50,133 nucleotides of DNA from contig CALRHC010000006.1 in the NCBI GenBank assembly GCA_943359335.1, positions 1 to 50,133 on the forward strand, written 5' to 3'. A program made the position numbers and the translations under genes. A model generated the notes under the pieces. That model made no database searches, had not been told where the DNA came from, and saw nothing but the letters and a program-made list of their open reading frames with translations. Shown here one piece after another: positions 1-50,133 of the stretch (within the stretch, counting starts at the first letter, position 1; each line of letters begins with the position of its first letter). The stretch is from Candidatus Yanofskyibacteriota bacterium. GTDB lineage: Bacteria; Patescibacteriota; Minisyncoccia; JACQLN01.

Positions 1-768
1 ATAAAACCAAATCCTTATCAGCCCAGAAAAGAATTCGACGAAACAGAACTTAATAGTTTAGCAGATTCTATGAAGCAATACGGCATGCTACAACCTCTTT
101 TGGTTTCGAAAGTAGAATTGGAGGTTTCTAGTGGAACTAGAGTTGAATACCAGTTAATAGCTGGCGAACGTCGTTTAAAGGCGGCTGGCATTGCGGGGCT
201 TAGGCAAGTTCCTGTAATTATTAAAAATCCAGACAATGCCACAAAACTGGAAATTGCTTTAATAGAAAATGTTCAGCGGCAAAATTTAAATGCCATAGAA
301 GAGGCTTTGGCTTATGAACGTTTAATGACTGAATTTAAATTAACCCAAATGGAGGTGGCTCAAAAAGTTGGCAAGAGTCGCGAGGTGGTTGCCAACAGAG
401 TTCGTCTTTTAGATTTACCATACGAAGTTCAACGAAGTATTTCCGACGGAAAAATAAGCGAAGGACATGCCAAGGTTTTACTTGCAGTAAAAAATTCTGA
501 ACGCCAAATATTTTTAACCGACGAAATTATTAAAAAAACTTTATCGGTTAGAGAATTAGAAGATATTGTTCGCCAGGATGAATCTTATAAGGCCAAAGCT
601 ACAAGAGTTAGTGATCCGGAATTAGAAAATTACAAAAAAACAATTCAAGACACTTTAGGCACACCAGTCTCCTTTTCGGGTAACCGAGAAAAAGGAAAAC
701 TAGCTATCAGTTTTTATTCTCAAGAGGATTTAGATAGGCTAATTAAAAAACTAACCAATCAATCGTAA
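1..768 (+). CDS. parB: ParB/RepB/Spo0J family chromosome partitioning protein, 5' truncated by window edge
   Basis: Frame 1 is open from base 1 (IKPNPYQPRKEFDETELNSLADSMKQYGMLQPLLV...GERRLKAA...ALIENVQRQNLNAIEEA), classic ParB N-domain plus HTH. Confidence 0.93.
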   Translation: MKPNPYQPRKEFDETELNSLADSMKQYGMLQPLLVSKVELEVSSGTRVEYQLIAGERRLKAAGIAGLRQVPVIIKNPDNATKLEIALIENVQRQNLNAIEEALAYERLMTEFKLTQMEVAQKVGKSREVVANRVRLLDLPYEVQRSISDGKISEGHAKVLLAVKNSERQIFLTDEIIKKTLSVRELEDIVRQDESYKAKATRVSDPELENYKKTIQDTLGTPVSFSGNREKGKLAISFYSQEDLDRLIKKLTNQS

Positions 769-2163
769 TCTTTCCTTAATTTTTGTTCTGGCTTTAGAGG
801 TTTTAATAAACCTTAACCAATCCTGCGAGGGTTTTTGATTTTTTCCTGTAACAACTTCTATAATATCGCCATCATTTAATGTGTGTGTGATACCCATAAT
901 TTTTCCGTTGACTTTGGCTTGGATGCATTTATCGCCTAAATCAGAATGGATTGCATAAGCAAAGTCTAGTGGTGTAGCTTCTTCGGGTAATTCTATAACG
1001 TCGCCTCTAGGTGTATAAACAAAAATTCTATCTTTAAAGAAATCTATTTTTGCGTTTTCCCAAAAATCTTCGCTATTTAGATCTTGATTTTGCCATTCGG
1101 AAAGTTGGTGTAACCAAGAATATTTTTTGGCTATGGGATTTTTTGATTCTTTATAGCTCCAGTGGGCGGCAATACCGTAATCTGCATTTTTGTTCATTTC
1201 CTCGGTTCTTATTTGGAATTCGGTTATTTTGCCTTCCTCGCAAAAAACAGTGGTATGCAAAGATTGGTAACCATTTGGTTTAGGCAGGGCAATATAGTCT
1301 TTTATTCTATTGGGCAGTGGTTGCCAATATTTATGTAATACACCTAAGGTTTCGTAACAAGAAACAATGTCGGGCACAATAACTCGAAGCGCCACAAGAT
1401 CGTACATTCTTTCTAAATTAAATTCGTATTTTTGAAGTTTGCGCCATAAGCTGTACAAATGTTTAGCGCGAGCACTTAAACGAATATAGCGGATATTATT
1501 TTCTTTTAATATTTTTTCTACAGCTGGTTTTATTCTTTCTGCATATTTTTTGTTTTCGGCAATTTGATCTTTTACAAAGTCTAAAAGATTTTTATATTCT
1601 TCGGGGTAAACATAAGGAAAGGCATAGTCTTCCATTATGCCTTTTAATTCGCCCATGCCTAAGCGCGAAGCGAGTGGCGCATAAACTTCTAAGGCCTCGC
1701 GAGCGATTCGTTCTTTGTTACCTTTAAAAGTATCTAGTGTTTCTAAGTTATGAAGCCTATCGGCTAACTTAATTAAAACCACGCGAATGTCTTTGGCAGT
1801 AGCTAAAATCATTTTATGAAAATTTTCTATGAAACCTTTTTCGCCCGAATAACTTACGCGGTGTAATTTGGTTACCGACTGAACCAAAAAAGATATTTTT
1901 GGTCCAAATTCTTTTTCTATGGTTTCTATTTTGTAATTACTTTCTTCTAAAGCATCATGGAGTAATCCTGCTGCCACAGTTTCGTGGTCCATATTAAAAT
2001 CGGTTAAAATTTGGGCAACGGCTAGCGGGTGAGTAATATAGTCTTCGTCAGAATCTCTTTTTTGGTCGGTATGAGCTTGCTCAGCAAAAGTATAGGCCTT
2101 CTGGATAGTTTCAGCCTCTGTAGGGGAATATTTAGCTAGTATCTTAGCCAATATTTCTTGCAT
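751..2163 (-). CDS. RelA/SpoT family (p)ppGpp synthetase/hydrolase (HD, synthetase and TGS domains)
   Basis: HD motif (HDALEES), RelA_SpoT domain (KPNGYQSLHTTV), TGS (VYTPRGDVIELPEEATPLDFAYAIHSDLGDKC). Confidence 0.93.
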   Translation of the reverse strand: MQEILAKILAKYSPTEAETIQKAYTFAEQAHTDQKRDSDEDYITHPLAVAQILTDFNMDHETVAAGLLHDALEESNYKIETIEKEFGPKISFLVQSVTKLHRVSYSGEKGFIENFHKMILATAKDIRVVLIKLADRLHNLETLDTFKGNKERIAREALEVYAPLASRLGMGELKGIMEDYAFPYVYPEEYKNLLDFVKDQIAENKKYAERIKPAVEKILKENNIRYIRLSARAKHLYSLWRKLQKYEFNLERMYDLVALRVIVPDIVSCYETLGVLHKYWQPLPNRIKDYIALPKPNGYQSLHTTVFCEEGKITEFQIRTEEMNKNADYGIAAHWSYKESKNPIAKKYSWLHQLSEWQNQDLNSEDFWENAKIDFFKDRIFVYTPRGDVIELPEEATPLDFAYAIHSDLGDKCIQAKVNGKIMGITHTLNDGDIIEVVTGKNQKPSQDWLRFIKTSKARTKIKERLRLIG

Positions 2164-2212
2164 TGTTTAAGCGTAGCAGATAAGAGGTTTTGGTGCTATT
2201 GACAATAGATTG

Positions 2213-2236
2213 TATATATGATAATATTAAACCATC
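2213..2236 (+). promoter_or_regulatory. Sigma70-like promoter for the 2285 ORF
   Basis: TTGACA - 17 nt - TAATAT in ctattgacaatagattgtatatatgataatatt. Confidence 0.6.
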
Positions 2237-2284
2237 GAAATTTAGGCGGTTCTTTTTTTAAAACCCTATAACTCGGAGGGGGTT

Positions 2285-2689
2285 ATGGAGCAGTTTATCT
2301 GGATCGCATTGGTCGGGATTCTCCTGTTCTTCGCTTGGCAGGCTGCACAGGAGGTTCTTCAGGCCGGAGAACCTCTGGTGGTGATTCCCACGACAACGAA
2401 CGCTACCAGTGTTCCCACGACCGTTCAGACGCGGAGGAGGACATCTGCTCGGAAGAGGGTGGAATCCACTGACGTGAAGGTCTCCAAGGTTTCGTCTTCT
2501 GAAGGATGCCCCTCCAGCGACGAGTTCAAAACCCACGAAGTTCGCTTCGCCGGCCGGTGGTATGCCTGCCGGCCGGACGGTGACACGAATCGTCAGATGG
2601 GTCTCTGCCGAGTAATTCTCGGCGACCGTCGGACTCACCAGAGGGTGATCGTTCGGCGGATCGATGAGATTCGTCGTACGAAGGGTTGA
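2285..2689 (+). CDS. Hypothetical protein, N-terminal TM segment, basic/Thr-rich linker
   Basis: Promoter, GGAGGGGG Shine-Dalgarno, start codon and 3' terminator; N-term IWIALVGILLFFAW; visibly higher GC than neighbours. Confidence 0.7.
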   Translation: MEQFIWIALVGILLFFAWQAAQEVLQAGEPLVVIPTTTNATSVPTTVQTRRRTSARKRVESTDVKVSKVSSSEGCPSSDEFKTHEVRFAGRWYACRPDGDTNRQMGLCRVILGDRRTHQRVIVRRIDEIRRTKG

Positions 2690-2708
2690 GAGTTCTTTAA
2701 TACGCAAG

Positions 2709-2738
2709 AGGCGGACCTAATGGTCCGCCTCTTTTTCA
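2709..2738. terminator. Bidirectional terminator hairpin
   Basis: AGAGGCGGACC taat GGTCCGCCTCTTTTT. Confidence 0.75.
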
Positions 2739-4768
2739 TCTTCTTCTTTTTCTATTGGCTCCGTCGGAGTTTCTTCTTGTGGTTTTAGTTTTGGATTAAC
2801 CCAACTAGCATATTTGCAATCGGGATAACGTGAACAGCCATAGAAAGTTTTTTTAGTGCGGGTTCGTTTTACAATCACATCGCCCTCTTTGCAATCTGGG
2901 CATTTCATATCTATTTTATTTACAATTCGTTCGGTGTGCTTGCAATCTGGAAAACCAGTGCAGGCATAAAATTTGCCAAAGCGTCCTAATTTTATAACAA
3001 TCGGCTTGCCACATTCAGGGCAAATTTTGTCTGTAGGTTCGTCGTTTTTAAAATCTGTTTTTTTAAGTTCGTCCATTTTTTCTTTTATAATTTTTTCAAA
3101 AGGTTCATAAAATTCTCTTATAACCGGTACCCATTCTATTTTATCTTCGGCGATACTGTCCAACTTTTTTTCCATTTTAGCTGTAAAATCTATATCTACA
3201 ATGTTAGGAAAATGTTCAACTAATAAATCGTTAACTATTATACCCATTTCGGTGGGTTTTATTTTTTTTTGTTCGTCTTTTTCTACATAGCCTCTGTTTT
3301 GAATAGTAGAAAGAGTTGGCGCATAGGTGGATGGTCTGCCAATACCATGTTGTTCTAATGCTTTAATTAAAGTAGCTTCGGAGAATCTAGCAGGAGGTTC
3401 GGTAAAGTGTTGTTCGGGTTTTAATTCTAAAAGATTAAGATTTTCGTTCGCTTTTAATTCGGGTAAAATAGTTTCTTCGGTTTTTAAAGAATAAACCTTT
3501 GTAAAACCATCAAACTTTTTAGTGAGGCCATTGGCTCTAAAGAGACAGCTTTTAGCTTCTAGCTTTTGGCTTTTAGCAAATACATCTACAGTAGTTGCAT
3601 CAAAAACAGCTGGCGCCATTTGTGTAGCCATAAAGCGTTGCCAAATCAAGCGGTAAAGTTTTAATTGAGCAGGTTCTAAATGAGAAGTCATCTCCTCCGG
3701 TGTTCTTAAAGGATCGGTTGGGCGAATAGCCTCGTGGGCTTCTTGAGCACCTTTAGATTTTGTTTTATATGTTCTGTTTTCTAAATATTTTTCGCCATAA
3801 CTTTCTTTTATAAAACCAGATGCCACGCTAATAGCGTCTTGCGATAAATTAAGCGAATCGGTTCTCATGTATGTAATCAAACCAGTTCGATCGCCTAAAA
3901 GATCTATGCCCTCATAGAGTTGTTGGGCTAACATCATTGTACGTTTTGCCGAAAAGCCAAGTTTACGCGCAGCAGTTTGTTGTAATGTACTGGTGGTAAA
4001 AGGCGGGGAAGGGTTTCGCTTGGTTTCTTTTTTTTCTATACTTTCTACTTTCCAATCCGAATTTTCTAAAGTAGTTAATATTTTTTTGGCTGATTCTTCG
4101 CTGGCTATAGCAAATTTATCTAAAGCTTCATTATTTATTTTAAAAAGCTTTGCTTCGAAGGCTTCTTTTGAAGTAGGTTTTTCTAGGTTAGCTGTTAAGC
4201 TCCAATATTCTTGTTTTTGAAATTTCTCTCTTTCTCTTTCTCGTTCAACGATTAATCTTACCGCTACCGATTGCACACGGCCGGCCGAAAGGCCACGAGA
4301 TACTTTTTTCCAAAGAAGCGGTGAGAGTTTGTAACCCACCAATCTATCTAGAATGCGACGAGCTTGTTGGGCGTCCACCATATCTTGGTCTATTTGCCGT
4401 GGATGCTTTAATGCTTCTAAAATAGCTTTTGCAGTAATTTCGTGAAAAACTATTCTTTCTATTTCTTTTTTTTCTAAACCCAAGGCTTGAACGAGGTGCC
4501 AAGAAATTGCTTCGCCTTCTCGGTCTTCGTCGGTTGCTAGAATAATTTTATCTGCTTTTTGGGCTAGTTTTTTTAAGAGAGCAACTTGTTTTTTGGCTTT
4601 GGCAGGAACCAAATATTTAGGTTCAAAATTGTGTTCGGTATCTATGCCAAGTTTGCTTTTTGGTAAATCGCGCACATGACCAAAAGAGGACTCTACTTTA
4701 AAGTCCTTACCTAAAAACTTTTCTATTGTCCTTGCCTTAGCAGGAGATTCTACGATTACTAAGTTCAT
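2717..4768 (-). CDS. topA: DNA topoisomerase I (type IA) with C-terminal zinc ribbons
   Basis: MNLVIVESPAKARTIEKFLG, GRVQSVAVRLIVERE, LITYMRTDS, CPECGKPIVIKLGRFGKFYACTGFPDCKHTE. Confidence 0.97.
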   Translation of the reverse strand: MNLVIVESPAKARTIEKFLGKDFKVESSFGHVRDLPKSKLGIDTEHNFEPKYLVPAKAKKQVALLKKLAQKADKIILATDEDREGEAISWHLVQALGLEKKEIERIVFHEITAKAILEALKHPRQIDQDMVDAQQARRILDRLVGYKLSPLLWKKVSRGLSAGRVQSVAVRLIVEREREREKFQKQEYWSLTANLEKPTSKEAFEAKLFKINNEALDKFAIASEESAKKILTTLENSDWKVESIEKKETKRNPSPPFTTSTLQQTAARKLGFSAKRTMMLAQQLYEGIDLLGDRTGLITYMRTDSLNLSQDAISVASGFIKESYGEKYLENRTYKTKSKGAQEAHEAIRPTDPLRTPEEMTSHLEPAQLKLYRLIWQRFMATQMAPAVFDATTVDVFAKSQKLEAKSCLFRANGLTKKFDGFTKVYSLKTEETILPELKANENLNLLELKPEQHFTEPPARFSEATLIKALEQHGIGRPSTYAPTLSTIQNRGYVEKDEQKKIKPTEMGIIVNDLLVEHFPNIVDIDFTAKMEKKLDSIAEDKIEWVPVIREFYEPFEKIIKEKMDELKKTDFKNDEPTDKICPECGKPIVIKLGRFGKFYACTGFPDCKHTERIVNKIDMKCPDCKEGDVIVKRTRTKKTFYGCSRYPDCKYASWVNPKLKPQEETPTEPIEKEEDEKEADH

Positions 4769-4896
4769 TTTTTATTTTGTTTTTTAATATCACTTTTCGC
4801 TCCTGCAAGGAGGAGCGCTTGCATCCTCCCTCTTTATATTTAAGTTGAACCTCCTTGAAATCGCTCAAAATGATATTAGGGTAAGTTTTTTCTCTG

Positions 4897-4991
4897 ACAT
4901 CTCTCCTAACAGCATTCATGGAGAAAACCTAAATCAGTTGACGATGAACCTTGCTTAGGCAAGCTTCATATATCGTTGTTAGGAGAGATGT
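4897..4991 (-). repeat. Structured intergenic element, copy A
   Basis: 14-bp perfect outer stem ACATCTCTCCTAAC/GTTAGGAGAGATGT; 3' core CTCCATGAATGC; internal hairpin TGCCTAAGCA shared with copy E. Confidence 0.7.
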
Positions 4992-5004
4992 TTAAATTTG
5001 TAAG

Positions 5005-6081
5005 CTACATCAAAGTATATATTTGCCCTCCCATGTTTTTTATATATCCATTAAGTTCTAAACTGGTTAACACTGAACTGACCACATGGGGCTTAAGTTT
5101 AGTTATTTGAATAATTTTGTCAATGTGAGCGGGTTCTGTTTGAATTAAATTTATTATATTTTTTTCTTCTTCGGTAAATTTATTTAAATCAATTTCTATC
5201 TTTTCTTTCGTGCTTAATTTTTTTAAATTAAGTTCTTGTAAAACATCCTCGGCACATAATACTACTTTGGCTCCGTCTTGCAAAAGTTTATTGGTTCCAG
5301 CAGATGTTGTATTGGTGATAGGGCCTGGTACGGCAAAGACTTCGCGGTTAGCCTCTAAGGCTTGCTTCGCCGTTATTAAGGCGCCACCGTCTATTTTAGA
5401 TTCTATAACTAATGTTCCCAAAGATAAGCCGGCGATTATTCTATTTCTTGCTGGGAAGTTCTGTTTAAAAGCTTCTGTACCCGCAGGGTATTCGGAAAGA
5501 ATTAAGTTGTCTTTTTTTAACATTTCTGCGGCCAAAGGTTCGTTCATTCTTGGATAAATTTGATCCACGCCACAACCCAACACGCCAATTGTTTTGCCGC
5601 CATGTTTTAGTGTGGCTGAATGTGTTAATGCATCAATGCCTTGAGCTAAGCCACTAACAATTGTTAAACCAGATTCCACTAGTTGCGGTATAAGAATATC
5701 TACTGCAGTGCGACCATAACCCGAAGGGGTTCTGGTGCCAACTACTCCAATACTTTTTGTGTGTAAAAGATCAGCGTTGCCTTTCAAGTATAACAGAATT
5801 GGCGAGGAAGATATTTCTTTTAACAGTTTTGGGTAACTTTTTTCAAAAAAAGAAATTGTTTTTATATTTAATTTTTCTAGTTTTCCCCATTCGGTTTTTG
5901 GATTTACTATTTCTCTTTTGGCGAGTGCCTCTTTTATACTCTCGCCATTAAAATCCAACTGTAAAATTTTTCCCGCCGGCGCATTCCACGCTCTTTCGGC
6001 GGTTTTAAAAACAAAGAGTAATTTTTTTATTCGCGAAAGCCCGTAAACAATGTTTAGAGCATTAAGCCATAAATTGTCCAT
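5005..6081 (-). CDS. dprA: DNA processing protein DprA/Smf
   Basis: GVVGTRTPSGYGR, SGLAQGIDALTHSATLKHGGKTIGVLGCGVDQIYP, SEYPAGT, FPARNRIIAGLS; C-terminal winged helix. Confidence 0.95.
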   Translation of the reverse strand: MDNLWLNALNIVYGLSRIKKLLFVFKTAERAWNAPAGKILQLDFNGESIKEALAKREIVNPKTEWGKLEKLNIKTISFFEKSYPKLLKEISSSPILLYLKGNADLLHTKSIGVVGTRTPSGYGRTAVDILIPQLVESGLTIVSGLAQGIDALTHSATLKHGGKTIGVLGCGVDQIYPRMNEPLAAEMLKKDNLILSEYPAGTEAFKQNFPARNRIIAGLSLGTLVIESKIDGGALITAKQALEANREVFAVPGPITNTTSAGTNKLLQDGAKVVLCAEDVLQELNLKKLSTKEKIEIDLNKFTEEEKNIINLIQTEPAHIDKIIQITKLKPHVVSSVLTSLELNGYIKNMGGQIYTLM

Positions 6082-6106
6082 GTTCTTTAAATAATATCAT
6101 GGAGAA

Positions 6107-8029
6107 TTATGTTTTAAGTTTTTCTACGGCTTGGGAAAGCATTTCGCAGTATAAGTTTAAACCAATTTGGTTTATGTGGCCTGATTGGTTTCGGCCCAAA
6201 ATGTTGCCGGCGCCACGAAGCTCTAAATCGCGTAAAGCGATTTTAAAACCATCACCTAAGTTAGAAAATTCTTGCAAAGCTATTAAGCGGCTCTCGGCCA
6301 AACTAGAAACTGTTTTTTTGTCGTGTAGAAAGTAAACAACTGCTTTAATATCGCGCCTGCCTACGCGGCCACGTAACTGGTGAGCTTGGGATAAGCCAAG
6401 TTTGGTAGCATCGGAAACAATTAATGTGTTGGCATTAGGCAGGTCAATTCCATTTTCTATAATAGTTGTAGAAACTAAAACATTACTGGCGCCACTTTTA
6501 AAACTTTCAACTGCGTCTATAATTTGCTTTTCACCCATACGGCCATGTAGTGCGGTTAATTTGGCCTGAGGCACAAGTTCTTTTATTTGTTCCATTACAG
6601 AATTTATTTTATGGATTCTATTTTCTAAAAAGAAAACTTGGCCGTGGCGGGCGAGTTCAAACTCTACAGCTTTTTTTATTGTATCCCAAGAAAAATTTTC
6701 TATTTTAGTTTCCACAGCTTCGCGGCCAAGTGGCGGTGTCTGTATTTTAGAAATTGGTTTTAAATTAGACATAGCCAAATAAAGTGTACGGGGAATAGGT
6801 GTGGCTGAAAGCATTAAAACGTCTATATTAGCTTTTAGTTTTTTTATTTTTTCTTTTTGTAAAACACCAAAGCGTTGTTCTTCGTCTATTATTAAAAGCC
6901 CAAGATCTTTAAATTCTACGTCTTTAGAAAACAAACGATGCGTGCCAATTATCACATCAACCGTACCTAGTTTAATTTTTTTAGCAAAATCTTTATTTAC
7001 TTCCTCTGCATTTAAACGGCTAAGCATGGCTATGCTAACTCCATGTTTTTCTAAGCGGTTACTAAAAACATCGTAATGTTGGCGGGCTAAAATTGTTGTA
7101 GGCGAAATTAAAGCAACTTGCTTTCCAGAAATTACACTTTTAAATGCGGCGCGAATAGCAAGTTCGGTTTTACCAAAGCCAACATCACCCACTAAAACCC
7201 TATCCATTGGTTTTTCGTTTTCCATATCGGTTTCTATTTCTTTCCAGCTTCGGGATTGATCCGGAGTTTCGGGGTATTCAAAATCGGCAATAATATTTTC
7301 CATTTCTTGGGAATTTTTAACAAAACTAAAACCGCGCGAAACTTCGCGGTTGGCATATAATTGCAATAAATCTTTAGCTAACTTTACAACATCTTCTTTA
7401 GCTTTTGTTTTTATTTTGTACCATAAGTTTCCACCCAAACCATGAACCTTAGGGCGAGTAAAGCCAACGTACAAAGATATTTTTTTAACTTGCTCAAAGG
7501 GCAAAAACAATCTGTCGCCTTTGGCGTATTCAATTTCGAAATAGTTTTCTAAATCGGTGGTGGCGCCTTTTAACTTGCCAATACCGTGGTCTATGTGAAC
7601 CACGTAATCGCCAGCTTTAAAGCGTGTATAAATTTTTTCTAGTTCGTCTAATTCGGCTTCGGGAGATTTTGTTTTTGGTTTTTCTAGTTCGGAAATATTT
7701 TCTATGTTGTTGCCGTTAAAATCAAAAGCCAGTGGGTTGTCTAAATTTACCGGCCAGATAGTTAAAATAGAGCCTAAAAAAGAAACTTCGCCTGGGTTTA
7801 AAACAGGACTCGTTTTGGTATAACCAAAATCAGCGAGTTCGCGAATTAAAGCGAGGGGATTAATTTTTAAATCTTTTTCCAAGATGCGCACATGATTACG
7901 CCACCAAATATTTTTTTGGCTTAAAACTTTAATTTTATTTTCATTTTCTTTGAACCACAAAACGCCCTGATTTCTAAATTCAGGGATATTCGCGACGACA
8001 AGTATTGAATCTAATGTGCTTTTTTGCAT
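6107..8029 (-). CDS. mfd: Mfd/TRCF-like helicase, shortened (RNAP-interacting and helicase domains)
   Basis: FKAGDYVVHIDHGIGKLKG (CarD/RID-like), GDVGFGKTELAIRAAFK, DEEQRFGVLQKEKIK, LSATPIPRTLYLAMS, QAHQLRGRVGR; 640 aa. Confidence 0.88.
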   Translation of the reverse strand: MQKSTLDSILVVANIPEFRNQGVLWFKENENKIKVLSQKNIWWRNHVRILEKDLKINPLALIRELADFGYTKTSPVLNPGEVSFLGSILTIWPVNLDNPLAFDFNGNNIENISELEKPKTKSPEAELDELEKIYTRFKAGDYVVHIDHGIGKLKGATTDLENYFEIEYAKGDRLFLPFEQVKKISLYVGFTRPKVHGLGGNLWYKIKTKAKEDVVKLAKDLLQLYANREVSRGFSFVKNSQEMENIIADFEYPETPDQSRSWKEIETDMENEKPMDRVLVGDVGFGKTELAIRAAFKSVISGKQVALISPTTILARQHYDVFSNRLEKHGVSIAMLSRLNAEEVNKDFAKKIKLGTVDVIIGTHRLFSKDVEFKDLGLLIIDEEQRFGVLQKEKIKKLKANIDVLMLSATPIPRTLYLAMSNLKPISKIQTPPLGREAVETKIENFSWDTIKKAVEFELARHGQVFFLENRIHKINSVMEQIKELVPQAKLTALHGRMGEKQIIDAVESFKSGASNVLVSTTIIENGIDLPNANTLIVSDATKLGLSQAHQLRGRVGRRDIKAVVYFLHDKKTVSSLAESRLIALQEFSNLGDGFKIALRDLELRGAGNILGRNQSGHINQIGLNLYCEMLSQAVEKLKT

Positions 8030-8125
8030 CGCCTAGAGAATATTGTAAGGGTTCTGTAGTTTAGAGTCAAAAACACGGTAAATGCTTGGTTTTTTATCGG
8101 AAGGACTACCCTTCCTAGCGTGCTA

Positions 8126-8153
8126 TTGACAGGATTTATGGATATGCTATACT
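8126..8153 (+). promoter_or_regulatory. Sigma70-like extended -10 promoter
   Basis: TTGACA - 16 nt - TATACT preceded by TGC. Confidence 0.6.
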
Positions 8154-8156
8154 GTG

Positions 8157-8463
8157 CAGGTACCATAAAAATTTGGGCTGACGTGCCTTCGTACTTTTCC
8201 AGCGATGGAGGCCAGGGATGCGTGTAACATGTAGCTCATAGTGCCCAAGCAAGCACTATGTCTGCTATCTCTGATAGCCGAGACGTCACAATTGTCACCT
8301 AGCCCACTGGTGACCAGCATAGAGTTTCTAGGGCTCTTTGCTGAGGAAATGCAGGTAGAGGTCGTGAACGGACTGGAAACCGTTCGATGCCAAGCAGAGG
8401 CATTAGATTTCTACAGTACCAGTTAAAGTACCTCCCCCGCGCCAAAAGGCGCGGGGATTTTTT
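8157..8463 (+). ncRNA. Candidate structured ncRNA, unassigned family
   Basis: Promoter upstream; hairpins CATAGTGC/GCACTATG, GCTATC/GATAGC, GTCACC/GGTGAC, ACGG/CCGT; 5' GGTAC and 3' GTACC can close it; ends in terminator CCCCGCGCCaaaaGGCGCGGGGATTTTTTT. Confidence 0.6.
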
Positions 8464-8465
8464 TA
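8435..8465 (+). terminator. Rho-independent terminator
   Basis: CCCCGCGCC aaaa GGCGCGGGG followed by T-tract. Confidence 0.85.
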
Positions 8466-8519
8466 TTCATACCTTAAAGCCTTCACGGGATTTTTCTTAG
8501 AAGCTTGGCTGGTTTACCC
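8463..8519 (-). pseudogene. C-terminal remnant of a second MacB-like permease gene
   Basis: Minus-strand translation G*TSQASKKNPVKALRYE* aligns with the C-terminus of the adjacent permease, YPARQASKKNPVEALRYE*. Confidence 0.7.
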
Positions 8520-8553
8520 GCCGCTAGTTCATTTTAAATTATATAAAACTATT

Positions 8554-9834
8554 TTACTCGTATCGAAGTGCTTCTACAGGGTTCTTTTTAGATGCCTGGC
8601 GGGCGGGGTAAATTCCAAAAACAAGGCCAATAGTTGTAGAAACACCAAGTGCTAATAATATAGAAGAAAGAGGCAAAGCGAATGTCCAATCGGATACGGC
8701 AAATTTAGAAATTCCTAAATAAATTAAAAAACTAAAACCAGCGCCGCCAATAATTCCTACAAGACCACCGATGGAAGTTAAAATTATTGCTTCGGTTAAA
8801 AATTGCTGCATAATATCGGCATTGGTTGCACCAACGGCTTTACGTAAACCAATTTCGCGCGTGCGTTCAATAACCGAAACCAACATTATATTCATAATTC
8901 CAATTCCGCCAACTACTAAAGAAATTGCGGCAATGGAAGCTAAAAATATTTTTAAGATAGAAGTTATATTCCCTAAAATAGCGAGAACATCTTCTTGGGT
9001 CCGAATTTCGAAATCGTCTTTATCGGGATTAGTTATATTGTGGTTTTGACGCAAAATAGAAGTTATGCGGGATTTTATAAATTCTATACTATAGTTATTA
9101 TTACCTTGAATAAATATTGCGCCATAATGATTTACGCCTAAAAGTTGTTTTTGGGCGACCAATATTGGAATAAAAATAGTATTGTCCAGGTCGGCGCCAA
9201 ACACACCGGTGCCTTCTTTGGCGAGTACTCCCACCACTTTAAAAGAGTGATTTTTTAATCTAATATTTTTTCCTACAGGTTCTTTTTCGCCAAATAATTT
9301 TTTTGCGGATTCTGAACCTAAAACAGCAACCTTAGTCATGGTTTCATTGTCTCTATGGTTTAATAACCTACCCTTCTTGACCTTAAGGTTTATAATTTCA
9401 AAATATTCTCCAGTTACACCATTATAGGTTGCGGAAATATCATTGTTTCCATAAACAGCACGGGCTTGGCCATGAACTTCGCCAGCAACTTTTTCTATGG
9501 AAGGGTCTTTTCTAAAAGATTCTAAATCACGCTCTTTTAGGGTTTTAATAATTATGCCGAAAGCTGAAGCAGGTGGAGAAAATTTAGAACCTTGGGTAGC
9601 ACCCGGAATAACAAAAACCAAATTAGAACCAATATCTTCAACTTGCGAAATTATTAATTTTTGAGCCGAAGTACCAATAGACATTAATAAAATAACAGAG
9701 GCTATACCAATTACTATGCCGAGCATGGTTAATATGGCGCGAGTTTTAGCGTGTTTTAAACCGGTGAGCGCAGTTTTTAATGAATCACTTACCTTCATAG
9801 GTTTGGGAAAGAATATTTTTAACCTCACCATCAA
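8554..9834 (-). CDS. MacB-like ABC transporter permease (FtsX fold)
   Basis: LKTALTGLKHAKTRAILTMLGIVIGIASVILLMSIG, IMNIMLVSVIERTREIGLRKAVGA, ARQASKKNPVEALRYE. Confidence 0.93.
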   Translation of the reverse strand: MMVRLKIFFPKPMKVSDSLKTALTGLKHAKTRAILTMLGIVIGIASVILLMSIGTSAQKLIISQVEDIGSNLVFVIPGATQGSKFSPPASAFGIIIKTLKERDLESFRKDPSIEKVAGEVHGQARAVYGNNDISATYNGVTGEYFEIINLKVKKGRLLNHRDNETMTKVAVLGSESAKKLFGEKEPVGKNIRLKNHSFKVVGVLAKEGTGVFGADLDNTIFIPILVAQKQLLGVNHYGAIFIQGNNNYSIEFIKSRITSILRQNHNITNPDKDDFEIRTQEDVLAILGNITSILKIFLASIAAISLVVGGIGIMNIMLVSVIERTREIGLRKAVGATNADIMQQFLTEAIILTSIGGLVGIIGGAGFSFLIYLGISKFAVSDWTFALPLSSILLALGVSTTIGLVFGIYPARQASKKNPVEALRYE

Positions 9835-10492
9835 TTTCTATCTCACCGTCTTTTAAGCGGATCAATCGTTTAGCAAATTGGGCGGTATAGGTTTCGTGTG
9901 TAACTAAAATAATTGTTTTGCCTGCTTCGTTTAATTTTTTTAAAATCTGCATTATGTTTTCGCCCGAATGAGAATCTAGGTTTCCGGTAGGTTCATCGGC
10001 AAAAATAACATTGGGATTATTAACTAAGGCGCGGGCGATAGCCACACGTTGTTTTTGTCCGCCCGATAACCTACTAGCTTCTACGTTTGTTTTTTCGGTT
10101 AACCCAACATCGTTAATTGCTTTTTCTACAAGTTTTTTTCGTTCACTTGGTAAAATTGTGGAATACAGCAAAGGTAATTCTACATTTTGATAAACAGTGG
10201 ATCTGCCCAACAAATTAAAAGCCTGAAAAACAAAACCCATTTCTTTGTTTCTAACATTAGCAAGTTCGGTATCGTTCATATCTTCCATTTTTTTCCCAAA
10301 AAAAGAATACGAACCGGTACTGGCTCGGTCCATAAAACTTAAAATATGAAGTAGGGTAGATTTACCCGAACCGGATGGCCCCATAATGGCCACAAATTCT
10401 CCAGAGTTTATTTTAAATGTAACTTCTTTTAGAGCTTGAGTTTCGCTACCATCGTTTTCATAGTTTCTAGAAATTTTTTCTACAAGAATCAT
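9785..10492 (-). CDS. ABC transporter ATP-binding protein (MacB/LolD type)
   Basis: [41 protein letters not shown]. Confidence 0.95.
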
Positions 10493-12019
10493 TTAGTTTG
10501 TTTTTAAGCCTATATTGGCTACAGCGTCGCCTTCGCTTAAACCAGAAATAACTTCTACCATGCCATTATCCGAATAAATTCCGGTTTTTATTTCCACTTC
10601 TTCTAGGTTTTTATCTTCGGTTGAAACTTTAGCGTCTAAAGCTACGGTTTGTTTATATTTTTTTACAAACGTGCCTTTGTCGTTTTCTATAACGGCAAAT
10701 TGAGGCACAACCAAAACATTTTCTTTGGTTATGGTTAATATTGTTAAGTTTGCAGTTAAACCACTCTTTAATCTAGGTTCTGTTTTTTCTAATCCAACTT
10801 TAATTTTAAAATTAGTTACACCATCTATTGCAGTTTCGGCAGGTTCAATATAGATTACTTTGCCTGTAAAATTTTCTTCGCCTAGCGCATCGAAAGTTAT
10901 ATTTACTGGATTTAATAAAGATATTTTTGCTACATCAACTTCGGGTACATAGGCTTCTATTTCCAACGATGAATCCGAAATTATATTTATTAAAGGCGAA
11001 CCAGCTTGAGCGATTTCTCCTTTCTTAGCATCTATTTTTGTTACGGTTCCGGCGATTGGGGAGTATAAAACAGTTTTTCCTAATTGAGATTGTATTAATT
11101 TTATACTAGCTTCGGCGCGTTTAACTTGAGCTTCGGCGGAGGCTAGGCCTTCGGTAGTGGAGCCAGATTTTTTTAGATTTAAGTTTTTTGTAGCTAAAGA
11201 AAAGGATGATTCTGCGGAGCTTAGGTTCTGGCTAGCCGAATTTACTTTGGTTCTGGCCAAAGAAACATTAGCTTTATATGTTTCGTTGGTTGTGTTGTTT
11301 ACTGCAATAGCTAGTTTATCTAGAAATATTTTTATTTGGCTTAAATATATGGATGTTTTTTCTAATTTTTTTGTAATACTTAGCGAAGTGCTAAGGTTTT
11401 TCCAATCGTTTAAATTAGATTCTGTGGCAAGACGCATGTTTTCTAAGTCTGTTTTTAATTGGGGATCGGTAATAACAATATTTATTTTTGGATTGGCTGT
11501 TTTAGCATTAGAAAAAATAATATCTATATCGTTATGTATCGCGTCATCAGCTTTGGTATAAGCGTCGTTAATTTTTTCTAACAAATTTGTTTCGGCATTA
11601 TTTAGTTCTGTTTCGTAAACAGCAATTTCTTCTACGCGTGCGCCATTTTTAATTTCGTTGTATTGAGCTTGTTCGGATTCTAGTTCGGCTTGGGCCTGTA
11701 ATAGTTGGGCATAAAGTTCGCTAGAATCTATTGAAGCCAGAGCTTGATTGGCAGAAACTTTATTGCCCACAGAGACATTAACCTTTGTTATTTTACCGCT
11801 TCTTTCAAAGCCTAAACTAACGTCGGAGTTTGGCACAGTTTTTCCTGTAACATTAACTTCTTGAGAAATTGTACCTTTTTTAACTTCTACAAAAGTTATG
11901 GTTTTATCGGCACCACCAGTAAAGATTACTATTAACACTATTACAGCAAGTACTCCTACTATTATGGATAGGCGAGGACGAGCCTTTAAGATAGAGATTA
12001 TACGCTTAAATATGTTCAT
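10493..12019 (-). CDS. Membrane fusion protein (HlyD/MacA family)
   Basis: Single N-terminal TM, lipoyl-like halves (VNVSVGNKVSANQALASIDSSEL; SPIAGTVTKIDAKKGEIAQAGSPLINII), long coiled coil. Confidence 0.9.
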   Translation of the reverse strand: MNIFKRIISILKARPRLSIIVGVLAVIVLIVIFTGGADKTITFVEVKKGTISQEVNVTGKTVPNSDVSLGFERSGKITKVNVSVGNKVSANQALASIDSSELYAQLLQAQAELESEQAQYNEIKNGARVEEIAVYETELNNAETNLLEKINDAYTKADDAIHNDIDIIFSNAKTANPKINIVITDPQLKTDLENMRLATESNLNDWKNLSTSLSITKKLEKTSIYLSQIKIFLDKLAIAVNNTTNETYKANVSLARTKVNSASQNLSSAESSFSLATKNLNLKKSGSTTEGLASAEAQVKRAEASIKLIQSQLGKTVLYSPIAGTVTKIDAKKGEIAQAGSPLINIISDSSLEIEAYVPEVDVAKISLLNPVNITFDALGEENFTGKVIYIEPAETAIDGVTNFKIKVGLEKTEPRLKSGLTANLTILTITKENVLVVPQFAVIENDKGTFVKKYKQTVALDAKVSTEDKNLEEVEIKTGIYSDNGMVEVISGLSEGDAVANIGLKTN

Positions 12020-12052
12020 ATGTTGTTATTTTATTGCCAAGCAAATATAGCC

Positions 12053-12081
12053 TCTTGACAATAGAATGTCAAGGTGATATA
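12053..12081 (+). promoter_or_regulatory. Sigma70-like promoter
   Basis: TTGACA - 17 nt - TATATT in cttgacaatagaatgtcaaggtgatatatta. Confidence 0.6.
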
Positions 12082-12087
12082 TTACAA

Positions 12088-12479
12088 AAAGTTCGTTTTT
12101 ATACTCGAAAATTGAGGCGGGTGGCGTCAGGTTGGTTGTTTTCGAGCGATGATGCGCACTTATACTTTTAGTTATGCATTTTGCGCGAGCCGATAACATC
12201 TTCCTGTAGAACTAGTAAATAGTTTACAGCTAAGGCACACAGATCTAGTGAAGGGTAAGATTAAGGTTGGGGGATCTGTAAAATTCCTTCCTAGGGAGGA
12301 AGTGCTTACTAGCGCCTGCCAAACTTTTGGGGTCAGCACATGGACCCTATATATATCATGTGCCGATGTGTTCACCTTGTGAACTATGCCTCTGAAGGCG
12401 AACAGTCGAGTATCTAATAAACCAGAGGAGGAGCATAAAAAGGTTCCAACCCACTCTCTCATGAGAGTGGGTTTTTATT
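12088..12479 (+). ncRNA. Candidate structured ncRNA with H-type pseudoknot, unassigned family
   Basis: Promoter and terminator; CTCGAAAA (12104-12111)/TTTTCGAG (12139-12146), ACAGATC/GATCTGT, GTTCAC/GTGAAC, pseudoknot 12330-12363; no convincing ORF. Confidence 0.6.
12448..12479 (+). terminator. Rho-independent terminator
   Basis: AACCCACTCTC tcat GAGAGTGGGTTTTTATT. Confidence 0.85.
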
Positions 12480-12481
12480 AC

Positions 12482-13057
12482 TTAATTTTTACTATTTATT
12501 TCACTCATTGCTCGTGAAGGGTTTACGAGCCAAGTTTCTAACGAAGGCAAAATATCTTTAAAGTTTTTGTTTAAGGTTTTTTCTTCTTCTGGTTTAAACT
12601 TTTTTAAAATAAAATCAATCATTTTTTTGCCGTCGGGTTTTTTCTTAATACCAATACCAATTCGCAATCTCCAGAATTTATCTGTTTTTAAGTTTTTTAT
12701 TATAGATTGTACGCCATTGTGGCCTGCGCTGGAACGAGCAAAACTCATCTTTATTCTCCCGAACTCAATATCCAAATCGTCGTGCATAACTAAAATATCG
12801 CCAGGTTTTGGTTTTAATTTTAAATTAGCCAAAGTCTTTTTTAAACTTTCGCCAGAATTATTCATAAATTGGTTAGGGAAAATTAGAAAAACTTTCTCTT
12901 TTCCAACTTTAGTTTCTAGCCACAAGGCATTTTTTCCTTCGGTAAAATCTTTTTCGCTCCAAACATTACGCAACTTAGACAAATAAAACTCGCCTGCATT
13001 ATGGCGGGTTTTTATGTATTTTTCTTCCGGATTGCCCAAACCTATTATTAGCTTCAT
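12482..13057 (-). CDS. pth: Peptidyl-tRNA hydrolase
   Basis: MKLIIGLGNPEEKYIKTRHNAGEFY, MNNSGESL, LVMHDDLDIEFGRIKMSFARSSAGHNGVQSII, WRLRIGIG. Confidence 0.97.
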   Translation of the reverse strand: MKLIIGLGNPEEKYIKTRHNAGEFYLSKLRNVWSEKDFTEGKNALWLETKVGKEKVFLIFPNQFMNNSGESLKKTLANLKLKPKPGDILVMHDDLDIEFGRIKMSFARSSAGHNGVQSIIKNLKTDKFWRLRIGIGIKKKPDGKKMIDFILKKFKPEEEKTLNKNFKDILPSLETWLVNPSRAMSEINSKN

Positions 13058-13130
13058 TAGCTTTTAGCTTCATTAGCTTTTAACTTAGTTAGTTTCTTGT
13101 CTTTCGACTAATGAAGCTAACGAAGCTATT
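13049..13130. repeat. AGCTTCATT/AGCTTTT tandem and inverted repeat cluster
   Basis: tagcttcattagcttttagcttcattagcttttaac...ctaatgaagctaacgaagcta. Confidence 0.8.
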
Positions 13131-14136
13131 TTGCTAAAAAGCTAGTTATTGCTTTTTGTATATTAGCATAATCAAATTGCTTTGGTGTAGCGGTAAGAAC
13201 GTATGCGGTTTGAGTGCCAAACTTCATTTTTTCTGATTTAACTAAGCCATTCTCTTGGTTTAAGCTAAATGTTTCTAATTTTTCTAAATCTAGATTCTTA
13301 CCAAATCCCCAAATATTTTTTAAATCGTTTAAAGTAAGGTCTGTTTTAATGTTTTGTTGAACCAAATTAAAAATTTTCCATAACTTTGAAAAATCCCAAA
13401 TAGGGTTTAACGAAAGTACTTTGCCTTTAATGGCTTTTAAAACTGCTTGCTGGTGCTCCATTCTATCAAAGTCGCCCCGAGCACTGTTTCTAGTACGTAC
13501 AAACTTAAGAGCTGTTTCTCCATCTAAATAACGTAAGCCTTTTTTTAGGGCAAAAGTTTCATAGCCGCCATTATCGGTTGGAAAACGAATATCTTTAATA
13601 TCTTCTTTAACATAAACATTTATTCCGCCAATTTCGTTTATAACTTTTTCTACCGTATCTAGATCAAACAAGACAAAATAATCTATTTTAATTCCTGTAA
13701 CCTCTTCAACTTTATCTTTGGTTAATTCTAGTCCATAACTGGGAGATTTTTCGCTACCAATTTTATAAAGCCCATTGATTTTTAAAGTATAATTTTCGTG
13801 TTTTACAGCAAGGTCTCGTGGAATAGAGATAATTTTTACTTTTTGTGAAGGACCATCTATATGTGCAATTAAGATGGTATCCGTAAGTTCGGGTGCTATA
13901 TGGTTTCCACCAGATCTGCCCAAAACTAAAATATTTTTTGTTTCGTTAAAATTAGCAGAATTTTTAGAATCTTTTTGCAAAACAAAAGATCCTGCCGAAA
14001 AAGCGTTAAATTTTAATTGAGGCAGGTTACTAGCATCTGCTGTTAAAAATATTTTGTTAAAAACCCAGACATTAGCAGTAGCTAGAAAAATAACCAATAT
14101 TGCCAGATACCAATAACTTTTAGAACCTGTTTGCAT
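13126..14136 (-). CDS. LytR-CpsA-Psr (LCP) family protein
   Basis: N-terminal TM; DTILIAHIDGPSQKVKIISIPRDLAV, GINVYVKEDI, LRYLDGETALKFVRTRNSARGDFDRMEHQQAVLKA. Confidence 0.93.
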   Translation of the reverse strand: MQTGSKSYWYLAILVIFLATANVWVFNKIFLTADASNLPQLKFNAFSAGSFVLQKDSKNSANFNETKNILVLGRSGGNHIAPELTDTILIAHIDGPSQKVKIISIPRDLAVKHENYTLKINGLYKIGSEKSPSYGLELTKDKVEEVTGIKIDYFVLFDLDTVEKVINEIGGINVYVKEDIKDIRFPTDNGGYETFALKKGLRYLDGETALKFVRTRNSARGDFDRMEHQQAVLKAIKGKVLSLNPIWDFSKLWKIFNLVQQNIKTDLTLNDLKNIWGFGKNLDLEKLETFSLNQENGLVKSEKMKFGTQTAYVLTATPKQFDYANIQKAITSFLAK

Positions 14137-14167
14137 TTGTAAATTTTAACATAAATATAAATTATAA

Positions 14168-14245
14168 ATATGACTCCAAACAGCGACATGGAGCCTCTCT
14201 ATTTATATTAAAACTATTCTCCATGAATGCTATTTGGAGTCATAT
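14168..14245 (+). repeat. Structured intergenic element, copy B
   Basis: ATATGACTCCAAA ... TTTGGAGTCATAT outer stem; core CAGCGACATGGAGCCTCTC ... CTCCATGAATGCT. Confidence 0.8.
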
Positions 14246-14376
14246 TTGGGTAAGCTAAATACAAGGAGTTGTAGGTTTTTACTTACACTTAGATAAACAA
14301 ACCTCCTTGCGTGCCCTGCCGAAGCTTTAGCGGAGGAGGGAAATCGCTCAGCAGCAATTCGGAGGTCTTGGTTACA

Positions 14377-14495
14377 AACTATCCCTCCTTGTAGCATCCC
14401 CGCCAGAGGCGGGCAGGCATGGAGTTTACCTGCCGTAGGCAGGAAGACTATTTATACAATAAAGAGGCTCCATGTCGCTATAAGGAGGGATAGTT
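14377..14495 (-). repeat. Structured intergenic element, copy C with internal GC-rich hairpin insertions
   Basis: AACTATCCCTCCTT/AAGGAGGGATAGTT outer stem; minus-strand core AGCGACATGGAGCCTCT ... CTCCATG ... ATGCTA; inserts CCTGCCGTAGGCAGG and CCCGCCAGAGGCGGG. Confidence 0.75.
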
Positions 14496-14543
14496 AAAGA
14501 GGTTTTGCTTAATGTGCAAAAAAGTGTTAATATAACCCTATAA

Positions 14544-15098
14544 ATGAGCAATTTTTTTAGAGAAACAGGGGATTTTTTGTGGGAGACAATCAAAATAGTG
14601 GTTGTTTCTTTGCTTATTATTCTTCCGATTCGTTTTTTTATAATTCAGCCATTTTTTGTGCGAGGGGAGTCTATGCACCCTTCTTTGGGTGATAAGGATT
14701 ATTTAATAATAGACGAATTATCTTATAGGTTTGACAACCCACAAAGAGGTGAAGTTATTGTGTTTAGATTTCCTCAAGATCCTAGCCAGTACTATATTAA
14801 ACGTATAATTGGTATGCCCGAAGAAACAGTGGAGGTAAAAGACGGCAAAGTTTTTATATATAACAAAGACAATCCTTTAGGAAAAGAATTACGTGAAAGG
14901 TATTTGGAGGAAAGCACATCTGGAGATATGAAAATTAAGTTAGACGATAATGAATACTTTGTTTTAGGAGATAACCGTGATGCTTCTTCGGATTCGCGCA
15001 GGTGGGGTCCGCTTTATAAACATTTAATAGTAGGTAAGGCTTGGTTCAGAGTTTGGCCGGTAAGTAATGCGGGTACAATTCAAAGTCCGATATATTAA
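14544..15098 (+). CDS. lepB: Signal peptidase I
   Basis: VRGESMHPSLGDKDYLIIDELSYRF, RGEVIVFRFP, YYIKRIIGMPEETVEVKDGKVFI, FVLGDNRDASSDSRRWGPL. Confidence 0.97.
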   Translation: MSNFFRETGDFLWETIKIVVVSLLIILPIRFFIIQPFFVRGESMHPSLGDKDYLIIDELSYRFDNPQRGEVIVFRFPQDPSQYYIKRIIGMPEETVEVKDGKVFIYNKDNPLGKELRERYLEESTSGDMKIKLDDNEYFVLGDNRDASSDSRRWGPLYKHLIVGKAWFRVWPVSNAGTIQSPIY

Positions 15099-15102
15099 AT
15101 AA

Positions 15103-15175
15103 CTAGCTTCCTTAGCTTCCAGCTTCATTAGCTTAAGACATCATAACTAATGAAGCTAACGCAGCTAACGCAGCT
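15103..15175. repeat. AGCTTCATT-type tandem/inverted repeat cluster overlapping hisS start
   Basis: agcttccttagcttccagcttcattag...ctaatgaagctaacgcagctaacgcagctaaaagctaa. Confidence 0.8.
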
Positions 15176-16463
15176 AAAAGCTAATTTGGCGAAACAACTA
15201 TTATCAACTCCAACAGGAATGCACGATATTTTACCCGATGATTTACTTTATTGGGAAAAAATAAGGCGTGTAACTTTTGATATGGCAGAGTTTTATGATT
15301 TCGGTTTTGTAGAAACTCCAATTTTAGAAAATCAAGCGGTTTTTGAAAAAAGTTTAGGTGTAGCTAGCGATGTTGTAGAGAAAGAAATGTTTACACTTAA
15401 AACCAAGGGTGGCGATGAATTGGCTTTACGCCCAGAAAATACTGCTCCAATAATGAGAGCTTACTTAGAACATGGTTGGGAATCTTTACCTCAGCCCGTA
15501 AAAGCTTTTTATATGGGGCCAATGTTTAGGCACGAAAGCCCACAAGCTGGAAGATTTAGACAATTTCACCAATTAGGTTTTGAGGTTATTGGTTCGGAGG
15601 ATGCTGTAATTGATGCACAAATGATTCAAATAGCAATGAGCTTGCTTGCTGATTTTGGACTTAAAAATATGGTTTGCGAAGTTAATAGCTTGGGAGACAA
15701 GGTTTGCAGAGCTAAATATAAACAAGCCCTTAAAGATTTTTTACGAAACAATCTTAAAAAGATGTGTGCTAATTGCCAAAGAAGGTCTAAGGTTAATCCT
15801 TTAAGAATTTTGGATTGTAAAGAAGAAGGTTGTAAAGAGGTTGTTGCAAAAGCTCCACAGATTTTAGATTTTATTTGCGATGATTGCAGAAGTCACTTTA
15901 AAAAGTTACTAGAATTTTTAGATGAACTTGATATTCCTTATAATTTAAACCCACATTTGGTTAGGGGTTTGGATTATTACAACAGAACTGTTTTCGAAAT
16001 ATATATAGAAGAAAAAAGAGGTTCGCAATCTGCTTTGGCTTCGGGTGGCCGATACGATGGACTCGCCGAAATGCTTGGTGGAAAAATTACTCCAGCCATA
16101 GGTTTTGCTGCTGGTATGGAAAGAATAATTATAGAAATGAAAGAATCGAAAGCCAGAATTCCTTCTTGGCCACAGTACAGGTTGTTTTTGGTGCAATTAG
16201 GCGACCTGGCTAAAAAGAAAAGCCTTAAGATTTTAGAAGAATTTAGAAAGGAAGGTGTTTTGATGGCGGAATCTTTAAGTAAACATTCTATAAAATCTCA
16301 AATGAAAAATGCCGATAAACTTGGTGTTAAATTAACTTTAATTTTAGGCCAAAAAGAAGCGTTAGATAACGAAATTATTATTCGCGATATGACTTCGGGC
16401 GTTCAAGAAACCGTGCCTTTGGCTAAACTTATGAGCGAAGTTAAAAGAAGATTGAAGTCCTGA
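15150..16463 (+). CDS. hisS: Histidyl-tRNA synthetase (start uncertain)
   Basis: TPTGMHDILPDD, LRPENTAPIMRAY, MFRHESPQAGRFRQFHQLGFEVIG, LVRGLDYYNRTVFE, ALASGGRYDGL. Confidence 0.96.
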   Translation: MKLTQLTQLKANLAKQLLSTPTGMHDILPDDLLYWEKIRRVTFDMAEFYDFGFVETPILENQAVFEKSLGVASDVVEKEMFTLKTKGGDELALRPENTAPIMRAYLEHGWESLPQPVKAFYMGPMFRHESPQAGRFRQFHQLGFEVIGSEDAVIDAQMIQIAMSLLADFGLKNMVCEVNSLGDKVCRAKYKQALKDFLRNNLKKMCANCQRRSKVNPLRILDCKEEGCKEVVAKAPQILDFICDDCRSHFKKLLEFLDELDIPYNLNPHLVRGLDYYNRTVFEIYIEEKRGSQSALASGGRYDGLAEMLGGKITPAIGFAAGMERIIIEMKESKARIPSWPQYRLFLVQLGDLAKKKSLKILEEFRKEGVLMAESLSKHSIKSQMKNADKLGVKLTLILGQKEALDNEIIIRDMTSGVQETVPLAKLMSEVKRRLKS

Positions 16464-16494
16464 TATGTCCTATAGGACCGATAAGACCCATATC

Positions 16495-16827
16495 ATGGAA
16501 AACTGCATCTTTTGCAAAATATCTAAACATGAGGTATCATCGGACATCGTAGTGGAGGATGCCGAAACGATAGTTTTTAACGATATTCACCCTAAGGCCG
16601 AGACGCATTTGTTGATTGTGCCTAAAAAGCATATTCATTCGGTTTCAGCGGTAACTGCCGAAGATTGGCCGATTGTTATGAATGTGGTTAAAAAAGCGGC
16701 TGAGGTAGCGAAAGATAAAAATATTTTAGGTTATAAATTGGTTTTTAATGTAGGTCGAGATGGTGGTCAAATGATTGACCACTTACACCTGCACTTATTG
16801 GCAGGTGGAAAGGTAGAATTACCATAA
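16495..16827 (+). CDS. HIT family (HinT-like) nucleotide-binding hydrolase
   Basis: ENCIFCKISKHE...HLLIVPKKHI...GGQMIDHLHLHLLAG (HxHxH); start moved to ATG in SYRTDKTHI|MENC. Confidence 0.95.
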   Translation: MENCIFCKISKHEVSSDIVVEDAETIVFNDIHPKAETHLLIVPKKHIHSVSAVTAEDWPIVMNVVKKAAEVAKDKNILGYKLVFNVGRDGGQMIDHLHLHLLAGGKVELP

Positions 16828-16836
16828 GATTTAATC

Positions 16837-17094
16837 ATGATTGAATTAAGAAAAAAAGATAAAGAATCGACTCCAAACTTGTTGAGACGATTTACCAAAA
16901 AAGTTAGACAAAGTGGCGTTTTGCTTAAGGCACGTCAAGGCAGGTTTCGTATTCGACAAAAAAGCAAATTAAAGAAAAAGAATAGCGCTTTGCGTCGTGA
17001 AAAATTACGCGGAATGCGAGCCGAGCTAAGTAAACTTGGTGAAATCGAACCAGGGGAGAAGATGGATTTATCAAAAATAAAACAGAAGAGATAG
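16837..17094 (+). CDS. rpsU: 30S ribosomal protein S21
   Basis: bS21-like basic 85 aa: ESTPNLLRRFTKKVRQSGVLLKARQGRF. Confidence 0.75.
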   Translation: MIELRKKDKESTPNLLRRFTKKVRQSGVLLKARQGRFRIRQKSKLKKKNSALRREKLRGMRAELSKLGEIEPGEKMDLSKIKQKR

Positions 17095-17098
17095 TAGC

Positions 17099-17150
17099 TA
17101 GCTTCATTAGTTTTAAAATACTAACGAAGCTAAAGAAGCTAAAAGCTAAC
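17099..17150. repeat. AGCTTCATT-type inverted repeat between rpsU and yqeY
   Basis: TAGCTTCATTAGT tttaaaat ACTAACGAAGCTA aagaagctaaaagctaa. Confidence 0.75.
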
Positions 17151-17155
17151 CAGGC

Positions 17156-17611
17156 ATGAACCCTTTAAAAGAACAAATAAATTCTGATCTTAAGGATGCT
17201 CTAAAATCGGGCGATACTTTTCGCCGTTCGCTTTTGGGTATGCTTAAATCGGCTATTCAAAACAAAGAAATAGAGAAAAAAAAGAAAGAGGAGGGTTTAA
17301 CAGAAGCCGAGACACAAGAAGTTATTCGCTCGGAAGTTAAAAAAAGATTAGATTCAGCTTCTACGTTTAGAACATTTGGTGATAACGATAGGGCTGACGC
17401 CGAAGAATCTGAAGCTAATGTTTTAAAAAAATATTTACCACCGGAAGCTAGCGATGAGGATATTAAAAAAGCTGTAGAAAAATCTATTAATGAAACTGGT
17501 TCTAAATCTAAAAAAGATTTTGGGAAAATAATGGGTTTAACTGTTAAAGAGTTGGGTGGACGAGCTGATGGTAATAGAATAAAACAAATGTTGGAGCCAA
17601 TGTTAGAATAG
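17156..17611 (+). CDS. yqeY: GatB/YqeY domain protein
   Basis: LKEQINSDLKDALKSGDTFRRSLLGMLKSAIQNKEIEK...KYLPPEASDEDIKKAV...DFGKIMG. Confidence 0.93.
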   Translation: MNPLKEQINSDLKDALKSGDTFRRSLLGMLKSAIQNKEIEKKKKEEGLTEAETQEVIRSEVKKRLDSASTFRTFGDNDRADAEESEANVLKKYLPPEASDEDIKKAVEKSINETGSKSKKDFGKIMGLTVKELGGRADGNRIKQMLEPMLE

Positions 17612-17616
17612 TTTTT

Positions 17617-18009
17617 ATGGAGAATAGTGTTAAATTTTCTTATTCTGGAATAGATAAAAATAAAATATTAAAAGCGGTAAATTCCTGTTTACCAAAAAAT
17701 AAGACCGTAGTAGATTACGGCCTTATTTTTGTTTCCAAAAAGAAAATGTTAGAACTTAATAAAAAATATCGTGGGAAAGATAAACCAACCAATGTTTTAA
17801 GTTTTGAAACGGGGGATGTTGTTATTTGCCCCGCAGTGGTGTCGGATGAAGCAAAAAGGTATGGTTTTACACAAAAAAAATGGATGACGCGCCTTATTGT
17901 TCATGGTATATTGCATTTAGTTGGATATGATCATGAAACTCCAAAAGAGGAAGAAGAGATGAAGAAGCTAGAGTTGAAAGCGGAGAAGAAGTTGGGTGTA
18001 AGTATATAA
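17617..18009 (+). CDS. ybeY: Endoribonuclease YbeY
   Basis: LNKKYRGKDKPTNVLSFE...RLIVHGILHLVGYDHETPKEEEEM. Confidence 0.96.
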   Translation: MENSVKFSYSGIDKNKILKAVNSCLPKNKTVVDYGLIFVSKKKMLELNKKYRGKDKPTNVLSFETGDVVICPAVVSDEAKRYGFTQKKWMTRLIVHGILHLVGYDHETPKEEEEMKKLELKAEKKLGVSI

Positions 18010-18087
18010 AATATTTTAGGTAAAACTAAAAAAGTTTTTACTTTTTTGTGTTTATTTTGTTATATTTTAAGTTTTTAATTTTTGGAA

Positions 18088-19320
18088 ATGGCACGAGAAC
18101 ATATTATTACCGCTTTAGATTTAGGTTCGCATAAAATTAGAATTGGCACTCTTTTGGTTGGCGAAGATTTAAAAGTTATTGGTTTTGGAGAAAGTTTGTC
18201 TAGAGGTATAAGGCGGGGGCAGATTATAGATTTAAAAGAAGCTGTAGAATCAATTAAGGAAGCGGTAGAAATAGCTTCTAAAAGTGGCAATGTAAAGATA
18301 ACTCGGTTATCGGTTGGGTTGAGTGGTCCACATTTTAAATTGGTGAATTCTCATGGTTCTATTGCTGTTTCTAGGGCCGATGGAGAAATTTCTGTAGACG
18401 ATGTTAATAGGGTTTTGGATTCTGCAAGAACAATCCCTTTGCCATCTAACAGAGAAATTATTCACACGATTCCGGTTTCATATACTATAGATGGAATAGA
18501 TAAAGCCAAAGATCCTATTGGTATGAAAGGTGTCCGATTAGAAGTTGATTCTATTTTGGTTTTGGGCTCTACACCTGTTTTAAGATCTGTAAGAAAAGCT
18601 ATTCATGATGCGGGGCTCGAATTAGAAAATATTGTTTATTCTCCTTTGGCTGTTAGTCGAGCGGTACTTACAAAAAAACAACGTGAACTAGGTGTGGCCG
18701 TGGTTGATATTGGTGTTGGCACAACGGGTGTTTCTATTTGGGAAGAATCCGAATTAAAACATGCAGGTGTTGTGCCTGTGGGTTCTGGTAGCATAACTAA
18801 CGATATGGCAGTTGGGCTTAAAGTGGCACACGAGGTTTCGGAAAGAATAAAATTAGAACATGCGTGCTGTATTTCTAGTAATGTTTCTAGAAGAGAACAA
18901 GTTATTTTAGCTGATTGGACCAATAACGATGCTGTTATACCAAAATGGGAATTAGCTAGAATTGTTGAGGCGCGGGTTAGCGAGATTTTTGAATTAATAA
19001 ACGATGAAATTAAAAAATCTGGTAAACCTAATTTGCCAGCTGGCGTGGTGCTTACGGGTGGTGGCGTAAAGATGAATGGTTTGATGGAGCTTGCTCGAAA
19101 AAAATTAAAACTTAATATAGAAATTGGACGCGCTCGAGAAATAAAAACAGACTTTAGCGAATTATTTAGCCCAGAAACTGCAACTCTTGCAGGAATTTTG
19201 CTTTACGAAAACGATAACGAATTAGTTAAAAAAGATAGACCAAAAACAACAATGGAATCTTTGCCAGGGAGTGGTTTGTGGCCGAAAATAAAGGAGTGGT
19301 TTTCGGAGCTTATACCTTAA
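18088..19320 (+). CDS. ftsA: Cell division protein FtsA
   Basis: ITALDLGSHKIRIGTL, GHAG-type PVGSGSITNDMAVGLKV, LPAGVVLTGGGVKMNGL; ATG at 18088. Confidence 0.95.
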   Translation: MAREHIITALDLGSHKIRIGTLLVGEDLKVIGFGESLSRGIRRGQIIDLKEAVESIKEAVEIASKSGNVKITRLSVGLSGPHFKLVNSHGSIAVSRADGEISVDDVNRVLDSARTIPLPSNREIIHTIPVSYTIDGIDKAKDPIGMKGVRLEVDSILVLGSTPVLRSVRKAIHDAGLELENIVYSPLAVSRAVLTKKQRELGVAVVDIGVGTTGVSIWEESELKHAGVVPVGSGSITNDMAVGLKVAHEVSERIKLEHACCISSNVSRREQVILADWTNNDAVIPKWELARIVEARVSEIFELINDEIKKSGKPNLPAGVVLTGGGVKMNGLMELARKKLKLNIEIGRAREIKTDFSELFSPETATLAGILLYENDNELVKKDRPKTTMESLPGSGLWPKIKEWFSELIP

Positions 19321-19349
19321 TTCTTTTTGAATATCACTTTCGTTTTTTT

Positions 19350-19433
19350 AAGCAACACTTCTCGCAGACGACACGGAGTCCTCTCAATTATATATACCTT
19401 GTCATCTCCGTGATGCTGCGAGAAGCGTTGCTT
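19350..19433 (+). repeat. Structured intergenic element, copy D
   Basis: AAGCAAC-a-CTTCTCGCAG/CTGCGAGAAG-c-GTTGCTT outer stem; core ACGACACGGAGTCCTCTCAATT ... GTCATCTCCGTGATGCT. Confidence 0.8.
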
Positions 19434-19555
19434 GGGTAAGTAAGAAATCATTGAATTAATGTAGGGTAGTTTGGTTGACTGTAAATTTATATAGTGATTT
19501 AATGAGCAAATCGTGATGGTTTCATCTTTATAATCTTACTCAAAAGGAGGTTTTT

Positions 19556-19780
19556 ATGAAAATGATGGGTTCTTTTAATCACGAAGAATTTGGCCGTTTT
19601 TTAAGGTGTCTTTTTGAAGTACTCTTGCCAAGAACTATGGAAATCACTTTATTCAAGTCAGATGATAAGAAGCATCCTATACGAGTGGTTCTTGAAGAAA
19701 AAGGAGAAACATCGTGTACTTGGGAGTTCTTACAGAACGGGGAACTTAAGCAGTGGAATGGTAGATTTTGCTTGATATAA
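19556..19780 (+). CDS. Hypothetical small protein
   Basis: AAAGGAGG Shine-Dalgarno; followed by terminator ACGCCAGAC cgaGTCTGGCGTATTTTTTT. Confidence 0.7.
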   Translation: MKMMGSFNHEEFGRFLRCLFEVLLPRTMEITLFKSDDKKHPIRVVLEEKGETSCTWEFLQNGELKQWNGRFCLI

Positions 19781-19788
19781 ATAGTCTA

Positions 19789-19817
19789 TACGCCAGACCG
19801 AGTCTGGCGTATTTTTT
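19789..19817 (+). terminator. Rho-independent terminator
   Basis: tACGCCAGACcgaGTCTGGCGTATTTTTTTA. Confidence 0.85.
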
Positions 19818-19894
19818 TATTTTATGTTATAAATTTTTGAGTACCTTATATCTCAATCTCACTTCAAATTCATAAAGCCAAGGGGAGGCTGGTT

Positions 19895-20263
19895 ATGAGT
19901 TTTGAAGAAAGAAGACAGAATGTATCTATGGATTTGGAATCTTCCACGCTTCTTAGAATCTTAAAACGAGGCGATAAGTTTGATCCTTACGAGGAAATGC
20001 AAAAACTACCAAGCCTTATCGCTGTAGTTGTTTTTGATTCTGCAACAGGACGGATTTCGGTTTACTCCGGATGTATCTTCCTTTTTAGAAGACGAAGACT
20101 TCTTGACGAAAAGGAGTTTGAAGTTTCTGAAGATGAAAGTTTCTTGATATCTTGCCTTTCTAAGGCATTTTCTATAAATGATGCTATAGGGGTTTACCGA
20201 TATATAAACGATCTTCTTTTTGTTAGAAAAAGGGTCCCAAAATTTGTTCCTAGTTTGAATTAG
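19895..20263 (+). CDS. Hypothetical protein
   Basis: aaggggaggctggttATG; followed by hairpin GCGCTCCGttattatgCGGAGCGTTTTTT. Confidence 0.7.
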   Translation: MSFEERRQNVSMDLESSTLLRILKRGDKFDPYEEMQKLPSLIAVVVFDSATGRISVYSGCIFLFRRRRLLDEKEFEVSEDESFLISCLSKAFSINDAIGVYRYINDLLFVRKRVPKFVPSLN

Positions 20264-20401
20264 TTGTGCGCGCTCCGTTATTATGCGGAGCGTTTTTTAT
20301 TAAGCACTATTGCTCTTTTATGAAAGGGCGGTATAATCCTATCAATTAGATTTAATAATATTTTTATAAATTAGAACTTAGAGTTTAGATTTTTTCAAGG
20401 C

Positions 20402-21583
20402 ATGCCTCAAGTTAAACCCGATGTAGAAACTTTTGCCAGAATAAGAGTTGTTGGTGTTGGTGGTTCTGGCGGCTCGGCTATTCATAGAATGATGGCGAGC
20501 AGAATTCAAGGTGTAGATTTTGTGGCGGTTAATACTGATGCGCAAGCGCTTCACCATTGTTTGGCACCTAGAAAAATTCATATCGGCAAAACCACAACCC
20601 GTGGTTTGGGTGCAGGCATGAATCCAGATATTGGCAGGCAAGCTGCCGAAGAAAGCAGAGAAGAAATAGAAGAATCTATTCGAGGTTCCGATATGGTTTT
20701 TATAACTTGTGGTATGGGTGGTGGAACTGGAACTGGTGCGGCACCTATAGTTGCCGAGGCCGCTAAGGAATCAGGAGCTTTAACTGTGGCTGTTGTTACT
20801 CGACCATTTTCTTTTGAAGGCTTACAAAGAAACAGAATTGCCGAATCCGGCATAGAAGAATTAAAAGAAAGAGTAGACACTATAATTGTTATTCCTAACG
20901 ATAGATTGCTTACAATAATTGATCGCAAAACTTCGCTCATAAGTTCGTTCGAAATTGTGGATGATGTTTTGCGCCAAGCGGTTCAAGGTATTTCCGACCT
21001 TATAACTTTACCAGGTATTGTTAATGTCGACTTTGCGGATGTTAAGGCAATTATGAAAGACGCGGGTTCCGCTTTAATGGGCATAGGGCGCGCTACTGGC
21101 GACGACAGAGCACAGGAAGCGGCGAGAGCAGCTATCAATTCACCTTTGCTAGAAGTATCTATAAATGGGGCCAAAGGAGTCTTGTTTAATATTTCTGGTG
21201 GTGCCGATTTAAGTATGAGCGAAGTAAACGAAGCTGCTCAAATTATTACAGAATCCATAGATCGCGATGCTAAAGTAATTTTTGGAGCAGTTATAGATGA
21301 CAAACTTAAGAAAGGCGAAATTAAAGTTACAGTGGTAGCAACAGGTTTTAGTTCGGAAGTTTCCGAAGGAAAATCTTTGCTTAACAATACATCGTCTTTT
21401 CTTAAAGCAAGAGAATCTTATGCACCAAGAAGGGACGACAATAGTAACGAAGAAAGTATTGTTTTGAAAACTGCAAAACCACAAGGCAAAGCCTTCGAAG
21501 GCCAAGTTTCTTCGGTAAACGAAGAAGATGAAAACGACGACGAGTTTGTTGTGCCGGCTTTTATACGCAGAAAAATGAAATAG
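20402..21583 (+). CDS. ftsZ: Cell division protein FtsZ
   Basis: [51 protein letters not shown]-terminal peptide [13 protein letters not shown]. Confidence 0.98.
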
Positions 21584-21621
21584 TACCTTTAACTTAAATC
21601 CCATAACAAGGAGAAGTGATC

Positions 21622-21855
21622 ATGGGTGTTAAGAAACAAGATGTCTTAGATGTTTTGGATACTCTGGGAGTCATAGCTTCTAAAAGGCATTGTTGGAATA
21701 TTGGGATGGGCGAAGTTCTTAGTGCTATTCAGGCCGATATAAAAAGTGGCCAATTGCAAGTATATAGGTTTAAAGGTGAGGGAGTTCCGGATGATTCCGA
21801 AGTGGAATTAGTGGTAACCGAAATAACCCACAGAGATCTTCCGTATGCACGTTAA
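21622..21855 (+). CDS. Hypothetical small protein
   Basis: aacaaggagaagtgatcATGGGTGTTAAG; terminator CCCGCCCCGAC attGTCGGGGCGGGG downstream. Confidence 0.7.
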   Translation: MGVKKQDVLDVLDTLGVIASKRHCWNIGMGEVLSAIQADIKSGQLQVYRFKGEGVPDDSEVELVVTEITHRDLPYAR

Positions 21856-21863
21856 ATAAAATA

Positions 21864-21896
21864 CCCGCCCCGACATTGTCGGGGCGGGGTTTGTTT
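21864..21896. terminator. Bidirectional terminator between convergent small genes
   Basis: CCCGCCCCGACattGTCGGGGCGGGGTTTGTTTT. Confidence 0.8.
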
Positions 21897-22072
21897 TATA
21901 TTCTTTTTCTTGTAACTTTGGTTGCGATATGGTCAATGATGTTTTCAAGATCCGATGCTGTTACAGACAATACTGCCAGTATTACACACCACGCATCTCG
22001 ATTGTAGCTGAAGATGATTGGACCCAGTGTTAGCCCAATTAATAGATACAAGATACGATCTTTTGTTATCAT
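21896..22072 (-). CDS. Small membrane protein (58 aa), missed by ORF track
   Basis: Minus-strand MITKDRILYLLIGLTLGPIIFSYNRDAWCVILAVLSVTASDLENIIDHIATKVTRKRI*; cggaggtacggaATG; ATGA overlap with the upstream gene stop. Confidence 0.65.
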   Translation of the reverse strand: MITKDRILYLLIGLTLGPIIFSYNRDAWCVILAVLSVTASDLENIIDHIATKVTRKRI

Positions 22073-22215
22073 TCCGTACCTCCGTCGTATTCTAGTTCTG
22101 GTCCCGCGCTATTCATAATCCTAATTGTTTCGAGTATTTCAGTTTCAGGAATTGCCTCGATGCTTTTTATTACTTCGTCTAAATCCACGGGGCGATATTT
22201 TTTCTTTCTAGGCAT
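22069..22215 (-). CDS. Small acidic protein (48 aa), paralogue of the next gene
   Basis: MPRKKKYRPVDLDEVIKSIEAIPETEILETIRIMNSAGPELEYDGGTE*. Confidence 0.65.
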   Translation of the reverse strand: MPRKKKYRPVDLDEVIKSIEAIPETEILETIRIMNSAGPELEYDGGTE

Positions 22216-22228
22216 GTTGCATCCCTTC

Positions 22229-22405
22229 TTAATATTCAGGATCCATATAATATCCAACGGGAGTATTCTCTAAAGCCTCCCTAAGACGATCAAATTCTTC
22301 CTGCGGTTTTTCTTCAAGCGCCTTTAGGACCTTTTTTAAATCGATAGAGCGGTAATGACCACCTAAGGTGTTTGCGTTACTTCGAGAAGACTTTTTTTCG
22401 GGCAT
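22229..22405 (-). CDS. Small protein (58 aa), missed by ORF track
   Basis: MPEKKSSRSNANTLGGHYRSIDLKKVLKALEEKPQEEFDRLREALENTPVGYYMDPEY*; ggaggttacgtATG Shine-Dalgarno; overlaps the upstream ORF stop. Confidence 0.65.
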   Translation of the reverse strand: MPEKKSSRSNANTLGGHYRSIDLKKVLKALEEKPQEEFDRLREALENTPVGYYMDPEY

Positions 22406-22601
22406 ACGTAACCTCCAGTAAAAGTTGCATGTGATTTTTTACTGCTGTAAAAAATGTATGCATTGCTTTTTTCGGGTTGAAGCTCCATGCAGCGCATAAA
22501 CTCGGCAGGCCGCACAGCTTCACTAAAACAAAAAAGATGGCGTAACCTACAGCCAGCACTGAAGCGGCAAACCAGAAAAGAAGGTTATCTATTTTTTGCA
22601 T
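22377..22601 (-). CDS. Small membrane protein (74 aa), first gene of microprotein operon
   Basis: gcgaggagggcttATG; LLFWFAASVLAVGYAIFFVLVKL TM helix. Confidence 0.65.
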   Translation of the reverse strand: MQKIDNLLFWFAASVLAVGYAIFFVLVKLCGLPSLCAAWSFNPKKAMHTFFTAVKNHMQLLLEVTYARKKVFSK

Positions 22602-22642
22602 AAGCCCTCCTCGCTTTTAATGTTTTTATTAAGGAACTTTAT

Positions 22643-22673
22643 CAAATTAAAGCAGTCTAAATTTTTCTTGTCA
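22643..22673 (-). promoter_or_regulatory. Sigma70-like promoter of microprotein operon
   Basis: Minus strand TTGACA-agaaaaatttagactgc(17)-TTTAAT. Confidence 0.5.
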
Positions 22674-22913
22674 AAACCGTCAAATTTTATGTCTTTTCTG
22701 TGGATAACAGGTCCTTTTTCTCTTTTAAAAGTTAAAGGTGTAAAATGAATTTAAGTAGTTTGAATTTATAAAAAAATGCGGTTCGGATTCTTTGCAATTA
22801 GTCCTTGAGTTTTGAAGCCTCTGGTAGTTTTGGTCGTCTGGAGACTTTTTAATTCAAGGTTTTTCCTTGAAAGCTGTGTTCTGGTTGCAGGTTAACGAAT
22901 CTCATAAAAAAAT

Positions 22914-25757
22914 ATGAGAAATTCTGCTGTTGCCGAAAATAAATCGGCCGAAGTTGTAAAGAAAAATGGTCGTACTGGGCAAGAAGATAAAATTTCTTTA
23001 GTAAAAAGATATTTTACTAAAGCCAATGTTCATCCATACGATGAATTTAAATGGGAAAAACGAGATATAAAAATATCTGGTTCACAGGGGACATTGGTAG
23101 ACGCCAAAAATTTAGAGTTTCCAAAGTTTTGGTCTCATAACGCCGCAAGTATTGCTGGTTCTAAGTATTTTCGCGGTTCGGGCGATAAGCGTGAAACTTC
23201 GGTTAAGCAGATGATAAACCGTGTGGTAAAAAATATTACCGCATGGGGCGAGTCTTCTGGCTATTTTAATACTAAAGCCGAAGCCAAAGCCTTTGAAGAC
23301 GAATTAACTCACTTATTGGTTTACCAAAAATCGGCTTTTAACAGCCCCGTTTGGTTTAATGTTGGTATAAAAGAAAAACCACAATGTTCCGCCTGCTTTA
23401 TTTTAAGCGTCGACGATAATATGGAATCCATAATGGAATGGATTTCTACCGAAGCTAGAATTTTTAAAGGTGGTTCTGGTGCTGGTATAAATTTATCGGC
23501 GCTACGATCTTCTCGTGAACCATTATCGCATGGAGGTTTTTCTTCTGGACCGGTTTCGTTTATGCGTGGCGCCGATTCTGTAGCAGGAATGATAAAATCG
23601 GGTGGAGCCACAAGGCGTGCCGCTAAAATGGTTTTGTTAAACATAGACCACCCCGATGTAATGGAATTTATTCGTTGTAAAGCCGAAGAAGAAAAAAAGG
23701 TTCACGCACTTATTAGCACTGGTTACAATATGAAGAACCTTAACGAACCAGCTTGGGCTTCTATACAGTATCAAAATGCCAACAACTCCGTTCGCTTATC
23801 CGATGAATTTTTAAAAGCAGTAGAAGAAGACAAAGAATGGAGTACTAAATTTATTACTACAGGTAAAGTTGCTAATACCTATCAAGCTCGCGAACTTATG
23901 CACGAAATTTCGCAAGCGGCTTGGGAATGTGCCGACCCTGGGGTTCACTATAAAACCATAATAGATAAATGGCATACATCTTCTAACACTGGTCCAATAA
24001 ACGGCTGTAACCCTTGCAGTGAATATATGCACTTAGATAATTCGGCTTGTAATTTGTCTTCTATAAATTTAATTCACTTTTTAAATGAAGACGGAAGTTT
24101 TAAAGTTAGAGATTTTGTTCAAGCGGTAGATATTATGATTTTGGCGCAAGAAATTATTGTAGGGCATTCTTCGTATCCAACTCCAAAAATAGAACAAACC
24201 GCGCACGATTTTAGAGAATTAGGTTTAGGTTTTACAAATTTGGGTGGGTTGTTAATGGCGAAAGCTTTAGCTTACGATTCTAATGAAGCACGCGCTTGGG
24301 CGGGTTCTATAACCGCGCTTATGAGCGGCGAAGCTTACAGATTGTCTGCGGTTATTGCTTCAAAAATTGGTGCGCATAATGGATATGCTGTAAATAAAGA
24401 ACCACAGTTAAAAGTTATTGGCATGCATCGCGATAAAGTAAAAGAAATTAATGCAAAAGTTTTAGATGATAAGAAACTTTTAAAAGCCGCAAGCGACACT
24501 TGGATAGAAGCATATAATTTAGCCAAAAAACATGGAGTTAGAAATTCTCAAGTAACTGTTATTGCTCCAACAGGTACTATTGCTTTAATGATGGATTGCG
24601 CTTGCACAGGTGTTGAACCTTTGTTTGCTCCTTTGGTTTACAAACAACTTGTCGGTGGCGGTTATATGAAATTTGTGGCCGATACTATCCCTTTGTCTTT
24701 GCAAAAGCTTGGATATTCTACAAGTGAAAACGAAGAAATAATGAAATATATAGAAGACAAAGGTATTGTAGAGGGCGCGCCAAATTTAAAAGAGGAACAC
24801 TTAGCAATTTTTGATTGCGCAGTAAAACCAGCTGCTGGTACACGATCTATTCATTGGCAGGGGCACGTAAAAATGGTGGCCGCGGTTCAGCCATTTATTT
24901 CGGGTGCGATTTCTAAAACATTTAATATGCCAGAAGAAACCACAGTAGAAGAAATTCAAGATGCATATATGATGGGTTGGAAATTAGGGCTTAAAGCTTT
25001 CGCGGTTTACAGAGATGGTTGTAAAGCAGCACAACCGTTGTCTACCAAGAAAAAAGAAAAAGATTCTGCACCTGCTGAAGCTAAAGCAGAGACCGAAATT
25101 AAAACTGTAAATGTTGTGCCACAACAAAGAAAACTACCGGCCACGCGTTTATCGGAAACACATAAGTTTACAATCGCGGGGCATCAGGGATTTTTAACTC
25201 ACAGTATTTACGACGACGGTACTTTGGCCGAAATATTTATTCGTATTGCTAAACAAGGTTCAACTTTAGCAGGCTTATTAGATACATTCGCAATTTCTGT
25301 TTCTATGGCATTACAACACGGTGTGCCACTTAAAAAATTGTGCCACCAGTTTATACATGGGCGTTACGAACCGATGGGTTTTACCGAGAACGCCAATATT
25401 CCGATGGTAAGTTCTATAACAGATTATATTTTTAAATATTTGGCTTTGCGGTTTTTGCAGGCCGATGATTTAGCTGAATTCGGTTTAGATTCTGCCAATA
25501 GAATAGAAACTCATATGCCTTCCATTAAAGATAATTCATCCGAAGCGAGCGGTTTGATTATGGAAAGTTTGGCGGCCAAAGAATCTGTGGTGGTTGCAAC
25601 AGTTGCCCAACCTGAGGTTGGGCAACCTAGGGCTGAAAAAACAGTAGGTGTTATTTATGCCGGCACTGTTTGCAAACTTTGCGGTGGCATGATGATTCGC
25701 ACAGGAACCTGTTTAACTTGCAGGCAGTGCGGTGAAGCGAGCGGGGGATGCTCTTAA
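22914..25757 (+). CDS. nrdJ: Adenosylcobalamin-dependent (class II) ribonucleotide reductase
   Basis: KSAFNSPVWFNVG, CSACFILSVDDNMESIMEW, FKGGSGAGINLSALRS, NPCSEYMHLDNSACNLSSINL, APTGTIA; C-terminal zinc ribbon CKLCGGMMIRTGTCLTCRQCG. Confidence 0.93.
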   Translation: MRNSAVAENKSAEVVKKNGRTGQEDKISLVKRYFTKANVHPYDEFKWEKRDIKISGSQGTLVDAKNLEFPKFWSHNAASIAGSKYFRGSGDKRETSVKQMINRVVKNITAWGESSGYFNTKAEAKAFEDELTHLLVYQKSAFNSPVWFNVGIKEKPQCSACFILSVDDNMESIMEWISTEARIFKGGSGAGINLSALRSSREPLSHGGFSSGPVSFMRGADSVAGMIKSGGATRRAAKMVLLNIDHPDVMEFIRCKAEEEKKVHALISTGYNMKNLNEPAWASIQYQNANNSVRLSDEFLKAVEEDKEWSTKFITTGKVANTYQARELMHEISQAAWECADPGVHYKTIIDKWHTSSNTGPINGCNPCSEYMHLDNSACNLSSINLIHFLNEDGSFKVRDFVQAVDIMILAQEIIVGHSSYPTPKIEQTAHDFRELGLGFTNLGGLLMAKALAYDSNEARAWAGSITALMSGEAYRLSAVIASKIGAHNGYAVNKEPQLKVIGMHRDKVKEINAKVLDDKKLLKAASDTWIEAYNLAKKHGVRNSQVTVIAPTGTIALMMDCACTGVEPLFAPLVYKQLVGGGYMKFVADTIPLSLQKLGYSTSENEEIMKYIEDKGIVEGAPNLKEEHLAIFDCAVKPAAGTRSIHWQGHVKMVAAVQPFISGAISKTFNMPEETTVEEIQDAYMMGWKLGLKAFAVYRDGCKAAQPLSTKKKEKDSAPAEAKAETEIKTVNVVPQQRKLPATRLSETHKFTIAGHQGFLTHSIYDDGTLAEIFIRIAKQGSTLAGLLDTFAISVSMALQHGVPLKKLCHQFIHGRYEPMGFTENANIPMVSSITDYIFKYLALRFLQADDLAEFGLDSANRIETHMPSIKDNSSEASGLIMESLAAKESVVVATVAQPEVGQPRAEKTVGVIYAGTVCKLCGGMMIRTGTCLTCRQCGEASGGCS
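25602..25626. repeat. Palindrome inside nrdJ coding sequence
   Basis: GTTGCCCAACC tga GGTTGGGCAAC, 11-bp perfect arms, encoding VAQPEVGQP linker. Confidence 0.8.
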
Positions 25758-25777
25758 TTAGCTTTTAGGATTTACCC

Positions 25778-25812
25778 AGTAACGCATACAGAATGTACGT
25801 TACTGGGTTAGC
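25778..25812. terminator. Hairpin after nrdJ within AGCTTCATT-type flanks
   Basis: ACCCAGTAACG catacagaatgta CGTTACTGGGT. Confidence 0.55.
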
Positions 25813-25872
25813 TTCATTAGCTTATTAGGAAAATAAAAAGACTGTCGCTTAAATTACAAGCGACAGTCTTGG

Positions 25873-26109
25873 TTAAGACCTCAACACGTGACTACCACAT
25901 GAAGGGCAGAGAATAATTTCTTCTTTGCCGTTGGTGCGGTTCGCCATAATGGTAGTTTTACATTCATGGCAGACGTGTTTCGGGTCGGGAGAAAATTTAT
26001 ACAAGGGAAGTCTCTTAGACTTCAACCCTTTTTGTACTGCAGAGAGTACTTTTAGGGTTTCATCAAAATCTTCACAGAAGATCATGATGACATGATTTTC
26101 TTTGTACAT
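25873..26109 (-). CDS. Hypothetical zinc-ribbon protein
   Basis: aaggaggtaagaATG; CHECKTTIMANRTNGKEEIILCPSCGSHV. Confidence 0.7.
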   Translation of the reverse strand: MYKENHVIMIFCEDFDETLKVLSAVQKGLKSKRLPLYKFSPDPKHVCHECKTTIMANRTNGKEEIILCPSCGSHVLRS

Positions 26110-26172
26110 TCTTACCTCCTTCCTGTGGTTAATGTACATAAACTTTTTAACAGATATTATATTTTAAGTCAA

Positions 26173-26691
26173 ATGCTGATTGTTGTAACAGGAAATGGTA
26201 AGGGTAAAACTACAAGCGCTTTGGGACAGGCGTTACGTGTGGTTGGTGAAGGCGGCAAGGCCATAATGTATCAGTTTATAAAAGGGCCGTGGAAATCGGG
26301 CGAGGATGAAAGTATGAAGCGTTTAATGCCGGAATTTGAAATTATAAAAGGTGGCAAGGGTTTTGTTGGAATTTTGGGCGATCCATATCCACGCTCGGTT
26401 CATATAAAAGCCGCCGAAGAAACTTGGTCCACAGCTAAAAAAGCTATAGAATCTAAAAAATATCAGTTGGTGGTTTTAGACGAAATAAATGTAGCTATTA
26501 AATTAGGCTTACTAAAAGTAGGGCCAGTGTTTTCTTTTTTGAAAAAGTATCGTGGAATTGTTAATATTATGGTTACAGGGCGCGATGCACACGATAAGCT
26601 TATAGAATTAGCAGATTTAGTTTCGGAAGTTAAAGAAATAAAGCACCCTTTTAATAAAGGTGTGGGTGCTAGGAAGGGAATTGAGTATTAA
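26173..26691 (+). CDS. cobO: Cob(I)yrinic acid a,c-diamide adenosyltransferase (CobA/CobO/BtuR type)
   Basis: IVVTGNGKGKTTSALGQALRVVGEGGKAIMYQFIKGPWKSGED, VVLDEINVAIKLGLL, VMVTGRDAH-like segment. Confidence 0.92.
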   Translation: MLIVVTGNGKGKTTSALGQALRVVGEGGKAIMYQFIKGPWKSGEDESMKRLMPEFEIIKGGKGFVGILGDPYPRSVHIKAAEETWSTAKKAIESKKYQLVVLDEINVAIKLGLLKVGPVFSFLKKYRGIVNIMVTGRDAHDKLIELADLVSEVKEIKHPFNKGVGARKGIEY

Positions 26692-26697
26692 TTTAAA

Positions 26698-26750
26698 AAC
26701 CCCCGAAGCCTGCCCGCCGGCAGGCGGGTCGCTCAATAGCACAAAGGGGT
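26698..26750. repeat. Second intergenic hairpin motif with TCGCTCAATAGCA core and GC-rich insert
   Basis: ACCCCCGAA gcctgcccgccggcaggcggg TCGCTCAATAGCACAAAGGGGT. Confidence 0.6.
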
Positions 26751-26767
26751 ATTGGAGAATAATTAAA

Positions 26768-26884
26768 ATGTTTGCTTTAGGTTTAATAATTGGTTTTTTA
26801 GCTGGGTTTTTCTTAGGCGGAGTAATCGCTGTTGTTTCGGCTGCGAACTGGGAAGATATTACAGGGTTTTTCTCGGGTAAATAA
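26768..26884 (+). CDS. Single-TM microprotein (38 aa)
   Basis: MFALGLIIGFLAGFFLGGVIAVVSAANWEDITGFFSGK. Confidence 0.5.
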   Translation: MFALGLIIGFLAGFFLGGVIAVVSAANWEDITGFFSGK

Positions 26885-26889
26885 ACAAA

Positions 26890-26979
26890 ATGCTTATTGG
26901 ATTATTAATTGGTTTTGCTGTTGGTTTAGTACTCTCTCTTTTAATTGCATTTGCCATGGCTTCAAAAAACGGTTTTTAG
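26890..26979 (+). CDS. Single-TM microprotein (29 aa), related to previous
   Basis: MLIGLLIGFAVGLVLSLLIAFAMASKNGF; followed by AAGTCCGCC...GGCGGACTT hairpin. Confidence 0.45.
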   Translation: MLIGLLIGFAVGLVLSLLIAFAMASKNGF

Positions 26980-27048
26980 TTTATAAAAAAGTCCGCCGTA
27001 GCATTGCTAGAGGCGGACTTTGCATATTCTGGTAAGTTTTCGAAATAC

Positions 27049-27612
27049 TTATTCTTCCTGAGCTCTGCGAACATAGGAACCTGTTCTGGTGTCTACTTCT
27101 ATTTTTTCTCCAGCTTCAATAAATAATGGAACTTTTATTTCGGCGCCTGTTTCTAATATGGCGTCTTTTAGTGCGCCCTGCACAGTGTCACCACGAGCGG
27201 CTGGTGGAGCATCTTTAATTTCTAAAATAACCTTAATGGGTAATTCTAAAGATATTGGTTTACCTTTAAAAACAAAAATATCTACCTGCATATCTTTCTT
27301 TAAGAATTTAATTTTATCTTCTAAAATATCTTCGCCAAAACCCATTTTTTCTCCACCTTCTGATTGGAAAAAGAATTCGTTTTTGGTGCGGTATGTAAAC
27401 TTAGATTTTAAGCGTTCTATTTCGGCCTCTTTTATACTGTCTGATTGCTGGAAAGTTTCTGAACGAACTTTGCCCGTAATTACGTTGCGGATTTTGGTTT
27501 GCATAACTGGCCTGCGTTGAGCCACTTTATTAAAGTTAGATTCTAAAACTTGGTAGGGTTCACCCTCCAAATCTATCAAAACACCGGGCCTTAGATCGTT
27601 CATTGAAAGCAT
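27049..27612 (-). CDS. efp: Elongation factor P
   Basis: KOW-like N-domain LRPGVLIDLEGEPYQVLES and OB domains; VQGALKDAILETGAEIKVPLFIEAGEKIEVDTRTGSYVRR. Confidence 0.95.
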   Translation of the reverse strand: MLSMNDLRPGVLIDLEGEPYQVLESNFNKVAQRRPVMQTKIRNVITGKVRSETFQQSDSIKEAEIERLKSKFTYRTKNEFFFQSEGGEKMGFGEDILEDKIKFLKKDMQVDIFVFKGKPISLELPIKVILEIKDAPPAARGDTVQGALKDAILETGAEIKVPLFIEAGEKIEVDTRTGSYVRRAQEE

Positions 27613-27665
27613 ATTTTTATATATTTATTAGGCTGTAAAACAAAAACTGATTATACTTTAAAGTA

Positions 27666-28817
27666 ATGAAATCAGCAAGAGCTCTAGTGGGCCTTTCTTT
27701 TGGATTTTTAATAGGTGTACTAGCTCAATCCATTTTAGGTTTTTCTTTCTGGTTGATTTTTGGTTTAGTTTTAGCCGCTATAATTTGTTCGGTTTTAGAA
27801 ATTTTCGGCGGGTCTGGTAGGTCGTTTTTATTTTTTATTATTTTATTTTCTGCAGCGCTAGGTTTTTTAAGAGCGGGAACATACAAAGAGGATTTTTCTA
27901 AGGAAGAAAAAGTTTTTTGGAATACTTCGCGTGAATATTTGGTTAACCGCACAAAATCAATTTTACCGCAAAACGAAGGTGCCCTTTTTAATGCTATGGT
28001 TTTTGGTTACGAAAAAGATGTTTCGCAAAAAATTAAAGAAGATTTTAACATAACGGGCACTCGGCATGTTTTGGCAATTTCTGGAATGAATATTTCTATA
28101 ATTGCTTTAATGATAATGAATTTTGGGCTTTGGTTGGGTTTGTGGCGGCGCCAAGCTTTTTATGTAGCGGTTTTGGCGGTAATAGCTTTTATATTTTTGG
28201 TAGGTTCGCCGGCTTCGGCAGTACGCGCCGGCATAATGGGCATACTTTTACTTTGGGCAAAAAATAAAGGTCGGTTAATGCAAGCTTGGCGGCCAATAAT
28301 GTTGGCCGCATTTTTTATGGTGGCGTTAAACCCAAAACTTTTGGTTTTTAGTATTGGCTTCCAGCTTTCTTTTTTAGCGGTTATTGGCATTATTTATTTT
28401 AAAAATTTTTGGGATAGAATTTTGTTTTTTATTCCTATAAAACCGATGCGCGAACTTGTTGTGCTTTCCATGGCGGCACAAACCACAACTTGGCCAGTAA
28501 TTTTATATAATTTTGGAACGCTTTCGGTAATAAGCCCAATTGCCAATATTTTTGTGGTGCCAATGCTTAACCCTATAATGTTTTTAGGTTTGGGGTTTGT
28601 GGCAGTTTCTTTTTCTAGCTATTTATCACAAATATTTTTGTGGCCAGTTTGGCTTATTTTAAAGGCTAATATAAAAATTGTGGAATTTTTTGCATCATTT
28701 AACTGGGCAAGCATTAATTTAGGCAAAGCAGGCCTAATTACTTTTATTTTTTATCCATTTCTTTATTTATTTTGGTTATACTTAGAAAAGCACAACCTTA
28801 ATGATTCGGTTAACTAA
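27666..28817 (+). CDS. comEC: ComEC/Rec2 competence membrane domain protein
   Basis: HVLAISGMNISIIALM, SPASAVRAGIMGILLLWAK, multiple TMs. Confidence 0.92.
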   Translation: MKSARALVGLSFGFLIGVLAQSILGFSFWLIFGLVLAAIICSVLEIFGGSGRSFLFFIILFSAALGFLRAGTYKEDFSKEEKVFWNTSREYLVNRTKSILPQNEGALFNAMVFGYEKDVSQKIKEDFNITGTRHVLAISGMNISIIALMIMNFGLWLGLWRRQAFYVAVLAVIAFIFLVGSPASAVRAGIMGILLLWAKNKGRLMQAWRPIMLAAFFMVALNPKLLVFSIGFQLSFLAVIGIIYFKNFWDRILFFIPIKPMRELVVLSMAAQTTTWPVILYNFGTLSVISPIANIFVVPMLNPIMFLGLGFVAVSFSSYLSQIFLWPVWLILKANIKIVEFFASFNWASINLGKAGLITFIFYPFLYLFWLYLEKHNLNDSVN

Positions 28818-29628
28818 AAGCTTTATTTTAGGAATTTTAACTTTTCTTACAGTTTTAATTTTTTGGTTTGTTTTCGAAAAGGAAAATCAAACAGCCAAAG
28901 TAATATTTTTAGATGTTGGCCAAGGCGATAGCCAGTTGGTGGTTTTGCCGAGCGATATTCAAATTTTAATAGATGCTGGGCCATCGGCTGATGTTTCGGC
29001 AAAAATTTCGCGCTATATTCCTTTTTACGACAAAGATATTGAACTTGTTATTTTAAGTCATCCACATGCCGATCACTTGCGCGGCTTACTTTCTGTTTTA
29101 AAAGATTATAACGTTAAAAACTTTATGTTTGCAGGCGCTAATTATGAAAGCAAAGTTTACAGCGATTTTTTAAACATACTTAAAAATGAAGGTAGTAATG
29201 TTTATTTGGCTGAAGCGGGAGATTTGATTAGTTACGAAAAAGACCCAATTTTAAAAATATTGGCTCCGTTAAAAAACACGCTAAGCAAAAATTTTAAAGG
29301 CATACACGAAAGTATGGTTGTGAGTGAACTTAGTTTAGGAAATAAAAAATTTCTGTTAACAGGTGATATGGAAGAATTCTTGGAGCAGCAACTCATCAAA
29401 TCAAATTCTGTAGAAGATGTAGATGTTCTTAAGATTGGTCATCATGGTTCTAAAACTTCTACATCGCAAAAACTTTTGGAGGTGGCCAAACCCGAAGAAG
29501 CTATTATACAAGTAGGTAAAAATTCTTATGGGCACCCTACGCCGCAGGTTTTGAATAGGTTAAATAAGTTTGGAATTAAGGTTTTTAGAAACGACCAGTT
29601 GGGCGACATTGTTTATCAATCCCGTTAG
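28801..29628 (+). CDS. ComEC-type metallo-beta-lactamase fold protein
   Basis: FLDVGQGDSQLVVLPSDIQILIDAG, LSHPHADHLRGL, LTGDMEEFLE, LKIGHHGSKTSTS. Confidence 0.92.
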   Translation: MIRLTKSFILGILTFLTVLIFWFVFEKENQTAKVIFLDVGQGDSQLVVLPSDIQILIDAGPSADVSAKISRYIPFYDKDIELVILSHPHADHLRGLLSVLKDYNVKNFMFAGANYESKVYSDFLNILKNEGSNVYLAEAGDLISYEKDPILKILAPLKNTLSKNFKGIHESMVVSELSLGNKKFLLTGDMEEFLEQQLIKSNSVEDVDVLKIGHHGSKTSTSQKLLEVAKPEEAIIQVGKNSYGHPTPQVLNRLNKFGIKVFRNDQLGDIVYQSR

Positions 29629-29691
29629 AAACCATGCCCGCCCCGCGCTTTGCGCGCCCGAAGGGCTTGAGGCGGACTGTTTCTAATGGGG
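29621..29691. repeat. Palindromic element CCCGTTAGAAAC...GTTTCTAATGGGG with GC-rich inner hairpin
   Basis: Arms 29621-29632 and 29679-29691; contains stop codon of the upstream CDS. Confidence 0.75.
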
Positions 29692-29724
29692 CGAATAACC
29701 AATAAATAAGGCTGTTTATAAGTC

Positions 29725-29765
29725 TTGACTTTTACCATTATAATATGGTACTATTATATAGTACT
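29725..29765 (+). promoter_or_regulatory. Promoter with two nested palindromes
   Basis: TTGACT-18 nt-TACTAT; TACCAT-tataat-ATGGTA in the spacer and GTACTA-ttata-TAGTAC over the -10. Confidence 0.55.
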
Positions 29766-29808
29766 TTAACTTAACAAAAACTCACATTTTACCGTATCGG
29801 AGGATGCT

Positions 29809-29916
29809 ATGAAGAAACTAGCTATGCCAGTGTGGAGGTGGTGGGTCAAGGAATATGGCTTTGAGATTTTTCTGGGATTCGTTGTGGTTATTCTCATCAT
29901 CAGTATTTTGAGATAG
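29809..29916 (+). CDS. Single-TM microprotein (35 aa), missed by ORF track
   Basis: cggaggatgctATG; MKKLAMPVWRWWVKEYGFEIFLGFVVVILIISILR*. Confidence 0.6.
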   Translation: MKKLAMPVWRWWVKEYGFEIFLGFVVVILIISILR

Positions 29917-29925
29917 GAGTCTTAA

Positions 29926-30099
29926 ATGCCAAAACATACCAAGAAGGAAACAGATTTCGGTGGTCGCGCGATTGATGTCGCCGAGCACGAAGCCAGAAAA
30001 GTCTGGAAAGAAACTGGTGCTTACGAAGAGTGGAGCCAGACTTTCGATGAAACTTTTCAGACAGCACTCATGGATTTTGAATCACTGAATCAAAACTAA
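29926..30099 (+). CDS. Small soluble protein (57 aa), missed by ORF track
   Basis: gataggagtcttaaATG; MPKHTKKETDFGGRAIDVAEHEARKVWKETGAYEEWSQTFDETFQTALMDFESLNQN*. Confidence 0.6.
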   Translation: MPKHTKKETDFGGRAIDVAEHEARKVWKETGAYEEWSQTFDETFQTALMDFESLNQN

Positions 30100-30140
30100 C
30101 CCTCGGACAAATAGTCCGAATCACAAAAAGGAGGAACAAA

Positions 30141-30368
30141 ATGAGTTCTAATCCTCAAGAACTTCAATTGTTGGCTGATCGTGCAAAAGAAATTAGGGGT
30201 GACGGCCTGATGAATATTGCCGGAACCTTGAGTCTGATAGAGGACAGGATCAAGGTTGTCAAAGATGCTGGAAGAATGGTCGCCAAGATTCCTACAGGTG
30301 AAGGAATCATCGACATGGAGACTTACTGCAAAAGTTTGGAAGAAGATCTTATTCGGTGGTCTGATTAG
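30141..30368 (+). CDS. Hypothetical small protein (75 aa)
   Basis: aaaaaggaggaacaaaATG; operon-like with preceding small ORFs. Confidence 0.65.
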   Translation: MSSNPQELQLLADRAKEIRGDGLMNIAGTLSLIEDRIKVVKDAGRMVAKIPTGEGIIDMETYCKSLEEDLIRWSD

Positions 30369-30445
30369 ATGGCTGGCCTTCTGGATATAACCAGAGCCCT
30401 TCTGGGAATTCCCGAAAAGAAGTAGATGAAGCAGTACTTACATAG

Positions 30446-30475
30446 CTCTCGACGAAAGTCGGGGGCTTTTTTTAT
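30446..30475 (+). terminator. Rho-independent terminator of microprotein operon
   Basis: CTCTCGACgaaaGTCGGGGGCTTTTTTTATT. Confidence 0.75.
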
Positions 30476-30512
30476 TCTTTAAATTCGGTTAATATGTTAA
30501 CTCAATAAATAA

Positions 30513-30587
30513 ACCCCGTAGTAGAATTTCCGAAAGGCTTTCCTTCGGAAAACCAAAGAAAGAAATCGGAAATTCACTAGCAGGGCT
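30513..30587. repeat. Imperfect palindromic element before ndk
   Basis: CCCCGTAGTAGAATTTCCGA ... TCGGAAATTCACTAGCAGGG. Confidence 0.65.
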
Positions 30588-30592
30588 TCGAT

Positions 30593-31192
30593 ATGGCAAA
30601 CAATTTTCACCCCAAAGAAGAAGTAACATTTTTAATGGTTAAGCCCGATGGAGTTAAGCGTGGTTTAACCGGCGAAATTATTAAACGTATAGAGCAAAGA
30701 AACTTAAAAATTATTGCGCTTGGCATGGAAAAACCAACACGTGCAAAAGTAGATGGGCATTATCCTAAAGATGCTAAATGGGTTCATCGTATTGGCGAAA
30801 AAACTTTAGCTACATATGAAAAATATGGCTACGATGCTAAAAAAGAATTAGGCACTACTGATGCTGATAAAATCGGTAAAATGGTTAGAAATTGGGTTTT
30901 GGATTTTATGATTTCCGGCCCAGTTGTGAAAATGATTATAAAGGGTGTTCATGCGGTAGATATGGTTCGTAAGTTAGCAGGAAGCACGATGCCTTCATCG
31001 GCCGAGATGGGAACAATTCGTGGGGATTATTCTGTGGATTCACCAGCTTCGGCTAATCGTGACAAGCGATGTGTGCATAATATTGTGCACGCTTCGGAAA
31101 CTCCAGAAGAAGCTAAACATGAAATTGGATACTGGTTTAAAAAAGATGAGCTTTGCGATTATAAGCGAACAGATGAAGATTTAACTTTTTAA
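30593..31192 (+). CDS. ndk: Nucleoside-diphosphate kinase
   Basis: TFLMVKPDGVKRGLTGEIIKRIEQRNLKI, MIIKGVHAVDMVRKLAGSTMPSSAEMGTIRGDYS, NIVHASETPEEAKHEI. Confidence 0.95.
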   Translation: MANNFHPKEEVTFLMVKPDGVKRGLTGEIIKRIEQRNLKIIALGMEKPTRAKVDGHYPKDAKWVHRIGEKTLATYEKYGYDAKKELGTTDADKIGKMVRNWVLDFMISGPVVKMIIKGVHAVDMVRKLAGSTMPSSAEMGTIRGDYSVDSPASANRDKRCVHNIVHASETPEEAKHEIGYWFKKDELCDYKRTDEDLTF

Positions 31193-31200
31193 TTTTTTTA

Positions 31201-31301
31201 AAAATCACTCCGAGCAGCGACATGGTATAAACTTTGCCTAAGCAAAGTTTATCGTCAATAATTTAGTGATCATCTCCGTGAATGCTATTCGGCACGATTT
31301 T
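31201..31301 (+). repeat. Structured intergenic element, copy E
   Basis: AAAATC..CCGA..AGC / GCT..TCGG..GATTTT outer stem; core GCAGCGACATGG ... CATCTCCGTGAATGCTATTCGG; internal hairpin AAACTTTGCCTAAGCAAAGTTT. Confidence 0.75.
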
Positions 31302-31329
31302 TGAGTAAGTGGTTTTAAGACACTAAAAA

Positions 31330-31519
31330 ATCCGAGACTAATATCTCGGGTTTTTTAGTGAACTTGGTTTGGGATCTTAAAAGTGTGTTCAGCCTAGTTA
31401 ATAGGTGGGTTTCCGCAACGATCAACGCCCGAACGAATCAGCACGTAGTCGCTATTTAGGAATCCCTAGAACAATTATTTTGAGCTAAAACTTTTAAAAT
31501 CCTCCAACCACCAAGTTCA
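31330..31519 (-). ncRNA. Candidate rod-shaped structured ncRNA (6S-like architecture), unassigned
   Basis: Minus-strand promoter TTGAAA-16-TATAAT (31525-31552); closing stem GTGAACTTGGT/ACCAAGTTCAC; second helix GGAT.UUAAAAGU/ACUUUUAA.AUCC; terminator CCGAGAtattagTCTCGG + T-tract. Confidence 0.55.
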
Positions 31520-31596
31520 CTTTTATTATAGACCTGCTATATATCATTTCAAGTATGTTTATCCACCTAGTTTTTGTAGGTTTTTTGTGTTTTTGA

Positions 31597-31672
31597 CATC
31601 ATCCCGAATAGGCGACACGGAGTCCTCTCAATTGTATAATTGGTCATCTCCGTGATGCTATTCGGGACGATG
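31597..31672 (+). repeat. Structured intergenic element, copy F
   Basis: CATC-at-CCCGAATAG/CTATTCGGG-ac-GATG outer stem; core GGCGACACGGAGTCCTCTCAATTgtatAATTGGTCATCTCCGTGATGC. Confidence 0.8.
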
Positions 31673-31719
31673 TTTGGAGGTATAGGATGCAGAAATACTT
31701 TTTGTTATAGTTTTTTTGT

Positions 31720-32382
31720 ATGTCTTTTATAGATTTTGCTCAAGATTTTACTAAAAAAGAAACGCTTCTAGAAAAAAAGAAGCGAATACTTAAAGTTATT
31801 AAATTTTTAAAGGGTAAATTTCCAGAAGCTAAAATTGCATTAAATTTCGAAAATCCAGTTCAGCTTTTGGTTGCAGTTATTCTTTCGGCGCAGTGTACAG
31901 ATAAAAAAGTTAACCAAGTTACCGAAAGTATTTTTAAAAAATATAAAACTGCGGCCGATTTTGGCGCGTTATCTCAAAACCAGTTAGAAAAATTAATTCA
32001 TTCCTGCGGTTTTTACAGGGCTAAAGCTAAAAATATATTGGGCGCCATAAAAATTATAGAAAACAAATTTAAAGGTAAAGTTCCAAGTACAATGCAGGAA
32101 ATTTTAACTCTGCCTGGTGTGGCTCGCAAAACCGCCAATGTTGTTTTGGGGAATGCCTATAATGTTGTGGATGGCATAGCTGTGGATACGCATATGATCC
32201 GCATAAACCAAAAATTAGGTTTTACCCGTGAGAAAGATCCGGTAAAAATTGAACGCGATTTAATGCAACTAATTCCTAAAAACGAATGGTTTAGTTATAC
32301 TTATAGAATAATTAACTATGGTCGTGGTGTTTGTACGGCGCGGCATAAAAAGTGTGATTGCGAACTTTATCAAATTAAATAA
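31720..32382 (+). CDS. nth: Endonuclease III (HhH-GPD)
   Basis: LLVAVILSAQCTDKKVNQVT, HSCGFYRAKAKNI, LPGVARKTANVVLGNAY, VDTHMIRI. Confidence 0.94.
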   Translation: MSFIDFAQDFTKKETLLEKKKRILKVIKFLKGKFPEAKIALNFENPVQLLVAVILSAQCTDKKVNQVTESIFKKYKTAADFGALSQNQLEKLIHSCGFYRAKAKNILGAIKIIENKFKGKVPSTMQEILTLPGVARKTANVVLGNAYNVVDGIAVDTHMIRINQKLGFTREKDPVKIERDLMQLIPKNEWFSYTYRIINYGRGVCTARHKKCDCELYQIK

Positions 32383-33505
32383 AATTCTAGCACCTTTGGC
32401 AGTTGTTTTTTTGCTGTTTGTTTTTTCTTTTTCCTATGTTGAGGCTGGTAAAGTTGCCGATATTAAGAAAAGAGTAAGGGGTAAGGTTTCGGTTTTTTTG
32501 CCGGCTAGCCGGCAAGCTCAATTGCAATCTGTAAAAACAGGTATATTTTTTAGCCCGATGGAAACTGTTATCTTGGGTGGGCCGGAACAAAACGGTACGA
32601 TTCAAAGTACTAAGGTTGAATTTGTTTTAGACGGTTGGCAGGTTCTACCGTTTCAAAAGACTTCAAATTTTGATGTTTGGTTAATTGGTTACGACACGGG
32701 TTGGCGAGCGGTTAGCAGCAAGGTTACTTATAACCTTCCTTCTGGTAAAAAAACTTATACTCTTTTGGCTCGTGCTAAAAATTCTCAAGGTGAGTACGAT
32801 AACACGGCGATTACCAGAACTTTTTTGGTAAATGTTTCGGATCATTTTGGCAAGATTAAATTAAGTAATGTTAATTATAGAGGAACTTCTGGTAAACCTA
32901 ATTACGAAAAAATATCTATTGTTAACCGTTCTAGCGATTTAGGTGTAAACATTTCTGGTTGGACTTTAAAAACAAAACGTTTTAGTAATTCGTTCGAAAT
33001 TGGAAAAGCTTCGAGAATATATAATCCTAGAGATTTAAATGCGACGGATAATATTGTTTTAAATAAGGGTGGTACAGCCGATGTTTATGTTGGAAAGAGA
33101 AGTCCTATAAGTGTAAATTTTCAAGAAAATTCTTGCGATGGGTATATTGAAGGTTCTTTCGAGAGTTATGATACTCTGTCTGGCGGAGGTAGGTGTAATT
33201 TGCCAAGTTCGTCGGATTACAATGGTTACGGCATAGAATGCAGAAGATATCTTAATGGTATTAATTCATGCCGCGAACCTAGGTTAGAATATTTTAGCTT
33301 TATTAACGAGCCTTCTTGCCGAGAATTTATTACTAAAAATTATAACTATCAATCGTGCGTAGAGAGATCTAAAAATCAAGCAGATTTTTACTTGGGTAAG
33401 TGGAAAATTTATTTGGGCCGTAACGGGGAAATTTTGGACGATTTAGATGATACTTTGTATTTATATGATTCCAATGGGCTTTTGGTAGATTCATATTCGT
33501 ATTAA
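32354..33505 (+). CDS. Secreted protein with lamin-tail-like region
   Basis: Signal peptide NKILAPLAVVFLLFVFSFSYVEA (GTG start proposed at 32354); KISIVNRSSDLGVNISGWTLKTKR ... LDDTLYLYDSNGLLVDSYSY resembles LTD-type folds. Confidence 0.7.
   Translation: MIANFIKLNKILAPLAVVFLLFVFSFSYVEAGKVADIKKRVRGKVSVFLPASRQAQLQSVKTGIFFSPMETVILGGPEQNGTIQSTKVEFVLDGWQVLPFQKTSNFDVWLIGYDTGWRAVSSKVTYNLPSGKKTYTLLARAKNSQGEYDNTAITRTFLVNVSDHFGKIKLSNVNYRGTSGKPNYEKISIVNRSSDLGVNISGWTLKTKRFSNSFEIGKASRIYNPRDLNATDNIVLNKGGTADVYVGKRSPISVNFQENSCDGYIEGSFESYDTLSGGGRCNLPSSSDYNGYGIECRRYLNGINSCREPRLEYFSFINEPSCREFITKNYNYQSCVERSKNQADFYLGKWKIYLGRNGEILDDLDDTLYLYDSNGLLVDSYSY
32498..32515. repeat. Perfect palindrome inside coding sequence
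   Basis: TTGCCGGCTAGCCGGCAA (encodes LPASRQ). Confidence 0.85.
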
Positions 33506-33506
33506 A

Positions 33507-33537
33507 AAATCACTCCGATCTGGTATCGGAGTGATGT
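33507..33537. terminator. Bidirectional terminator hairpin
   Basis: ATCACTCCGATctggtATCGGAGTGAT. Confidence 0.7.
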
Positions 33538-33541
33538 TGGT

Positions 33542-33763
33542 TTATCGGAGCATTTCATCGGCCAAGTCTCGAATCTCTGGTCTGATTTTGGGATCATCCA
33601 GAATTATTTGTCTGCATTCTGCAATCATGCCGACAGGATGAATATTTGAACCAGCCAGGCTTTCGATGGCCAGCTCGGCTAGCTGTGTTGGTGTTGTTTC
33701 AGGTGGTAATGGTTTATGGTTCGAACTAGCTATTAAATAAGCTTCTTCGAGTCTATTTTTCAC
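33542..33763 (-). CDS. Hypothetical small protein downstream of murD
   Basis: aaggagctaagtcgtgaaaaATG-type start region, 73 aa acidic helical sequence; terminator follows. Confidence 0.6.
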   Translation of the reverse strand: MKNRLEEAYLIASSNHKPLPPETTPTQLAELAIESLAGSNIHPVGMIAECRQIILDDPKIRPEIRDLADEMLR

Positions 33764-33766
33764 GAC

Positions 33767-35113
33767 TTAGCTCCTTTCTTTAAAGAACTGGTTGAATTTT
33801 TCGCCCCGATCAAATTCGTTCTTGAATTTTTCGAACGAAGCGGCCGAAGGCGAAAACAGCAATATTTTTTTGCCTTTAGTTAATTTTGCATGTTTTAGAG
33901 CAGACGTCAAAAGTGTGTAAAAGTCTATAAAAAGTTGAGGTCGAGTTTTTTTAAAATATTTTTCACTAAGAGAATCCAGCATTTTTTTTGTAGCCGAGCC
34001 GTCTAAAAGGAAAAGGTTTTCTGGTTTTATATATTTTTTAACGGATTTTGCCCAATCGTTAAATTCTAGGTTTTTGCTGGTGCCACCGGTTATTAAAACA
34101 ACTTCATCTTTGCTAAACCTATTTAATGCCGCAATGGTGGCGTCGGGCGAAGTTGCGGTTGTATCGTTTACAATTGTTAAATTTTTATCTTTTAAAATAA
34201 TTTCTTGCCTAAACTTTATTTGAGGCAGGGTTTTTACTGCTTTTTTAATTAGCTTCCAATCTACGCCAGCCAAATTAGCGGCGAGGGAAGCTGTTTTTAA
34301 GTTTTCTATGTTATGTTCGCCGATGTCGAAATGGGATAAATGGGGCAAAAGGGAAGAAAGGGAAAAGATGATTTTGCTGGTTGGTTTTTGCTTTAAATAA
34401 AACTTGGTCCAAGAATTTTTTTTGTTTAAAATCAAAAAATCATCTTTGGTTTGGTGTTTAAAAATATTAGCTTTGGCTTGGGCATATTCGGTTATGTCTC
34501 TGTACCTATTTAAATGATCTGGGTAAATATTGGTTATAACGGCAATACGAGGTGCTTTTTCGGAAGCTGGTAAAAGTTCTAAGTGCCAAGAGGAAAGTTC
34601 AACTACTACAGGGCTTTTTTCGTCTAAACTATCTAGAACACCAAGCATTGGGCTATCGGAAGAGTTTCCTGTTAAAACAGAATTTGGATATTTTTGATTT
34701 AAAAAGTGAAGTGTCCAATTTACTGTGGTGGTTTTACCACGTGTGCCAGTGACACCAATTGTTGGATTTTTACAAAAGCGGAAAAACAAACTGGCTTCGT
34801 TTTCTAAAGTAGCGCCAGAATCCTTGGCGATTTTTAAATACAGGCTTTCTTTGGGCACGGCGGGGTTAACAACTATAATTTGGTTATTTTTAAAGTCGGA
34901 TTCGTTATGTCTACCTAGAACTAGCTTAATTTTTTTGGCGACTGATCCGAGAGCTTTTATAGAGCCAGTTAAATCAGCGCGAGATTTTAGATCGGTAACT
35001 GTAACTTTGGCACCATGTTTAACCAACCATTTGGTTGTGGCAATACCACCGCCCAAAAGGCCTAAACCCATAACTAATACCTTTTTGTTTGTTAAAAACT
35101 CTTTTGAAGTCAT
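33767..35113 (-). CDS. murD: UDP-N-acetylmuramoyl-L-alanine--D-glutamate ligase
   Basis: GLGLLGGGIATTKWLVKHGAKVTVTD, GVTGTRGKTTTVNW, ITNIYPDHLNRY, NDTTATSPDATIAAL. Confidence 0.95.
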   Translation of the reverse strand: MTSKEFLTNKKVLVMGLGLLGGGIATTKWLVKHGAKVTVTDLKSRADLTGSIKALGSVAKKIKLVLGRHNESDFKNNQIIVVNPAVPKESLYLKIAKDSGATLENEASLFFRFCKNPTIGVTGTRGKTTTVNWTLHFLNQKYPNSVLTGNSSDSPMLGVLDSLDEKSPVVVELSSWHLELLPASEKAPRIAVITNIYPDHLNRYRDITEYAQAKANIFKHQTKDDFLILNKKNSWTKFYLKQKPTSKIIFSLSSLLPHLSHFDIGEHNIENLKTASLAANLAGVDWKLIKKAVKTLPQIKFRQEIILKDKNLTIVNDTTATSPDATIAALNRFSKDEVVLITGGTSKNLEFNDWAKSVKKYIKPENLFLLDGSATKKMLDSLSEKYFKKTRPQLFIDFYTLLTSALKHAKLTKGKKILLFSPSAASFEKFKNEFDRGEKFNQFFKERS

Positions 35114-35114
35114 T

Positions 35115-35591
35115 CTATTTTCCTAAATCCAGGTGCATTACTAAATCGTAATCGGAGAAACCTAGTTTTCTATAAAATTTAATAGCACTTTCATTTTGTG
35201 CCGATGGTATAACAGAAACATAGTTAACCTTATTTTCGCGGCACCAGTTTATAAAGTTATTTGTTAGTTGTGAACCTAATTTTTCTCCTTGGTATTCTGG
35301 TTTTATATAAATACTTTCGAGTTCCGCATATTTTCCTTCTATTCTCCATGGTTGGCGTTTAAAAATTGTTCCAAAAATATAACCTATAAGCTTGCCAGAT
35401 TCATCTTCGACTACTTCTGTAAAACTGTCTTCTGTGGATATTCTTGTTTTAAAATATTCTTGGCCATCTGGGCTAAAAGTCCATTCTAAATTGGCAGTAG
35501 GGTCGAATTCGTGCTGGATTTTAAAAAGTTCCAAATTTAGTTTGGAAATTTCTGGTAGATCGTCTGGTTTTGCTTTGCGAATCAAATACAT
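35115..35591 (-). CDS. GNAT family N-acetyltransferase
   Basis: MYLIRKAKPDDLPEISKLNLELF...LESIYIKPEYQGEKLGSQLTNNFINWCRENKV...KFYRKLGF; the longer ORF N-term is translated repeat/tRNA sequence. Confidence 0.9.
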   Translation of the reverse strand: MYLIRKAKPDDLPEISKLNLELFKIQHEFDPTANLEWTFSPDGQEYFKTRISTEDSFTEVVEDESGKLIGYIFGTIFKRQPWRIEGKYAELESIYIKPEYQGEKLGSQLTNNFINWCRENKVNYVSVIPSAQNESAIKFYRKLGFSDYDLVMHLDLGK

Positions 35592-35639
35592 AAAAGGGGT
35601 AAATGGGAATAATGGGAGAAAGGGGTCAGAAATAGATTT

Positions 35640-35658
35640 GGGAGGCATATGGGACTCG
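35640..35658. repeat. 19-bp direct repeat of the tRNA-His 3' end (copy 1)
   Basis: GGGAGGCATATGGGACTCG, identical to 35766-35784. Confidence 0.9.
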
Positions 35659-35766
35659 GTCACAAGTTCGCCTACGGCGACTCGCGACCCCACCTCCGCC
35701 GACGGCAACGTCGGCGTCCGGTTTTCTCGCCCCACCGCACATCAATACTTTGATGTGCTTATACTG

Positions 35767-35838
35767 GGAGGCATATGGGACTCGAACCCATGACAACAGG
35801 TCCACAACCTGCCGTGTTACCACTACACCAATGCCTCC
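35767..35838 (-). tRNA. tRNA-His (anticodon GTG)
   Basis: GGAGGCATTGGTGTAGTGGTAACACGGCAGGTTGTGGACCTGTTGTCATGGGTTCGAGTCCCATATGCCTCC; encoded G-1:C73 pair typical of tRNA-His. Confidence 0.95.
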
Positions 35839-35906
35839 ATGATACTTATGGCCTATAGTTTATAGCTTTTCGGGCAATTTATCAATTGGAGCGTGCTTAT
35901 TTGTTT

Positions 35907-35981
35907 TGGTGCCCCAGGAGGGAATCGAACCCCCATCAAGACCTTAGAAGAGTCCTGTTCTATCCATTGAACTACTAGGGC
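35907..35981 (-). tRNA. tRNA-Arg (anticodon TCT), CCA encoded
   Basis: GCCCTAGTAGTTCAATGGATAGAACAGGACTCTTCTAAGGTCTTGATGGGGGTTCGATTCCCTCCTGGGGCACCA. Confidence 0.95.
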
Positions 35982-36017
35982 TAGCAAAGTTTGACTTAAT
36001 TATACTCTGTTATGCTA

Positions 36018-36044
36018 TTATCACTCTATAGGTTGTAGTGATAA
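36018..36044 (+). promoter_or_regulatory. CIRCE-like operator upstream of clpB
   Basis: TTATCACTC-N9-TAGTGATAA, compared with the CIRCE consensus TTAGCACTC-N9-GAGTGCTAA. Confidence 0.55.
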
Positions 36045-36080
36045 TAAACCCAATTAATTAAGTCTAATTAACATTCTACT

Positions 36081-38699
36081 ATGAACTTCGGCAATTTTAC
36101 CACTAAAGCACAAGAAGCTTTTCAGAAAGCCCATTTTATAGCCCAAGAAAAAGGAGGAGAACAAATTAATTCTCTGCATTTGCTTTTGGCTTTATTAAGG
36201 CAAGAAGAAGGCTTGGTTTCTACCATTTTAAGAAAAATAGAGGTAGATGTTTCTGCTATAGAAAAAATATTAGAACAAGAACTAAATAAGTTACCAAAAG
36301 TTATCGGCGGAGGAGTTTCTCAGTTATTTTTAAGCCAAGATTTAGCCCTAATAATTGAACAAGCTCAAAAAGAGGCAGCTAAATTTAAAGATGAATATGT
36401 TTCCACCGAACATTTACTTTTGGCCTTGCTTACAGTGCCTTCGCGCGGTAAACAAATTTTAGAGGAGAGAAGTGTAAAAAGTGATCATATTTTGCGTGCA
36501 CTAAAAGAAATTAGAGGCGAAGAAAAAGTAACTTCACCCGAACCCGAACAAACTTACCAAGCTTTAGAAAAATATACTCGTAATTTAACCGATTTGGCAC
36601 GACGCGAAAAATTGGACCCAGTTATTGGGCGAGACGCCGAAATTAGGCGTGTTATGCAGGTATTAAGCCGTAGAACCAAGAATAATCCGGTTTTGATTGG
36701 TGAAGCTGGTGTAGGCAAAACAGCTATTGTAGAAGGTTTGGCTCAAAGAATTGTTTCTGGTGATGTTCCAGAAAGTTTAAAAGATAGAGAAGTCGTTTCG
36801 CTAGATATTGGTTCCTTAATTGCTGGAACAAAGTTTCGTGGCGAATTCGAAGAAAGATTAAAAGCTATATTAAAAGAGGTTAATAGGGCTGAAGGAAAAA
36901 TAATTTTATTTATAGATGAGCTTCATACAATGGTTGGTGCTGGTGGTGCTGAGGGGGCTATAGATGCTTCTAATTTATTAAAACCACCTTTAGCACGCGG
37001 AGAACTTCATGCAATTGGAGCTACAACTTTAAAAGAATATCAAAAATATATAGAAAAAGACCCAGCTTTTGAACGTAGGTTCCAGCCAATAGTTGTTAGC
37101 GAGCCTTCCGAAGAAGATGCCGTAGCAATTTTGCGTGGTATTAAAGAAAAATATGAAGTGCATCATGGGGTTCGTATTACTGATGCCGCTATTGTTGCTG
37201 CTGTGGAATTATCGCAACGTTATATATCGGACCGTTTTTTGCCAGATAAAGCTGTAGATTTAATAGATGAAGCTACTTCGGCTTTGCGTATGGAAATAGA
37301 TTCGATGCCGGATGAATTAGATATGCTAACCCGTGAATTGCGTAGGTTAGAAATAGAAAAAGAGGCATTAAAGAAAGAAAAGGGTACAAACGAAAAACAA
37401 AAGAAAATAAAACACGAATTGGCTGATCTAAAAGAGAAGTTCCAAGTTTTAGAGGCCCAATGGTTGCGTGAAAAGGAACTTATTACAAAAATGCGCCAAT
37501 CTCAAAAAGAAATTGAACGCTTAAAAGGGGAGGCTGAAATTGCAGAACGAGAAGGTAAGTTGGAACGTGTTGCCGAAATTAGATATTCGGAGATTCCTGC
37601 ACTAGAAAAAACAGTTAAAGATTCTTCTCAAAAATTTGGCGAACTAGAAAAAACAAATAGATTACTAAAAGAAGAAGTTGGTGAGGACGATATTGCCGAG
37701 GTTGTTAGCCGATGGACGGGAATTCCAACTAATCGCCTTTTAGAAGAAGAATCTAAAAAACTTACCAGAATGGAAGAAGAATTGGCAAAAAGAGTGGTAG
37801 GCCAAAGAAAGGCTGTAGAAGCTATATCGAACGCCATAAGAAGGGCTCGAACTGGCTTAAACGAAAGCACAAAACCAATAGGATCGTTTATATTTTTGGG
37901 TCCAACTGGCGTAGGGAAAACAGAGCTTGCCAAAGCCCTTGCGGAATTTATGTTTAATGACGCTAATTCGTTAATTAGGGTGGATATGTCGGAATATATG
38001 GAGCGCCATGCCGTAAGTAGGTTAGTGGGTTCGCCACCAGGATATGTTGGTTATGAAGAAGGTGGGCAATTAACCGAAAAAGTACGTAGAAAGCCATATA
38101 GCGTTATTCTTTTCGATGAAATAGAAAAAGCACATCCGGAAGTATTTAACACACTACTTCAGGTTTTAGATGATGGTCATTTAACGGACGCAAAGGGCAG
38201 AAAAGTTAACTTTAAAAATACCATTATTATAATGACGTCTAATTTGGGAACAGAAATTGTACACGAATACCACGGGCTTGGTTTTTCTCATAATGATGGT
38301 AATGCCCAAGAAAACGAAGTTAAGGAAGTAGAAGCAAAGATAATGGAAACTCTAAAAAGACATTTTAGACCAGAGTTTTTGAATAGGTTAGACGATATAA
38401 TAATTTTTAAAGCTTTAAGTAAAGAGGAAATAGAGAAAATTATTGATTTAAGACTAGAGGAGGTTAAAAAGAGATTGGCTGATAAAGGTATTAAACTAAA
38501 GGTTTCTGCTGAACTTAGAGAACATATAGCAAAAAAAGGGTATGATCCTATATATGGGGCAAGGCCATTAAAGAGGCTAATACAAACTTTAATTCTTAAT
38601 CCCCTAGCCCAGAGACTTTTAGAATCTAAAGATGTTTCTAGGGTGGAAAAAAGCTTTAGAGCCGATATAAACAACAAAGAAGAAATCTCTATTAAATAA
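36081..38699 (+). CDS. clpB: ATP-dependent chaperone ClpB/ClpC family (Hsp100)
   Basis: Clp N repeats, [18 protein letters not shown], middle coiled coil, [50 protein letters not shown]. Confidence 0.95.
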
Positions 38700-38700
38700 G

Positions 38701-38731
38701 ATAATCCCTCCGACGTAGGTCGGAGGGATTT
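38701..38731 (+). terminator. Hairpin after clpB
   Basis: AATCCCTCCGACgtagGTCGGAGGGATT. Confidence 0.7.
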
Positions 38732-38991
38732 CCACAACGTAAGTCGTTTTATGGTTTTGTTTTTTGTGGTAGTATTGTTTGAACATAGTACCCTGAAATT
38801 CAATAGGTTTTACGCCATTTGTTTTTGTTCCGCTTTTGCATAAAATTGTGTGAGACAATTATTCAAATTGGCATTAAGTTTTGTTATTTTATTACGTCTC
38901 CTATCGAAGAAAGCTTTGGCGGATTCTGTACAACTTAATGTTGGTTAGAGTTTAGTTTTTTCCACAGTTTGCACAAACTAGACAGGTTTTT

Positions 38992-39003
38992 CTTTGTGCT
39001 ATA
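38992..39003 (+). promoter_or_regulatory. Extended -10 promoter candidate for the surface-protein leader
   Basis: TGTGCTATAATG. Confidence 0.5.
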
Positions 39004-39136
39004 ATGACATTAAACATAAGTTCAGGGGTTCCCTGTTAATAAGCGGTTCAGAAACTTGATGTTGTTTTGTTTACTTTATTGGTAAAGAAACGTATTTTGA
39101 CAGAAAAATCAAGTTAGTATGTTTAATAAGAAATTA

Positions 39137-39166
39137 TTGACAGAGGACTGGTTAGACGCGTAAAAT
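39137..39166 (+). promoter_or_regulatory. Second promoter candidate for the surface-protein leader
   Basis: TTGACA-18 nt-TAAAAT; another TTGACA lies at 39097. Confidence 0.5.
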
Positions 39167-39287
39167 ACCCCAAGGTAAGCTAAGCAAGCATAACCTATGA
39201 ATTTACCCAAATAAACACCTCAGGGCCAGTAAAAAGGCTATTTTGTTGTTTTTTGGGACGTTGTTTTAAAAAGTTAGGATCGTGGTT

Positions 39288-39331
39288 CTTAATTCATAAC
39301 CTTAAAAATACTAGTTAGGTTACGAATTAAG
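39288..39331 (+). other. Hairpin in long leader of the surface-protein gene
   Basis: CTTAATTCATAACCT ... AGGTTACGAATTAAG, flanked by direct GGATCGTG repeats. Confidence 0.6.
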
Positions 39332-39636
39332 GATCGTGATGAATGAGAAATGTTGAAAGGCAAAGCCCTTTAACAATTGAATATCTATCCGATACACAGA
39401 AATTCTTAAAGGTTTATTATTCAGTTTTGAATGAATACTCTATATCCAATTAGGTTTTGGTTTTATGGAGTTAGAAAGTCGGGTCGGTTCCCTTTTTGGG
39501 AAAAGGACTTGGCTCCGATTGATAGTTATTAGATTTATAAGTAAGTTTTAGAAATTAATTAAGAGGTTTGGATATGTTTAGGGACTTCTTTACAGGGGTG
39601 TCTAGGCGCATCTGAACCAAAAAAGGAGAAAAACAA

Positions 39637-42600
39637 ATGAGTTATTTTACTAGCAAGCGCCGTGAGCTAGCTAGCAAAGTTGTTTCTTTCGGTTTGATGG
39701 TAACAACTTTTGCTTGGCTCGTAGGCGTTCCTACTGCTGGTGCAGCTACAACTGCCGAGACGATCGCAGCCTTAATGGCTCAGATTCAGTCTTTGACAGC
39801 ACAGTTAAATGCACTAAGTGGTTCTAGTTCTACTGCTGGCACTACTGCTTGCAACATTACTAGATCGTTAACTGTTGGCGCACGAGGCGACGACGTTACG
39901 TGTTTACAAAATTATTTAAAATCCACTGGTAATTTTAGTGGTACAGCTACTGGATACTTTGGTAACGTTACCAAAGCTGCAGTTGCTGCTTGGCAATCTG
40001 CCAATGGTGTTAGTCCAGCCGTCGGATATTTCGGTGCTGTTTCTAGGGCTAAATATGTTGCTGTTGCTGGTTCTGTTGTTACTACCCCTACTACACCAAC
40101 TACGCCATCCGGAACTGGTTTAACAGTTTCTATGGCTTCAGACACAGCCGCAGCCGGTTTGTTTGGTGAAAATTTTGCTTCAAGACCATTTACGAAAGTA
40201 AACTTTACCGCTTCTTCTGATGGCGACATCACAGTGAAATCGGTAACAGTTGAAAGAACTGGTCAATCGCAAGATGCTGTTTTTAGCGGAGTAATTTTAC
40301 TCGATGAAACAGGCACAAGAATTGGTACATCCAAAACTTTAAATTCCAACCACCAAGCCGTATTAAACGATTCTTTCGTTGTTAAAGCCGGAACAACCAA
40401 AGCCATAACATTGGCTGGTGACTCCGACAGCAACCAAGATGCATACGCTGGTCAGGTTGCCACATTAACTTTGGTAGCTGTTGATGCTGGTTCTGCTACG
40501 GTTAATGGTTCGTTGCCAATAACAGGTAATGGAATGACAATCAATTCTACATTGAGTGTTGGTACATTAACCTTATCTACAGGTTCACGTGAACCTGGTT
40601 CAAGCCCAACAAAAGAAGTTGGTTTGTCTGGTTACACTTTTGGTTCTATTAAGCTTTCTGCTGGTTCACAAGAAGATCTAACTGTTAAATCTATAAGGTT
40701 TAACCAGTCGGGTTCTGCTTCTGCTAGCGATTTAGCTAATGTCCAAACATGTGTTGATGGTGGCGAATGTTACAGCAATACAGTTTCTTCCGATGGTAAG
40801 TATTACACTGCTATGTTCGGTACAAGCGGTATGAACTTGATCAAAGGAGAATCAAAAGATATCTATATTAAGGGAGATATCGTAAGTGGTTCTGGTCGTG
40901 GTTCAGACTTCGATTTATACAGATATGCAGATATTAAAGCTACTGGTAAAACATATGGTTACGACATTTTGCCTTCTGCTACTGATAGTGGTGGTTCTGC
41001 TACAAACGATGATGGTTCGTTCCAAGCTGCTAACCCTAACTACGATGGTTATGAAGTAACAATTTCTAACGGAACAATTAATGTTACAAAAGCAAACACA
41101 GTTTCTGCTACAAATGTTGCCGTAAACTTGTCTAACCAAGTTTTGGCAGGGTTCGATGTAGAAGTTAAAGGTGAAGAAATATCGGTTGCTTCTATGAACT
41201 TCGATGTTTCCTTAGTGGAATCTGCTGGAACAGGAGGTTCTACAGACACTAACGATATAACCAGTATTACCTTGGTAGATAAAAATGGTAATGTTGTTGC
41301 GGGTCCAGTAGATGGTACAGCTGGTGGCAATAATGCTATTCAGTTTACAGACACCGTTACCTTCCCAATTGGTACAAATACATACACCATTAAGGGTAAG
41401 TTAGGTACCGACTTGTTAACGAACGATACAATTGCTGCTTCTACAACTCCAAGTTCTGATTGGTCTACAGTAAGAGGTAAAGTAACAGGTAATTCTATTA
41501 CTCCTGCTCCTACTACTGCTGTTACAGCTAATACAATGACTGTAAAAGCTGCTTCCTTAACGATTACTGTTTCCCCTACTCCATCTGCACAAAATGTTGT
41601 AACTGGTTCAAATAGCTTCCTATTTGCTAATTACATTTTTGATGCTTCTTCTTCCGGCGAAGATATTAGAACAACTTTGTTTAAACCAGACTTAAACATT
41701 TCGAGTGTTAACTCTGCAGACCAGCTTCAAAGCTGTGTGTTATACGATGGAACAACTGCTCTTACAACAGGAGCTAACACCAATAGCCCAGGCACAACTT
41801 GGACAACTGGTGACGATATGACATTTAGTTTGGATTCCGGTTTAATTACACCTAAGGGAACTGTTAAAACAGTTACGGTAAAGTGTAATGTTAAAGGCAA
41901 TACAGATTCTGATGCTACAGCTGGAACAAGTACATTTGCCTTTGGTATAACAAACGCCACTGGTTCAATAACATCCACAGGTATGACTTCTGGTCAAGCT
42001 GTTACAGAAACAATCACAACTGCTACTGGTCAACTTATGACTATACAGAGTGGTGGTTCGTTAGCTGTTGCTTTGGATTCATCTAGCCCTGCTCTTAAAT
42101 GGGTACAGGCTGGTGCTACCGATCAAACAGTAGGTGTTATTAGAGTTACTGCTACCTACGAAAATGTTCGCTTAGAAAGAATGGGTTTGCAGATGGCTAC
42201 TTCTACCAGTGCTGGTGATGGCATGGCTTCTAACACACCTTCCGATATTACAAAAGTAAGTTTATGGAATGGTGCTAAAAAAATTGGTGAAGCTACATTT
42301 ACAAGTTCCGATTATGCTACAAGCACATTTGGAACAACTTGGGGTGCTACATGTAACGATGTTACATGTGATTATTCTGTTGCCAAGGATGGTCAATTAT
42401 TAATTACTGTTAAAGCCGATGTTGGTAGTGTTGGTACAGTTACTAGTGCATACCCTGGCCATTTAATAGTTGTTAACTATGATGCCTCTTCTGCAGATGA
42501 CGAAGCTTCTAGAGGTTTGAAAGGTGTTGGGTCTTCTTCCGGTACTGCTTTGTATGCAGCTGGTTCTGATACAGCAGTTAACGGTGCTAGAATTGCAAAG

Positions 42601-43401
42601 GCAGTTCCTACAGTTGAACGCGTAGCTTTATCTTCAAACAAATTGTCTGATGGTACAGCTAAGAACCTTTACCAGTTTAAAGTTACTGCTCCTGCTGGTA
42701 CGAATGGTATAAGTTTATACAAGTTTACGTTTGATGTTTCTACGTCAACTCAAAACTTTACTGATCCTAAGAACAATACTGGTTCTCTATCAACGTTCAG
42801 AGCGCATACTTTCCAAGTATATTGTTATTCTGATTCTGGATTTTCTACTGCTTCTTGCGGTTCTTACGACAACAGTGGTCTTTTGAACCAAGGTGGTCTA
42901 GCTAATGCTACAACCAATGAAGATGCTCAAGGATCTCCTGATAACGATGTAGCAGCAAACATTGTGCCTTCATTGATTGATGTTACATTCAATCCTTCCG
43001 ATAGCACACAAGGTTCTACAGCTGAAGCTGTTAGAGTTCCTGCTGGTGAAACCAGATACTTTGCTTTTAAAGCAACTATTACTGGTAGTTCAACAACATC
43101 ACCTCAAATCTCTACAAAGATGATGGGAGACGCTACATTTGCCAGTTTGAACAATGTTGCTTATGCTGACCTCGGAACAACTAATGATTTAACTTCTATC
43201 GGCGATAACTCCAGTACTGGTCGTTATATCTTTGCTACAACAGCTTCTAATGTTGATGCTTGGGATGACGATGACTTTATTTGGTCTGGTAACTCAACCA
43301 ATACTACGATGTCTATAAACACGTATGACTGGTTTAATGGTTACTTGGTTCCTGGTTTAGCTAACTCTGATGTTGGCACAACCGAAACCCTTTCTCCGTA
43401 A
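39637..43401 (+). CDS. Large secreted S-layer-like surface protein with peptidoglycan-binding domain
   Basis: Signal peptide to AGA; SLTVGARGDDVTCLQNYLKSTGNFSGTATGYFGNVTKAAVAAWQ (PG_binding_1); long Thr/Ser-rich beta repeats; strong AAAGGAG Shine-Dalgarno. Confidence 0.85.
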   Translation: MSYFTSKRRELASKVVSFGLMVTTFAWLVGVPTAGAATTAETIAALMAQIQSLTAQLNALSGSSSTAGTTACNITRSLTVGARGDDVTCLQNYLKSTGNFSGTATGYFGNVTKAAVAAWQSANGVSPAVGYFGAVSRAKYVAVAGSVVTTPTTPTTPSGTGLTVSMASDTAAAGLFGENFASRPFTKVNFTASSDGDITVKSVTVERTGQSQDAVFSGVILLDETGTRIGTSKTLNSNHQAVLNDSFVVKAGTTKAITLAGDSDSNQDAYAGQVATLTLVAVDAGSATVNGSLPITGNGMTINSTLSVGTLTLSTGSREPGSSPTKEVGLSGYTFGSIKLSAGSQEDLTVKSIRFNQSGSASASDLANVQTCVDGGECYSNTVSSDGKYYTAMFGTSGMNLIKGESKDIYIKGDIVSGSGRGSDFDLYRYADIKATGKTYGYDILPSATDSGGSATNDDGSFQAANPNYDGYEVTISNGTINVTKANTVSATNVAVNLSNQVLAGFDVEVKGEEISVASMNFDVSLVESAGTGGSTDTNDITSITLVDKNGNVVAGPVDGTAGGNNAIQFTDTVTFPIGTNTYTIKGKLGTDLLTNDTIAASTTPSSDWSTVRGKVTGNSITPAPTTAVTANTMTVKAASLTITVSPTPSAQNVVTGSNSFLFANYIFDASSSGEDIRTTLFKPDLNISSVNSADQLQSCVLYDGTTALTTGANTNSPGTTWTTGDDMTFSLDSGLITPKGTVKTVTVKCNVKGNTDSDATAGTSTFAFGITNATGSITSTGMTSGQAVTETITTATGQLMTIQSGGSLAVALDSSSPALKWVQAGATDQTVGVIRVTATYENVRLERMGLQMATSTSAGDGMASNTPSDITKVSLWNGAKKIGEATFTSSDYATSTFGTTWGATCNDVTCDYSVAKDGQLLITVKADVGSVGTVTSAYPGHLIVVNYDASSADDEASRGLKGVGSSSGTALYAAGSDTAVNGARIAKAVPTVERVALSSNKLSDGTAKNLYQFKVTAPAGTNGISLYKFTFDVSTSTQNFTDPKNNTGSLSTFRAHTFQVYCYSDSGFSTASCGSYDNSGLLNQGGLANATTNEDAQGSPDNDVAANIVPSLIDVTFNPSDSTQGSTAEAVRVPAGETRYFAFKATITGSSTTSPQISTKMMGDATFASLNNVAYADLGTTNDLTSIGDNSSTGRYIFATTASNVDAWDDDDFIWSGNSTNTTMSINTYDWFNGYLVPGLANSDVGTTETLSP

Positions 43402-43449
43402 TCTAGCGCTTGTGACTGTATTTAACGATACAGTAAGCTAGTGAAACAA

Positions 43450-43488
43450 ATCCCCTCACTCAAATTGAGTGAGGGGATTGTTTTTTTA
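43450..43488 (+). terminator. Rho-independent terminator after surface protein
   Basis: CCCCTCACTCaaattGAGTGAGGGGattgTTTTTTT. Confidence 0.85.
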
Positions 43489-43513
43489 TGTTTTTTATAT
43501 TAGAATACGCTCT

Positions 43514-44308
43514 ATGTTTAAGCTAAATATTAAAATAATATTAATTTTACTAATAATTATCGGAGTGATTTTTGGTGCCTTTTTTTACTATAAGAAAGAT
43601 TCAGTTAACAGTTTAGATCAAGAAATAAAAAATGAATATATAAAAGAAGATAATTCTAAATTAACCGAAGAGAAGAAAATAGAAATTAAAAACACTCCTA
43701 TTTCTGGTTCTAATATTCCAAAGTACACTGGTAGGCCATTAAATGAAGTTCGTTTTGGAAAAGGGTTTAGTGCTCCCGAAGATTTAATAGAAAAAAATAA
43801 AGTAGATTTGAATACTCTGGCCTCTTTGCTTTCAGAAAAGCCTGTAGGAGACGGAGGCGTTGATGACTGGATTGCTTTGGGTGGTATAAAGAAATTCTTT
43901 AACGATTATGAGGGTGCGCGTGACGCTTGGGAATATGCCGGTGTTCTGTATCCAAACAATAGTCTTTCTTTTGTCAACTTGGGCAATCTTTATGGTTTTT
44001 ATTTAAACAATAATTCTAAAGCAGAACTTAATTTTAAAAGAGGACTGTTTAATGATTCTTACCAGTCGGCTTACTATATGAACCTTGCTGATTTCTATAA
44101 GAGTGTTTATACAGAGAAGAAAACAGAAACGCCAAAGGTTTTATTAGAAGGTATGAGTGTAATAAAAGATGTTAATTTGGTTTTAAGCTTAGCCACTTAC
44201 TATAGAGATATTGGTGACAAAGCTAATGCGGTAAAATACTACGAAGAAGTTCTAAAGATGGAGCCTAATACAGCTGGTATTCAAGACGAAATAAACCGCT
44301 TAAAATAA
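43514..44308 (+). CDS. Membrane-anchored TPR-like protein
   Basis: N-terminal TM (KIILILLIIIGVIFGAFFYY), helical repeat C-terminus (YRDIGDKANAVKYYEEVLKMEPN); ORF-track start lies in the terminator. Confidence 0.75.
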   Translation: MFKLNIKIILILLIIIGVIFGAFFYYKKDSVNSLDQEIKNEYIKEDNSKLTEEKKIEIKNTPISGSNIPKYTGRPLNEVRFGKGFSAPEDLIEKNKVDLNTLASLLSEKPVGDGGVDDWIALGGIKKFFNDYEGARDAWEYAGVLYPNNSLSFVNLGNLYGFYLNNNSKAELNFKRGLFNDSYQSAYYMNLADFYKSVYTEKKTETPKVLLEGMSVIKDVNLVLSLATYYRDIGDKANAVKYYEEVLKMEPNTAGIQDEINRLK

Positions 44309-44349
44309 CGGGTTATCTTTGCTCGTGGGGTTTAGTTATACTTATATAG

Positions 44350-45474
44350 ATGCATAAGCCACGGGTTTTAATATTTTCTTTAGCTTACTTTCCGCTTGTG
44401 GGGGGAGCCGAAATAGCCGTCAAAGAGATCGCAGATCGCTTGGGCGGTTCTTTTGATTTTGACTTAGTAACTTTAAGGTTTAATAAGAAACAGGCTTTAA
44501 AAGAAAAATTAGGCAATATAAATGTTTTTAGAGTTGGTGGGGGCAAATTATTTTTTCCTTTCAAGTCTGTGTTTTTGGCTCGAAAATTAAACAAAGAAAA
44601 CCCATATAAAATTATCTGGTCTATTATGGCGGCTTATGCCGGTTTTGGGGCTTTATTTTTTAAAATATTAAATCCAAAAGTTAATTTTTTACTAACACTT
44701 CAAGAGGGAGATTCCGAAAAACATATATTAAAGAGAGTGGGAATTTTATATCCATTATGGAAACAAATATTTAAAAAAGCTGATTATATTCAGGTTATTA
44801 GCAATTATTTGGCCGATTTTGCTCGCCGATACGGAGCGAAGTGTCCGGTGGAGGTGGTGCCGAATGGAGTAGATTTAAAAAAATTCCAAATCCCAGATTC
44901 CAAATTACAAATAAGTTCCAAGCCTCAAGTTCCAAGCTCCAAGATTATTATTACTACATCGCGGTTGGTTTATAAGAATGGTGTTGATATTCTCATTCGT
45001 GCAGTTGCAAAGCTACAAGCTACAAGTTACAAGTTACAAGTTTTTATTGTTGGTGATGGACCAGATAGATTAAAATTAGAGCAGTTAATTAAAGATTTAA
45101 ATGTTGCTGATCATATAAGTTTGGTGGGACATGTTAGTCCTGAAGAAATACCTAGTTACTTATATAAAGCAGATCTTTTTGTGCGCGCTTCTCGTTCCGA
45201 AGGGTTAGGTAATTCTTTTTTAGAAGCTATGGCGGCTGGCTTACCAGTTATTGGTACAAATATAGGTGGTATAGCAGATTTTTTAAAAGATAAAGAAACA
45301 GGTTTTATTGTTAAACCAGATGATGCAGAAGGTTTGGCAAAAACGATTGAAATGGTTTTAAATAATGCTGAACAGTCAAAAAATATAGCCGAAAATGGTA
45401 GGAGGTTAGTCTTTGAAAAATATTCGTGGGATACAATTGCCAATAACATTAAAAAAATACTTTATGAAATATGA
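44350..45474 (+). CDS. Glycosyltransferase family 4
   Basis: YFPLVGGAEIAVKEIADRL, VVPNGVDLKKF, VGDGPDRLKL, SEGLGNSFLEAMAAGLPVIGTNIGG. Confidence 0.93.
   Translation: MHKPRVLIFSLAYFPLVGGAEIAVKEIADRLGGSFDFDLVTLRFNKKQALKEKLGNINVFRVGGGKLFFPFKSVFLARKLNKENPYKIIWSIMAAYAGFGALFFKILNPKVNFLLTLQEGDSEKHILKRVGILYPLWKQIFKKADYIQVISNYLADFARRYGAKCPVEVVPNGVDLKKFQIPDSKLQISSKPQVPSSKIIITTSRLVYKNGVDILIRAVAKLQATSYKLQVFIVGDGPDRLKLEQLIKDLNVADHISLVGHVSPEEIPSYLYKADLFVRASRSEGLGNSFLEAMAAGLPVIGTNIGGIADFLKDKETGFIVKPDDAEGLAKTIEMVLNNAEQSKNIAENGRRLVFEKYSWDTIANNIKKILYEI
44881..44943 (+). repeat. In-frame degenerate 7-bp tandem repeat in GT gene
   Basis: TTCCAAA TCCCAGA TTCCAAA TTACAAA taag TTCCAAG CCTCAAG TTCCAAG CTCCAAG. Confidence 0.85.
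45009..45041 (+). repeat. In-frame 7-bp tandem repeat in GT gene
   Basis: GCTACAA GCTACAA GTTACAA GTTACAA GTT (KLQATSYKLQV). Confidence 0.85.
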
Positions 45475-46060
45475 TCATTTAATATTCTTTGAAGAAAAGT
45501 TGAAAGAACTAGCTAAATGTAAAATTGTTTTAGACGCTGGTGGTGGCCGACCATTTCAAAAATATATGGCTAAATATAGGGAGTGGTTTAAAGGGGTTGA
45601 TTTTAAAACTTTAGATGTAAGTAATCACTATAAGCCAGACATATTAGGCGACATACATAATATACCCCTCAACGAGGGTGCGGTAGATGGTGTTTTATGT
45701 CTATCGGTATTAGAGCATTTACATAACCCAGCTAAGGCTGTAGACGAGATGTTTAGAATATTAAAACCAGAAGGTAAGGTTTTGGCGTATACTCATTTTA
45801 TTTATCCCTATCATGCTCGTAATGGCATATATGAAGATTATTATAGATTTACAGAAACAGCACTAAGAGATCTATTTAAAGATTTTTCTAAAGTAGAAAT
45901 TAAAAAACAAGGTGGTTACTTTAGAGCTATGATGTTTTTTATGCCTTTTCAGGCTAAGCTAAAAAGATTCATAGAACCAGCGGCTTATTTTTTAGATAAA
46001 ATATTTAAAACAGAATCGCGCTCTACTACGGCTGGGTTTTATATTTATTGCATAAAATGA
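45464..46060 (+). CDS. Class I SAM-dependent methyltransferase
   Basis: KIVLDAGGGRPFQKYMAKY...GDIHNIPLNEGAVDGVLCLSVLEHLHNPAKAVDEMFRILKPEGKVLA. Confidence 0.9.
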   Translation: MKYDHLIFFEEKLKELAKCKIVLDAGGGRPFQKYMAKYREWFKGVDFKTLDVSNHYKPDILGDIHNIPLNEGAVDGVLCLSVLEHLHNPAKAVDEMFRILKPEGKVLAYTHFIYPYHARNGIYEDYYRFTETALRDLFKDFSKVEIKKQGGYFRAMMFFMPFQAKLKRFIEPAAYFLDKIFKTESRSTTAGFYIYCIK

Positions 46061-47136
46061 AATTACTTTTAGCTACAGGAATATATCCACCGGATATTGG
46101 CGGACCAGCGACTTACGCAAAGTTGTTGATAGATGAGTTACCTAAGAAGGGTATTTCCGTGGACGTTGTAACTTATGGTAAGAGCGGCATCTCAAGATCA
46201 ATTCCTAAAGGTATCAGACACATATTTTTCTTTTATAGGTGTTTCTTTAAGGCTATTAAGAGTGATGTTGTTTTGGTTCAAGATACAATAAGTGCTGGTT
46301 TGCCGGCCTTGTTAGCTGCCAAGTTAGCTTGTAAAAGGTTATTAATACGCGTACCAGGAGATTATGTTTGGGAGCAGTCGGTTCAACGTTTTGGAGTCAA
46401 AGATTCTATAGATGATTTTCAAAATAAAAAATATGGTTTCAGAGTAGAGTTTTTAAGAAGTGTCCAGAAGTTTGTTGTAAATAATGCCGATATCGTTATA
46501 GCTCCGAGTAATTATTTTCGAGATTTAATTAAGGACTGGGTTAAAAACAAAGACAAAGTAATCACAATATATAATGGCATTAATCTAGAGACAAAAGACA
46601 AGAGACAAGAGATAAAGAAGGAACCAAAAACAATTGTATCGGTTGGGAGATTAGTGCCGTGGAAGGGTTTTGATATGGTCATAGAAATGATGATAGATTT
46701 ACCAGATTGGAAGCTTGTTATAGTTGGAGATGGGCCAGAATATAATAACCTCAAATATCAAATATCAAATCTCAAATTAGAATCCAGAGCCGAATTAAAA
46801 GGATCGATTCCAAGAGAAAAAGTTTTGGAATTATTAAAACAAGCGGAAGTTTTTGTTTTAAATACGTCTTTTGAAAGTTTTTCTTTTCAGGTGGTAGAAG
46901 CTATGAGCTTAGGTTTACCCGTTATCACAACTAATATAGGAAATTTAAGTGAAATTATATCTAACAATGTTGATGGTGTTTTGGTTGAGCCAAACAATAA
47001 GAAAGAGTTAATAAATGCCATAGAAAAAATAGATAAAGATAGTTTGTTCAAAGAAAAAATTTCGGAAAATGCTATCAAAAAATCGAAAAATTTTTCTATA
47101 GAAAATACTTTAAACGAACTTATAAAATTATTTTAA
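46057..47136 (+). CDS. Glycosyltransferase family 4
   Basis: LLATGIYPPDIGGPATYAKLL, IYNGINLE, VSVGRLVPWKGFD, VGDGPEYNNL, EVFVLNTSFESFSFQVVEAMSLGLPVITTNIG; ATGA overlap with previous gene. Confidence 0.93.
   Translation: MKLLLATGIYPPDIGGPATYAKLLIDELPKKGISVDVVTYGKSGISRSIPKGIRHIFFFYRCFFKAIKSDVVLVQDTISAGLPALLAAKLACKRLLIRVPGDYVWEQSVQRFGVKDSIDDFQNKKYGFRVEFLRSVQKFVVNNADIVIAPSNYFRDLIKDWVKNKDKVITIYNGINLETKDKRQEIKKEPKTIVSVGRLVPWKGFDMVIEMMIDLPDWKLVIVGDGPEYNNLKYQISNLKLESRAELKGSIPREKVLELLKQAEVFVLNTSFESFSFQVVEAMSLGLPVITTNIGNLSEIISNNVDGVLVEPNNKKELINAIEKIDKDSLFKEKISENAIKKSKNFSIENTLNELIKLF
46591..46622 (+). repeat. In-frame 7-bp tandem repeat in GT gene
   Basis: GACAAAA GACAAGA GACAAGA GATAAAG. Confidence 0.75.
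46748..46780 (+). repeat. In-frame 7-bp tandem repeat in GT gene
   Basis: CAAATAT CAAATAT CAAATCT CAAATT (YQISNLKLE). Confidence 0.85.
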
Positions 47137-47137
47137 A

Positions 47138-47788
47138 ATGGAATTCAAAACACAAAAAAATAGAAGCCATTATTTTAAGCCAAAGTATAATAATTTAGAT
47201 AGGTTTATTTCGTATTTTTACCAAATAGACCTAATTTCTAAGCTTGTTACAGATAAGGCCAAAGACAGGGTTTTAGAGGTGGGGGTAGGGGCAGGAATAG
47301 GTTCTAATTACCTCAAAATGGCTGGTTTTAGCATGTTTACCTGTGATTTCGATAAAGACCTTAACCCTGATTATGTGGCCGATATAAGGAGTATTCCCGC
47401 AGAACCTGATAGTTTTAAAGTAGTTACCGCTTTTGAAGTTTTGGAACACTTATCTTTCCACGATTTCGAAAAGGCTCTTTTAGAAATGAAAAGAATAAGT
47501 TCTAAATATGTTCTTATTTCTTTGCCGTACAGATCTACCGGTTTCGAGTTTGTTTTTAGATTCCCTGGTATAAGGACAATATTTAAGAAAAATTTAATAA
47601 GTTTTTTACTTAGGATTCCTCTAAAGTTTGGCGGGATAGAGTCTTCTGGTCAGCATTATTGGGAAATAGATGGGTTTAAATATAAATTGGGAAAAGTGTT
47701 AAAAATATTAAAAAATAATTTTAAATCGGTTAAAAAAATAAGGCCAGTTTTAGATGGTTACAGATTATTTTTTGTTTTAGAAAAATGA
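47138..47788 (+). CDS. Class I SAM-dependent methyltransferase
   Basis: DRVLEVGVGAGIGSNYLKMAGF...PAEPDSFKVVTAFEVLEHLSF. Confidence 0.88.
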   Translation: MEFKTQKNRSHYFKPKYNNLDRFISYFYQIDLISKLVTDKAKDRVLEVGVGAGIGSNYLKMAGFSMFTCDFDKDLNPDYVADIRSIPAEPDSFKVVTAFEVLEHLSFHDFEKALLEMKRISSKYVLISLPYRSTGFEFVFRFPGIRTIFKKNLISFLLRIPLKFGGIESSGQHYWEIDGFKYKLGKVLKILKNNFKSVKKIRPVLDGYRLFFVLEK

Positions 47789-47789
47789 C

Positions 47790-48893
47790 ATGAATATATT
47801 GATGATATCGACAGATGAAAATATTTTTAAAGAAGGCTCGGATGTTTCCGGGCGTATTTTTGAATATGGTAAGTTAGTGAATAATTTACACGTTATCGTT
47901 AAAACAAAAAACAAAGATCTTAAAAATAAGATAATAGATAATATTTTCGTTTATCCATCAAGTTCACTATTTGGGTTTAAAACTTACAGTATCGCTAAAT
48001 CGATAATTAAAAATAATAAAGATTTGAAAGGCTGGTTGGTTACATGCCAAGATCCATTTGAAAATGGACTTGTTGGTTATTTTTTAAAACATAAGCTCAA
48101 AATTCCTTTGCAATTACAGGTACATACTGATTTTTTAAGTCCATATTTTTGGCAGGAATCTTTAAAAAATAAAACACGTGTAGTTTTAGCTAAATGGTTG
48201 GTAACTAAAGCGGATGGGGTTCGTGTTGTTTCGGAACGTATTAAAAAGTCTTTAATTGTAAATTGTAAATTGAAAATTGAAAATTCTGCGATAGCAGTAT
48301 TGCCTATTTTTATAGATACCCAAAAGATAAAAGGTGCTCCGTTAAATATAGATTTACGTAAAAAATACCCAAGTAGATTTATAATATTAATGGCTTCTAG
48401 GTTAACCAAGGAAAAAAATATTGGTTTAGCCATAGAAGCTATGACCGAAATAATTAAAATAAATCCGGAGGCACTTCTTTTAATAGTTGGCAATGGTCTA
48501 GAGTGTGCGAGGCTGAAGTTACAAGTTACAAATTGCAAGTTACAAAATTTCGTATTTTTCGAACCTTGGTCTAATGATTTGAATTCATACTATAAAACTG
48601 CAGATTTATTTTTATTAACGTCTAATTATGAGGGTTATGGTATGACTGCTATAGAGGCAACTGCAGCTGGTTTACCTGTAGTAATGACAGATGTCGGTAT
48701 TTCTATTGGGGCTGTGTCTGTGGTGGGTGATTATAAAGGTTTAGTTAGTAATATAATTGATTTAATTAAGAACCCAGAAAAAAAAGAGATTGTTTTAAAA
48801 GAACAAGAAAGTTCGTTTAGCTTATATAATTCAAAGGAAGAATATCTTAATTTACTAAAAGCTTCTTGGCTTTCTTGTTTATCTACAAAATAA
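47790..48893 (+). CDS. Glycosyltransferase family 4
   Basis: ILMASRLTKEKNIGLAIEAMTEI, LLIVGNGLECARL, LLTSNYEGYGMTAIEATAAGLPVVMTDVG. Confidence 0.92.
   Translation: MNILMISTDENIFKEGSDVSGRIFEYGKLVNNLHVIVKTKNKDLKNKIIDNIFVYPSSSLFGFKTYSIAKSIIKNNKDLKGWLVTCQDPFENGLVGYFLKHKLKIPLQLQVHTDFLSPYFWQESLKNKTRVVLAKWLVTKADGVRVVSERIKKSLIVNCKLKIENSAIAVLPIFIDTQKIKGAPLNIDLRKKYPSRFIILMASRLTKEKNIGLAIEAMTEIIKINPEALLLIVGNGLECARLKLQVTNCKLQNFVFFEPWSNDLNSYYKTADLFLLTSNYEGYGMTAIEATAAGLPVVMTDVGISIGAVSVVGDYKGLVSNIIDLIKNPEKKEIVLKEQESSFSLYNSKEEYLNLLKASWLSCLSTK
48256..48288 (+). repeat. In-frame 7-bp tandem repeat in GT gene
   Basis: AATTGTA AATTGTA AATTGAA AATTGAA AATT (VNCKLKIEN). Confidence 0.85.
48513..48547 (+). repeat. 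In-frame 7-bp tandem repeat in GT gene
   Basis: AAGTTAC AAGTTAC AAATTGC AAGTTAC AAAA (KLQVTNCKLQN). Confidence 0.85.
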
Positions 48894-48896
48894 CAA

Positions 48897-49955
48897 ATGA
48901 AAAAAGTTTTATTTATAACTCAAAAAATAGACAGAAACGACGATGTTTTAGGTGTGTATCACAGCTGGGCAGAAGAGTTAGGAAAGAAGACGGATAAGTT
49001 AAATATTATATGTCTTTATAAAGGAGAGTGTAATTTAGACAAAAAAATTGGAGTCTTTTCTTTGGGTAAGGAGGACGGCGTGAGTCGAATAAAATATATT
49101 TATAGGTTCTACAAATATATATGGCTATTAAGAAACGAATATGAAAGTGTTTTTGTGCATATGAACCCAATTTATATTGCTTTAGGTGGTCTTTTTTGGA
49201 AGTTGGCTGGCAAAAAAATATTTTTATGGTACAACCATCCAATGGGTAATGTAATGGCGAGAACAGCTGTATTTTTTTCTGATAAAGTTTTTTGCACTTC
49301 GCCGCAGTCTTTTTTTGGTAAAAACAAGAAAACAATAATAATGCCCGTGGGTATAAACATTGATGTTTTTAAGCCTAAGGATTTTTCTACTAGCGTTAGT
49401 AACAAACTTTTATTTTTGGGGCGTATATCGCCAATTAAGAAGATTGAATTTTTAATAGAAGCTATTGAAATCTTGTATTTACGAGGTATAGATTTTACCC
49501 TTTTAATAGTTGGTTCTCCGTCTGATTCGAAAAGGGATATAAAATATTACGAAGATATAAAGGAAAAAGCTAGAAAACTTGTTGGTTTGGGCAGGGTTAT
49601 TTTTAAAGATTCTGTTTCTAATCGTGAGGTTGTGAATATTTATAATGATACTGGATTATTTATAAACCTTACTCCATCTGGAAGTTTTGATAAGACAATA
49701 TTAGAAGCAATGTCTTGCGGTTTGCCGGTGCTAGTTACCAATAAAGTTTTTTTAAGTATTTTTTCAGAATCAGTTGCTAATTTGTTAATTTTTAAAGATT
49801 ATTTACCTACTGTTATAGCTGATAAGATACAAAAGATAATAGATTTAAAACGAGACGAAAGATTATTACTACGAGACTGTTTGCGTAAGATAGTTGTTGA
49901 TCAACATAGTTTAGAGAAATTAGTTAATAAATTAATTAATTTTATCTCGACATAA
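48897..49955 (+). CDS. Glycosyltransferase family 4
   Basis: KLLFLGRISPIKKIEFLIEAIEIL, LLIVGSPSD, LFINLTPSGSFDKTILEAMSCGLPVLVTN. Confidence 0.9.
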   Translation: MKKVLFITQKIDRNDDVLGVYHSWAEELGKKTDKLNIICLYKGECNLDKKIGVFSLGKEDGVSRIKYIYRFYKYIWLLRNEYESVFVHMNPIYIALGGLFWKLAGKKIFLWYNHPMGNVMARTAVFFSDKVFCTSPQSFFGKNKKTIIMPVGINIDVFKPKDFSTSVSNKLLFLGRISPIKKIEFLIEAIEILYLRGIDFTLLIVGSPSDSKRDIKYYEDIKEKARKLVGLGRVIFKDSVSNREVVNIYNDTGLFINLTPSGSFDKTILEAMSCGLPVLVTNKVFLSIFSESVANLLIFKDYLPTVIADKIQKIIDLKRDERLLLRDCLRKIVVDQHSLEKLVNKLINFIST

Positions 49956-49957
49956 AA

Positions 49958-50133
49958 ATGACAAAGACATATTCTTTTTTAGAAAAATTTATAGAAGGCG
50001 AGATTAAATCTGGGTTCTGGACTACTTCTACTTATTTTGCTGTGTCTTTAAGTTCTTTTTTGATTGTTTATTTTTTAAGCGTATATGAATATGGTTTGTA
50101 TCAATTAATTATTTCGGCCATAGCTATAGCTGA
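49958..50133 (+). CDS. Polytopic membrane protein, probable oligosaccharide flippase, truncated by window edge
   Basis: MTKTYSFLEKFIEGEIKSGFWTTSTYFAVSLSSFLIVYFLSVYEYGLYQLIISAIAIA; follows the GT cluster. Confidence 0.6.
   Translation, partial: MTKTYSFLEKFIEGEIKSGFWTTSTYFAVSLSSFLIVYFLSVYEYGLYQLIISAIAIA

Follow-up and report, generated by a model that had tools for sequence, protein, structure and literature searches.

Intergenic hairpins of roughly 75 to 110 bases are dispersed between the genes of Paceibacteria/CPR genomes, and on balance we read them as copies of a nonautonomous, palindrome-forming mobile element (~75 to 110 bp) whose core is recognized and whose stem only has to pair. The 50,133-nucleotide stretch of DNA analyzed here (the window) comes from a 592-kb Paceibacteria/CPR genome, called G000 below, and an initial sequence-only reading had reported six hairpins (A to F) in it; all six lie at the coordinates and on the strands then given, and the arms quoted for them are exact. 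The structured multicopy family is real, but it is larger than the six members first counted. G000 has 15 copies (14 found with a covariance model and one, C2:21259, with BLAST), the six window copies among them. These six and two elements of a second family in the window are as follows.

4897..4991, minus strand: copy A, subtype 1b, with a GCCTAAGC hairpin in place of the 5' inner arm, in the dprA/topA spacer
14168..14245, plus strand: copy B, subtype 1a (plain), in the spacer between the divergent LytR and lepB genes
14377..14495, minus strand: copy C, subtype 1c, in which two REP-like mini-hairpins are nested at fixed positions
19350..19433, plus strand: copy D, plain subtype, directly 3' of the ftsA stop codon
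31201..31301, plus strand: copy E, subtype 1b, directly 3' of the ndk stop codon
31597..31672, plus strand: copy F, of the plain subtype, 5' of an endonuclease III-like gene
4784..4879, minus strand (here the listed strand is the folding strand): family-2 element with the core CAAGGAGG...GGGAGGATGCAAG...CCTCCTTG
14256..14372 (approximate), minus strand: probably a decayed copy of family 2, located between copies B and C, its sequence read by eye

The element consists of a conserved inner core within an outer stem that varies in sequence by copy and keeps its pairing. The core word CTCCRTGANGC, with at most one mismatch, occurred 9 times against 1.5 expected and was present in no shuffle, and RNA folding gave z-scores of -8.1 (B), -8.5 (D), -8.4 (F), -6.8 (A), and -4.6 (E). 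The core had been described as common to all six copies; A and E, however, have no 5' CAYGGAG half, and the GCCTAAGC hairpin segment stands there instead. The extra hairpin ascribed to these two copies is therefore not an addition but a replacement of the 5' inner arm, and for this reason we place A and E in a separate subtype, 1b, which was further found at G000:C2:12313 and G000:C2:21259. Copy C carries two additional inserted mini-hairpins, CCTGCCTACGGCAGG and CCTGCCCGCCTCTGGCGGGG, and the same pair occupies the identical two positions in G000:C1:62269 and G003:C16:8683, so that subtype 1c is seen at three nonorthologous loci. The probable decayed family-2 copy beside it also contains a nested mini-hairpin, GAGCGATTTC / CAAGGAGGTTTG... 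/ CTCCTTG, recognized by eye where the models gave no match.

The outer helix had been called locus specific yet paired. Pairing is indeed kept, but alignment of 48 plain copies yields a degenerate consensus, AAACATCAYYCC(TC)GCAG / CTGC(TC)GGRATGATGTTT, and the stems in the genus of G000 have therefore diverged and are not unrelated. In two other genomes, G149 and G011, the outer stems are unrelated from copy to copy. Conservation within the element is lowest in the outer stem and the flanks: no column beyond the stem is conserved in the 48 aligned copies, and the foot of the hairpin has no GTAG-like tetranucleotide. The earlier statement that there is no T-tract is correct 3' of the stem; 5' of it, a run of six or seven T's is often found in G000 and G002. 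An intrinsic terminator was rejected because the stem has no downstream T-tract and copies lie inside essential operons, and a small encoded peptide (ATGGAG...) was rejected because the frame is not kept and the CACGGAG copies lose the ATG.

Covariation, which the sequence-only reading had named as a check, was above both column shuffles and slid alignments. Two-sided changes were seen in 25 of 31 pairs, compared to 18.6 ± 1.5 in shuffles, and the covariation score was 0.377, compared to 0.166 in shuffled and at most 0.137 in slid alignments; these statistics are tree independent and ignore kinship. Wobble-tolerant pairing is present on one strand only, and in family 1 this folding strand is opposite to the printed strand, so the strand chosen at first is the complement of the G.U/G.T-tolerant one. 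On the printed strand, non-Watson-Crick cells in columns 14 to 43 of the family-1 stems were A.C in 43 cases and G.U in 6, whereas those of family 2, read on the folding strand, were G.U in 18 cases and A.C in none; the outermost two columns, where pairing is poor, showed the reverse asymmetry (UG, 9; AC, 2). The folding strand was the more stable one in 47/55 and 29/31 copies, a difference that was weaker under DNA parameters (35/55; p=6e-4), and the conserved 2x2 TC/TC loop becomes a tandem GA/GA when read on this strand.

G.U/G.T tolerance alone cannot separate RNA from single-stranded DNA. Most copies lie directly 3' of a stop codon, and their folding strand runs antisense to that gene; this strand is antisense to both neighbors in 49 copies and sense to both in 13. 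All ten copies on G003:C4 share one orientation, and the bias may reflect transcription or replication. The antisense orientation in most copies disfavors a cis-acting mRNA element and argues for single-stranded DNA that folds, or else for an RNA intermediate. The gene-sense strand shows A.C rather than G.U cells, and pairing is thus not conserved as an element of the transcribed strand requires.

Between a structured RNA and a mobile hairpin, the two possibilities raised at the outset, orthologous presence and absence and the recurrence of a nested subtype at nonorthologous loci favor the mobile hairpin. Empty homologous loci had been proposed as a further check, and they were found in sister genomes, where the site is either empty or holds a core of another type. 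The LytR/lepB spacer is empty in G004, has one copy in G003, and has a family-2 copy in G001; empty orthologous sites were also found for G000:C1:94886, G003:C4:221715, G002:C67:2529, and G003:C16:20974. Two of these are clean (G000:C1:94886 against G002 and G003; G003:C4:221715 against G000 and G002). Both outer arms are missing from them, and the stem therefore arrives together with the insert, which rules out the earlier suggestion that the hairpin targets existing palindromes. As for target duplication, the longest shared flank word was 5.62 for a copy's own flanks and 5.54 for mismatched pairs, with none of 9 or more, and the 7- to 8-bp direct repeats ATAGTTTT and CAATAAAA vanished as candidates against cross-copy controls. 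Inverted duplication of the target flank, which the rplN-rplX site resembled at first, received no support from other sites and was likewise rejected on the evidence of the clean empty sites.

Differing core types were found at the single sites of D (1a/2), fba (1/2), tpiA (1/2), A (1b/1a), E, and F. In G002, the outer stems at the A and E sites are the same but enclose a plain core; the D site has a family-2 element in exactly the same place; the F site has subtype 1b, and four of its stem pairs show compensated changes; and the site at 4784..4879 has a family-4 core inside the same outer stem. Some sites are hairpin occupied in several species, which could mean a local function.

The covariance model search that had been suggested for G000 and related genomes also recovered 5, 12, 18, and 6 copies in the same-family relatives G001, G002, G003, and G004, respectively. 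The narrow model found no copies in 88 further genomes of the class, while a combined superfamily model had matches in 21 of 384 class genomes (18 genera), with a patchy distribution and with 7 to 10 copies in several of the 21. Families 1, 2, and 4 are homologous subfamilies of one hairpin superfamily. The sequence-only reading had recognized no named family, and Rfam 15 likewise gave no match above the gathering score. No match was found in phage, plasmid, and IMG/VR collections, no known IS or MITE terminus was found that accounts for the copies, and nothing describing the family was found in the literature on CPR palindromes, MITEs, and integrons. The family is apparently previously undescribed. 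Copies are solitary and stand between core genes, within essential operons, where some even separate ribosomal-protein genes from one another or dnaG from rpoD, and the functions of the adjoining genes are unrelated to each other.

We propose that, when the DNA is single stranded, the folding strand would form a hairpin whose core (inner stem and internal loops) may be recognized by a candidate recombinase or nuclease acting in trans. The folded strand, either excised or copied, would then insert into spacers. Its outer stem would serve only as a clamp, and its sequence could for that reason drift freely while both arms change together. Cores may be exchanged between copies or replaced by reinsertion, which would explain the differing core types at orthologous sites.

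By analogy, the hairpins may work like attC or REP hairpins without necessarily being members of either group. In integron cassettes, the attC site directly follows the stop codon of the gene, and the strand that folds is antisense to it; the hairpins share this placement, as a bias that is not universal. They also resemble attC in that one strand forms the hairpin strand specifically, with little conservation of stem sequence (PMC2727003). In contrast, attC conservation lies at the R boundaries and its tip varies, whereas here tip and core are conserved, no R'/R'' heptanucleotide boxes are conserved at the element boundaries, and no cassette array is formed. ERIC, Correia (CREE), and similar MITE-like palindromes are imperfect, about 100 to 130 bp long, and found in spacers in both orientations with a conserved core. 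The hairpins are like them in these features of form and placement but have locus-private outer stems, no shared terminal repeat, and no detected target duplication. IS200/IS605 elements have subterminal hairpins recognized as single strands (PMC6006769); unlike them, no examined hairpin copy contains or adjoins a Y1 transposase, and the element is too short to encode one.

One rival account holds that the hairpins are classical REP/REPIN elements and that the Y1 (TnpA-REP/RAYT) transposase moving them resides in the relatives and was lost from G000. Such elements are likewise short, dispersed, nonautonomous intergenic palindromes in similar positions (PMC3116915, PMC8266576). REP hairpins are active in single-stranded form and have mismatches conserved in the stem, and a role of GTAG has been described (PMC8266576); strand asymmetry and the 2x2 loop give the present hairpins the same character, and Y1 transposases of about 220 amino acids are present in G001 to G004. 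G000, however, has no Y1 gene, and the relatives' examined Y1 genes are flanked by different short palindromes, with no family copy within about 900 nt. RAYT mobilization was rejected on these grounds, and since the stem foot also lacks the tetranucleotide and conservation lies in the core and not the ends, we regard the REP/REPIN account as quite improbable.

A second rival is a functional structured RNA, either antisense or intercistronic, that each locus retains because it regulates genes or processes or stabilizes mRNA. This would fit the strong covariation, the G.U tolerance and tandem GA, the position behind stop codons inside operons, and the occupancy of certain sites in several species. 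We nevertheless consider it unlikely, given the antisense pairing-tolerant strand, the functionally unrelated neighbors, the empty sites in close relatives, the patchy distribution, the result with Rfam, and the absence, by eye, of a conserved promoter-like flank or U-tract on the folding strand. Mostly neutral palindromes, with arms kept complementary by hairpin-templated correction and cores swapped by ectopic gene conversion, but with no continuing transposition or function, seem the least probable explanation. Such a process would account for cores swapped inside conserved outer stems and for copies D, F, G000:C3:26636, and G002:C70:20528, in which the mismatched TC/TC loop has become perfectly paired, as though one arm had served as the template for the other; it leaves unexplained the empty sites, the occurrence of copies at new loci, the mismatches conserved in the internal loops, and the one-sided wobble tolerance. 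The mobile hairpin remains our preferred reading. Within it, we tentatively entertain, as a possible but doubtful extension, a mobile single-strand hairpin of a new class in many ultra-small CPR families, in which a candidate enzyme unlike TnpA-REP or IntI would recognize the core (...CTCAAGGGGGAGTC...AGGGGGGTTGTAAGGTC.CCCCCTTG... in the wider class) in a stem clamp of arbitrary sequence, with insertion antisense behind stop codons.

Among free or episymbiotic bacteria, CPR members have some of the smallest genomes, and these are regarded as streamlined. These streamlined-looking genomes nonetheless carry a lively palindrome family in their gene spacers. It is unusual for a constant core to be enclosed by stems that are private to each copy yet perfectly matched, a signature that separates the recognized part from the part that merely pairs and that makes the hunt for a candidate single-strand recombinase concrete.

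Base-by-base checking located all six elements (copies A to F) that a sequence-only reading had proposed for the window, with their quoted arms, core, and A/E extra hairpins. The motif CTCCRTGANGC, allowing at most one mismatch, occurred 9 times versus 1.5 expected and 0 times in shuffles, and five of the six copies gave folding z-scores of -4.6 (E) to -8.5 (D) on the folding strand, i.e., the strand with wobble-tolerant pairing, opposite to that originally printed. The shared core was present, but copies A and E do not have its 5' half and carry a GCCTAAGC-hairpin segment instead (subtype 1b; plain-core copies are subtype 1a). Copy C contains two further nested mini-hairpins (subtype 1c), which are REP-like (CCTGCCTACGGCAGG and CCTGCCCGCCTCTGGCGGG) and occupy two fixed positions (window 14405-14445; loci L037 and L176).

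Gene context of the six copies (Pfam)
Copy A: between topA and dprA
Copies B and C: between LytR and lepB
Copy D: after ftsA
Copy E: after ndk
Copy F: before an endonuclease III-like gene

Between E and F, at 31356-31521 on the minus strand, lies a candidate for a divergent 6S RNA (26.7 bits to Rfam 6S, E = 0.001; the gathering score of 46.4 was not reached). In the relative G002 (L066), it points the other way with respect to the flanking elements.

R1, a covariance model built on the core, found 14 copies of this family (family 1) in the 592-kb genome of origin, G000, and BLAST with copy E added a fifteenth at C2:21259. The R1 counts in related genomes were 5, 12, and 18 for three members of the same genus (G001, G002, and G003; G002 corresponds to JAUYOU010000026.1) and 6 for one genome of the same family (G004); another 88 genomes from the class had no copy. 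The window element at 4784-4879, assigned to family 2, has the family-1 architecture, and the two families are homologous, since the family-2 model R2 also matches family-1 copies (E of about 1e-7 to 1e-9). A combined model, R3, matched 21 of 384 class genomes, which represent 18 genera; copy numbers reached 10 (G025), 9 (G149, G048), and 7 (G011). The core of these wider-class copies is strikingly constant (CTCAAGGGGGAGTC ... AGGGGGGTTGTAAGGTC.CCCCCTTG). By protein search, the neighboring genomes are Parcubacteria/Sungbacteria-like MAGs.

The outer helix had been described as varying by locus while staying paired, and covariation bore this out. Among 48 plain copies aligned from sequence only, two-sided changes occurred in 25 of 31 pairs (18.6 ± 1.5 when shuffled) and in 237 cells (shuffled, 89.5 ± 7.1); the covariation score was 0.377, versus 0.166 shuffled and at most 0.137 slid. 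Among the wider-class copies, those of G149 and G011 have long, nearly perfect private outer stems, each unrelated to most others (e.g., AGGCTGATAGTCCGAGCAA/TTGCTCGGACTATCAGCCT and AAGCTATGCTATAAACTC/GAGTTTATAGCATAGCTT). Complementarity of the outermost arms was 0.57 to 0.76 within copies versus 0.26 to 0.36 between copies.

Uncompensated cells in family-1 stem columns 14 to 43 of the printed strand comprised 43 A.C or C.A versus 6 G.U, and the former are G.U/G.T wobbles on the other strand; the two outermost, poorly paired columns showed the reverse trend (9 versus 2). Family 2 had 18 G.U and 0 A.C cells on the folding strand. RNA parameters gave this strand the higher stability in 47 of 55 family-1 copies (p = 1.6e-8), and DNA parameters in 35 of 55 (p = 6e-4); it was also the more stable one in 29 of 31 copies outside that set. 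On it, the conserved 2x2 TC/TC loop becomes a tandem GA/GA, and family 2 has two tandem-GA steps, (GAGCGA)2. Families 2 and 4 (another related family) and the wider-class copies have two G-rich runs, and the CCTCC/CCCCC arm could pair with either the first or the second (GGGAGG or GGGGGG); the minimum-free-energy fold of 4784-4879 picks the alternative helix, and a bistable fold is possible. In that element and at R3 loci, CAAGGAGG or GGGAGG could pair with CCTCCTTG, a feature conserved superfamily-wide.

With a simple ORF finder, copies were mostly placed directly behind a stop codon, often shortly before the next start. Going by gene names read from protein starts in the flanks, sites presumably include dnaG-rpoD, rplN-rplX, and the regions upstream of the genes fba, tpiA, rplU, dnaK, map, and tig. 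The folding strand ran antisense to both neighbors in 49 copies; in 13 it was sense to both (two-sided binomial, ~5e-6, with orthologous copies not independent). A cis-acting mRNA element is disfavored, because G.U tolerance would be expected on the sense strand and the opposite was seen; the pattern favors folding of a template-sense strand, either the DNA itself or an RNA intermediate. All ten copies on one G003 contig (C4) point in one direction, and such long-range consistency could reflect replication rather than transcription.

Mobility was assessed by comparing orthologous sites across sister genomes. In the LytR/lepB spacer, G000 carries B and C with a probable decayed family-2 copy between them; G003 has a single family-1 element there, G001 has a family-2 element, and G004 has none. 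The copy at G000:C1:94886 is missing in both G002 and G003, and that at G003:C4:221715 is missing in both G000 and G002; at G003:C16:20974, between rplN and rplX, G000 and G002 have short spacers. At clean empty sites both outer-stem arms are missing, so the stem is part of the insert. For these sites, this rules out the earlier suggestion that existing palindromes are targeted, as well as inverted flank duplication. Direct repeats next to the copies were no longer than those in mismatched controls. Elsewhere, the site is kept and the type differs: family 1 in G000 and family 2 in G002 at the D site; family 1 in G000 and G003 and family 2 in G002 at fba; family 1 in G003 and family 2 in G002 at tpiA. 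Copy A and its sister-genome counterpart have the same outer stem with cores 1b versus 1a, the neighboring 4784-4879 element is family 2 versus family 4 in the sister, and 1b and 1a are reversed between the E and F sites. Four compensated pairs separate the G002 and G000 stems at the F site. The two nested hairpins of subtype 1c recur in the same positions at three nonorthologous loci (C, G000:C1:62269, and G003:C16:8683), so copying, whether by transposition or by ectopic conversion, must have taken place. Palindromic repeats of other, unrelated types (AT-rich CTAATGTCTAAT...ATTAGGCATT; ACGAAT) are found in the same orthologous spacers in sister genomes (L189, L191, L196, L317, and L286). In G003, an insert of ~680 bp with two short ORFs (L186, C4:206154-206838) lies upstream of dprA, at a site that carries a family-1 element in G002 and a family-2 element in G001.

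G000 lacks Y1 transposases, which G001 to G004 all have; no family copy lay within about 900 nt of the Y1 genes examined, which are flanked by different palindromes of their own. Those at L237 to L243 are solo enzymes of ~220 aa, most with their own short palindrome (e.g., TTCAACATTCAATGTTGAAC and CTGTCCAACACCAGGTGTTGGACAG), and probably represent separate REP-type systems of this CPR family. Viral, phage, and plasmid collections contained no match to the family.

The element works like REP hairpins and attC sites, yet falls short on defining tests for each of these. It is most economically read as a mobile, non-autonomous hairpin that works as a folded single strand. What was observed directly is the family itself, its fold, the asymmetry between strands, the bias in orientation, presence/absence differences, and the recurrence of the nested subtype at several loci. 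We infer a single-strand DNA intermediate and a trans-acting enzyme, which would recognize the core. The stem would be a clamp, free to take any sequence while paired and drifting by compensated changes via wobble intermediates, and core switching may arise from core exchange between copies or from replacement at preferred sites.
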